Assembly (NCBI GenBank): GCA_013115145.1
Contig: JAAPAO010000115.1
Coordinates: 1-64,000, forward strand
Direction: 5' to 3'
Source of the DNA: Perkinsus chesapeaki
Taxonomy: Eukaryota > Perkinsozoa > Perkinsida > Perkinsidae
DNA length: 64,000 nucleotides
In this document: positions 1 to 64,000 of the stretch, piece after piece
Position numbering within the stretch: the first letter of the stretch is position 1
Layout of the letters: every line of letters starts with the position of its first letter
Made by a program: the position numbers and the translations under genes
Notes under the pieces: model-generated
What the model was told of the DNA's origin: nothing
The model's database searches: none
Seen by the model: only the letters and a program-made list of their open reading frames with translations

Positions 1-73
1 CCTATCAAACTCCTTTCTATTATATCTCCTCCTCCGTATCACTAGTAACATATTTCCTATCAAACTCCTTTCT
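1..73. repeat. Short direct repeat
   Basis: An 18-bp string beginning CCTATCAAACTCC occurs at 1-18 and again, identical, at 56-73. It lies in the presumed intron or 3' flank of the dynamin-like gene. No function is evident. Confidence 0.7.
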
Positions 74-1026
74 CCGATATACCAGTGATATTATTGTCTA
101 GGCAAATTCAAACTACACACTACATGAAGGACGCGCGAGATTAAGATATGTAGAATAATCCCACTAAAGGGAGCTAAAGGAAGTAATACTTTCCAAAATC
201 AGTAAAACTGTATTCTTCCAAAATATCTTCGGTAAAATGCAGCACTCCAAAAGTCCGCTATATTTGCTTACACCGGCTCATCTGTTACAGTAGCACCCAG
301 GGATTCGTGTGCTTCACCAATGATCTTAGTTACTTCCTTAAGAGGATGCTCTTGCCATTTATTAGTCTGAACAACAAATAATTCTCGTTCAGAGGAACGA
401 CAGAGGAATCAGCAACGCCTATGGTAAGAAATTGTAAGTCCACTACATTACAAGAATCTCTTCCAGAAATATGCCCAGCCCTTATTAGTCCAATTTTCCG
501 GACTTACTTTCTTGTCCATTACATACCATCTCGAGTTCTTATTTTGTTGAACATTACGAAATTCCAGAACTGTTGGTCGGCGACTTCCTAAAGTGCCGCT
601 GACAAAGTTAAACTGCTCTCCAGCTAAGGCTTCGATTAAGCGAGATCTGAGGAAAATGATATAAAGAGGATATAACATACAAATGAATGAGATCAAGCAA
701 TGCACGAATACAAGTTATTTATAAGGAACAAAAGGATATACAAAGACCTTCTGAAGAAAGCAAGCTTTGAAATATTATTTCCAGAATTTGAGGATGTGTA
801 TCCGAGAATCCTATTTGTTATATTACTTGCCAACTGATTGTTTTCCAATTAGAATAAATTGTGGTAAAGGGAAATCCACAATACCGAGTCTATCTTGAAC
901 TTTAGTTTTAACATCAGATAACACATCTAATAGCTCTGAACGCTCTTCGTTATGTCCTTGAATGATAGAAAAGGAACGACTAAGTTGAGGCTTAGATGGA
1001 GCCGCGGCTGTATCAGATGAGGGCAT
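1..1026 (-). CDS. Dynamin-like GTPase, 5' part (partial gene)
   Basis: N-terminal part of a dynamin-superfamily large GTPase, a self-assembling membrane-remodelling enzyme. Exon 1 (1026-827) starts at an ATG and carries the P-loop start FILIGKQSVGK. Exon 2 (646 to about 458) continues SRLIEALAGEQF and the dynamin switch-I region GTLGSRRPTVLEF. Exon 3 (about 366-272) reads TNKWQEHPLKEV and GEAHESLGATVTDEP, matching the spacing of the family's next helix. The first splice falls inside the P-loop lysine codon, with GT and AG at both ends. Later exons were not found before the window edge. Family assignment is secure from the P-loop plus the RRPT motif. Which dynamin subtype this is cannot be told. 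Confidence 0.85.
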
Positions 1027-2220
1027 ATGGAAAATGCAATGCCAACTACTGATGGTTAACCTAATATGTATCTTGCATGCTTAACCTCAATCCTTTATCT
1101 TTTTATCCCACCAGACCGACAGACGACAGTTAAGGAACTCAAAGGCTGTGCAAGAGAGCAAGATCATTCTAAATGATGTGTTGTTGTTGCGGGGTCATAG
1201 TCGGCTTCGATGCATAAGGGGCTTCTATTACTAAGGACCAAGTACGCAGATACAATGAGAAGGCTAACGTCTAATCTACCCATCTCACATGGATAACGCT
1301 ATCAAGAAGCAATTGATAATTATGAAAATAATCCAAAAAAACAACAATAAAATATGGTATGGTGGGATATGTAGTATTATGATATTAATAGACAAAGATC
1401 AGTACATACAGACACACTAGATAATACAACCATGAACTAAGCCGTAATATTGATTGTAGGAATAAAGTTAAAAGCGTAGTGTAGATGATCTTTGAAAAAC
1501 TTATGCCTTGTCAATGTTATCTCTCTGTGAATGGTTATCTCTCACTAGTCGGTAATAACACCACTGCTATGATTTTCTGGTAGACTGGTCTCATAGATAG
1601 GAATTAGATCTCTTAGATCTTGCCTGCCACCACATTTTATCTTACCATTCATTCTTGGCACTCCTTTGCATTACTATTCAAACACATACCGATTAGTATT
1701 AGTAGTTCCAAGTGTTAGTAGCGACGTTAAAAAATATGAAAACTAGCCTGGCGTAGGTAAAGAAATCGGTGTCAGCTACATGTTCAGAGACACTCATTAA
1801 CCCTGCTCCTCAGCTAACTGTTCAACAATCATTGTTTCCCGGATATCATTGGTATCAGTGGCTAAAACTTAGCCAATTGGCAAGTTGGTATTGGAGGTTG
1901 TGGACTTTGAAAATCTCTGTCTTTACTAACACATTCCGAACCAAGTTTGCTCAACATAGTTCTGACTGTGGATAAACTATCAGGCAATGTAAACCAAAAA
2001 ATCTTTTTCGTAGTCACCGAAACCACTAATATAATAGTAGTATACTACTACTGCCATGATACACATATCGTTCCACTAGTAGTAGGGTTAGTAACAGGCA
2101 GTTTATAAGCTTGTTGTGAGCTACATCCTACCTGTTCTCAAAGCCAAAATCTATCGACATGATAAACGTGGAGGCACTACCAAAGGGCAGGTAGTAACGC
2201 GATACTCGAGACATGATTTG
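1027..2220. other. Non-coding stretch
   Basis: No convincing coding region was seen. It holds the 5' flank of the dynamin-like gene and AT-rich sequence. A perfect 16-bp palindrome (TAGTAGTATACTACTA) sits at 2035-2050. Confidence 0.5.
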
Positions 2221-2553
2221 TATGTCGATGGTTGTGACGGATGAATGGAGAATCGCTGTTATGAGTGAAGTAATGGCAGAACTTAACAATGATGATGTAT
2301 ATGATAGAATGGCATTGAAAGGCATGCAGTTTGAGATTAAGTTATTTCGTCTCCATGTTTCATAACTATTGTATGTTATTTGTAATTGTCGTGTTATTAA
2401 AGAGAGTTCCCCGATGCGACCCCTCATTAACAGTACTCAACAGGCATGTTTGTTGTGTCTGTTATAGTGTGAACTAAAAGTGACCTAGCCGACCAAGTTC
2501 ACCCAACGATCGTCACAGAACTGACACAACGGCGAGGCTGCTTCAAAATGCCC
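2221..2553 (+). repeat. Left arm of a 333-bp inverted repeat
   Basis: This segment is the reverse complement of 4823-5155. Both arms are exactly 333 bp and I count about four substitutions and no indels by eye. The homology starts inside the last ~45 codons of the propeller-like gene whose intact copy ends at 5011 and runs through its 3' flank, so the duplication postdates that gene. The near identity implies a recent event or gene conversion between the arms. Confidence 0.95.
2222..2365 (+). pseudogene. 3' fragment of a propeller-like gene
   Basis: The plus strand reads the last codons of the gene at 5011-6054: WRIAVMSEVMAELNNDD then GMQFEIKLFRLHVS and a stop. One residue near the end is R where the intact gene has H. 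No upstream coding sequence accompanies it. It is a truncated duplicate created with the inverted repeat. Confidence 0.85.
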
Positions 2554-2727
2554 AAAAGCCGTGTTGAATAATAAAATAGGAAACTACCTCAAACGTATTA
2601 CATAACATATTCCCGACACCCAATACCAGCCTCTAGTGAGCAGAGAGTCTAACTGTGAGGCCCTAGAACTAGAGCTCTCATATAGGGTTTGAGAGATGCA
2701 ACACGAACTGGCATCTTCAGCAATGCT

Positions 2728-3117
2728 TCAGCAATTCTCTTTCTTGAAGAACACGAAACCATAAGGATGCGCGAACACGGCTAAAATATCATTCTGATAC
2801 CCAATAATTTCGAGGGCTTTCAGACTAATCGGAGGAGTAATTTTGTTGTACAAGGCAACGAGATTGGAGTTGCTGATATTCACCTTGAGCTGATCGTCAC
2901 CATTCATTTGGTAGTCGACATTCTTAGCGGAACCTCGCGACACCGCCTTCCTCACATAAATGTCAAAGACCTTGTTATGGAAATCCAGGCTTATCTTGTT
3001 CACAACGCCAAGTGTCTTGCAGTATTGACCGTTAGGATTAGCTCCACAGAGGACAATAGAGTACCATATGTAGATACCAACCAGTAGACGACGAACGACA
3101 AAGGAGGGATAGGACAT
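2728..3117 (-). CDS. Small secreted protein, two-cysteine family
   Basis: Single-exon ORF of 129 residues with an N-terminal hydrophobic stretch (LLVGIYIWYSIVLCG) that looks like a signal peptide. The mature part starts with the motif PNGQYC and ends FFKKENC. It is a clear paralogue of 49644-50042: shared blocks include GSAKN, MNG.DQ.K, ISN.NL, P.SL..L and GYQND.LA. Conserved cysteines near the two ends could form one disulfide. I do not recognise the family. It lies between the arms of the 333-bp inverted repeat. The start is the first ATG and gives the signal peptide. Secretion is an inference; the homology to the second copy is seen. Confidence 0.75.
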   Translation of the reverse strand: MSYPSFVVRRLLVGIYIWYSIVLCGANPNGQYCKTLGVVNKISLDFHNKVFDIYVRKAVSRGSAKNVDYQMNGDDQLKVNISNSNLVALYNKITPPISLKALEIIGYQNDILAVFAHPYGFVFFKKENC

Positions 3118-3418
3118 TGTTGGAATTGCCGAAAACTCTGTGAAAACTGAACACCGCTATTCTGCACTGCGGCAGTCGCATATAATTTCTCTCTTCGAGT
3201 CGTCCTGAATATATCAATATTAGCGCGACAAGCATTATTCCACAGTTAATGTCGGTTCGCCGCCATGACGTTGGGAGGAGGCTAGCCGAGGGGAAAAGGG
3301 ATTCTAACAACCTCTATGCGTAGCCTAGCTAGGGCACGCCTGCGCTCGTAAAGTTACGGCACGCATGCACGTTCTACGTACGCCATCTCGAGAAGTGCCA
3401 GACTATACAGGATTATTG

Positions 3419-3781
3419 TTAAGCTGAGCCCAACACAATCCTTTCTACGTGCTGCTCCTCATAGGGATAATCAGCGATGATATGGGCCAAAGACCGGGAC
3501 TCACTCTTGTAGTTAAAGTAACAGGTATGCCTCTTTGGGTTGCAGGCTCTTCGGGACAGCGCCATGAGCAATCTTGAACGATTCGCTTGATAATAGAACC
3601 ATTCTTGGGATGGAGTTGTCAACACGTTCGTTGTCGCGCCCAAGTGCTGACATACACACGCGCGACCGTTGGCAGTCCAACGGCCAAGTGAAGTTGAAAC
3701 ACTCCTCTCAAAAGACTCTGGACACAGTCCTCCTTGCTGGGATGCATCCACCTTCATTTCGCTCCACGACAAAGGTAACAA
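3419..3781 (-). pseudogene. Relic of a propeller-like gene
   Basis: The minus strand shows degraded similarity to the C-terminal third of the gene at 5011-6054. Shared pieces include ACVCQHL (ACVCQQL in the intact gene) and, at DNA level, CGCTTGATAATAGA beside CGCTTGATAACAAGA. The open frame here is not the start of a full gene and the N-terminal two thirds are missing. It lies inside the inverted-repeat spacer in the same orientation as the intact copy, so it is a separate, older duplicate. Confidence 0.55.
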
Positions 3782-4822
3782 GATTTAATCCCATTCATTT
3801 TGGAACAATTTCCTTCCCTAGCCCCTTCTATCTGTGATGGGCTAGCTCGGCTTCCTTGATAGCTGCGTGCTGCCAACCATACCCTCCACCACCCTCATCA
3901 CTGCAAACCACGCTCCGTGGTCCACGCTCGGTGGCGCCATGTGGTAGCGGTTAAGCCGTGGAGTTGTCCCTGCGTTACGGTGACCCTTTGAATAGACCTT
4001 TGATCGCACCGTTTATAGCCACGGACTCTAGGTTAGACAGTCTAACCTCAAGGCTAGAGCTAGACTCAAGGCTCAAGACTAGCACGTCCTTATACCGAGC
4101 GCTCCGTAGAGATTGGATATACTCCCACAGGTGTGGCAATTAACCAGCGCAGTGAGGGGGAACCTAGGAAGAGTAAAAAGTATATGGTTTTTAATAAGAA
4201 CTGCTTCTAGCGTTGAACACTCGAACCCTAGCATGAGATGCGACCACGTGAAGTGACCGGGAAATTCTGTCTAACTCTAAGTAAACCGTCTATTTCTAAG
4301 GAAGTAGAGAAACAAATGCCGAGCGAAAGTACACTAGAAAAACTGCGTCAGATCGGTGTACTGGAGGTCAATGCTTCAGTTGAGTTTCTGCTAGTCTGTT
4401 CACACTTGCGCCTCCTCCAGCTATACGGATTGTTTCTGCTCAATCCATAACCTGATATGAGCCACGCCTTAAGTCGTTTACTGAGTAATTCTCAGATACA
4501 GGAGAATATTAACAATGCCAATCTTGTAGCTCCCAGGATATTTCCTCCAATCAGTCGAGACTCCCGACTCGAGACTCTCGACTCGGAGTTCTTATGTATC
4601 ATAATGATATCCTGCTAGCATTCGTAGCTGGCCACGGTTCTTTACTAAAATAGGAGAATTGCTAAGAGATTGAGGATAGCGGGGATGGTCGTTAGTATTG
4701 CATTACAGGAGCTCCTCAATTAGACTCTCTGATATTGAGTGGGTTGGGGAGATGTCAAGCGTTTGGGCCTCAAACTTCGAGGTACTTCCCTATTCCCGCG
4801 AGTTTCATGTAACACGACATCT
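3782..4822. other. Non-coding spacer of the inverted repeat
   Basis: No supported gene. A perfect palindrome lies at 4030-4048 (9-bp arms, one central base, AGGTTAGAC). Around 4555-4590 there is a run of TCGAGACTC-type short repeats. Confidence 0.5.
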
Positions 4823-5155
4823 GGGCATTTTGAAGCAGCCTCGCCGTTGTGTCAGTTCTGTGACGATCGTTGGGTGAACTTGGTCGGCTAGGTCACTTTT
4901 AGTTCACACTATTACAGACACAACAAACATGCCTGTTGAGTACTGTTAATGAGGGGTCGCATCGGGGAACTCTCTTTAATAACACGACAATTACAAATAA
5001 CATACAATAGTTATGAAACATGGAGATGAAATAACTTGATCTCAAACTGCATGCCTTTCAATGCCATTCTATCATATACATCATCATTGTTAAGTTCTGC
5101 CATTACTTCACTCATAACAGCGATTCTCCATCCATTCGTCACAACCATCGACATA
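4823..5155 (-). repeat. Right arm of a 333-bp inverted repeat
   Basis: Reverse complement of 2221-2553. It contains the last codons, stop and 3' flank of the intact propeller-like gene at 5011-6054, so this is the parental side of the duplication. The arms are separated by about 2.27 kb. Confidence 0.95.
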
Positions 5156-6054
5156 ATGCCAAAACTCTTAAACGGTTCGCTTGATAACAAGATACTGCCT
5201 GTGATGAAGCAAACAACACGTACCTCGAAGATGGCATGAGGATCGGATGAGAGCCTTCGTCTCTCGTCCAGTTGTTGACATACACATGCGAGACCATCCG
5301 CAGCCTCGGGGACAAAGCGAAGTTGAATCACTCCCTTCAGAGGAATTGTCGATAAAATCCTTCTTGGTGCGATTGATCCATTTTTACTTAGTTGCACAAG
5401 ACGATAACCACAATCAATTCTATTCCTTTTTGGATAATGGACCAGTTGAATTTGGTCAGCAGTGTCATTAGCCCAAGAGACGTCGGCAATGGCACCGCTC
5501 ATCTCATCAGGGAATGATAGAACATGCCAAGTATTATTGTTTATTGAATAGATGTAATAACCATCACACGAGGCAAGCCAAAGATAACAACCGACCGACC
5601 AGAGATCAACGACTCTACGACACTCATAAGGAAGTTGAATGATTTGAGGACAAGTCATTTCCGACGAAACACGATAGAGTCGATTGCCGTACATTGACAC
5701 ATAATAAAGATGATCAGAATGACATGATACCACAGACGGTGTGTGATGTACTTCCAGCAAAGTTAACAGAGACGAGAAATCGGATGATATCTGTTCAAAT
5801 CGATGAGTGCCAGACTCATTACCAGGTGATGAGATTACGCCGACACTGTTGTTGAGTTTGAAGAGATATGGTAAAGGATCGGTGCACTTAGTACTGATTG
5901 GCACAATGTTGTCATTTGATATACGTACGGGAGTAGGTGAACGTAAAAATGAGTGGATTATGTCTTTGATATCATCATATATAATATTATTAATTAGTAG
6001 GATGTAGAGATCAAGGTGTTGTTTGATATTATGAGAGTTCACTGTGCCTTCCAT
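5011..6054 (-). CDS. Propeller-like protein (family of four), intact copy 1
   Basis: Single-exon ORF of 347 residues from the ATG at 6054; a TTG nine codons upstream is in frame but unlikely. The N-terminal ~45 residues are helical and end FLRSPTPVRIS, a signature shared with the copies at 6144, 10420 and 17055. The rest is a run of short beta-rich repeats (DHLYYVSMYGNRLYRV, CDGYYIYSINNNTWHVL, ACVCQQLDERRR) suggesting a beta-propeller, perhaps NHL- or Kelch-like. No signal peptide or membrane segment is visible. Function unknown. Its 3' end is duplicated in inverted orientation at 2221-2553. Confidence 0.75.
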   Translation of the reverse strand: MEGTVNSHNIKQHLDLYILLINNIIYDDIKDIIHSFLRSPTPVRISNDNIVPISTKCTDPLPYLFKLNNSVGVISSPGNESGTHRFEQISSDFSSLLTLLEVHHTPSVVSCHSDHLYYVSMYGNRLYRVSSEMTCPQIIQLPYECRRVVDLWSVGCYLWLASCDGYYIYSINNNTWHVLSFPDEMSGAIADVSWANDTADQIQLVHYPKRNRIDCGYRLVQLSKNGSIAPRRILSTIPLKGVIQLRFVPEAADGLACVCQQLDERRRLSSDPHAIFEVRVVCFITGSILLSSEPFKSFGIMSMVVTNGWRIAVMSEVMAELNNDDVYDRMALKGMQFEIKLFHLHVS

Positions 6055-6143
6055 AATGACTGAATCTACACTAATTGACAAATTATTTGAAACTCTACTG
6101 CCTCTGATGTGTGAAAAGTGTACAGGAAGGACTCGTCTAGAGT

Positions 6144-7112
6144 TCAGACATGACAGTGTAGAGCGACACCTCTAAAAGGACCCGGTGAGAAATTAGCATC
6201 TCCAAAGCCATCACCATCACCTTCCTCAACAATAACAATAATATACCATTCCTCAGTGACTCCCATGGACCAGATATCCCAACATGAAAATGACGTGCTG
6301 CACGATAGTATAGTTCCTCTTAATAAGTCCACCAGACGTATGGTACAACATTCATCTTCGGAGAGTAGACAAGATACACAAGCCATAGCATTTGTATTGG
6401 GCATAAAGCGGGCTAATGTAGCACCGGTAATGTTATTAACAAGAATATCGTAACCAGGAGCTGCGAGACAAACCTCTCCGGTTGGCTGTGAGTTCACTAT
6501 ATGGTCTGAAATGTATAGGAAATATTCATCTCCCATCGACATAACATCAAACGATAATGGAGGGCTTTCAAGTTCTATTAAATACACCCAAGATTGGTCT
6601 GTGGCATTCAGTCGATAAATGCAATTAGTTTCACGCGAAACCACGAATACTCCACTGGTTGATGATGTCACGATTGTTGGTAGCGTTGGCAGCTTGATAG
6701 GGTTGAGTTCCTCTTTCGATTGGAGGGCCCATCTCTTAAGTTGTTTAAATCTGCTATCAGCGTAATACACAACTCCGTCGTGGACACAGACGTGAGTGAT
6801 GCCTCTACTAACATTAAGGATTGTGGTAAATGATAAGCTCGGGGGTTGAAATGATATTATTTCGTGATGAGATACCCCAAATGATCGAATATCTATACCG
6901 ATAAGATGGCGGTCATTTAATGATGACAGAGCCATCGGAGTGCTGCTAACAGGTGATTCGGTTATGATACTAATTCTTGTTGGTGATGGCGGGAACGCTA
7001 AATTCCATATCGACCTGAAAATATCTTCGCATTGACCCTCGAGGAAGTGCTCAAGAGTATATAGCTGAAGTATCAGTCGATATCGCAAGTGGGTGGTAAT
7101 GGATGACGCCAT
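6144..7112 (-). CDS. Propeller-like protein, copy 2
   Basis: Single-exon ORF of 322 residues starting at an ATG, 89 bp upstream of copy 1 and in the same direction, consistent with tandem duplication. The N-terminus holds a helical segment ending FPPSPTRISI. Repeats such as GVVYYADSRFKQLKRW, GVFVVSRETNCIYRL and YFLYISDHIV look like propeller blades. The ending MGVTEEWYIIVIVE aligns with VVTNGWRIAVM of copy 1. Overall similarity to the paralogues is low but positional. Function unknown. Confidence 0.75.
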   Translation of the reverse strand: MASSITTHLRYRLILQLYTLEHFLEGQCEDIFRSIWNLAFPPSPTRISIITESPVSSTPMALSSLNDRHLIGIDIRSFGVSHHEIISFQPPSLSFTTILNVSRGITHVCVHDGVVYYADSRFKQLKRWALQSKEELNPIKLPTLPTIVTSSTSGVFVVSRETNCIYRLNATDQSWVYLIELESPPLSFDVMSMGDEYFLYISDHIVNSQPTGEVCLAAPGYDILVNNITGATLARFMPNTNAMACVSCLLSEDECCTIRLVDLLRGTILSCSTSFSCWDIWSMGVTEEWYIIVIVEEGDGDGFGDANFSPGPFRGVALHCHV

Positions 7113-7883
7113 ACAAGTGAATCCTTCAACTGATTCGATATCCGTTTACCCACGTGTAATCGTTCCTGGAATTGTTGGCAATTGTATATCTCTTTAATAT
7201 TTTATTGTCCTAATAATCCAAGAATAACTGAGGCGAGCTCGCCAATCTCATTTAACCCACGTTAAGCCGTGAAAGCCCCTAACCTATTCGACGGAGACCC
7301 TCAAACCAAGACTGTGTTTCATGTCCGCCTGTTCGTATTTGCCAGTCTATCTCTGCAGGAGCGAGGCTGATATCAACGGTAAGCCAGTCCGCCAGCCGAC
7401 AAGCGTATCAGGAACCATGCCCGATAGGTAAAGGTTCAGTGTTATTAATACCCGCTTTATTCAGTACTGCGAATGGTTAGGTTTTCCTCATAATAATGTT
7501 TAACATTATTAAGGTAAAAGGCGATTGATGTTCATCATTTTTAACGGTATAAAGTCATTTAGTTCATAGTTAGAGTCGATATGAACCAACGCTCGCTTCG
7601 GTCGTCGCATATTCACATCGCTGTGCCATAATTGGCTCCGATAAGGTTCCGATCACGTAGGAAATTTGCGCGAGCTGCGACATGATCGATTCCGGGGCTA
7701 TCGCTTTATTCGCGAACACGGACGATTGTGACGTTTTAACCCACTTCTTGTGCTGAACGATTATATCGTCCTTGCATATTAGAGACAGGGGAAGTACGCT
7801 ATATCTTAGTGCAATACAGTATTACTACTACAGCTAGTAGATGGATCCTCAAGGGACAGCAAAACGCTAAACTATAAACACAA
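7113..7883. other. Intergenic region
   Basis: Nothing supported. It is the divergent space between the propeller-like copy 2 and the peptide transporter and probably contains both promoters. No recognised motif. Confidence 0.5.
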
Positions 7884-9524
7884 ATGGGCAAAAGTGCGAA
7901 ACTTATCCTACACGCATGCGCAAAGGCTGCCGGTACGCATGCGCAAGACATAGCTTTCCCTTTGCCTCAATTGAACTGTCAGTGTATCAATAATTTTCCT
8001 ACTATCATGTTCAACGTTCCATCCAAACCGTATACATGGGTCGATCGCTCTGGTAATGTTTATCATTACTTTGAGCGTCCTTTAGTGAATGCCTGTGCGT
8101 TTATATTAATGCAAGAGTTCTGTGAACGTCTTGCATTCTACGGTTTATTACCTAACCTTCAACTTTTTCTTAAGGAGTATCTGGGATACACTGATAGCAC
8201 CGCCGATTCCTATGTGTCAATATTCAACGCTGTACTGTACATAACACCACTGTTTGCCGGTATTATTGCCGACACTCTCCTTGGCGTTTATCTCACCATT
8301 GTTTGCTTTTCCGGGCTTTATGTGCTGGGTTTGATCTTACTAACCATATCGGCTATAAAGTCCATCAGTCAAGCTTGGATGATACACTTATCTTTGCTTG
8401 TACTTATCACGCTTGGTGCTGGTGGTATTAAGGCATGTGTTAACGTTATGGGTGCCCAACAGATGCACCCTGATGAGCACAAGAGTACTATCACCCGTTT
8501 CTTCACCTACTTCTATGCATCTATCAACCTCGGTGGAATCATTGGAGGTATCGCTGGTCCCATCCTTGTCCAGGAAATCTCCTTTGCGGCAAGTTTCGTC
8601 TTCCCGTTAATATTCTTTGTCATTGCTACTACGATTTTCGTAATGGGTGACTTCCTTAAGCGCTATGTGAAGGCGAAACCGCAAGGCTCCGCGGTCCTCA
8701 AGGTTGGTCAGGTTGCTATCTACTCCGTATTCAAGTGCTCATTAGAGAAGAATAAGAAAAGTAAAGGTGGAAAGTTCGAGGATGAATTCATCGAGGACGC
8801 TCGGGTATTTTTCCGATTGATACCACTTTTTGTATTAATCATCCCATTTGTAATGGCATATAATAATATGACCACTACATTCCTCACTCAAGCTCTAAAG
8901 ATGAACACCAATACATTTGGCTGGGCTATGCCACCAGCTCTAATGCAGAATGTGGATCCTATCGCGGTCATCGCTACGTCGGTACTTGTTGATAGTCTCA
9001 TTTTCCCGGCTCTCAGAAAGCGCAATATGATGCCTTCGGTATTGGTTCGTTTTTGCATAGGGTCACTTTTGGCCGCCCTATCGCTGGTATGTGCCCTCAT
9101 CCTCGAGTATGTTGTAATGTCCCATCCTGCATTCACCATATCTATTTGGTGGCAGATTCCACAATTCACATTCATCGCATCGGGTGAAGTGTTCCTCATT
9201 TCCACTTCTTATGAAGTTGCCTACACCCACGCACCAAGTCAACTCAAAGCCGTCGCATCAGCAGTTAATCTCTGCTTTAATGCGATCGCATCAGTCCTCT
9301 CCGCCGCCCTGTTTCAGCTTGCCAGAGGATGGCTTCAGGACTTCGACCCCAAAAATGCTGAAGAATCGATCCGTGGTTCCCATTATGATTACTATTACTA
9401 TGTGCTGATCGTATTAGCGTTGGTTGGTGCTATCGGTTCATTAGCAATGGTACCATACTATAACAGAATTAAGAATGATGAGCTTTGCCGTCGGAAAACC
9501 GAAGATTCTGTCAGTGAAGTGTAG
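7884..9524 (+). CDS. Proton-coupled oligopeptide transporter (POT/SLC15 family)
   Basis: Single-exon membrane protein of up to 546 residues. The family signature ExxER is present as EFCERLAFYG in the first helix, followed by a cytoplasmic loop with GIIADTLLGVY and GGIKACVNVMGAQQ, matching the POT pattern GG.KP....G. About 12 hydrophobic segments can be counted, with a charged central loop (KNKKSKGGKFEDEF). POT proteins import di- and tripeptides with protons across the plasma or vacuole membrane. An internal ATG at 8007 leaves a 505-residue protein starting MFNVPSKPYTW, closer to the usual distance before ExxER; the 41 residues before it include a repeated ACGCATGCGCAA DNA motif and may be leader. 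Substrate cannot be told. Confidence 0.9.
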   Translation: MGKSAKLILHACAKAAGTHAQDIAFPLPQLNCQCINNFPTIMFNVPSKPYTWVDRSGNVYHYFERPLVNACAFILMQEFCERLAFYGLLPNLQLFLKEYLGYTDSTADSYVSIFNAVLYITPLFAGIIADTLLGVYLTIVCFSGLYVLGLILLTISAIKSISQAWMIHLSLLVLITLGAGGIKACVNVMGAQQMHPDEHKSTITRFFTYFYASINLGGIIGGIAGPILVQEISFAASFVFPLIFFVIATTIFVMGDFLKRYVKAKPQGSAVLKVGQVAIYSVFKCSLEKNKKSKGGKFEDEFIEDARVFFRLIPLFVLIIPFVMAYNNMTTTFLTQALKMNTNTFGWAMPPALMQNVDPIAVIATSVLVDSLIFPALRKRNMMPSVLVRFCIGSLLAALSLVCALILEYVVMSHPAFTISIWWQIPQFTFIASGEVFLISTSYEVAYTHAPSQLKAVASAVNLCFNAIASVLSAALFQLARGWLQDFDPKNAEESIRGSHYDYYYYVLIVLALVGAIGSLAMVPYYNRIKNDELCRRKTEDSVSEV

Positions 9525-10419
9525 AATAGCCTTTAGTTGTAGCAAATCGTTTGTTGGCTGCTACAAGTTCTATAGTTTTTTACTTCTGGTGAGGGCGGAG
9601 GCTTATGCCTCGGTCTTGCCTTGTACTACATTCAATCGATTTTATTTCATTAGCAAACGCTAGTCATGACAAGTTGAATCCGAGTTAGATAGTTAATTAT
9701 CTCCACGTGCAATACTAGTGATCATCGTCACTGACTTCAAGATTGCCGAATCAATATCGGATTCCCATGTGCTTGAGACATGTCTATTCCAGGCCATGCT
9801 CTTCAATATAGTTTAGTCTCATTGAGTATTTTACAATTGAAACGCTTCACTTTTCAAAGAGAAACTGTAAAGGATTGCATTATCAATCCCATAGTTACAC
9901 ACCACAATAATGGCGAAGGCCGAGGGGCTATTCGAGCTTATTGGCAGTAATATGTTCAATTGTTTACTAACTATCAGATAAAGATTATACGATGGGTTGT
10001 TAATGACAGCTTGTCTTCGTTTTACTGCTTCTCCGTCCAATTGGTGCAAGTCCACCTGCCGGTAGCGTTTTCTACGTCCACGAAGAGCTAGTTGTTTAAA
10101 CTTTCTCCCCTTGAAGTGCTATGATGCCCCATTGGTGGGGTGATACATTTCTACCGTCGTGCTTTGTAGCAGAAAGTATCCATGATTGTTATTGATACAA
10201 GTGTTACAAGATATGGACCCAACCCCGATCATGGGGAACGGTATGGCGGAAACCCTCTTTCTCATTCACCAGCAAAATGACAGAAACAAAACAGCAAATC
10301 TAACCGTTATGCGGAAAGCAGCAGCGAGAGGAATTAAATCGCGAAGCAAATGTTAGATGGTGATGCGCGACCTAACCAGCCCGCATTTGAGATAGAATGG
10401 TTCAGATAAGTCATCCTAT
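9525..10419. other. Intergenic region with a possible gene relic
   Basis: Mostly non-coding. A minus-strand open stretch at 9831-10055 ends FAIIVVCNYGIDNAILYSF, which resembles the C-terminal strand of the propeller-like family (compare VVTNGWRIAVM). It has no ATG in context and no upstream exons were found, so it may be a decayed copy. Confidence 0.3.
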
Positions 10420-11418
10420 TTATGTGGGGGCCCCATTCTGGTCTTCGAGCGTTAGTGCTGTTATAGACAGATATTCGCTGCGAGCAAGTGATGCTAGAAC
10501 AGCTATATCCCAATCATTCGTAACACTGAGGCACTTGAGAAGACCAGAACCAGAAAACATATCAGATTTGAGGATTTGGGTAGACGTTAATAAGTCAACG
10601 ACTACGACCCATGCTTGAAATATGGGAGTGTTACCGGGTACATCATTCAGAGTTCGGACAGCAATACAGGCCAAAGCACTTGTATTGGGGATGAACCGAC
10701 AAAGGTGGGCTCCTTGGATGGACGTGGACGACACATCTTCATCCGAGGAGTTTACTATTCTATAACGAATTGTATTATCAACAATAAAGAGTAGTTGATG
10801 ATTGGCGCTGAGAGAGGTATCAGCAATGCAATCAAATGAGTCAATCTCATCACTGGACTCGTAAATGCGTACCCAAGCATTGTAATCATCACTGCGTAAA
10901 TCCAAATAGTAGACAACCAAATCGCCAAGTGTTGTGATGAATATATGATGGTTTGAAACTACCATATTGTCAACCACCTCATACGCTCTTGAGAGAGGTA
11001 AAGGGATATCAGGCAATACTGAGGCCGCATTCGTAAGGGATAGTCTAACAATCGTGAGGTTCATACTGTCAACGCCGAAAATCATTGTGCCTTCTGTGCC
11101 GATAATTGAGAATCTTTGACCGATAAATAACTCCGCGACTGGCTCGCCAAAGTTGCTGGGCACATAGGCACATATTAAAGATTGTCGGGCCAAACACATG
11201 AGAGTGAGGAATGACGAGTCGCCGAGTGTGGTGATGTTGTCGATGTAAGTCTGCCTGCCAACGGTTGATCTCAAGGCTATCGAGGCTGGTATGGGCGACC
11301 TAAGATACCTCCAAACGTTCCAGAGGATGTCCTCGTGTAAGAATCCAATGCGTTTGTGTAAAACTCCAAGATAGACCGATAAAAGTTGCCGACGCCGAGA
11401 TGCTTGCCGAAAAGACAT
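10420..11418 (-). CDS. Propeller-like protein, copy 3
   Basis: Single-exon ORF of 332 residues from an ATG. The N-terminus is basic and helical (SFRQASRRRQLLSVYLG) followed by EDILWNVWRYLRSPIPASI, which aligns with DIIHSFLRSPTPVRIS of copy 1. The C-terminus SVTNDWDIAVLAS aligns with MVVTNGWRIAVMS. Blade-like repeats lie in between (ALACIAVRTLND). Same orientation as copies 1, 2 and 4. No membrane segment. The conserved N-terminal helix pair before a propeller resembles F-box-plus-propeller architecture, but no F-box can be claimed from sequence alone. Confidence 0.75.
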   Translation of the reverse strand: MSFRQASRRRQLLSVYLGVLHKRIGFLHEDILWNVWRYLRSPIPASIALRSTVGRQTYIDNITTLGDSSFLTLMCLARQSLICAYVPSNFGEPVAELFIGQRFSIIGTEGTMIFGVDSMNLTIVRLSLTNAASVLPDIPLPLSRAYEVVDNMVVSNHHIFITTLGDLVVYYLDLRSDDYNAWVRIYESSDEIDSFDCIADTSLSANHQLLFIVDNTIRYRIVNSSDEDVSSTSIQGAHLCRFIPNTSALACIAVRTLNDVPGNTPIFQAWVVVVDLLTSTQILKSDMFSGSGLLKCLSVTNDWDIAVLASLARSEYLSITALTLEDQNGAPT

Positions 11419-11854
11419 TCAACGCGGCACAAACTGATAAGACTGGCGGGATGGTGACACGGCTGCCCGTGTCACTGGAAAAAGACAGGAGCAATGATAG
11501 GCGAAATGTTTGATGGAAAGATGGTAACTACCGAGCGAATACCTCACGAACTATTGGCGGCAATCACACAGTGGCGAGGTTTAACTATCTGAAATGAAAA
11601 GGAAGTCTCTTTCACCGTAGATTAGATGACGAGGTTACTTGAATTGTGCGCCACGACAGGAGGGAACGCATGCATTGTTTGTGCGGGAAGATCCCAAAAT
11701 CGCGCAATCATCCAAGTTTGGAGACGAAACATCATCAACCATATAATACGTCGTTGATTAGCCGTGGTATAAGCTCAATGAAGTGTACGGTCTAAATTAG
11801 ACCGTCTAATTGAGGTTACTCAACAAAAACCCTCGCTTGAGAAACTTCTAGAAG

Positions 11855-12133
11855 CTATTCGAGGTGGGGCCAGAATTGTTGGAGACAGGAAAGGTGTCCA
11901 GCAATGACGGCCCCGGGGTATTCCACGAAGCTGGATAAAATCGTTTCAACGAATCCACGTTGCTCCGGCGACAGGTTAAACGGATCCTTAGGGGGCATTT
12001 CGTAAGCAACTCGAGCTGCAGTTGGCAGAGTTAGGTCGGGAAGAGTCGTGAAAAGATTGAGTTCAACGTCGGTTATCGCGACACCGGGAATTGTGAGAAC
12101 AACTCCCAAGAACGATACGAGTAGAGGCTTCAT
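11855..12133 (-). CDS. Small secreted protein (module member, copy 1)
   Basis: 92-residue ORF from the ATG that begins MKPLLVSFLGVVLTIPG, a typical signal peptide; an upstream in-frame ATG at 12202 would place that peptide internally and is less likely. The mature part contains LSPEQRGFVETILSS, matching LSEEQRGFLETVLES in the paralogue at 14900-15169, and both end in an aromatic-rich tail (LQQFWPHLE / FEKYWGVQS). It sits 331 bp downstream of a GGCT-like gene, exactly as its paralogue sits downstream of the other GGCT-like gene. Function unknown. Confidence 0.7.
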   Translation of the reverse strand: MKPLLVSFLGVVLTIPGVAITDVELNLFTTLPDLTLPTAARVAYEMPPKDPFNLSPEQRGFVETILSSFVEYPGAVIAGHLSCLQQFWPHLE

Positions 12134-12463
12134 CGAATTGTGGGACTCAACCTGAGAGAAAAGTACAACTGATCTCTCCGACGTACTGTAGCTAATAAGC
12201 ATTTACACCGTTAATAAGACAGCGCTTGAAAATTTCAAATCATTCTGAGTTGATAAACAACTCAGTTGATAAATTGTTGGATTAGTGGAAGCAATTTAGC
12301 ATGTAACCAAAGTACCGACGGCAAATTGATATACGACCTGGCGGAAATATGGTATGAATCTGTTAGAGGAATATTCTAAATGTAAGAATAATAAGCGAAC
12401 ATCCCCACCGGCAAGATTCGAACGCGTGGGGTGATATGGCTCGACTTTTCATGGGAGTTCAAT

Positions 12464-14476
12464 TCAGAATGCTAAATGAGGTATACAGTAGCCTACCACT
12501 TCTTCTGCAGTGAATGTTCGGGTGTAGAGTTTAGTGAGACGATCATCGATGGACCAATCAAAGTGCTTGTAAGGAATATATTGTTGAGATCGAAGATACT
12601 TTATCCAACCAGGTGCCAGATGTGCACGCTCAGCTCCGTTTATTAATGTCTTCAGGTATCTGAGAGCAATACATAAACGAAGGGGAAGGGAATGATATGT
12701 TTTTAAAAGGAATGCTTCTCTAAAACACCTAAAGGAGTTTTTCGTGTTCTTTACCAATCGTTTTATATATATATAAAGTCTGGAAGGATGTAATAATGAG
12801 CTGCTGCTGCTACTGCTGCTACTGCTGCTGCAAATCAGCATCTAGCACACTTTGCATTGCTCGTAGAGTACATTATCGAACACATGGCTCCTCAAATGAA
12901 GCGAGTTGAACGTGGCGACTCATCACTGGTGAGCCCATTATGGTAGAAATGGGGCCATTACAGTTGTACAACATCACAAACACATGCCATAGCTTAGTAT
13001 CCTTTAAGTTGTTTATTTTTTCAACGAAAAGTTGTATGTGAGCATAGAATCTACGACACTCATTGCAAATCGCAAGTCCTCGGCAATTCACTAGCAGTTT
13101 GCCGTGTGATGCGTTGGCAATCGGCGATGCAAAGCTCAGTTTAAGACATCTCTGCGACCGCCTGTTTCACTAACGGGAAGTCATGTGCGCACCTTCGACT
13201 AGGCAGCCCATCCTCGAGCTCGCTAGATCCCGGAAACGTCTTTGTTTGCATATATATCATGACCCTCAAGCTCCCACCGCTACAATCATCAACGTATGGT
13301 GATACTTCAATCCATTGACGGTCATAAGAAGGGCCCTCACGAGAATCCAAAGTCCGAAGGCCCTCCTTGGTGAACCAGACAACAACGCCGTGAACCTGAA
13401 GGTGGGGAAGGAATAATATTGATAGGAGCTACTTCTGTGCTGGTAATCAGATGACGAACTTTGCTACATAGGATATTTCAACCATCTCGGTTATTTTCCT
13501 CCCTTTGTGCGTCGAGTTAATCCGCGTCCGATGAGAGCCCCTCCACTATTCAAGAGTAGCCATTACTCGTATTAGTCGAGCGTGGTGGTCTCGCATAAAA
13601 AGCCCTGCCGGATCCGTGCTGGACCGGAGCGCGACGTGGCCCAAGGTGCAGGAAAGTATCGAGGATTTTTTCTTCGAAAACCAAGTCCGTGGAGTAATAT
13701 AGCGATATATCCATGTTAGAAGAGTTCCCATGCCAAATTTCAGGTTGATATGACTAGCAGTAGTAGTTAAGAAGTTGAGCCCTCCACACGACCTTGGGTC
13801 TCTAGCTTGCGCGTACTGTAGAAGGTGTAGATCTCAATATTATTGATACCAGTCATTATAAGTAACGTGCGATAGAGAACAATCATCTAGTGCTCTTGGC
13901 ATTCTTTTATTTATACCGCAACCAGCACACGGTGGATGAGCGTAGAATTGTATGTTGAGAAGCATGGCTCATTGGTGCCATACATAGGCTGATAATCGAA
14001 ATAATTCCCAACGTATCAAACTGGCTTACTGTCGATCCTTTTTTTGGACGAACATTGCCGTAATGACCTTCATAAGCAACCATGCCTTTCGGGGATAAAT
14101 TAAATATCAACTCGTAATCATCGAGGGTCTGAAAATGACACGCATCTCTCTGAGACAATCGAAGATTCATCTAGCGGCAGATGCAAACAATCGATACCGT
14201 CTTTCATTTGCCAACTTCGATGCTATTCGTCCGACCATTCAAGAACGGTGGTATTTCTGCACCACAGTAGAGCTCTCAAATACCAAAGAACGGACGTCGA
14301 TTTCCATGGCAAACAGTTTAACGTACAGCTCTAATTGGTTTCCGGTTGCTAACTTCAATCCCTCGACTCTTGAGAGAATCTAAGCTCATATTTGCACCGA
14401 ACGAGAAGACTGGTATCTCCCCACTGGATGGTATTGGCTCTCGGGAGCCCAAAACATTTTTGAAAACATGTATCAT
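12464..14476 (-). CDS. Gamma-glutamylcyclotransferase-like (AIG2/GGCT fold) protein A
   Basis: Four exons traced by eye: 14476-14327, 14128-14030, 13395-13193, 12659-12464; they sum to 648 nt, 215 residues, with GT..AG at every junction. The fold's substrate loop FxYGSNM appears as FSFGANMS in exon 1. VHGVVVWFT then LDSREGPSYDRQW in exon 3 matches the GGCT strand and the loop with the catalytic glutamate. PSRR|YLKTLINGA bridges exons 3 and 4. GGCT enzymes release 5-oxoproline from gamma-glutamyl peptides or glutathione; whether this copy is active is unknown. The third intron (533 nt) contains a CTG microsatellite. Paralogue B lies directly upstream with the same exon phases. Confidence 0.8.
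12797..12836. repeat. CTG-type microsatellite
   Basis: A run of CTG triplets interrupted by CTA lies in the last intron of GGCT-like gene A. Confidence 0.85.
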
Positions 14477-14899
14477 AAAAACAACTAAAATGAATGTTGC
14501 ACCTCGATACCATTCACACTCATCATCAACAGGCCAGAGATATCTTAATTTTCGGAGCTACCATTTCTGGGACTATGGTTTCAGTTAATTGATCCACATG
14601 AATTTATTGTTGTCAACGTTTATCAGTTCATTATCGTATTGAATCATCCTCTGTGACTTGTAATTCGACAGCAGCCTTGTTATTGGTAACAAGTGACGCA
14701 TCGGAAAACTCCGGGATGGTTTCCGGGGTATCTTTCGAGATCCGAGCTCGAGTAACTGTCGTTGGTCGGGTGCGGGAGAGAAGTGTTACAGATGGTGCAT
14801 AATCGATCAAGCGATCGATTTCAGAGTTATATCTCATAACTACTTCAAACACAACTCTCCTGTTATGAGAAACACGAGATGAAATAGAATCAAAACTAA

Positions 14900-15169
14900 T
14901 CATGATTGCACTCCCCAATACTTCTCGAAATCGCCTTCCAATTTCCCTACAATTCTCAACCGTTTAGTTTGCGAAACGGCAGACTCTAAGACAGTCTCAA
15001 GAAATCCTCGTTGCTCCTCCGACAAGGAACCTTCAACTGGCGAGGCGTCATAGGAAACAAATCGAGCGCAAGTGTGGGTTAGATCCCCACCGAGTGCAAA
15101 AAGCTTTCGTTCAAGTGTTGTCAAATTGTTCGGGACAGCCAGAACGACTCCCAAGAGGGATATCAGCAT
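14900..15169 (-). CDS. Small secreted protein (module member, copy 2)
   Basis: ORF of 89 residues from ATG 15169, starting MLISLLGVVLAVP, a short signal peptide like that of the copy at 11855-12133. It carries the shared block LSEEQRGFLETVLES and one mature cysteine (HTCARFVSY). It lies between GGCT-like genes B and A in the same orientation. Longer in-frame upstream sequence lacks the signal-peptide logic. Function unknown. Confidence 0.7.
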   Translation of the reverse strand: MLISLLGVVLAVPNNLTTLERKLFALGGDLTHTCARFVSYDASPVEGSLSEEQRGFLETVLESAVSQTKRLRIVGKLEGDFEKYWGVQS

Positions 15170-15315
15170 TGTAGATTCGGATTCACGGTGATGGGGAATC
15201 TGAAGAAGCATGATTATCAAATCCAAATTCGACGCGGAAGGGGGATAGTCGTGGAAATAACACGAATATGCTACCAGTGTGATGATACATTGAAAAGGGT
15301 GAAGTACAAGATTTA

Positions 15316-16693
15316 TCAGAGCAAGGGAAAAACAAGTGCGCAACTGTTGGAGACTGAAGGAACCTCAAAGAGGTCATCATTGCTATAGGAAGTATTTCCA
15401 AGTTGAAAAAGGCTGACAAGATCAGCTTCGTTTTTTCTCACTTCTTCCTTTTTGAAAGTCTTCCTGTTAAGCTGTTCGATCCTCCCTTCCGCGGCGATAT
15501 CAAATTTCATGAAGTCTATAAAAGGGATCGATCGAAGCTTCGAGATCCATTTGTCGCTTAATTCAGCTTTTTCTGCTCCGTCGATCAACGTCTTAATATA
15601 CCTTGAATCAACACTTTAATTTCTCATACCAACTTTTACTCACCTCCTCCCAGGTTTCCCTTCATTTCGTTCACCAGGTTGCTGTTGATAAATCATAACT
15701 CCAATTTCATCTCCTCCATCATAGAGTTCAACTGTCGCCCATCGACGCTCATACCGTGGGCTTTCAAAACCATCTAGATGAGCCAAGCCCGCTCGAGTTA
15801 TCCAAAACACTACACCGTGGACCTATGGGAGTCAATCATACTGGTAAAGTGGAAGATGCTGGAAAGGCTATCAAACCCATTGTGGAATACCTTTACTGTC
15901 AGACCGCCAGTAATACCGTACGAATTTCGATCAGATGTTTCACGGGCTCGAGTTTTTCGGTCAATTTTCGGTAACATTTCAATTGAGTCGTGGAATCGAG
16001 TCATACCACTTTGGGTGATACGTTCCTCTAGATGCGGAAATGAAGGTTAATGGAAGACTGAAAGAGCACCGAAACCGGGAGGGAAGTCCATTAGCACGCG
16101 CACGATTTTCTGATCTTCCTATAACACCTCCACCCTATTCTTCTGTTACTAGACCCTTTTATTAAGATTCAATCACCTCCGAATAAGGGCAAGGAGTAAC
16201 GTTGGCATAATAACCCTCCTTGAAGAAGAGACCTTGTGGCTCCATATCAAATACGAGATCGTAATCCCGTAGTATCTACAAATGACAATATTAAGTATCC
16301 TAATGATTCAATATACGGTATCAAGGATGGCTTTTCATAGCAAAACCTTTTATTAAACGTCTGCCATGTCTGTAATGCTACCAAGCTTCCTTCTGTATAC
16401 ATTAACATAGGCCCTGGACCGTATGGTGCCGTTCGCGAGCGAGAGAGATCAACAATTACTTAACAAACATATATTATAATTCACTGATGCATAAAATCCT
16501 CCTTTTAATAAGCCATAAGTTGATATCTTCCTACCGCTCTTCTCGATTCTTTTAGTCCGGTCTCAACCCCCCGACTCTTCAAGGAATCAGCACTCATATT
16601 TGCGCCGAATGAAAACATCGGTATCTCATCCATGTCTTCTGGTATGTCTACTCGATACGCTTGAGGAGGAGGCTCATCTTCGGACGCAACCAT
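15316..16693 (-). CDS. Gamma-glutamylcyclotransferase-like (AIG2/GGCT fold) protein B
   Basis: Four exons: 16693-16535, 16275-16177, 15822-15644, 15601-15316, total 723 nt (240 residues), all with GT..AG ends and the same phases as gene A. Exon 1 has MFSFGANMSADSLKSRGVE (substrate loop). Exon 2 has LRDYDLVFDMEPQG (gene A: LDDYELIFNLSPKG). Exon 3 has VHGVVFWITRAGLAHLD followed by GFESPRYERRW with the candidate catalytic glutamate. Exon 4 has RYIKTLIDGAEKAEL. The C-terminal 25 residues differ from A and the last exon could instead splice at the GTGAGA after KKEE. Followed by the secreted gene at 14900-15169. Confidence 0.78.
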
Positions 16694-17054
16694 ATTATTA
16701 TTAAAAAAAGACTGGTCGAATGGTAAATATGATTTATTATTTTTAAATAGTAAAATGCTACGAATTTACAAAGCGATGAAAACTGAGGGCACTTACGACC
16801 CGAAACGTTACTGAGAGTATCAAGTGGAACCTTCCTAAAAAATAGTCATATTGGATTGAAGAAGATAAAAGACTTTACCTTGGCCTATCTACACTGACCT
16901 CCGGAGGGGGAGGATAAATGTGACTATAGCCACTAGGGATTTCTATGTTCTATTTGGATTAACCTCCCAAAAGATATTTATTTGCTCAGAACGCTGACCA
17001 TTGATAACGGCAGTTAATATTATAAAACAATATGAAAAGCTTGCTTAACAAAAC

Positions 17055-18067
17055 TTAGTCAAACTCTGGTTCGAGAACAACAGCAACGTTGCTCCCTTTA
17101 AACCTCATACTTGCCAATAGCTTTCCAGCACCGATAGAATCGAGCTGTTGGATCGACGATTCGATACCAAGAAGTTGCTTGTCAATCTGGAATAGGTTGC
17201 CGTCTCCATCGTCACCAGTAGGAGTCATACCGTACCGCCATACGAAGAACTTAGTTAGCATCTTGTAGTTAGCATTACCATATAAAGAATGGATAAATGC
17301 TCGTCGAAGGCAAGGCACGTTGGGCGACGTAAACCATCGAGAAGTACTTCACCGGGCTTTTTACGGTTATAAGTGTCGAATTGAACAACCCTGCTGTTGG
17401 AGGTATCGGCAACTAGAATAAATCTATCTTTAATAAGAATAGTATCAGAAGGGAAGGCCAATCGTGGGGCTTCATGAGAATTAACGGTATCATAATAATA
17501 AATAGCATGATTGTTGTCAATCTCTATTATTCTACAATTGAATGTATCACATACAATAGATCCTCTTCCACCATATCGCTGGATAGCCGAGAAAACAGTG
17601 TGAGGGGCAATAGTGTTGTTGGCGTCGTCTGGAGGAATGAGTAAATCAAGGACAAACTCGTCATGAAGCTCGTGGGCCACACTACCATCTGATCTAAGAT
17701 ACGACCGGCTGAGCAGCTCCCCTGTAGTGGCTCGAAATCTCCCAATAGAACCATCTTGGAATGTGAAGGAACCAATCAAAGTGGGGATATCGGGTTCCTT
17801 GTCCATATAGCGTTTGATAGGAATTAAACGCGTCGGCAAACCCGAGGGCTTCAGAAATTCCCAAACTATCATCTTGAGGTCGCTGCCATAATATTCTGCA
17901 CTGTTATTTGCAGCTTCCAACAAAATACACATTTGCGGTCGAGTTCTCTCATAAATTGGCCTCTCCTGTGTTTGGTTGAAATCACTTTTACAGAGGAGTG
18001 AATCAGAGAATGACGAAATGCCGTGGCCGATGGGTTTTATGATGTTATTTGAAAGGCGGGCCCCCAT
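17055..18067 (-). CDS. Propeller-like protein, copy 4, with a 17-nt reading-frame interruption
   Basis: The reading frame runs from ATG 18067 to about 17279, then is broken by an out-of-frame block and resumes to the stop at 17055. Removing the 17 nt at 17262-17278, which begin GT and end AG, gives a 331-residue protein, the same size as the paralogues (322-347). The protein has the family N-terminus (VWEFLKPSGLPTRLIPI) and NHL-like repeats (SIVCDTFNCRIIEID, ILVADTSNSRVVQFD, PTCLAFDEHLSILY). The block is also explicable as a 14-bp tandem duplication. If neither splicing nor correction occurs the product is truncated at about 270 residues. Function unknown. Confidence 0.7.
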
Positions 18068-18130
18068 TTATTAAGACATGCATAAAATATTTTCAGGAAC
18101 CTCCTGCTTAATCGCCAAAAAATGGGAATA

Positions 18131-18212
18131 CGACACCTGAGGGATTCGAACCCTCGCGGGCAGAGCCCAACGGCTTAGCAGGCCGCCGCCTTAACCACTC
18201 GGCCAAAGTGCC
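18131..18212 (-). tRNA. tRNA-Ser (GCU)
   Basis: 82-nt cloverleaf. The 7-bp acceptor stem pairs GGCACTT with AGGTGTC (two G-U). The D arm is GCCGAGTGGTTAAGGC. The anticodon stem GCGGC/GCCGT holds loop CTGCTAA, anticodon GCT. A long variable arm (TGGGCTCTGCCC) is typical of serine tRNA. The T arm is GAGGGTTCGAATCCCTC. No intron and no encoded CCA. It reads AGC/AGU codons. Confidence 0.95.
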
Positions 18213-18812
18213 TGATAACGGCAGAAAGGTAAAGGTGCTACTGTATGTGTCAGTTGTCATGAAGGCAACCTTCAGATACGTAGACTCGAAGACCTCGTAA
18301 TATCGCTTTCGAGGTGAACGCTGATTGTATCGAATATTGTCGGCGATGAAATATCATCAAATACGATCAATGAATATCGATGCGAATATGGCAAGCGATG
18401 AAATGACGAGAGAGTGAATTACAAAGTACATTCAGTATATTGGATGGTGAAAAGTGAATCAAACAGCAACGGCTGAATCGCTGCATATGAGCAAGGACGC
18501 TATTTCACTACAGTAACCCTACTCATGTGCAATACGAAGCACTCATTCAATGGCCGCTAACACGTTCATGAGCAAGTTAAATGAGATGGCCGTTCGTTCA
18601 CTATTGGAAACACAAGTCTTTAGTAGAGATATTGCACACTATCTCGTAGCTGATGATGGTTTTGGTCGAAAGAAATATTACTCGCAGATAGCGATTTAAA
18701 ATCAAACAGTAGAGGAGATTCGCTATCGAGTTTGGTGATACAAGGAAAGCCAAACGACCGGTAAAAAATCTAGTAAATGCCTCGCCAATGCCAGGCATGC
18801 GCATGAGCGGCT
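18213..18812. other. Intergenic region
   Basis: No supported feature between the tRNA and the 3' end of the first subtilisin gene. Confidence 0.5.
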
Positions 18813-20282
18813 TCAGACGAATAGCAGTAAGAAAATCACAAACACAAGAGAAACGCGAGAATACGGAAGAACAGCCGCAGACGACTGAGGAATGCATTCT
18901 TCTCCTCCGACGGACCGCTTCTCCTTTGGAGCAATTGTAGGTTTTGTCAAACCAATTTCAACCGCTTTCTCAGCATTAAGTCGACCAAAGTAACCAATCT
19001 CGCTGTTGAAGCGGTTGTTCAATCCGTCCGCAGATTCCACTATGGATTTTTTAATGTCGTCAAATGACAAACCAATAGAGTACAAAATAGCAGCAACACC
19101 AGTGACATGTGGAGTGGCCATCGATGTACCAGTCATATATACGTACTCGTTGCTAGGATACGTAGAAGGTATCTCCACACCAGGAGCAGCAATGTCGACG
19201 TACGGTGCGTAGTTGCTGTGTGACGCCAGTTGATCATCGGATGTTCTCCCACTCGACGCTACACAAATCATATCAACCTGTTCGGTAAATGCACAAGGAT
19301 ACACCTTATCAACGCTGATATCGCGGCCTTCGTTACCGGCAGCTGCAACCACCAGATGGCCCTGCTCGGCAGCCCTCGAGATTGCCAACCTGAATGTTGA
19401 ACTGGCATCGGGGCTGCCATAAGAATGAGATGACAAATCGGCACCCTGCTCGACAGCATAATTAAGAGCTTCCAAAGCCAGTCGCACATCGCCCGTGCCG
19501 TCCGGACCGAAGACTCTCAAAGGCATTATCTTCACACGAGCGATACCGGCAACTCCGACACCGTTGTCGGTTACAGCGCCTAGAATGCCAGCACAGTGAG
19601 TACCATGACCATTCACATCACTCACATCGCTGTTGTCGTCATGAAAGTTGTAACCATAACCACAACTATCACTGGCGAAAAGGTTCTCCCGGAGGTCCTC
19701 ATGCCGATAGTCAACACCGGAATCAATAACAGCTACAACAACTTCTCGAAGGTCTCGCTCTTCTATGAGCTTCCACGCATCCTTCATACCAATCAAGTCC
19801 AGGTTCCATTGCTTTGAAGAATACTTGTCGTTGACGCCAAGACCAGACAGAGACGACCGCACCCCACCACTGATGGCAGTGGAGGCAGTTATTTCTAATT
19901 TAAGGGTATAGTTCGGCTCACATAGCACCACCATATCGAGTTCTTCACCAGCCTGCTCCAAATACCGGCATACATCATCACGAGTAGCATTGCATTCCTC
20001 ACCAGCAGTCTTCACAACTTGTACACCAATCGTTGCCATTGTCTCAACCGATAGTGTATTGGCCAAACAAGCCTCCACTGCAGCATCTGTAGATGACAAG
20101 CGTCTTGAGCTGCCAGACCAAAGGGCTGGTACATCACGGACGTCGATAATGTCGGAAATGGACGCCAGCTGAAGTACACCAGATTTGGCCGACTTGGTGA
20201 TGCTTACAATAGTATTGTCATCAGCGATGTCGCCCAATGACAAGTTAATTAGAATAGATAGTATATAGAGGAACCGAAGCAT
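18813..20282 (-). CDS. Secreted subtilisin-like serine protease 1
   Basis: 489-residue, intronless S8 protease. Residues 1-17 form a signal peptide. A ~150-residue propeptide-like region precedes the catalytic domain. The triad is visible: Asp187 in VAVIDSGVDY, His226 in NGHGTHCAGI, Ser387 in GTSMATPHV; the oxyanion Asn317 lies in AAAGNEGR. The C-terminus is hydrophobic (VSLVFVIFLLLFV) and could be a membrane or GPI-attachment signal, which the tandem copy resembles. Extra cysteines in the catalytic domain suggest an extracellular protein. Subtilisins are the main secreted proteases of Perkinsus species. It lies 174 bp downstream of a paralogue in the same orientation. Confidence 0.93.
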   Translation of the reverse strand: MLRFLYILSILINLSLGDIADDNTIVSITKSAKSGVLQLASISDIIDVRDVPALWSGSSRRLSSTDAAVEACLANTLSVETMATIGVQVVKTAGEECNATRDDVCRYLEQAGEELDMVVLCEPNYTLKLEITASTAISGGVRSSLSGLGVNDKYSSKQWNLDLIGMKDAWKLIEERDLREVVVAVIDSGVDYRHEDLRENLFASDSCGYGYNFHDDNSDVSDVNGHGTHCAGILGAVTDNGVGVAGIARVKIMPLRVFGPDGTGDVRLALEALNYAVEQGADLSSHSYGSPDASSTFRLAISRAAEQGHLVVAAAGNEGRDISVDKVYPCAFTEQVDMICVASSGRTSDDQLASHSNYAPYVDIAAPGVEIPSTYPSNEYVYMTGTSMATPHVTGVAAILYSIGLSFDDIKKSIVESADGLNNRFNSEIGYFGRLNAEKAVEIGLTKPTIAPKEKRSVGGEECIPQSSAAVLPYSRVSLVFVIFLLLFV

Positions 20283-20456
20283 TTAGTAATGGTATGAGCG
20301 AAGACAGGCTATCAGGGAGACAGCGATTGTGTCGGAGTTGAGGCACTCATAAAATTAACTCAATACAGTATTCAAGCAAACGATTTTAGCCAACAGGCTG
20401 ACATGCTTTAACTGCATTTCACTTCACATAATGCAAATCATTCATTCCAGCAATTC

Positions 20457-21941
20457 TCAGAGGTTAATAATAACCAACAACATCACGGCAAGTCCGGCGG
20501 CAACATTGTACTTGGCACCACCCGCAACACTCCGTTGTGCGATGCATTCTCGACCGCCTAGAGAACGAACAGCATTAGGAAGGACCGTCGGTTTAGTCAA
20601 TGCCAATTCAACCGCTTTCGCTGCATTTAATTTACCGAAATTCTTAACCCTTCCACCAGTATAATAGTAAATGGGATCTACCGAAGCGAGCAGGACCTCC
20701 TTGATATCGGCAGGGCCGAGACCGAACCCGCTCAACAATGCAGCCACACCTGCCACGTGCGGGGTAGCCATTGACGTACCAGAAATATAACGGTAACTAT
20801 TATGTATATAAGTGCTGGGAATACCAACGCCTGGTGCGGCAATGCTGACGAATTCACCGTAGTTGCTCTCATAAGACAGCCTATCTCTGCCGTAGAAATC
20901 AGTAGCACCCACACAGAAAAGATACTCGACCGTTTCAGAGTATGCGCAAGGATAAGCCTTAGCATTGGTGATATCTCGACGATCGTTACCGGCAGCAGTA
21001 AACATGAGATGACCGCGATCAGATGCTCTCTTCATTGATGCTTCAAGAGTTCGATAAGTAGCATCACTTGTGTAGGAATGAGAGGATACTTCAACTCGCT
21101 GAGTTACGATATAGTTGACAGCTTTTAATGAGTAAAGGAGATCACCTTTGCCCATTTCATCGAATGCCCGCAATGACATGATTTTAACAGGAGCAATGCC
21201 CGCCAGACCGACACTGTTATTGATAGTAGCACCGATAATCCCAGCACAATGCGTGCCGTGACCGTTCACGTCTCTGGTGTCGATGCCAGTTTCAAAGAAG
21301 TTGTGGCCATGGCTGCAGTTAGAGTCGGAGAAAGTGACATCAACCAGATCAACATGATCGTACTCAACACCGGTGTCAACAACAGCAACCACAATTTCTC
21401 GAGGGGATCGACGAGCGGCATTAATCTTCTGCCAAGCTTCGGCCAAATGTATCTCATCGAGGTTCCATTGATTGAATACAAGTTCATCATTGCTCAAGTC
21501 GTCAATATTCACTTCCGGCAATCCGACGGTCTCGGGTTCAATCCCACCCGATTGCACAATTTTCAATTCCCCATTTTCTTCGCATAGAACTTCATATTCT
21601 TCCCCCAACGATTCCAGCGCGCCACATAATTCCTCAACAGTCAACGGACAGCCTTCCGACGCAGTATCGATCCACTGCACTCCGATAGCCAGCATATCTT
21701 TCACGTCGCTCAAGCACGCCTTCAACCCCTCGACCTCACCAAGAGCTCTTCGGCCTTCGGTGACAGGTAACAATTCGGGAACATCACGCACGTCGACCCA
21801 GTCACCTGGTGGACCTTCTGGAGGGACTGGGCCTTGATTGAGCCGTCGAGAAGTAAGAGATGAAATAGACAGTACAACACGGTCATCTCCAGTAACAGAC
21901 ATCAACACACCAACAGTAAGAATAGCCAAGCGGTAGAGCAT
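20457..21941 (-). CDS. Secreted subtilisin-like serine protease 2
   Basis: 494-residue intronless S8 protease, tandem paralogue of the gene at 18813. Signal peptide at residues 1-18, then a linker rich in proline (NQGPVPPEGPPGDW) and a propeptide. Triad: Asp189 in VAVVDTGVEY, His228 in NGHGTHCAGI, Ser390 in SGTSMATPHV; oxyanion Asn319 in TAAGNDRR. The C-terminus is hydrophobic (AAGLAVMLLVIINL). The 5' flank at 21965-21995 contains an antisense tRNA T-arm-like motif (GGGGATCGAACC) ending TTTTGGTAG just before the ATG, so an untranslated leader intron is possible. Confidence 0.93.
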   Translation of the reverse strand: MLYRLAILTVGVLMSVTGDDRVVLSISSLTSRRLNQGPVPPEGPPGDWVDVRDVPELLPVTEGRRALGEVEGLKACLSDVKDMLAIGVQWIDTASEGCPLTVEELCGALESLGEEYEVLCEENGELKIVQSGGIEPETVGLPEVNIDDLSNDELVFNQWNLDEIHLAEAWQKINAARRSPREIVVAVVDTGVEYDHVDLVDVTFSDSNCSHGHNFFETGIDTRDVNGHGTHCAGIIGATINNSVGLAGIAPVKIMSLRAFDEMGKGDLLYSLKAVNYIVTQRVEVSSHSYTSDATYRTLEASMKRASDRGHLMFTAAGNDRRDITNAKAYPCAYSETVEYLFCVGATDFYGRDRLSYESNYGEFVSIAAPGVGIPSTYIHNSYRYISGTSMATPHVAGVAALLSGFGLGPADIKEVLLASVDPIYYYTGGRVKNFGKLNAAKAVELALTKPTVLPNAVRSLGGRECIAQRSVAGGAKYNVAAGLAVMLLVIINL

Positions 21942-22041
21942 TGCAGAGAGACTTCTACTACCAAAACCAGCACAGGTTCGATCCCCAGCTAATTGACGTT
22001 ATCCACACCACATTGATCATTGAGGAAACGTGTGCTGTTGA

Positions 22042-25000
22042 CTATTGTTGGTATAGAAGCAGTCCAGTGTCTACGTGAATGGACGAACAGTCGAGTGCAT
22101 CAATCGCCTCAGCCAGAGCCTCATTCCGAGCAGCCGCTTCCGGATCTAAAAATAACATTACCAGGATTCGAACCCACGACCTTTCTTACTAACATCCTCG
22201 TTGTCGTTCCTCTCCTCCAAACTGGCCCGAGCAACTTCATGCCTGAACCTCACTCTCATGTTAAGTGCTGCCTTCGCCACCAACTCCATCATGGCCGTCT
22301 TGGTCGTCGGTGGATCCAAATAGTAAAGCCAAAACGATATAATACTCGCCTGTTGATTAACCGACGGTGCAATAACACTCTTGGGGACCTAACAAAAACC
22401 ACCACCATAATTTCCTGGCGCAGTGACTCTTCCTTCTCACCTCAGACAGCTTGATGACATGTTCCGAATGCAGCCTATGTAACAACATCTGACATTCTTC
22501 CCGATCAATCATGCATCGCTCCGCTATCCTAATCGTCTCTGATTTGTACCCAGTTGTCAACAAGTATTGATAGACTCGAGCTCCCACTACACCGTACCTA
22601 ATAATCGATCATCAGGGCGAGCGCTTTTTACAAATCCTCCTCCAATAGGCCTTCTTCTTACTTCTCGGTTAATATCGTATGGGTGAGCTCCTCAGTAAGC
22701 TTCGCTAAGACATTCTTCCAGTCAACTCTGTACGTAGCCGGTCCGGTCTGAACCGTCGCTGTTGCCACCGATGCTGCTGATGAACGTTTCGACGACCCTC
22801 GCCGCTTCGGAGCCGCGGCCAACTGAGGAGGGAGGAAACGGTTATGAAACGGTTAGATCGATTATGTAACGAATGGCGAACGGTTGAAGTCTTCGGGAAA
22901 ACTGGGCAACACTAAATCCACCGGAGAGATGCTTAGTGTTGATGTGTGTAATGCTAGGACTGAGCGGGTGTTATCAGACTTTCTAATGGGGAGAATAAAA
23001 CTGCGCGCCACGAAATTCTTACTGCAGCGGCAGCGGCTGCGTTTGTGCAGAGAACGAGGGCATCTTGATGCTTGCTGAAGACATTAAGATACTTGATGAG
23101 CTCATCACGTTGGCGATTCAGATGAGCTGACGCTGATGAACCTGCAAGACAGTATCCAAGCTCGAAGAATGCAAGATGCACATGAGGCCGCCATTACCGA
23201 TCCCGGAAGAAGCCGGGGATGATGGTGATGATGATGGCGTCTCGTGATTATGCGTCATCCAATCCAACAAATCATCGACTTGAAAAGTATCTAACACTCG
23301 AAAATGGCCAAACATGAATCGCTTCGCTCCGCCTCACCAGTAGTGCAATCAGTCAACTTTGTGTTTTCCACAGGTCCCATTGGAGGCTTCACCGATTCGT
23401 TAAGCATAACCTACAACAACCACTCACGCAGGTTCGATCCCGGCACCCCGCACTTGGAATATTTTCCCTGCTGCTGGATTCATTCTCTTAGCAACATACT
23501 CCACCGCCAGTTGCTTAACCAACATCATATCCAATGCCACTTGATTTAATCGCAACACCTGTATGGAAAATAATACTCTTACTGGACAACAGATGTGAGC
23601 CTCTCGAAATGCTGTTGAAGGTAATAATATAACTCTATCTATTAATCTCTTCAATAACACATTGCTCTATCGCCGAGCACGAATGGAAATATGGAAATGC
23701 AGTGAGAACCTCCACAAGAAGAAGAAGAAAGCTATACCATTTAAAACTGCCGTATACCATTTATACAGCCGATGGTGTACTGCTGTATGAGCCCCCAAAC
23801 CCCTTCCCCCTTACCCCTCCTCCTTCGATCTGCGTGGCATCAACTTTCTTCATAAGTCGTCTACTTCTCCCTGTCTGCCTACCTCTATTCCCTCGGCTAC
23901 CACCAGCGGCATCGGCAGCGGCTCTCTTGCGAGATCCGGCCTCGGCCTAAAGCAGGACATCATACAGGAGCAGTTATTATCAAGCATGATGAGAAATAAT
24001 GCAAACCGATCAGTGTTATACGGAGAATCAAACGACGTATTTACTATTTCTTGTAACTATCGGAGCATGTTCTCTTAAAGAGTTCCCAGCATCCGCATTT
24101 GCGACATCTCACGTATAGAACGGGGCTCAGCGCGGAGCAGTCCTGCCGCAAGACAGGACTCCACACATTAATATAATGGTTACACTTCTCCATCAAACGA
24201 GCCAATGTGAAACCTACCTTGGCTGCAGTGGCTTTCCTTCTTCTAGTTGTCGGAGCTGCTGCTGCCTCACCCGGCTGCTGTTCACCGGCTAACAACGCCA
24301 ACTCCGGAGACATCATTAACAGGTCATCAGCGGCGTCGATATCTGATATTATAAATATAAGTGTATTCCTGCTGTTCTATCTTTTGTCATGCATTGTAGT
24401 GCATCTGAAGATATGTTTAATTTCGCGGCTATCGAAAAGATGATATCGAATATATACTTGATAATAAGGTGGTCGTATTATTATTAATTATAATCATTGT
24501 CAATTCTAAATCAACAGCAGCAACAACACAGCAGAGGCAGGGGTTATGTACCCTGATCGCCCTGCAACACTGAGCCGTAGTTGTCTTCGTGACACTCGGA
24601 ATGACTCAAAGCTCCTCTCAGAGTGTTCTCTCGGGACATCGATGAACTTCGGTTACATTTCTTGTATTAACTGGATTTCCCTTCATCATTCATTCTAGTG
24701 ACATTACACTGCCTATCAGCACTTCCCAGCAGTTACACATTCAACGGAGCAATTGCTCATTAGAGGCGAATTCGTACACAATAACCATCCAAAGATATTA
24801 GCGGCGCGCGACTTTCCAGAGCATGGGGGGGGAGGAGCTCATCTTCGAATGCTCGAGAAAGCTTTTTATCGAAAATCTTGAAACGGTTACTCAAGCGTAT
24901 TGACGTTCGATGGTCTATCAGAAGCTGGGACTTTTCTGGACCAAACCGAAACACTGGGAGAGTAAAATTGCAAAGTAGATTTCATCGTCGATGTAGAACA

Positions 25001-26910
25001 TTACGTCACGAGCAACTGATGATGCCTTACCTTCCTCAGCTCCTCCTCCAATATCCGGTATCATCGGACTTTCCTCCTCCGGTGATGACAGTTCACCTCT
25101 ACTGCCTTCTGGCGTGCTGCTAGCCTCTACTGGTGTTGAAGGAGCTCTTGATGACTGCTGCTGCTGTTGTTGATCTGTGGCACGTAAACAAGGCTCGACT
25201 CTGTAAAGGACCTGAAAGAACATGCATCATCCTTAGACGCTTTGAGCTAGTAAAACTAAGAACCGCTATGATACCAAACAGGAAATGATGCTTGAATATT
25301 GCAGCAAGCAGCCACAAGCAGTGGTCGCCAATTCCACCGGTCTCATAGCTACATCGCCCCGGGCTCCATCTCAAATCAATCATTTCAAAGTCGATTATTC
25401 AACTTCAATCAGCTTGCCCAACAAACGCGAACTCACTGTTTGAGATAACCGAGATTGCAGCACCACGCATGTGCTGAATTAAGTCAATGTATATGAAGCC
25501 CGTTGGTTCATGTCAATAATCCCGCGCGCCACGATATTCTACGCCATCCAACGTGCGAAATGAATCAACACCGTACGGCTAAGCATGACTCACATTGCTG
25601 GTGACCAACTCGATGAGAGCTGCTTCGACATCAGCCTTGACTTCTCTCATAGGGGGGGCGTGCTCTCCGACATATTCTATAAAATAGCCATCATAACACC
25701 AGGGCACGAGAGCTACCTCGCCATCGAAGAGCTGCAAATTCGATCAAGTCATCCCATCCCACACGCCCCCGTCGGAGGACCTATCCAATGAAGCACATGA
25801 CGGCGACAGAAGGGGCGGCGCACTTTAGCTAAATGATAATTCATGTAACAGAAGCGCATAACAGATGTAGTGTATGTCTTATGACCAAGGGCTCGGAAGG
25901 AATCCATCAAATCAACAGAAAAGAACGACGAGGAGAGGCGAGCGGTAAGGATTCGTTCACGGTCGGAGTCGACGATTTCACTTGCTGCTGCTTGCGGGCT
26001 TCAACATCACTCGTGATCAACTCACCTCCGCCATGACATGAACTGCCACTGGCCGTCGGCGGCCCATCTGTTCTTGGACGAGATTCATATACTTCGGAAA
26101 ACGCATACGAGCAACAACGGCACTTGGAGAGGCGCTATACAACACCTACACAGGAGGATCGGGCTGGCGACTTGTGGATGATTTACCAAATGCTGCGGAG
26201 GTGCTCCTGATTTCTCTTGGCTGGGAACTTGGACTTGCTTCACCAAATGTGATACTGCGATATTGTGCTGGATAAGGATCATGAGAGCATCACGAATGCA
26301 CGACCAAGTCATCCTGTCTGAAAAGGTAACACATTACTGTTGGCGAGGGAGGATGCGATATTGTCGATAATGGATGGTAAATCGGCATGGATACTCCCCC
26401 CTGGCGAAAGCAATAATAATAGCGGCCCCCGAATCCACAGAACTTTCTTCAAATCTACCATGGGGAGTTTATAAATCTATCTCAAACCTCCTTGTTAATC
26501 TTCAAACATTCTACAACAGCAAGGATGCCAAAATTAAGTGTCCAAAAATAGCAATGTTAACTATTGAGCTTATCTTCATCATCATTCCCAATGAACTCAC
26601 TTGTGATCTCATGCATCGGATGGGGTACCTTAGCATCAGTCCGTAGATCTAGTGGCCAACTCAGATCTTCATTAACGTATTTGCTCAGTTCGGGGAACCT
26701 TAAACACAACTGAAATAACATCGACCAAGTTACTCCTCACCTCATCGGCCCTCTGGAAAGCAGGCAGCTGGCCACTGCCGACACCGCTGGCCCAAACTGG
26801 TCCGTAATAATATCACAGCAGAGCTTGTGGATGGCTGCCTGAGGCGCCTCGATCGCCGGGGCATTGAAAGGGGGCGGCCGGGATGTTGGGGCGGATGACG
26901 AGCCAACCAT
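22042..26910 (-). CDS. DNA-directed RNA polymerase III subunit RPC3 (RPC82/POLR3C)
   Basis: Multi-exon gene from ATG 26910 to TAG 22042. The first exon has IHKLCCDIITDQFGPAV and CLLSRGP, matching the RPC3 N-terminal winged helix. A second block reads RDALMILIQHNIAV (human LVQHNLV type). The middle has a basic linker (GSRKRAAADAAGG). Next come NQVALDMMLVKQLAVEYV and RMNPAAGKIFQVML, then GARVYQYLLTTGYKSE, IAERCMIDREECQMLL and LHSEHVIKLSEV (winged helix before the fork). It ends ALDCSSIHVDTGLLLYQQ, like the human KLDASEIQVDETIFLLE. RPC3 is part of the Pol III initiation subcomplex. Introns are 34-52 nt at the C-terminal end and several carry repeat motifs. Not every exon in 23.7-26.7 kb was resolved. 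Confidence 0.85.
22146..22189 (-). other. RPC3 last intron, tRNA T-arm-like family
   Basis: 44-nt intron GTAAGA...TTTTTAG containing GGTCGTGGGTTCGAATCC. Joining its flanks gives DNEDV|NPEAAARNEAL in frame with the conserved RPC3 C-terminus. Confidence 0.85.
22389..22440 (-). other. RPC3 intron, GGCGCG family (antisense)
   Basis: 52-nt intron GTGAGA...TTTGTTAG with TGCGCCAGGAAATTATG, nearly the same string as in HslU intron 3 (42726-42769). Confidence 0.8.
22598..22631 (-). other. RPC3 34-nt intron, twin of 61531-61564
   Basis: GTAAAA...TTATTAG with core GCGCTCGCCCTGATGATCGA. Removal gives LLEEDLYGVVGARVYQ in frame. The same length and almost the same core occur in an intron 39 kb away. Confidence 0.85.
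22983..23022 (-). other. RPC3 intron, GGCGCG family (sense)
   Basis: 40-nt intron GTAAGAATTTCGTGGCGCGC...CCCCATTAG. Removal keeps a frame QPLPLQ|KSDNTRSVLAL open. Confidence 0.75.
23291..23337 (-). other. RPC3 intron, GCGGAGCGAAGCG family
   Basis: 47-nt intron GTGAGGCGGAGCGAAGCG...GTGTTAG between exons coding KLTDCTTG and DTFQVDDLLDW. Confidence 0.8.
23411..23453 (-). other. RPC3 intron, tRNA T-arm-like family (antisense)
   Basis: 43-nt intron GTGCGG...TTGTAG containing GCCGGGATCGAACCTGCG, the reverse complement of the T-arm motif. Flanks join as NPAAGKIFQ|VMLNES, matching the RPC3 core. Confidence 0.8.
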
Positions 26911-27026
26911 AAGGAGGGAGAAAAAGCCAAGCCTGGGGTTCGAACCCACGACCGATCGGTCCCGAACACAACACCTTACCCAGTTAAAAAGGCTTAACAA
27001 TAATATATTAGAACTGTTATACTCCT

Positions 27027-30000
27027 TCACTCGAGGATGTCAAGAGCTGCCATAATCTCGGTAAGGTATTCCGGATAGTGATCATGTCTCTGTACCAGTT
27101 TACCGAGGTCAGCATTCTCAACGCCGGAGATCCCCCGTACTGGACTCAGCCCGGCCACTTTAACGCCCCACTCCATGTAGCGATAAAGGAAGCCAAGCAC
27201 CCAGTCACTTCCACAGTAACCATTGATGAATCTTCCGGACACTACTGCTCGAGCTCTGAAAGGGGTAAGTGGGAAGAGGCAGTCGTTGAGTCGTTGAATC
27301 TCAAATTCTACTAAGTAATACCCTCAAAAGTAACAGCCACAAAAACTTCATATGCTGAAGTGATTGGGATTCATTACATCCCCTCATAAGGACCAGTTCA
27401 CGAGTAGGGAGTGAGAAGGTAGACGATCGTTTGCCAGTCGTGGTATCAGCGGCGAGCTCACCTTCGCCAAGCTCTTTTGTGGTCGGAACCGACGGCAGGA
27501 GCATCGAATGTGATTGCTATCGGAGCTCCTAGCAGAACAACGTTCTGAACACTATTGAAATATCCTTTACTGTATCTGAAGGAAAGGGTATCTTAGGTTC
27601 AAGCAGGTAAGATCTCAATACGGTAAGGTTACGGACTTACAGAATCTCTAAACACTTGAACACAACTCGTGCCCCATTGCTAATGCCCACCAAAGTGACA
27701 GGGCGATTCCCCACGCAACTCGAGTCCATGATAGCAGATGCCAGCACTTCTCCAGCAACCGACGACCGATCACGTACAACCTAAAAATGTACTTGCATAG
27801 ATTCGAACCAGGGACCTTTCGCTTACCAGCCAGGTGTTATCCAGATCCGTCATGTATTTAATGATCCACACCGGGAACATTGCAGTTGCTGCTGCTGCGC
27901 CTATCGTCGCTTGTAGCCACATGCTCGCCGCCTGTTTCGCTATTTCATCAGTTATCAATCTACGAAGGACCTGGACATGTTAAGGTGGACATGGTATATC
28001 AAAAGGCAGCACTTTAGCAATACTCAACGGTACTGTACTACTTATCAACATTTTTACTACTAAAGACACATTTTACCACGACTTCCCGCCGCCACCGCCC
28101 TCGAAAGCATATTATTTCGAACACTAAGCTCTCCAGTCTCTGCTCCCGGTGACATCAGCACCTCCATAAATGTTGACAAAATAATCGCATTATTATCTTC
28201 CCCGCTCCCTTACACTGCCGAGCTTTATCAAATCACGACTTTCCCAATTAACAGCGTACACTTCACTCTGTCTGGTAGGATGACCATTAAATCGATTAAG
28301 ATTGTCGCCTCCCTCATTCTCATGGCTGGAGATATCTGGTTCGATCCACGGTAAGATTACATCTTCCCTGTCTCGAATCCATCTGAAGTACAAAAATATA
28401 GAAACATGAAACGCTTCGCTCCGCCTACCCTCCCACACAAAGTCGCAGCTCCAAAGCACCAGGATCATCAGCCTGTTGTCTATCATTCGCGGCCGGATCA
28501 CTTTCATTAAATCGTCTCCCCCAAGAATCGAACGCACGGCCTTTTGATTTCAAGATTGCACTTTCAGCATAGGCGTCTTTAAATTCAAACTCGTGGAGAT
28601 CCCCCCACCGCTTGTTCATCTTGAAACCCGTGAGACTTGCCCCACCAGCACCGAACAGCACAGCAACACCGGCAGTTCCGACTGCGGCCAGAAAACCACT
28701 GGCCGATATTATCAGCCCACCGACAGCTACACCAATCGTACCAAGGCCTCCTATAGCGGTGCCGATGCTCGCCAGACCTGGGTGAAATCATTATCGTATT
28801 TGGAGAGGACGGGTCAGATTAAGGTAAAGAGTAATTATTATCGCAAAGCTAATATAATAAGATATAAAAGAATAGCAACGCGGGACGGACTTCCTACCAG
28901 CCACTACAGCTGGCGCTGCTAGTCCTCCTGTTAGAGCTAGTAACGCTCCTCCTCCCACCGCTGCAGCACCGATTTTCAACCGCCTAGATAGGCGGGACCT
29001 GCAAAAGTACTGTACAATCAGATTCCTGCTACTCATTAAGGTCATTCATGCGTGGTACACGGATACGCTATCAGAAATAATACTACCAAAGCTGGTTTGG
29101 GAAATAATTGAAACCATCAACTTTGTTGAATTTAATTGAGCGAAATACTTCCAGAAAGAATCTCATAAAGCGGTAGATTTTTAATGCGCCTTCTATGAGT
29201 GAGAATGTCGACATACTTCACACGGCGCGTCGAGTTCTTACTGTTTGTTTTCTATCTTACTAACATATATCAGTTCAATTCCCTAAAGTGGTCGTCGATT
29301 ATATTTCATCACCGATAAACAAATTACTTATATCTCTGAAGTGAGCGTCAAAAGATCAACAACTCCGGCTGAGATTTTGAGAAGCTTCCTGGAAATTGAG
29401 GGCTTTTTACTGACCTTCAAACTGGGGTCAGTTCGGCGACTCTGGAAGTAAAGACGAAAAGCGATTCCATGTGCAAGCTGCACTGTGGAGTTCAGCATTG
29501 AACTAAGTTTAAGTGTCACGATTTCGGTTTAGAATTGCCCAAATCCTCCTTCTTCAAAATATATCGTTATTAACTGTGAACTCTAGTGTGGAGGTGTTCG
29601 GAGTACTAACACTTGCACTACTACACCTTAGTAACTACACGGTGTCTCGGAAAGGATGAGACTTTCTGAACAACCCATTAATGAGGCGAATATTTCGGCG
29701 ACACGTGTGGCGTTCAAAAGCTCTTAAGAGTGACTTCCTAATAGTGTTCGATCGAACATCGCCAATGGCGAGAGATCCAGATTTTAATACTCCGAAGAAT
29801 GGGTTATAATGGAAGATGTGAGACTGAGCCGTTTAATTATAGTGAGATTGGTACTGTAGTGTTGAATCAGTTCCGGCGGCGGCGGCGGTCCCAGAAACTT
29901 TGAGACACAAGAGACATCCTCTCTCACAATTTCAGCAAAAGTTGTGCGCAACCCAAAAAGTAAGTTGTAGTCCACATTTAACACTCATACCCATGCTACA

Positions 30001-31841
30001 GGGTGTTGCAAAGAGAATGGCTCACCGTCTGGGATTTGCTAACCCATGCGAATTTATTGGTAACACGGGTACCAATCGAAGGCTCTCGCCAAGGTCTTTC
30101 TACAGAGAAATGTGCTACATTTGGAATGTCACTATTTTTCGTTGTCTAAGGAGTCAAGTGAACCAGATGCAACATAGTTCCAGGATTTCAGGTGAATGTC
30201 AAGAAACTCCTTAAAGATCGGGAAAAGTGGAGAGAAAGGCAAGCTCGTGTGTTTCTTCTCTCGAAACACCTCTCCACTGTCCTGGCACGCCCTTCGAGGC
30301 CCTCGGCAATCACATCTTCTCACCTCAAGTAGTTTTGAACTACGCTGAAATTACAATATGCGGTGAGAACAGTCACTGTTCGCCCCCGAGCACAACGATT
30401 TCAATATCGGCACAAACTGCGTAAGTAAGCTCTCCTCTTTGAAGACGACGTATTAGCCCTATTATTGCCTACCCGCTGCTAGCCTTAACATGATCTACTC
30501 CGGGTTGTTGTTGTAGTCTACTCTCCTTTCTCTCTCCATCGGCCTGTTCACTTTTCCTTACCGCTTCAATTAATTCCAAACCAACATCACATTCCCATGC
30601 TTCAATGACATCAGATGGAAGCCCAAAGAGTTCCGCAAAATGGAATAGAACACATCTCGTCCCTGAAATAGAGTGACGTCCATAAAAATGGAAGACATTA
30701 ATCGATCATGAGGATGATATAATTCACATTGTTATACTTTATAAAACTCCTAATCTCCACAACAATTCGAGTTGAATAATTATTAATAAGCCAAATAAGT
30801 TTTAACCATCATTAAATTAATTGCTCAGCTTACAATTAATAATGCATGAGTCTAAAGTTCCACAGTTGAGCCCGAATCTTTTCGATAGCATTCCTAATAT
30901 CTTACGACTGTTGTATAAATGCTGCTGCGTCGCTCCGCCTTTTTTCGATTTCTTCTTTCCATTTTTATTTTTCTGCTTTTCTCCATCATTTTCTGATTCG
31001 TCCAATCCTCCTCCCAGAAGGTTCAACGTAAGGTCACGCAATACTAAAGATACCTGATTAGTTTCGTGGCGCGCGGTCATTATCTCGCTTAACCTGCTCA
31101 CTCACCCTCGACTTCCCTCCAAGTGACATCAAATGTGCCACAAACCCCTCGTACTGAGGAGGTGGTGATCGCCATTGCAACTGAAAATGGTGAACCAAAA
31201 TCGCTTCGCTCCGCTAAGGTTATCCACGCACCCCTCCAGGCAGATTCATTTCCAGTAGTTGCGTCAACGCTCTTCGACAAGGCTCATCGGCATCCAATAT
31301 ATTCAGAACAACCTGGAGAGTATCTTAAGGTTGAGCGGGGAAGATACGCAAAACGTCAACCTCACTTCTAAAGATCTTCTTGCCCATTGAACTATTGCCT
31401 TTCCAACCTTGGAGCCTCGGTATTTATGTCTTCCCCAAGATAATGATGGGGATGATCCGTTCGATGATGAGCCAGCAGTCCGAGTCGTTTCCTGAGCTTT
31501 GATCACATTTATTAAGGCATAGTGCCTTTGAAGAGCAAGCATGTCGAATAATATACATAGAATCCATTTATCATGAACCGAAACGGACAAGATGATGATG
31601 ATGACATCATCAACCTACACAATAATGTGATGCGGTTCATGAAACCGAAGAACCCGAACTCCTCACAGAAGGTTCGGTGACATTCTAACGTTTATCGACC
31701 ATCAGGAATGACCGAGAGACCATCTAACATTATTTCTAACCAAGTGTACAATTCTTCACCTTCAACCGGCATGTGGTAGATGATGAGCTCATTATCACTA
31801 CCACAAATACAGCAGCCGATGAGTTCTAACTCGTAACCCAT
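27027..31841 (-). CDS. TMCO4/DUF726-like transmembrane protein
   Basis: Multi-exon gene ending TAG/TGA at 27027. The C-terminal two thirds fit the DUF726 (TMCO4, yeast Mil1) pattern in order. A glycine-rich membrane segment comes first (GGGALLALTGGLAAPAVV), then GVAVLFGAGGASLTGFKM. VGGWIRDREDVILPW follows, then WLVVRDRSSVAGEVLAS. The alpha/beta-hydrolase nucleophile elbow is LVGISNGARVV (GxSxG). NVVLLGAPIAITFDAP, GRFINGYCGSDWVLGFLYR and VENADL..LV.RHDHY close the domain. These proteins are thought to be membrane-linked hydrolases; the substrate is unknown. The start at 31841 (MGYELELIGCCICGSD) and the N-terminal exons (NILDADEPCRRAL, LQWRSPPPQYEGFV) are my best chain and could belong to a separate gene. 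Confidence 0.75.
27781..27826 (-). other. TMCO4 intron, tRNA T-arm-like family
   Basis: 46-nt intron GTAAGC...ATTTTTAG with AGGTCCCTGGTTCGAATC. Removal joins DNTWL|VVRDRSSVAGEVLA, a conserved DUF726 stretch, so the junction is well fixed. Confidence 0.9.
28383..28428 (-). other. TMCO4 intron, GCGGAGCGAAGCG family
   Basis: 46-nt intron GTAGGCGGAGCGAAGCG...TACTTCAG. Removal gives LCVGGWIRDREDVILPW, conserved in the family. Confidence 0.9.
31054..31105 (-). other. Intron, GGCGCG family (antisense)
   Basis: 52-nt intron GTGAGTGAG...CTAATCAG with CGCGCGCCACGAAAC, between exons coding LMSLGGKSR and VSLVLRDLTLN. Confidence 0.75.
31181..31231 (-). other. Intron, GCGGAGCGAAGCG family
   Basis: 51-nt intron GTGCGT...CATTTTCAG with AGCGGAGCGAAGCGATT, between exons coding LLEMNLPGG and LQWRSPPPQYEGF. 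Confidence 0.75.
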
Positions 31842-32089
31842 CAATCAGCCGTTCCTACATGTTTGGTATGGAGCAAGATTCTGCCGCACGGTACAGAGCT
31901 ACCAAACAACAATCTTATATTGGTATTTTTGCGAAACTAACTAATTCGGAGCGCTTTCTTATGGCGGGATTATTCAAAGCCAGCAGCGCCATGAAGCATC
32001 ATTGGAGTAATAATCAACTATTCAGCGGAGTGTTCCTACTCCAGTACTCCAAAATACGCATTCGCGACAAGTAGTGAAATGCTACATTT

Positions 32090-33066
32090 GTCGATGGGCA
32101 GGAAGTTGACCTATTTTGTATCTTATTACATCTCCTATATCATCATCATCATCACTTTCATCACTTCCTTTACATTCCGTCCAATCAATCAGCCATCCTC
32201 TTGTCAAGTCGCTGACAATACATACCCATATACCCCCCAAACTCATCTTCATCTGATCAAGATTTAACGGAAATGTGGTATTATTTCAAACACGTCACCT
32301 TATTACATCACTTGAAAGCTCCCTCAGCATCTTGTTCCCCTCAAACGGTGTACTTTCATTTATCGATTTTGCTTCTTTGATAGCATCAACTCTGTTAGCC
32401 TTCAAGTCACGATATCTATTCGAAACATATATCACATTCCTTTTGGGGACAAATTAAAAAACAAAAAGGAATACGATACAGTGAATCATAACTTCGCGAG
32501 TTATTCACAAATTTCGTCGGGTTGCTCCGGGTACGGTAATTCAAGACATAAAAAGATCTCATTTTGACGACGACGACGCTTGAGAATGTAACCAGAACTC
32601 TAAGAGCTTCATACTATCAAATGTCATTAATTAATCCTATCTGCAGATCCAGATCGAACTCGACAGTTCCAAGGCACGCACTTGGTGTTAGCGAATGCTC
32701 CGCTCGCTCCACAATGCACCATTAACCTTTATCAATACGTATTCCAATCTATTACTTTTTTCTTGCTTCCTTAACGGCTATCTTGTGTGCCGATTCTGTC
32801 TCTTGTCGATTATTAGACGACACAACCGCCTCATTGCTCGACGATGTACCATATTCGTTCAATTTAGAGGTATCCCCCAATTTCGTATCCTGTAGAGGAA
32901 GGATCGGTATGAGTCCCTGCGTGATAGCGTACCTTCTCTTCCGCTCTACATTCGTCTTTTTCATCAACGCTCTCAAATTCAATTAATTGGGCATCTAAAA
33001 TGCCCCCGCTGGGATTCGAACCTGCGGCCTCCTCCTTTTGCCATGGATTACTTTCACCTCGACTCA
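32090..33066 (-). CDS. Unidentified multi-exon gene
   Basis: Starts at ATG 33066, 110 bp after the PLRG1 stop. Readable exons: MSRD|AQLIEFESVDEKDE; DTKLGDTSKLNEYGTS with NNRQETESAHKIAVKEA; NVIYVSNRYRDLKANRVD with NESTPFEGNKMLRELSSD; and MKMSLGGIWVCIVSDL with GWLIDWTECKGSDESDD, which ends in an acidic run near 32090. The protein is hydrophilic and charged with no visible catalytic motif. I do not recognise it. It could also be the 5' part of the gene annotated at 27027-31841. The first intron carries the tRNA T-arm-like motif. Confidence 0.5.
32995..33057 (-). other. Intron, tRNA T-arm-like family
   Basis: 63-nt intron GTGAAAG...GGGCATTTTAG with GCAGGTTCGAATCCCAGC just after the ATG of the unidentified gene. 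Its 3' end matches that of the intron at 61429-61469. Confidence 0.75.
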
Positions 33067-33175
33067 TCGCAACCAAGTAAACAACATACAATCAAAAACA
33101 CTAAATGCCCTCCAAATACTGTACTAAAACACCGCGCGCCACGAAATTAGAGACGTTCTTATCATCATTGTTCCT

Positions 33176-36100
33176 CTATGCCGCCGCACTGTGAGACTTC
33201 GACTTTGAAGATTCATAATCTTGTTTATACATTTTAAGAGTCTTGTCACACTCACCAGTAATGAGCCTCTCACCGGACCTGTGGACGATGAGGATATGCG
33301 CATGCGTGCAACTACTTACTTATCAAATGCTAACGCATAGATACTTCGTTCGCTGCTCATACTGCCTGGTTGAGGTGGAGTGTTGATGTCCTGGAATATC
33401 TGCCCTGATGCCCAATCCCAGAATAATAAATGTCCAGCATCTGTACCAGCCACCATCACCGGTGAATCCTAAAAGGATAAATAATACCGTTTGCTACCTC
33501 CGACACCATCTGGGAGTCACAGAGGAACATCACCATCAGGTGCTTTTCAAAGCGAACAACACCGCAGTGTTTGGGGCTTCCTTTTGGAACGTTGGAAAAA
33601 AATAATTCTAGAAAGATAGTTTTTGATTGTATATTGCCATTAGGACCACTTTTCGATGGAAACCGAGGAGCACAGTGAGGCTGCTGCTGCTGCTGCTGCT
33701 CAGCAGGTTGCCGGATTTAAGACCGCACTCCACGAGAATGATGATGATGATAAATATTGAATATTAAAGGACTTAAACGACTTGAAGCTAAATGTAAAAT
33801 ATTAATTTTATTATTTTATATTTTATCTATCACTTTCACTTCAGAAGTTGTATAGGAATCAGAAAAGGAACATTCATAACTACTCCCAAAAAACAACAGC
33901 AAATTTCAAGCTTCTATTTTAGTAATGTATTTTCGATCCAGATTCGTATTCCATCTCAACACTGAAAATGCTCATCGACTTTCAAGCAGCATCAGCGGCA
34001 GCACATAAGGCTGAAAGATATGTCTGTTAAGAATCCACTACATAGAGTCACTCCGATAGGATTGGTACTCATTGCACCCGTGTCCAGCCCGGACAGCCTC
34101 ATCACTGATTCATTCCAGCCCCGCTCCTCTGGTAGGAATATCTTTCAACCTTTTGCAACTAACTATTTTTTAATCAGTTTAAAATGCGGAGGGTTGTGGG
34201 TAAAATCGCTGCTGTGGGAAATTGTGCGAAATTTTCCTTTTTCTTCTTATCGGCTGTGACATATATTCAACAACCACTTCAGCCTCCTTCTTCTTCTTCT
34301 TCTCATCACACTTACCCCTTCATCTCTTATTTGTAAACAATGCATAACTGTTCCTGGAATATTATGATCGATATTACGTTCAAATACACCATCAGGTGAC
34401 CTCCATACTTTAATCTGAAAGATATTTTACGAGGTCGATTAGATGCTCTCGTAAAAGCTACATGATCCGCGGCAGCTGAAGCGAACAATGGTAATCTTGG
34501 ATGGACAGCAAGAGCTCGAACTCCCTTCTTGTGATGAGTTAAGGTGGCTGAGGGAAGATACGGTAACAAATTAATCGCACTATGAAGATTCTAATCTTTA
34601 ATGTGTGCACCCGTGCAATTCGTGCATGAATACCTAATCAACCTAATCCTAAAACATATGACTGCATGAAGGATAATATTTTGCAATATCAAACTGAGTC
34701 AAATCGAATTTCAGACGCGAGTGGAATTCTGAGATTGCGACCAAACGGTATGGATTCTGCTAACTAGATACACAGAAAGTGAAAAGCGGAAAACCGGAAA
34801 ATAGGTTTAACCGAATCTCCTGGGAGTTGGCCCATTACACCGGCAATAATCGCTAATATTCCCGAAACGTGAACCAATGGACTGATCCATATTCCTAATG
34901 AAGGTATTATAAAATCCTTACTTCTGCATTTTCCAGCTTTCAAATCCCAAAGTCTAACAGTTGAATCCATCGAACCAGATATTGTTTGCGGCTCCATCTG
35001 TTGGGATGCCAGACAATTGACTGTACTTGTATGCCCACCGAGGACATGTATAGCGTGCTTTGTTCTAATATCCCATACCCTAAATACAATAAATAATAAT
35101 ACACAATTATACAAGGAGGAGATGGCGGCGGAAGGCAGAAAATATGCTGTGATGGGGTGATTGGATTAATGTGGACGATATAATATGCCTTATCAATGAG
35201 TTAGTAATTACGGCGGACGATTTATTTTTCTATTCCCTCTGGTAGAGGTTTCCTATAAGCGTCGAGAAAAGAAGGTAAATTAGGAATTTGTATTTTATAT
35301 TATTTTTTGGAAGATTTGCAAAGTAGCCTAGCTACCTGACTGTTGCATCTCTACTCCCTGTAAAAAGAACATCCAATGTTGGATGGGTCTCCATACAATA
35401 GACACCACTTAGATGACCATGATAATTCCGAACAACCTAAAATGATGATCAAGATATCTGACTCGAGTTGATTGCTGCTATGTACTTACAGTATTCATTT
35501 CTAAATCCCAACACTTTACTTGATTATCTTCACCACAGCTGAAAAGATACTTTAATCTTGGATGTAATTTAAGTCCTCTTATATTATGTATATGACCAGT
35601 TAAAGTCAGTTTTAATGCGCCTAAACCAAGATTTGAACCATAGCCGTCAGGAAGAGAAACAATGCCATTAACTACTAGGCCAGTATTACCGGTAGCCAAA
35701 TCCCATACTTTAATCATTTTATCATTACCACCACTTACAAAGAACTCATTACTTGGATCAACATCAAGTGCACGAACCCATCCCTGAACATGAATTTATA
35801 AGATAATCGAATATATAGAGACCGTAACTAATCCAGTCCAACACGCCGACAAGAAGATTCACAGTTTTCCGAAGGTCGAAGTTCTCGACAACTATTTCAT
35901 TAACAATGATGAGACAATCTTCCATTTGAATAGTAGTTCGACCTCAACCATCAACGACTACTTTTCAATGCATTATGGACGATGTCGAGCAGAAGAAAGA
36001 CGTGGCGTTGGGGTCCTGAGTCAGGCAGGACGACCAACGGACCAACGCCACTACGGAGCCAGCTCGGTGTGGCGCAAAGGCCGAATACCGCCATAATGGC

Positions 36101-38749
36101 GTTCGGCAAGGCCACCCAAACAAACAAACCTACGTCTACGGCAGAGACGAGGCCATTGCGTAGTTTGCCCAAACTTGACGTTCGTTTGAATAAGCCCTCT
36201 AGATGGTCCATTAGATAATGCATCCACCAATACTGGCACCACACCCCTTGACGACTATTCTATTTCACAGTCCACGTAGTAGTTTTACAGTAGTTTCCTC
36301 GAACACGCTACTCCAACGTTGTATATCATCCAATACACCACACTGGGCTTCCCGGGCCATCCGGATAGCAGCTGTTACGCCATTGTCGGTACTACGAAAT
36401 CGATCAGATTCTCCCGTCTCGATGAACCAATTAGGTCCAGTCTACTTTAGTGGAAAGGCTTACTAGGAATCGATAATAGTATAATTGAGAGCTCAGAGTT
36501 ATATCGATAAACATCATTCATGCTCATCCATTTCTTCATCGGCTTCACCTTGATCAGTCATGTATTGACAAGTGATAGGAAACCTGGTGAGCCGGGTCGT
36601 AGAGGGCCTTACCTAGCTCTACCAGTTTTGAGTGGCAGTTTGCCCAACGGGAGATACAAGGCGACCAAAGGAAATAACGTTGCAGTGTGCCATGGACTGG
36701 CAAATCTTTCAGACTTTGTGATGGATGTTACTGCCGCGAATGGTGCACAGGTAGCTAATATAACAGCTACAGTTGAAGGAAAGGAAGTACATACAAAGGG
36801 GACAATTCCCCTCATGTGGCATTCCGAGAGAGGAATAAACAAACTTGGAGAGCACTGTGTTGACAGACCCAATAAGTGCTTTGGTTTTGGTACTCGTTCC
36901 GATGATGTCCACGGTTATCCTACTGTTGGTGGGGTGTTTATGAAGGATTTGATCTCGAGTCTCGACATAGACGGAAGCCGCGTGGCTCTTAGGGACATTA
37001 TATTCTGCAAAAGCAAACAAGACGTAGTTGCTGGACTTTAACCTCAGAGAAAAAAGCGTCATATTTTCGGTGCTCGTTACGGTTTCAAAATGGTGACCTC
37101 CACGGAAAGAACCGACTCTTATGTAGAGTCGAAGCCTACTGTAGCAACTGACACCGAAACCCATGCTGGATCATCGAGTGGAGGCAACTTCAGGAAGAGA
37201 CTATTATCAATCGAAGCGCCGTCATCTTCCAAGAAAAGTTCGTCTCAACTGAAGCCCATTGAGGAGGACTCGAATGACTTCTTATGTGACGAGGCTTTGG
37301 GTTATGAACCAAAATGGTTCGATGCGGATGAAAGTGACATTGGATATTCTGTGATGAATATGGATGAACCGCATGGACATGAACGTATCCTCAATTCCAA
37401 TGACCTTTGAAATCTTCTTAGTAGCCTTGGAATGGTTGCTTGAGATTTTGGGGGACTTTAGGTTTAAAAGGTGTAATTATTCATTTACAATATATATCAT
37501 CATGTGTTGTTGATGTATTTATAAAGGGAACCATTACTTGTGTTGTTGTTGCAGTAACAGCTCATTACAACAATAAGCATTTAATAACTAATGGGAATAT
37601 TAGTTATCCATAAGGTTGAAAGGGAAGGGAGAACAGTGTTCCCGCCTCACTAGTAGTATTATCTCATTAAGTGTTGAACATATATAAATAGCTTACAATC
37701 CACGATAGGGCCATTGTGTACCCCCATTATGACTCCTTGGCACCTTGGAGGTATAATCATACAACAGGTAACTAACCCGTCAATGTTGCGTCACAGAGGA
37801 GAAGTCTCAACAAGCAACGAACACGAGCCAATTAGTCGAACCAGGATCTCGCAATTGTGTGTCGACTCTGTGTCAAACGGCGGCCTACAATAAGACGCGA
37901 TTTCCCGTCACGCAAGTGCCGTCGTAGATTACCTAGCCAGACCTTAGGCCTGGCTAAGACTTCAAGGCAGCCGCATCCAGATGATTGTATACCAACTACA
38001 CTGCTATGCAAACTTGTGGAGCAGCTGGTCTCCGGCGGAACTCGTAGAGGTCCGCCAAATGCCCCCCACAATTAACACAGCTTTTTGAAATATTTCCCAT
38101 CTTACTATCATACATCCTGCGCAAGTTCATTCGCCGGATCCCTAAGTTATCTATCGACAACACTCCAATGATGGCTGCTGCCTCCCCCCCCCTCCAAGTC
38201 CCTTCTATTATGACCTGATGTCCCTGTATAACCCTATACAGCTTCCAATCCGGATGCCATTGCTGCTTTGGCCTGTGCCTTCCTATATTCTCATTGATCG
38301 CCAAAATGCCCTTTGCTGCCGTTCCAGCCGTTCTAGCCACCAATCTGCTTTCACCAGGTAATCTATTAACACCTACAAATGACAACAGTGCCACTTAAAC
38401 TCACTTCCTCAACACACCAACCTTGGTGAGCCACCAAAGCAGTACTGGTCTTCTCGGGAGCACCACTTGATTGACCAGCAGCGGCCGCACCGGCAGTCGG
38501 CAGATTCAATACACTCATTTTCTGCCCCATTTTCGTGACGGTCAAATCGACATTGCCGAAATTGTCCTCGAAAATTCTCCTAGATTTAGCCTCCCTAATT
38601 TCCGGTGGGGAAGTGACATGATGTGGGTATATATCCTGTGCTTCAGGGCCCGGATGCCAAAGCTCCAAAGTACGCTTTTGGTTAAGTCTAACAATATCAT
38701 TGAACTTAACTTGCTCTGTAGAAGACGACGACGATGCTGCTGTGGCCAT
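33176..38749 (-). CDS. PLRG1: Pleiotropic regulator 1 (PRL1/PLRG1), WD40 spliceosome protein
   Basis: Nine exons: 38749-38422, 38372-38215, 35783-35490, 35436-35336, 35079-34922, 34547-34462, 34414-34316, 33468-33320, 33278-33176; total 1476 nt, 491 residues. The N-terminal region ends [15 protein letters not shown], then seven WD repeats follow. Landmarks are [64 protein letters not shown] and [15 protein letters not shown], with [17 protein letters not shown] at the end. The protein is a core component of the Prp19/NTC complex that activates the spliceosome. Most introns are about 40-60 nt but intron 2 is 2431 nt and holds genes on the opposite strand; intron 7 is 847 nt. Confidence 0.93.
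36520..37041 (+). CDS. Secreted protein nested in a PLRG1 intron
   Basis: Intronless ORF of 173 residues on the strand opposite to PLRG1 and wholly within its 2431-nt second intron. The N-terminus [19 protein letters not shown] is a signal peptide. The mature protein has four cysteines (VCHG, EHCVD, KCFGF, FCKS), suggesting disulfides and an extracellular location, plus [16 protein letters not shown] near its start; PNG.Y also begins the mature part of the two-cysteine family at 2728 and 49644. I do not recognise the fold. Ordinary codon use and the intact signal peptide argue that it is a gene. Confidence 0.7.
   Translation: MLIHFFIGFTLISHVLTSDRKPGEPGRRGPYLALPVLSGSLPNGRYKATKGNNVAVCHGLANLSDFVMDVTAANGAQVANITATVEGKEVHTKGTIPLMWHSERGINKLGEHCVDRPNKCFGFGTRSDDVHGYPTVGGVFMKDLISSLDIDGSRVALRDIIFCKSKQDVVAGL
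37090..37410 (+). CDS. Short serine-rich, acidic-tailed ORF nested in a PLRG1 intron
   Basis: ORF of 106 residues from ATG 37090, 48 bp after the nested secreted gene and in the same direction. It is serine and lysine rich in the middle ([11 protein letters not shown]) and acidic at the end ([15 protein letters not shown]). No signal peptide. It could be an independent small gene or a downstream exon. No family recognised. Confidence 0.45.
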   Translation: MVTSTERTDSYVESKPTVATDTETHAGSSSGGNFRKRLLSIEAPSSSKKSSSQLKPIEEDSNDFLCDEALGYEPKWFDADESDIGYSVMNMDEPHGHERILNSNDL

Positions 38750-39221
38750 GGTGGTAGTCAAGTAATATCAAACTTGAGAGGGATGAAGAATTGATACACA
38801 GTGAGTCGCCTTGGAATTTGATAATATATAAGCATGCTTGCAAGGTGATTTAGCAGTTTTAGATTGGGCAATATTCTTGTTTGAACAGTACCGGCGATTT
38901 CATGTACTGACGTATCTGTGTATTACTAATCATGACAACCACCTAATCATAGTAAAGGGTTTAAACTGTTGTAAGGGCAGAGATACGTAAGTGTTAAGCG
39001 GGGTAAAACATTAATGAACATCTAAGACCTATTTAATCGTCCATTATTAATTTCATAAAAAGGATATTAATTATTACCGCATCGCCGCCTCCGCCGTAAA
39101 CCAGAAAATGCTATATATGAAAACATAGTAGGAAAGATAGATTATGTTGTCGGATTCCCCAACGTCCGATACTACCTATACTTTATAAAATACAATACCA
39201 ACAACATCCCTCATTATAGAA

Positions 39222-40036
39222 TCAAGCTATAACTACTGGTGCTGCCGGCCAATATATGGCCGTATAAGCCCAGCTTGGTATTGTCCGATAAGCGCCGCCG
39301 CCGCCCAGCAGACCAATCGACACAAGGCTCTTATTATCTAGGTCGAAAAATACTGCTACGATATCTTTTATATTTCGAAAAGCACGCTTGAAGCTCCTAT
39401 TGTCTCGCCTATTCAACAATTGCGCATTATCTTTGGAGTTGACTACATCAATACAAGAATACATAACACAAAGCTGTTTATGAGAAAACCGACATGAACG
39501 AAGTTTATTTAACAAATCATCGGCGACTTGGGACCTTCTGAACACAACAATGAATAACAACCGAGAACAACTTTACTCGACATGAACCTCCTCCACGGCA
39601 TCCAGAGAACCATAAGTTGATTTAATAATGATGATCCGAATGAATATTCTAACTTGATCTTTCCTGCACACTGCTGTGATGTCCGCCCATCTTCTTTAAA
39701 CTGACCAATCATCTGCAACTGCGAGACCTATCCATTATAAATATAGACAAGCCATCCATTATGTATCATAACCTACTCACAATAAGACTGGCCACCGTCT
39801 ACAACTACCCTAGTAAAACTAATCAGGATATCCCTGGGATACAGGATGGGGATATCAATTCAGACCACGACAAGATCTTTCCATCAATCCGACCAAAAAG
39901 TGATAACCCTTGGATCCTATAATAGGAAAAAACAAAACCATCATTAGATTGATTAATAAACAAAAGACTAAATCAGATACCGCACCTCCAGAAAGTTTAC
40001 CGCCATTTAACGAGTGAAATCTCATCGTTGGTTCAC
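39222..40036 (-). CDS. Unidentified multi-exon gene downstream of uL3
   Basis: Several short exons are likely between MRFHSLNGGKLSG near 40030 and a clear last exon ending at 39222. Supported pieces: a GTGCGG..ATTATAG intron around 39986-39919; QLQMIGQFKEDGRTSQQC near 39720; and the terminal exon with VADDLLNKLRSCRFSHKQL, FRNIKDIVAVFFDLDN and YRTIPSWAYTAIYWPAA. Reading frames between the middle exons do not join cleanly in my tracing. Function unknown; soluble protein with a hydrophobic C-terminus. Confidence 0.4.
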
Positions 40037-40041
40037 CACAA

Positions 40042-41199
40042 TTAAGCTTGAGTGGCCTCAGCCTCACGACCGTAGTACTTCCTCTTCTCGTCAGCAGTCT
40101 GGAATCTACCATGACCGTACTTGGAGGAAGTATCGATGAACTTAAGGTCGACCTTCTCCAAAGCGTTACGGCTGGTCTGGGCAAGCAAGCTCTTACGCAA
40201 AGTGATGACACGCTTCTTGGGGCCGGTGACGGTACCCTTGAGCATGATCCAGTCCTCGTTGATCTCACCGTAGTGGGGGAAGCCACCCATGGGAGTGATG
40301 GCCTTCTGGGTTAGATCGTTGGAGCCCATGGCACTGTTGGGGTCGTCACGAAGAGCCTTGCCGATACGGTAGATCTTCTTGTTGATCTCAACACGGTGAT
40401 GATAACCCATCTGACCAGCGCGAGGGACCTGGAACTGAACACGGGCTGGATGCCAGGCACCTATACAGGCAACCTTACGGAGACCACGATGGGTCTTACG
40501 AGCAAGACGAGTAACGCCCCATCGAGTGGTGACACTAGTGTTACCGTGACCCTTGGTCACACCGATGACATCGACCATCTCATCCTTGTCGAAGACAGAG
40601 GAGATCGGGACCTCCTTCTCGAAGAGAGACTGGCAGAAGTCGACCTTATCAGAGACAGAGCCACCGTTGACCTGGACCTCGACGATGTGAGCCTTCTTCT
40701 GGGTGAGCTTCACCTTGCTGACCTGGGTGTGCATTATGGCACGGACAACCTGGCAGTACTTCTTGCATCGCTGAACCTCAGCATCATGATCCTTCTCCTG
40801 GTACTTGGTGAAGGCCTTCTTCTTCGAGTGATACCAGTTCTTATAGAAGCGTCTTCGGACCTCATCAGAGAGATGCTTGGCCCAGACGGTGGTGAGAGCT
40901 CTCAAACCATTAGGGGTCTCAACGTAGCCGACGAAACCAACGCAAACCATCGGGGGAGCTTCCAACACAGTGACAGCCTCGACAACCTCCTTTCTATGGA
41001 GCTTAGAACCCGGCTTATCGACATCACGAACGATATGGGTCATGCCGGCCTTGTAACCCATGAATGCTGTCAAATGGCAGGGCTTGGATTGGTCATCCTT
41101 GGGGAATGACTTTACCTTACCCTTATGATGACGGGTACGCTTGCGGGGCAAGAAACCCAATGAACCGTGACGGGGGACCTCAAACTTCCTATGAGACAT
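40042..41199 (-). CDS. RPL3: 60S ribosomal protein L3 (uL3)
   Basis: Intronless coding sequence of 385 residues, the normal eukaryotic length. It starts [20 protein letters not shown] and contains the basic extension [16 protein letters not shown], the tip region VIGVTKGHG and [19 protein letters not shown] with GAWHPARV, the W-finger at the peptidyl-transferase entrance. Codon use is strongly biased, as expected of a highly expressed gene, and creates a 237-codon antisense open frame that is a shadow. A 39-nt intron-like element lies 82 bp upstream of the ATG in the presumed leader. Confidence 0.98.
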
Positions 41200-41280
41200 C
41201 TTAAGAAGGCGGTATAGGACGGTGCCTTGGTAAAAGGTTCAAAAGGAGCTGCGACAAGTTGATCGATTTCAGCCAATTAG

Positions 41281-41319
41281 CTACACTCGAGTTCGATCCC
41301 GGCATGTGATGAAGATTAC
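41281..41319 (-). other. Intron-like element in the uL3 leader, tRNA T-arm-like family (antisense)
   Basis: 39 nt GTAATC...GAGTGTAG with GCCGGGATCGAACTCGAG, of the same make as the RPC3 intron at 23411-23453. GGCGCGCG precedes it. If spliced it is a 5' UTR intron. Confidence 0.55.
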
Positions 41320-41505
41320 CGCGCGCCACAAAAATACGCGCGCGCCCGAGACTCTGCAACTTTCCATTGTTGGCCCTGCCGTGACCGAATACTCTGCTCT
41401 GTGTTATGGACGTGGTATCTGGCATTAGACAGGGAATATTAATATCCAGTCAACCTCAGAGGTTAATCCCAGTCTGCTCTCTTAGGTCATTACCCTTTTA
41501 TTGTA

Positions 41506-44500
41506 ATGGCATTGATAGCATATCATGGACATATCCGTACCATTATAAGGGGGGCTATTAGAGGGTTCTGTAATGAAGGAAATGTCGGTATGAACCATTT
41601 ACCGAAGGATAGGAAAAATATGAAACCAAAGGAGATGGTCGACTATTTGGACCGGTAATAATAAGGGATATAAAACAACAGCCAAGGTTGGCTTGTTGCC
41701 AATTAAGAAGTTTTGTCCGATTATTATTGAATCCTCATCACCGTCATCCTTTACCATGTCTTTCGGAGCTTCGGACTAGTCCAGCCATTATCAATTGATT
41801 ACTCTTCATTACATCTCTGGCGAACTTGGGCAGCATTCACTGAAGACACTTTCCCACGTTCGTTGCCGAGGGGAGGGAATCATTCGAGCTTCCAGTGGAA
41901 AAGTATTTCATTTTTTTCACTAAAACATATTAACTATCAAACGTCCGTATCACCACTAGTATTCGAGGGACACATCCCTTGTGCATGAATCAACCTTAGA
42001 TACGTTATTGGTCAAGCTGACGCCAAAAGGGCGGTCGCGAATGCATTGCGAAACAGGTGGAGGAGGCAACAGTTGGATGAAGAGCTTCGGGCTGAGATAA
42101 TGCCGAGGAACATGTTAATGGTAATAATACAGGCAGGAGCTGATCAAGGATATAATAGTAAATGCTTTCATCGATCTGATAATATTAGATTGTTATTATT
42201 CAATCTCTTTAACGTAGATCACCCATTGATGATCTTCAATCATGTCTATCCTAATAATAGTGTGAATACCAAACTGAGTGTGTTATCGTCGCTATGTTTC
42301 CTGATTATATAGGAAGTTATCTTGGTTCAAAATCTCCAGGGCTTCCTAGAGGTCAGTGAGCTTTGCTGGCCGCCGCAAGATATTAAGGAAGGATACGATA
42401 CCAGCTCACTGGGGGAGCAGCCTAGGAAAACAACGAACCGTTCATGGTGGAGGGAAAATTGGGCCGAAAATGGCCTTATCAGGAGGCAATCAGGCCCTCA
42501 AAAAGTATGTTCGGTCAACATCTCCGTCGAGTGCAAAAATGAAGCGATTGTGAATGATGCTGCTGCGGTGATGCTGTATGGTACTATTCTCTTACACTCT
42601 AAGACGTTATTGCTGGGTTTTATATGACTTGTTCAATGGGTCTGGTTCAGGTGGGGCCGACAGGAGTCGGAAAAACGGAGATCGCGAGGAGGTTAGCGAA
42701 GCTTGTTGATGCTCCTTTCATAAAGGTGAGAACCAATTCTAGCGCGCCAGGAAATTATGAGTGAAATAGGTGGAAGCGACAAAGTTTACGGAGGTTGGAT
42801 TTCATGGACGGGATGTTGATTCAATAATCAGAGATTTATTGGAGATGGCTATGACTCGCCAGAGGTACTAAACTTGACCTAATTTGTATCTTTCCCGCTT
42901 CAAAGTAAGATATCATTTTCTTAGATCACGACTAGAGGACGAATTGAGACCGAAGGCTACAGAAGCAGCTGAGGAGCAGATATTGAATGCATTAATTGGT
43001 ATAACTTTTGGGGAATAATATCGATCGCGTGATCGATTTGGTCTCAGGTCCCATGTCCGCTCAGTCAGATAAGGAGACATGGCTTGCTCATTTGCGAGCT
43101 AAGCTTTTGGATGATCGGTAGTAATAATAATGATAGAGTGCTGTATGGATTGAATTATAAAGTTACACTCAGAAGAATAGCACTTTCTATCTCAAGAATT
43201 TCGTATTTCGAAAATGACTATATAAACTGAGAATTCCTACGAACTAAGTTATAAGTGAAATACAGTTCCTTTCTTGTCGAGATATAAAGTGTAAGCCTTC
43301 GGTGGTGTTCGGATATTATTCATATCACCAAAGACTATATTTGTTTTAATGGTCTTTAACAGACATGAATACTTTATTAAAGATAATTGTATTATCAGGC
43401 AAATAAAAGTTGAAGTGCCAGTGTCTGATAATGACCTTTATCCTGAGTGGGTAGGCGGAGGGTCAGATTCGAGGAAACCACCGCAAATAAGAGTTATACA
43501 GGTAGTGGCTAGAGGTGTCAGGAAACTGCTTGAGTGTCTCTAAGATGATTGCATAAATGCGAAGCGGTGACATTCCTTTATATCGGTCTTAGAAACTATT
43601 AGTCGCTGCTTCACTTTAAGAAGTAGCAAGTTGTTCCTAACATTGACAATTGATGGGCGAATTAAGTGGCATTAATTATTTGTTAATTATTGCCAATAAT
43701 ATTACCTTAAGTATTACCATCATCACCATCTCTCTTCATCGAGGTGCCCGTCGCCGGTGGAGGATCAAATCGTCAAATGGAAAAGAGAACAATGACAGTA
43801 GCTGAAGCTCGACAGAAATTAGTGCAGGTGAGATCAATTTCGTGGCGCGTGACCCATGAGGTGATAGTAGCAGTTCATCTAGGTACACTTGGATAGGATG
43901 ATTGATTCTGATATGATTTTGGCGTCGGCGATTCGATCGACGGAACAAGAAGGAATTGTTTTTGTGGATGAAATTGATAAAATTTGCAATTCGTCCAAGT
44001 GGGCTAATTTCGTGGCGCGTGAGAAAAGAGGTCTTATGGCAGGGGATTTTACCATGGAAGCGATGCCTCATCCGAAGGAGTACAACGAGATTTGCTGCCG
44101 ATCCTCGAGGGTTCTGATGTTAGCACAAAGTAAGGCGGAGCGAAGCGATTCACGAATACCGATTTTGTTAGGCACGGCAATGTTAATACCGATCATATAT
44201 TATTTATATGCTCCGGAGCATTTCATTCTGTAAAGCCTGGCGACATGCTGGCCGAACTTCAGGTAGGTAAAGATACTCAATGCGGACTCATAGGAAGGAT
44301 AATTCTCTAGAGTTCTATCCTCATAAAACTGCTCGACTTTTTATAGTATTTCGGACGACATATTTTTCCGACAGCGTCACGTACACCGGAGCTTCGATTG
44401 TTCTAGCTTCTGTATCTTCTCGAGTGATTGTTGTCAATTTAAGAAATAATGATAGTCATAATGATATTATTATAATATTGAATATTAGTAATCTTTGGTT

Positions 44501-45060
44501 TTCTTTAGGGTCGACTGCCGGTAAGGGTTACTCTGAGCGCATTGACCGAGCATGACTTCGTAAGAATCCTCACCGAACCGCATCACAATCTCATAGAGCA
44601 GCATAAAGTAAGACAGCCTCTTGGTCTTTGGGGGGGCCGGGGGGCTAGTGTCGTCGTTCAGGCGCTCCTCAAGACGGAAGGAATCACATTGGAATTTCCC
44701 GAGGACGGTATTAAAGTAAGATGCGTTGATTGTCGACCCGTGGCGGAATTGGCGGCCCTCCAGGAGATCGCGAGGATCGCATTCGACTTGAACACTCATG
44801 TTGAGAACATTGGGGCGAGGAGGCTTCATACGGTGATGGAGAAGATTATGGAGGAAGTTTCGTAAGGAGTGATTGGTGTGGTGGTTATGTCGCTCTGCTC
44901 CTCTGCTGATGGGCGTGGGTTCTATCCCTTGTTTCGTCTTTTCAGATTTGACGCTCCGACGATGGGAGAAGGAACCACGGTTACTGTCGACGCTGATATG
45001 GTGCGGTCGAAACTGAAACCATTATTGAGTAAAGGCGATTTGCATAAGTTCATTTTATGA
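41506..45060 (+). CDS. hslU: ATP-dependent protease ATPase subunit HslU (ClpY), probably mitochondrial
   Basis: Fifteen exons: 41506-41654, 42000-42120, 42651-42725, 42770-42864, 42925-42998, 43048-43117, 43399-43501, 43744-43827, 43883-43998, 44043-44129, 44172-44262, 44509-44607, 44662-44715, 44764-44861, 44946-45060; 476 residues. Seen in order: an arginine-rich leader ([16 protein letters not shown]), [16 protein letters not shown], Walker [16 protein letters not shown], the pore loop [14 protein letters not shown], Walker [36 protein letters not shown], sensor region [18 protein letters not shown] and the C-terminal tail DLHKFIL that activates HslV. HslU unfolds substrates for the HslV peptidase; in alveolates the pair is mitochondrial, which the leader supports. 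Exons 7-8 are the least certain. Divergent from uL3. Confidence 0.93.
42356..42553 (+). CDS. Basic 65-codon ORF inside HslU intron 2
   Basis: HslU intron 2 (42121-42650) is 530 nt, far longer than the gene's typical intron, and contains an open frame starting [20 protein letters not shown] and rich in K, R and G. It has no similarity I recognise. It may be an alternative exon, a nested gene or chance. Confidence 0.25.
   Translation: MSFAGRRKILRKDTIPAHWGSSLGKQRTVHGGGKIGPKMALSGGNQALKKYVRSTSPSSAKMKRL
42726..42769 (+). other. HslU intron 3, GGCGCG family (antisense)
   Basis: 44-nt intron GTGAGA...GTGAAATAG with AGCGCGCCAGGAAATTATG. It separates APFIK from [15 protein letters not shown], so the junction is exact. 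Confidence 0.92.
42999..43047 (+). other. HslU intron 5, GATCGATT palindrome family
   Basis: 49-nt intron GTATAA...GGTCTCAG containing ATCGATCGCGTGATCGATTT, close to the palindrome in the intron at 63016-63050. Confidence 0.85.
43828..43882 (+). other. HslU intron 8, GGCGCG family (sense)
   Basis: 55-nt intron GTGAGATC..TTCATCTAG with CAATTTCGTGGCGCGTGA, between AEARQKLVQ and [11 protein letters not shown]. Confidence 0.88.
43999..44042 (+). other. HslU intron 9, GGCGCG family (sense)
   Basis: 44-nt intron GTGGGC..ATGGCAG with TAATTTCGTGGCGCGTGAG. Removal joins [24 protein letters not shown] exactly as the HslU family requires. Confidence 0.92.
44130..44171 (+). other. HslU intron 10, GCGGAGCGAAGCG family
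   Basis: 42-nt intron GTAAGGCGGAGCGAAGCG..TTTGTTAG. Removal gives [18 protein letters not shown], fixed by family conservation. Confidence 0.93.
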
Positions 45061-45794
45061 TGATAATTATGTTCAATTTGTCATGTTTCTGCCGATATGT
45101 ATGATGGCACTCGAGTTTCAAAAAGTACCACCGCACGCGAACAGCATCATGAACCAGTCAACAGTGTTCTTGTGTAATGCTTTTCACTGTACAACATATA
45201 GTAGGCTTCTAGGAAAGCATACAATGAGAACAGTTGCCAACGAATGAGTGCGATAGACGAGAGCGCGAGGTGACATGTCTTGGTGACTACATTAGACAGT
45301 GGCGCGCAGACAATACTGATTCTTACCGATAAATATGCAGCATAAATGGTACACCATGCGATTGTAATATTGCCACTGGGAATTCTCCAGGGCATCACAC
45401 TTCGAGACTCTCTTCAGCTTGTTCTCCTTGCCTTTGAACTTGCAAGGGCGGTAGACAACACATGAAAATTATGCTCACGGTGACGGTCACAGTCGCAAGG
45501 TGACAGGCAGATCGAAGCCGTGAAAACTTGAAGGTTTCAAACATTACTCGCCAAAACCATCATTTCGCTCACCACTCTACAATTCGTCATCGCAGGAGTA
45601 TGTCAACTAAGCAGTATTCAGTTCAAGTCGCATCACGTGTTTCTCTTGTCTTGTGGATGCAATTGTGCACGCGTGCAAAATAGACCAGGAGACGAGGAGT
45701 AAAACCCGATGCACTGCACGACAAATATCCAAGTCACGAATGAGTTTATACGCTCCCCTACACCTTTGTATTCAGGCTCTGTATTATCCCGTGA
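45061..45794. other. Intergenic region
   Basis: No supported gene between HslU and the cysteine-rich peptide gene. Confidence 0.5.
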
Positions 45795-45944
45795 ATGAAA
45801 AATATTATCCTACTATTCATCGTGAACTACATTCTGTCGGAGGTGGCATGCCATGATCCTGTGGCAATTCCCTGCAAGTACGACACTGACTGCCCTGATG
45901 AAGGGCAGACCTGTGTGTATGGATGGTGTCAGCCGATAAAGTGA
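45795..45944 (+). CDS. Small secreted cysteine-rich peptide (49 residues)
   Basis: Short ORF below usual gene-calling limits. It begins MKNIILLFIVNYILSEVAC, a clear signal peptide, then carries the mature pattern PCKYDTDCPDEGQTCVYG and WCQPIK. The spacing C-x5-C-x6-C-x4-C resembles EB-type or small disulfide peptides. A paralogue with a frameshift is at 48398 and a more decayed relic at 54487, which shows that the frame has been under selection as a family. A perfect hairpin follows four bases after the stop. Function unknown; secretion is inferred. Confidence 0.7.
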   Translation: MKNIILLFIVNYILSEVACHDPVAIPCKYDTDCPDEGQTCVYGWCQPIK

Positions 45945-45947
45945 GAT

Positions 45948-45971
45948 TATGTATTCCCAGTGGAATACATA
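45948..45971 (+). other. Perfect hairpin just after the peptide stop codon
   Basis: 10-bp arms TATGTATTCC and GGAATACATA with loop CAGT, starting 4 nt after the TGA. It could act in the 3' UTR or at the 3' end; it also belongs to the regional excess of palindromes. Confidence 0.6.
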
Positions 45972-46110
45972 GTCCTCCACATTCCCCACTATTATTGATG
46001 TCTATGGAACCAACTGCTTCTTCGGGGGTGAATTACCAGTAAGATATTTTAACTCCACCAACCAGTGGTAACTTACAGTATTGTAATATTCTGTGCTTCT
46101 GTGTAAGGCT

Positions 46111-46230
46111 GCTTTTTACGCCATTGGATATAGGCACTTTGTGTGCCACAGCTTTTTAAGCCATTAGATATAGGCACTTTGTGTGCCACAGCTTTTTAAG
46201 CCATTAGATATAGGCACTTTGTGTGCCACA
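46111..46230. repeat. Tandem repeat, three copies of 40 bp
   Basis: Three head-to-tail 40-bp units at 46111, 46151 and 46191. Units 2 and 3 are identical and unit 1 differs at two or three bases. Each contains GGCACTTTGTGTGCC, which can fold as a small hairpin. Confidence 0.95.
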
Positions 46231-46391
46231 GTCAGTGTCAGTCTCAATTTTTCCTGTCTGATGATTATGGATTAACATGGAGTATACTTATTATTGTTGA
46301 ACGGCCAACAGACCTATTATAATCTTCTATCAGTACTATTCATATGTCATTCAAGTGCATTCCTTCTCTCCATTTCTTCAAGATATTCTCG

Positions 46392-46942
46392 TCATCTATG
46401 TGAGTCTTGTGTTACGTCAAGGTTTGATTGACCGTCAATTGGTCCAGTCGACCGGAATGCGGAGGTTAATTCAAGTGATGAGCTCGATAGAACCCCCATG
46501 CTCATAGCGTGGTATCCTCTTGTACAGTTCTTGGAAAAAGGGCATCCGGAATTGGTGATTGACGGTTTTTTCTTATTTCCACTCGAATCACCTTTCTCAT
46601 ATACCCGCACGTCAACCGGAGCGTCCCCTTCACCACTGAACCAGCTACCAATTAGATATCCGAAATTCAATCAGTTTTTTTTTCAATGCAGACTGCATTA
46701 TGCAGTCGACTTAGTCTAAAGTAATGTAGGCAAATTCACATCGGCGACACACTCAACGATAGCCAATATAGGTGGTGCACCAAAACACGACACCCTGACG
46801 GAACTTCCATTGCAGCGTTTGTACCCTGAACTATCATTCTCCATAGCAGTATACACCCACACACAGCGACTACTGTAAGTGGTCCAAAGGCGCTAAGGAC
46901 CGCGACTCGTGCTAGTTGTAGACGCAAAGTTCCTAATCTCAT
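46392..46942 (-). pseudogene. Degenerate copy of sequence found near 59.3-59.8 kb
   Basis: The minus strand at 46580-46670 reads GSWFSGEGDAPVDVRVYEKG, similar to GSWFGGEEDASVDVAIEEG at 59500-59550 read on the same strand. Both are followed by a lysine run. Upstream, 46736-46942 encodes a membrane-like segment (VVAVCGCILLWRMI), in the place where the 59-kb copy has the C-terminal membrane segment of the large gene. No start codon in context joins the pieces. I take it as a decayed partial duplicate. Confidence 0.35.
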
Positions 46943-48397
46943 GCATGTACTCTCCAGCAGTGAGCTCAGCGCAATGCCTTCTAGCCCACGCTGAAGTCCA
47001 CGGCTACTTTAATGAAGAGTAGGGCGGAAGCGTTGGGATTTACGAGCCACGGGCGCGAACAGATGGATTGGAATAGAATGGATGTACAGAGCCAATTTCG
47101 GCGTTGGACTCTTAACACACACACGCGCCACGCGGGGCAGCCATATCAGGTCACGGTCTCAGGGGATCAATATACCGCATAACAGAGGGTTCTGTTATGT
47201 GCCGAATGAGATTAAGTATGACTTGCGGAAGCTTATCCAATCAGTCCCACAGCCCAGTGTAGATCGCCGACTCAGCTTTTCTGACAATGCATCATGCAAA
47301 TATTCGAATCCAGTTATCACGCGCCGAGGAGCGGCTCACTGAACCAGGATTAGGACGCGAGAGCATCCTTATCGTTGTTCTTGCTTTTCGTATTGAACCT
47401 ATTGAGACATCGATCAACAGCTTTACCGACGTTTTTATTGCTATTAAGTCGCTTGCCAGGATAAAACCATTTTCAACGACTTTCGCGCGTTCTATTTTGA
47501 TATGCAATTGATATCCTAATCTCCTTATTTCCAATTACTAGGGTGTCATTCGTGTATCGAGCTTGTGTGGTTGAACGAAGCATAGGAAACTTCCATGATT
47601 GGCTCCTATTCCTATTATTAATGGAAACCTAGGGTGTTCTATCATTTATCGGACTTCTCGAGAACCGTAGCAAGCTGGTCGTGGTGAGCCACTTTGATTA
47701 GTTAACGTGCGATTCATGAACTGAAGAGCACGCGGAAGAGTGCATTTAGTGCGATTGGTGTAGTAGCGGCAGACAGTGGTAGCAGATGAGCAGTATGGAA
47801 CCCAGAGCGACACACTCTACTCAAACTTTGCACCGATTTGAGTGGTTCATTATGGAGCAAAACCAACAGAGCGCACTGTGCGCGGCGTAAACATCGAGTG
47901 TTGACTGACGAGCCATTCACCTCCTTCACAAGGCAATCTACTCCATCAGGAAAATGCCAAAAAATAGCTTTGTCAGGTCTCAGATGGCCGCGGCGAGCCA
48001 CACCAAGTGGGGGGTGCTTGGCCGTGTAAGAAGCCCTCACTGGAAGTTCCTTGCCATGCATTATTGACACCCAAGGAGAGTCGTTAACATGCTACTTGTG
48101 TTGCAAATCTGTCGCGCCATACAGCAACATGTGAAGCGCACGCGTGCTTTTCGAGACCCTACTGGGATCACCCAGGCAATCACGGCTTCGAGGATACTAA
48201 GGTATCTAAGCTGACAGTCTCTCATCGCGACCTCAAGTGGTTGATCAAACAGCTACCAGTTCCTTTCATTAACTGTCTACCAATAACTTATTGGCAATAC
48301 CTCGAGCATTGCTATCAATAAAGAGCATGTCACCAGCTGCTGTTTCACATTTAGATACCTGTGTGTTTTCCCGTTCAGCTTTGTTTCTGACTCGTAA

Positions 48398-48560
48398 ATG
48401 AAAGCTGCCATTATATTCATCATTGTGGCTGACCTCATCTCGGAGGTAACGGGTGGCCGTCCGGTACCCATCCCCTGCTACGAAGACAGTGACTGCCCTG
48501 ATAAAGGGCAGTTTTTGCACCTCGGGATGGTGCCGGCCAGTACTACTGTATAAGGTCTAG
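48398..48560 (+). pseudogene. Cysteine-rich peptide gene with a one-base frameshift
   Basis: Begins MKAAIIFIIVADLISEVTGG (signal peptide) and PCYEDSDCPDKGQ, parallel to the intact gene at 45795. A run of five T after GGGCAG shifts the frame: the open frame then reads FLHLGMVPAST and stops at 48553, losing the last two cysteines. The +1 frame from the T run reads CTSGWCRPV, the expected family ending, to a stop at 48560. This is either a pseudogene or a base error in the T run. Confidence 0.75.
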
Positions 48561-49643
48561 GAGTCTGAAGATATGAACTATTGAATCTACCTTTCCGCTA
48601 CTTATCATGCTATCATTAAACCTGGCTTACCCAGGTTGACGATCTTACTCGAGAACCACCGTTATCTTTGGGATAGTCGTTTATGCGGCTGTTGTGTTAC
48701 ATAGAGGTTTATTAGTTCAGCCGGCTCATCTATATTCGGATGCATTATGAGACACATGATGAGCTTGATAGGATATTTACTGCAGACATTCCAGTCGTCC
48801 TCAGGCGGTCCTCTTCGAGGACCGGTACCCACAATCAGCTAGTTAGCGTTCAAAACTGTCGCTGATAACGAGTATTGCCAGCTGGAGGACGCTATCGCTC
48901 AGTAGTACGACTTTTTCATAAACCAACGCGCATCATTTGTGCCAGATTTGTAACACTAACAGACATCTTACTTGGAACAGAGCCCCATACAATGACAAAA
49001 CAGTATAGGCATTAAATTCTCCCGGCAGCAGTTGCACATAGAATGGACAGTCTAACCAAGCCATTTTGGCGTTGGACTATAAACTCACACACACAGTAGA
49101 AATATGAATTGTACCATGTCGCCTGCTGTTGGAGTCCAACAGTTGGATCTATCATAGACCACCTGCTGGTTACCAGCTACTGGTAGGAGGTCTACTGCAG
49201 TAATCATTGCTGAGCAACGATTCGGCTTACCCGGAGTTCGGGTCGTGAACTCGTTCTGCTGTAGTGACAGCGGATAATATATCTCTCACTTAGAACGACA
49301 ACAATGGAAAGCGTAACGAAACTGATATTATTATACCGAACTAACTAATCTACGAACGTGCGTGCCCTGAAGCAACAAATTGTAGCTACAATAGGCAACA
49401 AAAGCAACAATAGCAAGCATAGCAAGTCTGTATAAGTGAGCAAAGAGGATCTTGCCTCCGACAGCAACGAAAAAGCTGGTTCATAATATTGCCTAGCAGG
49501 TACTGCCTACTATAAGGGGGTCGATTATCGACCGCCGATATTATCGACCCGGTAATGAAATGTGCAATTACTGAAAATGAGTTTATACTCTAATGTGCTT
49601 CATAGCCTGACAATACAACTCTTTTGTAGGATAGAGCTCTAAA

Positions 49644-50042
49644 TCAGCAATTCGATTTCTTAAATATCACGAGTCCTATTTGCGGCACGAAAGTTGCCAG
49701 CTCGTCATTCTGGTAACCGAGATACTGGAGGCTTTCCAAACTAACCGGAGGATCAAACCTGTCAAACAAGGTCTTAAGGTTTGGGTTGCTGATGTCGATC
49801 TTAATTTGATCTTCACCATTCATCGTATAACCGATGTTCTTAGCGGAGCCTGACCTTAAAAGGATCTTCACGTCGAGGTCAAATAAACCACCATGGAAAT
49901 CGAAGCTGATCTTGCTGCTACCAAGCCTACCAAATTTCCTACAGTACATACCATTAGGGGTAATTTGGGAAAGTACAATAGGATCATAGATGCATACAGC
50001 AACAACCAATAGACAGCGAATGACGGATTCAGAGAAAGCCAT
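49644..50042 (-). CDS. Small secreted protein, two-cysteine family (second copy)
   Basis: Single-exon gene of 132 residues from ATG 50042. Signal peptide MAFSESVIRCLLVVAVC, then ITPNGMYCRKFGRLG and a C-terminus LVIFKKSNC. It aligns over its full length with 2728-3117, about 47 kb away: shared GSAKN, MNGEDQIKIDISNPNL and GYQNDELATF. The conservation of the mature part with divergent signal peptides indicates that both are expressed genes under constraint. No known family recognised. Confidence 0.8.
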   Translation of the reverse strand: MAFSESVIRCLLVVAVCIYDPIVLSQITPNGMYCRKFGRLGSSKISFDFHGGLFDLDVKILLRSGSAKNIGYTMNGEDQIKIDISNPNLKTLFDRFDPPVSLESLQYLGYQNDELATFVPQIGLVIFKKSNC

Positions 50043-51897
50043 TATTGACGCAGAGCACAACTTTCCTTTGCCTCGGTAATAAACAGTGAACAGAGTTTAG
50101 CACTTACGCTTTAGGGGAGCCGCGGAGACATCAGTTCTGTCACCGTGACGGTGACATGGCTTAGAAGCGGTTATTGCATCGAGCACCATTGGAACTCTAG
50201 GGAGTTCTTTTTAGTAGTCCACTCTTGAAAATCTCTCGGGGTAACACGCGGATAACTCCCTCAAGTTGTTAGCGGACTCGGATTGATGTGTATGTTCCCT
50301 CTAGTGGTAATGAATGTTGCGCATTGAGGAGCAACAGTCAGGTAGACGGTTGCCAACCGTCGGTTGGTTAATGTAGTCCCCGAATTATAATAACTCGTTC
50401 ATGATGAAACGACCAATGACGAAAGATCGACTGTTCGTCGAGGAGACTGAGATTCCGGGATGGGTGAAAGTTGCTGTCTAGAGTTGAGGAATCAACGGGC
50501 TTGCCTAGAATAGACAGCGTGGCGCATGGAGGCTCCATGATGGAGCGTCATGGATGAAGCCTCAATTTTACAAGGCTCTATGATACAGTATTAGCTTCCA
50601 GAACATGTATTTCTTAGAATCTGGGGTACATCAGCATTTTAGTGTCACGTATTTGGTATTTTGTGCTTAGTATATTGTGAGTATAGCTGTTACTGACATA
50701 CACACGTGATTTCAGTGAGCTATTCGCAGTCGTACCAGATATATGGGAAAAGAACGCCTCAGCTAGGGATGGGCACCGGATTGTTAACATTATATCCGTT
50801 CCGGTCCGATCCGGCCTTGTGTTCGCTAGTCCGGTGCGCTCCGGTGAGTCCGGTCATTGAATTAATTGAGCTGCTCAGTATAAGCACTGTCGATTCAATA
50901 GTATTGAATACATATCAGTGATATGTATGGTGCACGGGTAGCGGGTATCTGCAGCAGATTGTACCACAATCAAACTGTTGCTATTAACACGCGCAATATC
51001 ACCATTTGGGCGATCGCGACAGATACTTATGCTATTCCCGCGGGAACCCTGTGGGTTCCGAGTCGGGCTCGGTGAGCCCACTCAAGAATAAGAGTCTTTT
51101 CTTCATCACGCGGAACTATTCATGCCTCATGGTACCTCACGCCTCCTGCGAGTCGCGTTACCAGGAAGCCCGCTTATACCCCTTCTGCTTGAGGATCGGC
51201 TGAAGACGGTGATGATCACCGTCACGATCATCGTGGCAGCATATGCGCTAGACAGCAGGTGTTCTACTGACTTCTCAATGAGAAGTTCTCATAATCGTTG
51301 CTGGATCGTTGTCCGTTTCTCGACCTCCCTTCTAGCATGTTCCGTCAAGTTAAAAGCGAAATGGGGAAGAACTTCGAAGTGTAAATGAAACACTGAATGC
51401 TGTAAAGTAACCGTGGCGGCTGATCCACCGTGGATCTGGGGTCCAGATTCTGGGGTCCAGATTCTGGGCTAGAGCCACCAGAGGCGCCAGATCATCAAGC
51501 CCTCATAGGAACTTTTGACTTTAAAACTCGACGCAGGTGTGCCGTTATATAAGCCCTTAATTGTTCAGCCGGCCGATTCGTTCGCGAAGGCTAATGCACA
51601 TTATGAGCTTGATCGAATAGTGCGAACTTCGGACTCCGAAGGCTGGCTCACAACTTGAGCAATACATGCGGTTAACGGAATTCGGGTTTGATCTTACTCT
51701 CAGTACAGTACTAATATTACTTAGTCAGGCGACCATATTATGGGGCCCATAATACGGAATTTGCATGCCGGGTTCGGTAGAATCAATCATTGATATGGGA
51801 CCGTGGAATCGTCGATAGTCATTGCCAATGAATCATTGGGCTTGTTCTCAATGAGAAGCGGCTATCACAATCAACTCATGAGCACTCCAAACTGTCC

Positions 51898-52293
51898 GTG
51901 ACATTGTTAGCTGGACAATGCAAGCAATTACTAGCACGACTCGAGTCGTCGACTCTCCCTGGAAAAGTTTCTCATGACCCAAGGCCCTTTGAGCTTGATA
52001 TCGGGGTTTGGGAAATGATCAAAGGAACACTGCCGTCCACCGCGCAGGTGAAGAACAAGAAACTGCGGCGTTCGCTAGTTTGTGTTAAAAAACGGTCTAT
52101 TATAGACCCAGTAGTATCTATTGGATGTGTTCAACACATTGTGTTGAATAGATTGGGGCACTATAAGAACTTTGTCCCGCAGTTAAGACTTACTGCGGAT
52201 AAGTCTCGGTGTCTTAATGAACTTCATAATATGAACCCGCGAACTGTACTAAGAACAAGAACGTGGATCTCGTCTCCATCTGAAATAAAATGA
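51898..52293 (+). CDS. Hypothetical 131-codon ORF
   Basis: Open frame without signal peptide or recognised motif. It starts at a non-ATG codon in the open frame and is crossed by several perfect palindromes (52094-52108 and 52130-52148), which would be unusual in a constrained coding region. Kept at low confidence. Confidence 0.2.
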   Translation: MTLLAGQCKQLLARLESSTLPGKVSHDPRPFELDIGVWEMIKGTLPSTAQVKNKKLRRSLVCVKKRSIIDPVVSIGCVQHIVLNRLGHYKNFVPQLRLTADKSRCLNELHNMNPRTVLRTRTWISSPSEIK

Positions 52294-53271
52294 TTGCGGC
52301 ATAGTATGATAAAATCGTAAAGTAGAAGCGATGGACTCCATCATGGAGTCTCCATGGCACGGAGCCAATGGGGTCGTTCCAAAGACTTTGCCTACTACGT
52401 TTACTACGTTTCTTTACGATTTTTCCAAGATCCTGTGTAAGACGCTGTCTCCCACGCAATTGATGTAGTGGAAATGACTGGTCGTAAAGCAGCTTCAAGG
52501 AGCAGAGCTTCCCGTTTTCAATTGAATTGAATCAATTCCCACTTGCTTCACGATTCTTAAATACAAGCATAGTGCTTATGCCATACCCCACTGGTTATCG
52601 AGCGAACCTTTCCGCTCCCCCTCGCACGGTGAGACTGTCATTAATACTTGTACAAATGCCAGAGTGATAACGTTATGATAACGGAGGTTAGCCAGCCTCA
52701 AGGGCATTGTAAAAACGCAAGCCGGAGGTTGTAATAGACTGTTTCCTAGTATGAGTGAGACCAGAAAGGCAAGACATGTAGATTATCTAGACTTTACCTA
52801 CTGTTTATATGGCCTAATAGACAGCTGCCTAAGAGACAGCGCCTACTTATTACTAGAGGTCATACAGATTTCGTTTACATCAATAGCTGCACTGAAGAGC
52901 GCGCCGAGTCTTCTCGGCTCTGGGAACTGCTCGTTGTGCATTCTCATTCATCAAATGTACACAGAATCTATAACAGATACCCATCCATATAGAGTATATA
53001 GGAATAACCACTTGAAGTTTCTAGTGTAAAGAAAAAACAAACCGGATATAATAGCCACAACAATGAAGTTGTTAAGTACTGCCGTATATTTAAGGAGAGA
53101 CTAAGGCAGACTCAAGAGACGAAGGCAGAGGACCATAGCAGCAAGAACAGCCTGCCTATGTTAATCGGTGATTACTCAGAACAGCAGTCGCATAGCATGA
53201 ATCCACATTTGATACGGATGGCCTGACACGCCAGCGTAAGTTCAGGGACAAGCCATACAACAAGGCAATAT

Positions 53272-53550
53272 TTACAGAATACGCAGTCGCTCTTCTTGGA
53301 AAGCCGGCGATGGACATCGGTATCTAAACGATTGTCCAGGACAATAGTGTAAGGACAACTTGTCCTTACTGCCATCAACGGAACGATTTGTTCCAGTATC
53401 CAATTGTGACCACTGTGACGGTTCTTCATCTCTGTGGTAGTCTCGTATCACTGGGGGATACTCCTCTCTAAGATAACCCACATTGCCTTCAAGGGGAGTG
53501 ACTGAGCAGAGGAGGGAGGTGAGCAGGAGGACGTTCACTAGGAAATGCAT
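53272..53550 (-). CDS. Putative small secreted protein (92 residues)
   Basis: ORF from ATG 53550 with a strong signal peptide MHFLVNVLLLTSLLCSV. The mature part is hydrophilic with two cysteines (HYCPGQSFRYRCPS). A 10-1-10 palindrome at 53349-53369 lies inside the frame. There is no paralogue in the window to support it, so the call rests on the signal peptide alone. Confidence 0.45.
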   Translation of the reverse strand: MHFLVNVLLLTSLLCSVTPLEGNVGYLREEYPPVIRDYHRDEEPSQWSQLDTGTNRSVDGSKDKLSLHYCPGQSFRYRCPSPAFQEERLRIL

Positions 53551-54486
53551 TATATCAAAAGTTTAAGGGGAAATGCTCAGCTGGTTACTAGAACACTGGT
53601 CTACTTTAGACAGAGGATCAGAATGACTGCTTCGGTAGCTTACATACTCTTGGTAGAGTGCCAGCCCCACAATATGGAGCCCGCAGATGGTCCCACGGAG
53701 CCTATTCCTGTTGGACTACTGAAGAGATCTTGATCGCACTCCAACCTACGGCTGTCTCATCTGAGGTGCGTCACCTGTAAGACGGGAATCCCGTCACGGC
53801 ATCACCTGACATAATAATAATCCCGAGTCCAGACTTCTCCATTATTCAACCCAAAGCGAGCCCTCATCATCCTGCTGACCCCGAAGTCGTGAGATGAAAA
53901 GAAACCTATGTGTAATGATATGAGTTGATACTCATAGTCATTTTGCATTACTCCCTGCGACAGAGATACTGTCACGGAGCTCATCGTGACGGGGATTCCG
54001 CCACGGGATATAACATCACGCTCGAACCCCTTCGCCGCAGCTTTAGCGCGCAAACTATCCGGCTCGGTGATCGGCCAGGTAAGGTTGCTAAATTTATCTG
54101 AGCTCCTTCTCCATTCTCCTTGTTTTACTTCTGATTGGGAGAAGTATCCCTCCTTAGGAAGACCTCTATTACGAGGTGTAACTTACGACTCTATTTTAAT
54201 AATGAGAATCGATGACTGGATTATACGATTAACTTACTATTGTATACCGTATCCTACTTGCCAGCATTATATTATTAATCACTGCGTATTTACCAGGGTC
54301 TGCCGTATACGCTGTGATAGTAGTACTAAGTACCGCGCTACCGAGATTTTTTTGATAAGCTCGCTTAGGCCAGCAACAAGTCTAATAACACGCTAAGCGT
54401 GTTATTAGGCAAGCCTTGTCACCTTCTTTGCCCTCTAGGTCAGAATTTCCCTTTTTCATCTTCTCAGGCTTCTTATCATCTCCTAA

Positions 54487-54610
54487 ATGAAAGCTATCTT
54501 TGTATTCATCTTGCTAATTGCCCACTTCTATTAAGTATCATGCATCGATGATGAGTCTACTCCCTCTGAATGGGGCAGAAAAGATGCCCTAGACGCGAGC
54601 AGTTCTGCAT
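54487..54610 (+). pseudogene. Relic of a cysteine-rich peptide gene
   Basis: Starts MKAIFVFILLIAHFY, a signal-peptide-like sequence matching MKAAIIFIIVADL of the copy at 48398, and hits a stop at 54534. Beyond it another frame reads CIDDESTPSEWG, loosely like CYEDSDCPDKG. Most cysteines are lost. Confidence 0.5.
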
Positions 54611-55852
54611 AGTTAGTTATAGTTACCCACCATGATAGTCACGTTCATTATAGCATCCCCCTGTTGGTCTGTCAAATATGTGCCTTCATATGCCGAGCAC
54701 GAATTATCCTTTTCTTGATGATCCATCAATCTAGGATATGACCTCAGGGGGTCCATTCAATACCCATTGGGTATTACCCAATTATTTTGATAAGCTACAA
54801 GTTTTCTATAATACGTTTTTGTGTTAGCTATGTTGAGTGAGAGGTAAATTGTTGATGATTTCATCATCATCATCATCATCATGGTGAGCTCCGTAAGCTC
54901 ACGGCTGATGAGTCATCCGCATTTTAAATGTGCTATGTGATAGCTGATGCTTCACTGATAACTCAGTATAATCATTCACCGGTGATAATGACGAACCGTC
55001 TGCATCCTACCGCGCCACATTCAAAATGTGTCTGCGTGTCCTCCTTAAGCCCTCAAACGAATGGATCGAACTTTAAGGACGGTTTAGGCTACAGATCTTA
55101 CGGAGCTTCAATAGTCTGTCAAGACCGTACCATGGCAGGCAATTTCAGTAGTAGCGTTCACTGCACGAACCAATTTACAGGGCGACATGCAACCTGCATT
55201 TCAGGGTCACTCGCAGCCGACATCAGGCTGCCGACTCAGGAGCAACGAGACAGGCCGTTACAAGATAAAACGGCATGAGGCGATATTCATTTGCATTCCA
55301 CTGTAGAGTTATACATTAATTCCTGTGACAAAGTTGTTGTCACAGGAGCTAATGTGTCATGTCACGATCGAGCATCATCCCCTTAGTTGCCTCAATATTA
55401 GCAAGTCTCGTCGCTGTCCTAGTGAGCTCGCTTAAGCCCGTGAGTTCTCTTCGCTCTCCGATGATCTCCTTTTCTATTTCATATCTCCTTTATGGAAGCT
55501 ATCCTCGTCTTGATCTGTCACGCTGTGTGTTTTTATGTTCATGAGTATTCCAGGTGAATATTCCAGCAAAAAACTGATGAAAACGCGACCTCTAGGCAGG
55601 GGCTCAGCCAGGCGTATAAATGTACGTCTTTAGGCGTACAGAGCAATAGTAGGTTAACCCGCGAGTCCTGGCTGGGGGTAGATGGCTTTCGAATTGAGAT
55701 ACCCCGTTCCGCCTTCCAAAGTGCAGTGCGCTAACGCCGAGCCGGAACAAGCTGTGCATCCCCCTCCCAACCACTGTTGTGTCGCACAATATATCATGTG
55801 TAGCGTAAATAGCGAAATGAAGTCCACATCCCAAATAAGAATCATGGTCTTA

Positions 55853-56052
55853 GTGATCATTTGTACGAGGCTGTCCCTGGTATGGAGGCAGATAATATAT
55901 ATGGATTCGAGGCACTTAAGGGAATTACATCATATAGAAAGATTGATGAAAGACAATTGATAGGGAATCTTATGAAAAAGCGATCTCTTCACTGTGGAAA
56001 AGCTTCGGATCAAATTCAAAGCATATTAGGAATGCGTGTTCCGCATTTGTAA
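55853..56052 (+). CDS. Orphan ORF fragment
   Basis: Open frame reading YEAVPGMEADNIYGFEALKG and ending LGMRVPHL at 56052. It has no ATG near its start; a signal-like stretch MKSTSQIRIMVLVII ending at 55861 is in another frame. It looks protein-like and may be the 3' part of a broken secreted-protein gene. Confidence 0.3.
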
Positions 56053-56441
56053 TAGGTGTCTTGTAGAGATTGTCCCAGAGACGATGCGTCACCCCAAAAT
56101 CTATTCCGTCCCGGCTCCATTGAATGGAGATAACAGCACTTAATTCCCACGCCCTGATAGTTAACGCTGATGAACCACTAAGTAACGAACTGCTGTCAGC
56201 GAGCCTGGATTATCATGTACACCTCGGATCGGTGATGACGTGACTTAACACCTGCCCAAAGCGACAAGACAGGCTAAGGTGCACAGACAGTGATGTCGCT
56301 GCTTCAAAGGAGCACATTGCTTTGGAAAGCGCGCGGTCACCGTAGGCTCCACGGTGTGGTGGTGCAAACCTGGGTCGTTCTGAGAAATACGTGAATAGAG
56401 TGGATACTCAGTGTATAGCCGTTTTAAATCCTTGATTATCC

Positions 56442-57554
56442 ATGCTCGATTACAGGCTAATGATTACTGCCATTTATTCGGCAAGCATGAGCAGTATGGT
56501 GTATCCGGTATGCAGTCAGATATCTTTGCCTTTCAGCGATAATAAAGTGGCTGGGATGGCCTTCGATGGTCAGCCATTGGACTTATATCTCGACTCGGGC
56601 CAGAGTGGAACTTATGTTATATATAAGGAGTTTTATGAGAAGACCTATGGTAGATGTCCGCCCAAGACGTGCTATACTTGCATCAAAAAGTGCCATCCCT
56701 ACAGTGAGAAAAAGTTCATCTTAAAGTTTGATGATGGCAGTGCAATCACAACTGTCCATCATTATGGTGTTGTAGAACTCGCAGGTCATAAGCTAGAGAT
56801 GGAATTCGGAGTTATTATAGGATGGTCTCCAAGTCCGAAGTTCCCGACTGAGAGACCTCTGAACTACTTGGGGCTTGAATACCATCGTGTTGCATCTGGT
56901 GAGAACATTATGATACAGCTGTTCCTGAAGAAGATTATATCCGAGAAAAGGGTATCGATATGTGTATCTAGCGATGCTAAAACCTTCACTGGTGAGGTTA
57001 TACTCGGCGCATTCAAAGAGAAGCAGTGTCCAACCACCTCCCCCAAAATAGTGCTTCCGGTAAAATCATCCGGATACTTCGATACGGCACTCCTGTCACT
57101 TGGCTTGGTGAGTCCCAAAGGCAAATCTTCCATAAAGCATTTGCCCGATGGTATAGCGGTCTATGATACAGGAACATATTGCATTGTTCTACCTGAGCCA
57201 TACTTCGAGTTTGTATTGAATACGATTACCCAAATTGTCAAGCAAGCTTCAGGCCTGGACGTTCGAGTTGAAATAAAAGATGGTTTATGGTACATTGAAC
57301 AGAGAGGATATGACTACCTTCCTAGGCTGGCATTTGTCGTCGGTGATCCCGAGAACCACAGAACTATATATATCCCGCCCAGGCACTATACGAAGGACTG
57401 TGATGGCACTTGGTGTATTCTTCTACTACTACAGCACAACTTCGCCGAAATACTACTTGGTCGTCCAGTTTTTACGACTTACTTTTCTTCATTCGTAGAA
57501 AATAAGGAAGGTCAGAGAACGGCAACATTAGCTACTTACAACAGAGGTGAATAG
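56442..57554 (+). CDS. Pepsin-like aspartic protease (family A1)
   Basis: Intronless, 370 residues, starting at an ATG with a hydrophobic N-terminus (MITAIYSASMSSMVYPV) that can act as signal peptide. Both active-site aspartates are present: Asp51 in LYLDSGQSGTYV and Asp242 in AVYDTGTYCIVLP. The first loop is DSG instead of the more usual DTG. The flap tyrosine region is less clear. The domain ends with EILLGRPVFTTYF, matching the pepsin pattern ILGD.F...Y. Cysteine-rich loop at residues 70-85 (RCPPKTCYTC..KC). No long propeptide is visible before the first motif. Likely secreted or in a vacuole. Confidence 0.88.
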   Translation: MLDYRLMITAIYSASMSSMVYPVCSQISLPFSDNKVAGMAFDGQPLDLYLDSGQSGTYVIYKEFYEKTYGRCPPKTCYTCIKKCHPYSEKKFILKFDDGSAITTVHHYGVVELAGHKLEMEFGVIIGWSPSPKFPTERPLNYLGLEYHRVASGENIMIQLFLKKIISEKRVSICVSSDAKTFTGEVILGAFKEKQCPTTSPKIVLPVKSSGYFDTALLSLGLVSPKGKSSIKHLPDGIAVYDTGTYCIVLPEPYFEFVLNTITQIVKQASGLDVRVEIKDGLWYIEQRGYDYLPRLAFVVGDPENHRTIYIPPRHYTKDCDGTWCILLLLQHNFAEILLGRPVFTTYFSSFVENKEGQRTATLATYNRGE

Positions 57555-57723
57555 TAATGATCAAATATCATCCATGTTTTCAGTCATTTTTATTGGCTTT
57601 GTCATGAGACAGCGTTGGGTTATAAATTCAACTTGTCATACGACCTGTGGTTACACGCAAAAGCAATTTTTATCCGTCTAACGAAACTACTCTGGAGGTC
57701 GCAAACAAAAACCTCGACAACTT

Positions 57724-57724
57724 C

Positions 57725-57755
<31 letters not shown>
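57724..57755. repeat. CAA microsatellite
   Basis: Uninterrupted run of CAA triplets, about ten units. Confidence 0.95.
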
Positions 57756-58468
57756 TTCGGCGTGATTATTGTCTGTCGCAGTAGAAATACTGCAAGCCGG
57801 CCACTACTGTATACCAGGACCTTCTGCTCTGACGATGATGTGTAACTTTAACCTGGCCGTACTGTATGGTCGTCCATACACTCCCTATCTGGTGCGCTGT
57901 TAATGACAGCCTGTTATATGGAGCTTTGAGAGAGAATAGTATTCTCGGAATACTATTAGTTAACATTCCAAGATCATCCGGCATTGCACCTCCGACAAAC
58001 TCTCTGATAGCTTTTCTGGGCCATCTTGACTCAGTGGTGGAGCACATTCTCGAAGCTATCATCAATCGTGTTTCCGATTTATAACTTCGATAACGTAATA
58101 ACATAATATAACAATGGGAGTATGTTTGACAGGTACACTCATAAGGCTTCAGAGGAGCTGACACAGAGATCAAACCGAGCGACTAATCATTTATAACGGC
58201 GATCGAATGTGAACTATTGGGAGGTTTCCGATGAGAACCCACTCGCCGTTCGGTAAGTAATAGTCAGTACTATTTATCTAGACGAGCAATCAAGTAACTG
58301 GTACATTTGAGAGTTGGTACTCAGAGTTGTCGTGGATAATCCATGTAGGACCTCACCTAGAGCGTAAGAGCATTGCTCTAGACGACTGATGTCGCCTGAA
58401 ATTCGCCATTTACCTGGGACGGTTCCGGTTGAGCACGACTAGCTAAACAAACGATTAGTAGCAATTTG

Positions 58469-58521
58469 CTTGAACGGTGAACCTTAATTTGCTACTAGCA
58501 AATGAAGGTTTACCGTTCAAG
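58469..58521. repeat. Inverted repeat with 17-bp arms
   Basis: Arms CTTGAACGGTGAACCTT and AAGGTTTACCGTTCAAG pair with one mismatch. The 19-base spacer itself contains TTTGCTACTAGCAAA, a palindrome. The nested structure could be a tiny mobile element end or a binding site. Confidence 0.8.
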
Positions 58522-59279
58522 TCATCAAAAGGCCTTCAAAACTGTTCAGGTTTACATGTAATAGTTGCATCGAATAAGCTCAACTGGGCTAATTAGGGCA
58601 CTATTCAACCAATGTTGACTGATTCAGCAAGGTTAATAAGTTAGAGTCGAAACGTGATCATTGTTCAAAATTGAGTCGATGCCATGTCATTCAAAAGTCT
58701 GATACTATTACACCATTACTTCCACTAACAATGATAATCTTTACTCATGTGTATATATGTTCTTCAGTGTGTTCGATCTTGGTATTCCAAAATGAAAAAC
58801 AACTTAATAATTTCATCAACTTTGGGACTAGAACATGAAACTTTCGATGTCATGAAAGGATGGTACGTCCTAAGCATTAGAAAACATTTCATGTCTATTG
58901 TCATAATCGATCACGAACCGTTTACATAGTTAGGGCGAGCAAGATCTTTTACACCTCTGCGCGCTGTCCAGTATGCGTATCCAGTGGATACTGTCCAATT
59001 CGCTCTGCGCACATACATGTATTAAGATGAACCATTCCTCCTACCGAATCAGCTGAATTCTCGTACAGAATCTGGTCAATGACCGCTGAAAGTGCGCTTG
59101 GCACTTCCAGAGAGGGAAAAAAGCCAATGAAGTTCCACAACACGCACTGAGGCTGTCATCGGGCAACTCAAGCACGAAATACGCTCTTCACTCGAGAGGC
59201 CCCAAGAGTCTCGAAGCCACAGCATGGCTGAGCGGTGTCAATGACGAGCCGTATCGGGTAAAATAGGTGATTCCGTGGA

Positions 59280-59620
59280 TGTTGCGTTTGTCTTCTCTCG
59301 CATTCTTATTCTATTTTTCAACAGATCGACGAATAGTTGGATAACTCAAACTGATAAAACGCAACCTTATTGTGTTTTGTCATCAACCACTGCAGCATTG
59401 GCATGTTGGACATCTCAAAACCAAGTGGCTTCCGCGGCCGATCGCTTTCGCCGTTTTTTCTTTTTCTTTTTTTCATTTGAATCAACTCCCTCTTCAATCG
59501 CCACATCAACAGACGCGTCCTCTTCACCACCGAACCAGCTACCATACCAGTTCGAGATCTGAAATCCACTTGCTTTCGTTCAATAGTTCGTTGGGGGTGG
59601 GACGAATGCATGGAGTGCAA
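59280..59620 (-). pseudogene. Fragment related to 46.4-46.7 kb
   Basis: Minus strand shows GSWFGGEEDASVDVAIEEG followed by a lysine and arginine run (EKKKKKKRRKRS), similar to 46580-46670. The frame is not closed by a start and lies just beyond the 3' end of the large gene. Weakly supported. Confidence 0.3.
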
Positions 59621-59706
59621 CGGGAGTGCTTATGCAGGTATCGAGAGATTTTCCTATAACTCCGAACGGCTTAAATCAGGCTGAGCCACACATTTAGAGG
59701 AAAACC

Positions 59707-62700
59707 TTAATCGAACTTCCTTTGGAGCACCTCTACCGACTCTATCGCATCGATAAGTACGAGGACCCCGAGGAATATTAATCCTGTTGCCCAAGTCAAT
59801 ATTCCGACTCTGCTCGATTCATTTGCAGAATAATACTGCCGCAGTAACTATACGATACTTTCACTGATGAACTTCGAAGATTTGACGAGAAGATGGAAAG
59901 GACTTTTTGCCGACGTTTTGATTTGACAATGTCCATGAATGGGCAAGACCGACTTACTTTCCCTCCCCAAGTGCTGTCATATTTCTCCATCGCAGCTTTA
60001 TTGGCCATTTCAAGATTCAATTTCTCTTCTTCGGCTTCCCGCCTGACCTGTTGGAGCACTTCCTCCTTTCGACCTACTCGGCCAAAATGCAATTGAAATC
60101 ATATCTTAGCGGAGCGAAGCCTACCGAGGAACATTGCCTCATCCATGGCTGCTTTCTTCGCCAGCAATTGGGCTTTCATCTGATCGAACAGTTTAAATAA
60201 GGTGAATATTAAATCAATTAATTTCGGGGCAATTTCCACAATTCCATTCTGGGTTTTTCGCCCGTCAGTTCAGCTGAATGAGACCTCCGGCGAGAGAGGC
60301 GTACCTCTACATCGATAATGTCTCAGCCAGTTGGAGCGAAGGCCAGAATTGATCACGAATCCTCAAACGTGTCAGGTTTTTAAGATCCTATCCTACGGTA
60401 ACTCGACTTACAAATTCTACGACCGGAACGACTGAGAAGGCCATACAACGACAGCTCGGAAACGACATCGGCTTTTAGCGTTCATTCGCATTTAACGAGA
60501 TTCCAACGTGCCATATGATAGTCGTCAACCGGCTTACCGGATGCATCCCCATTTTAATATTCTCTCTCGTCTTCTTCTTCCATAAGGCTTGGAACTGGAC
60601 ACCTTTGGTTTGCTTCAACTGCAACGCTGCATACTTCTGAGCAGCACTCCTGGCCGACTCTGGACTCTCGCCCGACGCTGTCAATTTCTAAACAAAAAAA
60701 GCTCCACAACACATGCAGGTTTGACGAGATCCATCACAGTTCGACAAGCTGCTCTGCACACATTTGAATATCTTCACCAAGCATTATCCCATCGAACCCA
60801 AGTCCTACCGCCCCCACTTACTGCCGCATATTTCTCAGTCAGGGCCTCAAAATGCTTCCGGAAGGTCTCCCGGGCCCTTTGCTCCGATCGATAGTGAACT
60901 TCACATTCATCAAACGCAGCTCCAATGTCGATGCACTCCCCCCCTTTTCGGAACTTCACATTTTTAACTTTGTCCTTTATCGATCCAAACAGTTGTGTTA
61001 AAACCTAAGCAGTGCGAAAGATACTCCACCATACTCCGATAACCGAGGGATCATCAGAGATTCTGCTGATTGTTATTATAAGCCTCTTACGACCACATTT
61101 TAATTTAGAGGGGTCTCCAAGAAAAGCGTTGAGGAACTGCAAGATTGCAAGATTTCAAGACCTACTGGTGTCATTTCCTTCGGCATCCGTCCTCCGACAT
61201 TCTTATTAGCCCTAACTCCAAACCACCGTGTGCCCTAAGAACCCAAGTCCCAGGTTCGATCCCGGCCTCCCGCATTTTGATCATACCTCCACTGATCCCA
61301 ATTTCTGCTTCACCATCACCAACAATGCCACACTAGGATTCCCATTATCTTCGCAAATCTTCGTTCCACCGATTTCCGCGCCAAAACTTTTCGGTTTAGT
61401 TGTTAAACCGGCAAGATCAATCCCATACCTAAAATGCCCTAGCCGGGATTCGAACCCACGACCACTTACCCCTTCGGATAAAATCCAATACTTCTGAAGT
61501 GCCTCAATTTATATTGCTAATAAATAACAACTGTAATCGATCATCCGGGCGAGCGCTTTCTTACATCCGAGCACGTAGCCGACACCACGAGACCCTTCAC
61601 TTTGTCCGGCAATCGATGCAGTTCGACGCTCAAGATTGATAAGCTTGACTTTGGTAAAACTTTCAATCGGATGGCCGACTTGTATAATTGTGGATCCACT
61701 TTATTCACTTTTCCCTGAAGACATGAAAATTTCTCAAATCTCCATGGAGCTCCTCCTCCTCCTGATGATGATGGTGGTGGCGACTCAGAATCCGACATTT
61801 CTCAATGTGGATTTATTCTGCTTATTTATGGAAAATACTTTCAGTGTAACTTTCACTTTATTCAGTGTTTATTCTCGTCAAAGTTATCATACACTCAAAG
61901 ATAGAGCATGCCAAACACCACCGTTTATTATTCACCAAAGCGTATTTGATCAAACACTATTACCAGTACAGTTCGAGCCTATACAACCGACGGGCAGTTT
62001 ATTAAATACCAGTATCGGTATCGACCCAGGCATCTGCCGCGGACAAGGACGGGAAACCATCGGAATTTCAGCTAATATTGCATCGCTGAAACCTGAACTC
62101 GCCACGTTGCATGTTTCATGCATCTCGGAAATCTTATGATGAATTTATTGAACTCAAACAGCGGACATGCCCGAAAATCGGCATCGCTCCGCCCCCCCAC
62201 TCACGATTGCTTTTCCACTGCCATCATAGGCCTCGCAGTTCAGCGTCACGGCGGCCGGCACAGGTCTTCCTAATTCATCCTCTTTATCCCCCCGACCGAT
62301 TGGCCAATACTTAAGATGGATGTCAACCTGATGAAAGCGAATAGAGCTCGATGATCCGGTCAGATTGAGGAGTCGAAGATGTTCCCCATGTCACAAATGC
62401 AACCACAGTAAAGAGGGCAATGAAGATTCCCGTGGGGGAATTTCACCAAGTCGGATTTGGCAAATCCCTGCCGCCTTTTACGTTCCACAAATATCTACCG
62501 AGAAACGCAGACATCTCGTGAAAAGCGTTTTTTCAGCACGAGCAAGACCTGCATGATCCCACACGAAACCCAATCGGATCCGAGAAGGGCCAAGAAGAAA
62601 ATTGACACGCTCAGGAAGAAATGTGAGCCCGTGAATGCTGAAAACCGAGCATTTTTCAAGTGTGTAATTCATTCCCATTCAACCTCACCTGCCGCTTCTT

Positions 62701-64000
62701 GGCATCCAATCTCGGCCCGGTGAAAACGTCCAAGGTGTCCGCTGGTAGCCCGAAGTATCTTGAGGTTGACCTTGCACTTTTCAACCCCGAAAGATACTCT
62801 ACTTACGCCATTGTATCTCCTACTAGCTTATCGACTATACCAACTTCATCATCAACAATTTGCAACTCTGAAGAGCCCTCGGCAATACTGTGCCTACATT
62901 TAGCGCGCGCCCCGCTGATCGATTTGGCATCCCACCAGTGGCTTACTCAGACAGGACAGGCTTTCTTCCCTCACCGGGCTGATCCCAACTAACCTTCGCG
63001 TAGCTGAGTAGCAAGCTATCATAATCGATCACGTGATCGATTATTCTTACCCTGGTCCTTTGAACACTCTATACCCTTCTTCGTTCCCTTGCAGATCAGC
63101 AAAGCCAACAACTTCACCGGGTTCTGTCGGAACTGATAGAAAAACCGTGAACTCGTAAAAGAAAAATTTTACGAGTTTTACGTAAATTAGCAGGAGCCTC
63201 TCAGCCTCCCCGAGAACAGTACTCATATAATTATCGACTTCAGATTTACCAGGGAGAATAATTAAAAAATTTTGACGGAAATTTTTGCCAAAAATTCCTC
63301 TCCATGGCAAATTTTCGGCACTTAACTGAAGAAGCCCGAACTATAGTAGATTCGATGCCCCTCTTCTCACCCGGCAAATCCTCTTCATCAGAATTCTTGC
63401 CAGGTTCAAAAAACCCAACCCGCGGACGAACGCGCGCGTGCACGTAGACATTGTGACATGTCAACTTGGAGCGCTCGTTGGAATCAAGTCCGAATCTGGA
63501 AAGATACTTCTGTCATATATTGCCCAGTGCGATGTTGTACAATTTCAGGCCTTCCTCAAGAGCTTGCTCCGCCATTTTACCGGTCGCTCGAACCTAACCG
63601 CAAAACAACTGGACTTGTGGGCGGTGCTGGTGATATATGTTTACATTCAGCGACTCATAACGATTGGCAAGTGACTGCTAAAGTACGGCCAAATGAAGAT
63701 TGAGCACCTCAGGAAAGTATCTTTACGTAAAAAAAATTTATGCAGTTTTCATACCTGCCGTATCAATCGTAATCAAGGCAGGAATTCGCCACGAATTAAA
63801 TCTTGAAACCTATTCGTCAGATTTTTGGGGTATCCTTTTCATAGCCCAATTTTGCACAATCGATTTACTAGTATAAATTTTGGGAAAATTTTCCCAAATT
63901 TTCCCAGATTTTCCCAAATTTTCCGGAATATTTTTTTTTCTTACCGCTTCCTCCGCCTTCCCAATAATTCTCTGAATGACGCCATCCTCACCTTGGAACC
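59707..64000 (-). CDS. Multi-exon coiled-coil protein with C-terminal membrane segment (5' end outside window)
   Basis: 3' part of a long gene. Exons read, from the right edge: FQGEDGVIQRIIGKAEEA; FLSVPTEPGEVVGFADLQGN; DDEVGIVDKLVGDTMA; YFGLPADTLDVFTGPRLD; PVPAAVTLNCEAYDGSGKAI; PQLYKSAIRLKVLPKSS; then charged helices (AFDECEVHYRSEQRARETF, SARSAAQKYAALQLKQTKG, LLAKKAAMDEAMFLGRKEEV, VRREAEEEKLNLEMANKAA). The last exon holds a membrane helix (ILTWATGLIFLGVLVLI) and stops at 59707. The helices suggest a BAR-like or other coiled coil ahead of a tail anchor, but I do not recognise the family. Introns are 34-52 nt and several carry repeat motifs. Exon order in 61.8-62.9 kb is uncertain. Confidence 0.6.
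60074..60124 (-). other. Intron, GCGGAGCGAAGCG family (antisense)
   Basis: 51-nt intron GTAGGCTTCGCTCCGCTAAG..GAGTAG, the motif in reverse complement. Removal joins MDEAMFLG|RKEEVLQQV. Confidence 0.8.
61235..61286 (-). other. Intron, tRNA T-arm-like family (antisense)
   Basis: 52-nt intron GTATGATC..GGTTCTTAG with GCCGGGATCGAACCTGGG, resembling the RPC3 intron at 23411-23453. Confidence 0.7.
61429..61469 (-). other. Intron, tRNA T-arm-like family
   Basis: 41-nt intron GTAAGTGGTCGTGGG..GGGCATTTTAG containing GGGTTCGAATCCCGGC. Nearly the whole intron is the repeat. Confidence 0.75.
61531..61564 (-). other. 34-nt intron, twin of 22598-22631
   Basis: GTAAGA..GATTACAG with core GCGCTCGCCCGGATGATCGA; same length as the RPC3 twin and one mismatch in the 20-base core. 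Confidence 0.8.
63016..63050 (-). other. 35-nt intron made of a palindrome
   Basis: GTAAGAATAATCGATC..GATTATGATAG. The centre AATCGATCACGTGATCGATT is a perfect palindrome, so almost the whole intron is self-complementary. Confidence 0.75.
63152..63175. repeat. Hairpin
   Basis: 9-bp arms CTCGTAAAA and TTTTACGAG with a 6-base A-rich loop, apparently inside an intron of the large gene. Confidence 0.7.
63875..63924. repeat. AAATTTTCCC short tandem repeats
   Basis: Four to five imperfect copies of AAATTTTCCC, the first as its reverse complement GGGAAAATTT, in an AT-rich intron. Confidence 0.75.

What the first reader, a model, noticed from the sequence alone, without database searches (positions are those of the whole stretch)
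22042..64000. Introns of unrelated genes share internal repeat motifs: an introner-like system
At least 20 introns of 34-63 nt in RPC3, the TMCO4-like gene, HslU, the 60-kb gene and the uL3 leader carry one of about four motifs: GCGGAGCGAAGCG, AATTTCGTGGCGCG, a tRNA T-arm-like string, or GCGCTCGCCC/GATCGATTA. Three of the families occur in both orientations relative to the host gene. Many junctions are fixed by protein conservation. Introns normally diverge fast, so shared sequence across non-homologous genes points to multiplication of intron-generating elements. Introners are established in some green algae, stramenopiles and dinoflagellates; I do not know whether this set has been described.
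Basis: partly seen in the sequence, partly recalled or inferred. Interest (0 to 1): 0.92.

Follow-up and report, generated by a model that had tools for sequence, protein, structure and literature searches.

The report
Tiny repeat families inside protist introns
Short introns of unrelated genes in this single-celled organism, probably a relative of dinoflagellates, share a few tiny repeated sequences that appear to have been copied around the genome in both orientations, which looks like new introns being made by very small mobile elements, although splicing and movement have not been tested.

Summary
The window belongs to a 35.4-Mb genome, probably of a perkinsid (spliced leader). The motifs recur genome-wide, reversed-pattern controls being 0: F1 GCGGAGCGAAGCG 410, F2 AATTTCGTGGCGCG 274, F3 B-box-like 125 (some are tRNA genes), F4a palindrome 62, F4b 84. 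Eleven motif introns of 42-64 nt were traced in HslU, RPC3 and DUF726; ten junctions lie inside homology matches. F2 is sense in two and antisense in two. Similarity covers only 17-34 bp and ends sharply; identical F4b words and a 34-35-bp F1 stretch recurring at 97% and 94% indicate copying. No terminal inverted repeats and no target duplication beyond a possible GT. About half the copies had no good intron candidate. Best reading: introner-like elements of minimal size. Not shown: splicing, movement, empty sites. Rivals: insertion into older introns (open for F2), selected DNA motifs, tRNA origin of F3. Withdrawn: F1 core invariance, a sampling artefact.

The parts
22146..22189 (-). RPC3 intron, 44 nt, F3 in sense
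   Evidence: removal restores the frame; outside the Pfam match
22389..22440 (-). RPC3 intron, 52 nt, F2 antisense (2 mismatches)
   Evidence: junction after residue 76, inside the POLR3C_WHD match 18-80
22598..22661 (-). RPC3 intron, 64 nt, F4b antisense
   Evidence: junction at residue 24, inside the POLR3C_WHD match 18-80
27781..27826 (-). DUF726 intron, 46 nt, degenerate F3 in sense
   Evidence: inside the DUF726 match 2-347
28383..28428 (-). DUF726 intron, 46 nt, F1 in sense
   Evidence: inside the DUF726 match
28501..28561 (-). DUF726 intron, 61 nt, doubtful F3-like stretch in sense
   Evidence: inside the DUF726 match; motif assigned by eye
42726..42769 (+). HslU intron, 44 nt, F2 antisense (1 mismatch)
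   Evidence: PFIK|VEATKF aligned to PDB HslU
42999..43047 (+). HslU intron, 49 nt, F4a variant
   Evidence: LIG|PMS near the end of aligned domain 1
43828..43882 (+). HslU intron, 55 nt, F2 in sense
   Evidence: KLVQ|VHLD inside aligned domain 2, weakly similar there
43999..44042 (+). HslU intron, 44 nt, F2 in sense
   Evidence: NSSK|GFYHG aligned with a 2-residue gap
44130..44171 (+). HslU intron, 42 nt, F1 in sense, filling most of the intron
   Evidence: STK|HGNV aligned; 34-35 bp of it recur on C161 (97%) and C9 (94%)
23004..23017 (-). F2 core
   Evidence: intron not homology-checked
23320..23332 (-). F1 core, candidate intron
23431..23441 (+). F3 core, candidate intron antisense to it
25525..25538 (-). 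F2 core, 1 mismatch
26936..26947 (.). F3 palindromic core
31060..31073 (+). F2 core, 1 mismatch, candidate intron antisense to it
31202..31214 (-). F1 core, candidate intron
33012..33022 (-). F3 core
33135..33148 (-). F2 core
60109..60121 (+). F1 core, 1 mismatch, apparently antisense to a minus-strand gene
   Evidence: frame read by eye only
61253..61263 (+). F3 core, candidate intron antisense to it
61446..61456 (-). F3 core, candidate intron in sense
61536..61556 (+). F4b core, candidate intron antisense to it
62903..62923 (-). F4b core
63023..63042 (.). F4a palindrome, candidate intron

Best explanation
At least four families of very short repeats (conserved part: F2 about 17 bp, F4a 22 bp, F3 about 30 bp, F1 about 33 bp, F4b about 34 bp) have multiplied in the nuclear genome of what is probably a perkinsid. 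In the conserved genes traced here each copy makes up a large part of a short GT-AG intron, so insertion of such an element most likely created the intron: introner-like intron gain. Because F2 sits in either orientation, the splice sites cannot all be carried by the element. They are probably supplied partly by the element (the two traced F1 introns have the core 4-5 nt after the start of the 5' splice site and a T-run before the AG) and partly by the target, often a GT left on both sides. Shown: repetition, sharp ends, presence in introns, both orientations for F2. Supported but not proven: copying by descent. Inferred: insertion as the origin of the introns, mobilisation in trans by an unknown enzyme, splicing.
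For: Genome-wide counts with zero reversed controls. Homology-supported introns. Removing a GT-AG segment around the core leaves 90+90 nt open on at least one strand for F1 21 of 46, F2 22 of 52, F3 15 of 29 (tRNA genes and double counts removed), F4a 7 of 17, F4b 4 of 8, against 0.116 at random places (per strand). Conservation ends abruptly. Of 84 F4b words, 90 pairs are identical in five free columns against 42.5 +/- 7.1, maximum 77 in 2000 shuffles. 34-35 bp of the HslU F1 intron recur at 97% and 94% on two other contigs. Columns inside the element vary together, flanks do not: F1 5.65 against 3.55 +/- 0.35 (34 filtered copies), F2 3.60 against 2.65 +/- 0.19, F3 without tRNA genes 11.35 against 5.28 +/- 0.55. 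Families cluster with each other: 22 of 224 within 300 bp of another family, null mean 2.6. For F1, F3 and F4b the traced introns leave only about 9-31 nt outside the element. Exon 2 begins with GT in 20 of 67 motif candidates (one copy counted twice) against 51 of 410 controls, and in 6 of 11 traced motif introns against 0 of 4 others.
Against: No terminal inverted repeats (0 of 11 with 8 nt or more). No target duplication beyond GT. Copies without a good intron candidate: F1 20 of 46, F2 26 of 52, F3 17 of 36, F4a 6 of 17, F4b 4 of 8 (that F3 set held tRNA genes). A coding-score version of the test did not separate copies from random places. The linkage could come in part from mixing true copies with unrelated matches, and identical words in part from duplicated genes. 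The regions read were chosen around exact F1 and F2 copies. For F2 an older short intron is possible. Some positions vary freely between fixed ones, as in protein-binding sites. No RNA-seq, sister genome or empty site was available.
Confidence: 0.55

Rival explanations
1. Secondary insertion: the elements are short mobile repeats that land in many places but survive mainly inside introns that already existed; they did not create them.
For: The similarity covers a minor part of the F2 introns. In F1 sense candidates the 5' splice site lies 4 to 27 nt from the core. About half the copies have no clear intron candidate.
Against: Traced motif introns (42-64 nt) are about as long as the four motif-free short HslU introns (48, 54, 60, 84 nt); subtracting a 30-34-bp element leaves about 9-31 nt. 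Two long stretches of the window outside the intron-rich genes hold almost no copies at stringency.
Confidence: 0.17
2. Selected cis-elements: the motifs are binding sites (F3 B-box-like, F4a for a dimeric factor) kept in introns by selection, without mobility as the cause of their spread.
For: Fixed positions alternate with free ones: F4b ATCGATYA-NNN-GGGCG-N-GCGC, F3 with four rather free positions. F4a and F4b share the half-site ATCGATYA. F2 orientation is indifferent.
Against: Identical F4b words beyond chance and near-identical 34-35-bp F1 stretches point to copying. The F1 core decays: 410 exact and 552 one-mismatch matches, reversed control 46 at up to one mismatch. Location mainly in introns is not expected of regulatory sites.
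Confidence: 0.16
3. RNA-level intron transposition (reverse splicing of spliced introns into other transcripts, then reverse transcription).
For: No target duplications or inverted repeats, as discussed for fungal introners (PMC9860276, section 4 read). The genome has at least 56 RVT_1 matches.
Against: It predicts sense copies with intact intron ends; F2 is antisense in two introns inside homology matches (one copy with 2 mismatches), and similarity does not reach the splice sites.
Confidence: 0.04
4. F3 alone (not exclusive of the others): these introns derive from 3' ends of tRNA genes or other Pol III transcripts (T-arm, acceptor strand, discriminator A, T-run).
For: The core equals a B-box; length and order match tRNA positions 48-73 plus a T-run (tRNA numbering recalled). 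Genuine tRNA genes match: 4 of the 38 F3 copies lie in called tRNA genes, and the strict pattern hits a tRNA-Arg gene on C23 with the same GGTATTTT end.
Against: Without the tRNA genes no covariation at three T-stem pairs: 12, 22 and 14 of 31 paired, shuffled 12.9, 19.7, 12.9. Nothing conserved upstream of position -6.
Confidence: 0.15

Closest known systems
Introners of the survey by Gozashti et al. 2022 (PMC9860276; abstract, section 4 and methods section 15 read)
   Same: Similar introns in non-paralogous genes, many copies per family, opposite orientations considered, some families without target duplications or inverted repeats, median lengths from 30 nt.
   Different: That survey required BLAST E-values of 1e-5 and similarity beginning within ten intronic bases of both splice sites; many copies here would probably not pass. 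The text held does not contain the word Perkinsus; its supplement was not seen.
Introner elements of Amoebophrya (PMC7789003; passages read)
   Same: Repeated introns in a relative of dinoflagellates with a small genome.
   Different: Those were defined among non-canonical introns with 8-20-nt inverted repeats and 3-5-nt direct repeats; here 0 of 11 introns have such inverted repeats, and all 11 were traced as GT-AG.
MITEs and Helitron-type non-autonomous elements
   Same: Short, non-coding; Helitron-like proteins exist in this genome (4 matches).
   Different: No inverted repeats or target duplications found; no fixed Helitron-type end seen by eye in F1. Far shorter than known MITEs (recalled).

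Membership tests
Introner | Similar sequence in introns of non-homologous genes, at least four introns per family | tested here: met
   F2 in 4 traced introns of HslU and RPC3; F1, F3 and F4 in 2-3 traced introns each plus open-frame candidates elsewhere
Introner | Similarity reaches near both splice boundaries | tested here: not met
   Conserved part is 17-34 bp with unconserved flanks; some F1 sense introns come close
Introner | Copies related by descent, not by gene duplication | tested here: inconclusive
   Identical F4b words and recurring F1 stretch, linked columns with unlinked flanks; mixing of unrelated matches and gene duplication not fully excluded
Introner | Orthologous sites lack the intron in relatives | not testable with these tools
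   No other Perkinsus genome held; no second copy of HslU found
Introner | Spliced in RNA | not testable with these tools
   No RNA-seq; only frame and homology
DNA-transposon introner or MITE | Terminal inverted repeats | tested here: not met
   (11 introns); F4a is an internal palindrome
DNA-transposon introner or MITE | Target site duplication of 3-9 bp | tested here: not met
   only a GT excess
Amoebophrya introner element | Inverted repeats of 8-20 nt and non-canonical splice sites | tested here: not met
tRNA-derived SINE (for F3) | A-box and B-box promoter plus 3' tail | tested here: not met
   B-box-like core and T-run only; nothing conserved upstream of position -6

The most novel reading that the evidence does not exclude
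A class of minimal introners: elements little more than one recognition site (17-34 bp, some built of interchangeable half-sites such as ATCGATYA), mobilised in trans, inserting next to GT in either orientation and drawing splice sites from target plus element. Their similarity is too short and too internal for published introner screens, so intron gain by this route would be undercounted in other lineages too.
Probability: 0.3. Interest if true: 0.8.

Novelty: new variant of a known kind. Interest (0 to 1): 0.62.

Why it matters
Where new introns come from is an old open question. If these elements make introns, one small protist genome holds several hundred to over a thousand candidates (955 matches by the exact patterns, some F3 ones being tRNA genes), and empty sites in sister species would date and dissect each gain. 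It would also show that introners can be too short for current searches. Under the rival readings too, 17-34-bp repeat families without inverted repeats or longer target duplications need an explanation.

Tried and rejected
Ab initio gene finding found few introns; its coding model was trained on a few tens of kb of mostly intron-poor frames. The coding-score test built on it did not separate copies from controls: at threshold 6, F1 2 of 46, F2 0 of 52, F3 3 of 36, F4a 1 of 17, F4b 0 of 8, control 0.033.

F1 core invariance: in the regions read there were 27 exact and 2 one-mismatch copies, but I had chosen those regions around exact hits. Genome-wide there are 962 at up to one mismatch (control 46), of which 410 exact. 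Withdrawn.

F3 sets: on checking, 4 of the 38 F3 copies are tRNA genes, including the pair on C23 that I had taken for a duplicated element; two palindromic copies were counted twice. F3 figures come from the set that includes them; one search repeats the open-frame and linkage tests without them.

Target duplications: longest common word and fixed offsets gave nothing. Inverted repeats: nothing. F1 20-mer in viral contigs: 0. Rfam on 9 sources: 2 tRNAs only. PDB search of the RPC3 piece: nothing, so that gene rests on POLR3C_WHD at 35.8 bits. Likeness of F1 to the spliced-leader RNA loci: none by eye.

Papers: the listings show no paper on introners in Perkinsus; only the Amoebophrya paper holds both words. 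Subscription papers and supplements were not searched. The Perkinsus draft-genome paper (Bogema 2021) was seen only as a reference.
Full report
WHAT IT IS IN. The window is contig C19 of a 35,393,606-bp assembly in 884 contigs. The spliced leader CCGTAGCCATCTTGGCTCAAG occurs 8 times (pattern recalled). Perkinsozoa leaders share an ACCGTAGCCA pattern with one variation and an AAG end (PMC9399869, passages). Among solved structures uL3 is closest to entry 5xxb (that this is Toxoplasma is recalled). A perkinsid is therefore likely; Perkinsus chesapeaki would fit by size, but that size is recalled, not checked.

THE FAMILIES. An unsupervised 11-mer count over 164 kb (window plus ten 10-kb stretches chosen around known F1 and F2 copies) put words of F1, F2, F3 and F4a on top; F4b was not among them. 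Profiles of 49, 53, 37, 17 and 8 copies show: F1 gGCGGAGCGAAGCGaTTcatGttt..c..TTTt; F2 AATTTCGTGGCGCGtga; F3 C..gGGTTCGAtcCCcgg....ggcATTTt; F4a AAATCGATCACGTGATCGATTT; F4b AAATCGATcA..cGGGCGaGCGCTTTTTac. Outside these stretches conservation falls to about background. Copies were picked by their core, so core conservation itself is not evidence. The F3 set held four tRNA genes and two double counts.

GENOME-WIDE COUNTS. F1 205+205 exact, 482+480 at up to one mismatch, control 24+22; F2 128+146; F3 pattern 66+59, at least one of them a tRNA gene; F4a 62; F4b 43+41. Exact-pattern controls are 0. From 410 exact and about 506 one-mismatch copies (552 minus the control) I estimate roughly 9% change per F1 core site and on the order of 1,300 F1 copies, assuming equal rates per site.

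INTRON LOCATION. HslU, spliced by me, matches PDB HslU with 405 bits in two domains that include five motif introns (coordinates). The DUF726 protein matches over residues 2-347 with 214.7 bits, a range with three motif introns, one of them doubtful as to motif. The RPC3 C-terminal part matches POLR3C_WHD at 35.8 bits over two motif introns; a third RPC3 intron only restores the frame. Motif-free HslU introns exist: 48, 54, 60 and 84 nt, plus long ones read by eye. For the wider sample the open-frame test gives 21 of 46, 22 of 52, 15 of 29, 7 of 17 and 4 of 8 for F1, F2, F3, F4a and F4b against 0.116 at random places; about half the copies lack a good candidate. Copies of different families lie close together: 22 of 224 within 300 bp of another family against 2.6 expected (contigs up to C105, lengths partly assumed). 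In the window at stringency they avoid 45,001-59,000 and, apart from a tRNA gene and one F3, 1-22,000. That F3 (21975) lies at the edge of a predicted coding exon, the only hit inside the 11,778 bp of better-scoring predicted exons.

COPYING. Of 84 F4b words, 90 pairs agree in all five free columns against 42.5 +/- 7.1; of 87 F3 words that were printed out of 125, 9 pairs against 1.7 (some are tRNA genes). A stretch of the HslU F1 intron recurs on C161 (97% over 34 bp) and C9 (94% over 35 bp). Inside the element, columns vary together: F1 5.65 against 3.55 +/- 0.35 (34 copies kept by a TT filter), F2 3.60 against 2.65 +/- 0.19, F3 without tRNA genes 11.35 against 5.28 +/- 0.55. Flanks show none (F1 and F2, F3). 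Mixed sets can inflate this measure, so I rest the case mainly on the F4b words and the F1 stretch.

MECHANISM. F2 lies sense and antisense to the host gene in introns inside homology matches, so copying is at DNA level or orientation is lost on insertion. No inverted repeats and no target duplication beyond GT were found. Exon 2 starts with GT in 6 of 11 traced motif introns against 0 of 4 motif-free ones, and in 20 of 67 candidates against 51 of 410 controls, Fisher P 6e-4, background 5.9% (its input held the tRNA genes, and one palindromic copy counts twice). The simplest model: an element of 17-34 bp plus a few extra bases inserts next to a GT, one GT becoming the 5' splice site; the AG comes from the element's T-rich end or from the extra bases. 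The enzyme is unknown. Helitron-like (4 matches) and reverse-transcriptase (56 matches) genes exist; nothing links them to the elements.

COMPARISON. The survey of 3,325 genomes asks for similarity near both splice sites and a BLAST E-value of 1e-5 and reports 175 genomes with introners; the text held does not name Perkinsus. Amoebophrya introners differ in structure. An earlier study gave introns of 39-1622 bp, most under 100 bp, in P. marinus (PMC3101222, passages), without mention of repeats in the passages I saw.

VERDICT. The pattern is real and unusual. It works like an introner system; membership is not claimed, because similarity near both splice sites was tested and not met, and intron gain could not be tested.

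Noticed in passing
C1:52/85, C100:1262/1305, C59:22252/22313, C74:33030/33091 (L075:3031/3092) of the own genome: F1 cores in same-strand pairs 33, 43, 61 and 61 bp apart among the first 100 listed copies, closer than expected for scattered copies; perhaps tandem copies.
   Followed up: partly
C59:13446-13672 and C216:12220-12446: An F4b copy followed by an F4a copy at the same 207-bp spacing on two contigs; perhaps a duplicated gene with two such introns.
   Followed up: no
window 41290-41335: F2-like and F3-like cores (2 mismatches each) side by side just upstream of the single-exon uL3 gene, possibly a 5' leader intron.
   Followed up: no
window near 27600 and other places in the 164-kb set: Further recurring words TCAACCTAAGATACC (7 copies of its seed) and the palindromic TGCACGCATGCGCA (6 copies of its seed); possible further families.
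   Followed up: no
window about 46110-46232: About three tandem copies of a 40-bp unit (ctttttaagccattagatataggcactttgtgtgccacag), seen.
   Followed up: no
L045:225-297 and 2650-2722 (C23): Two tRNA-Arg (cct) genes 2.4 kb apart whose 3' ends look like F3.
   Followed up: partly
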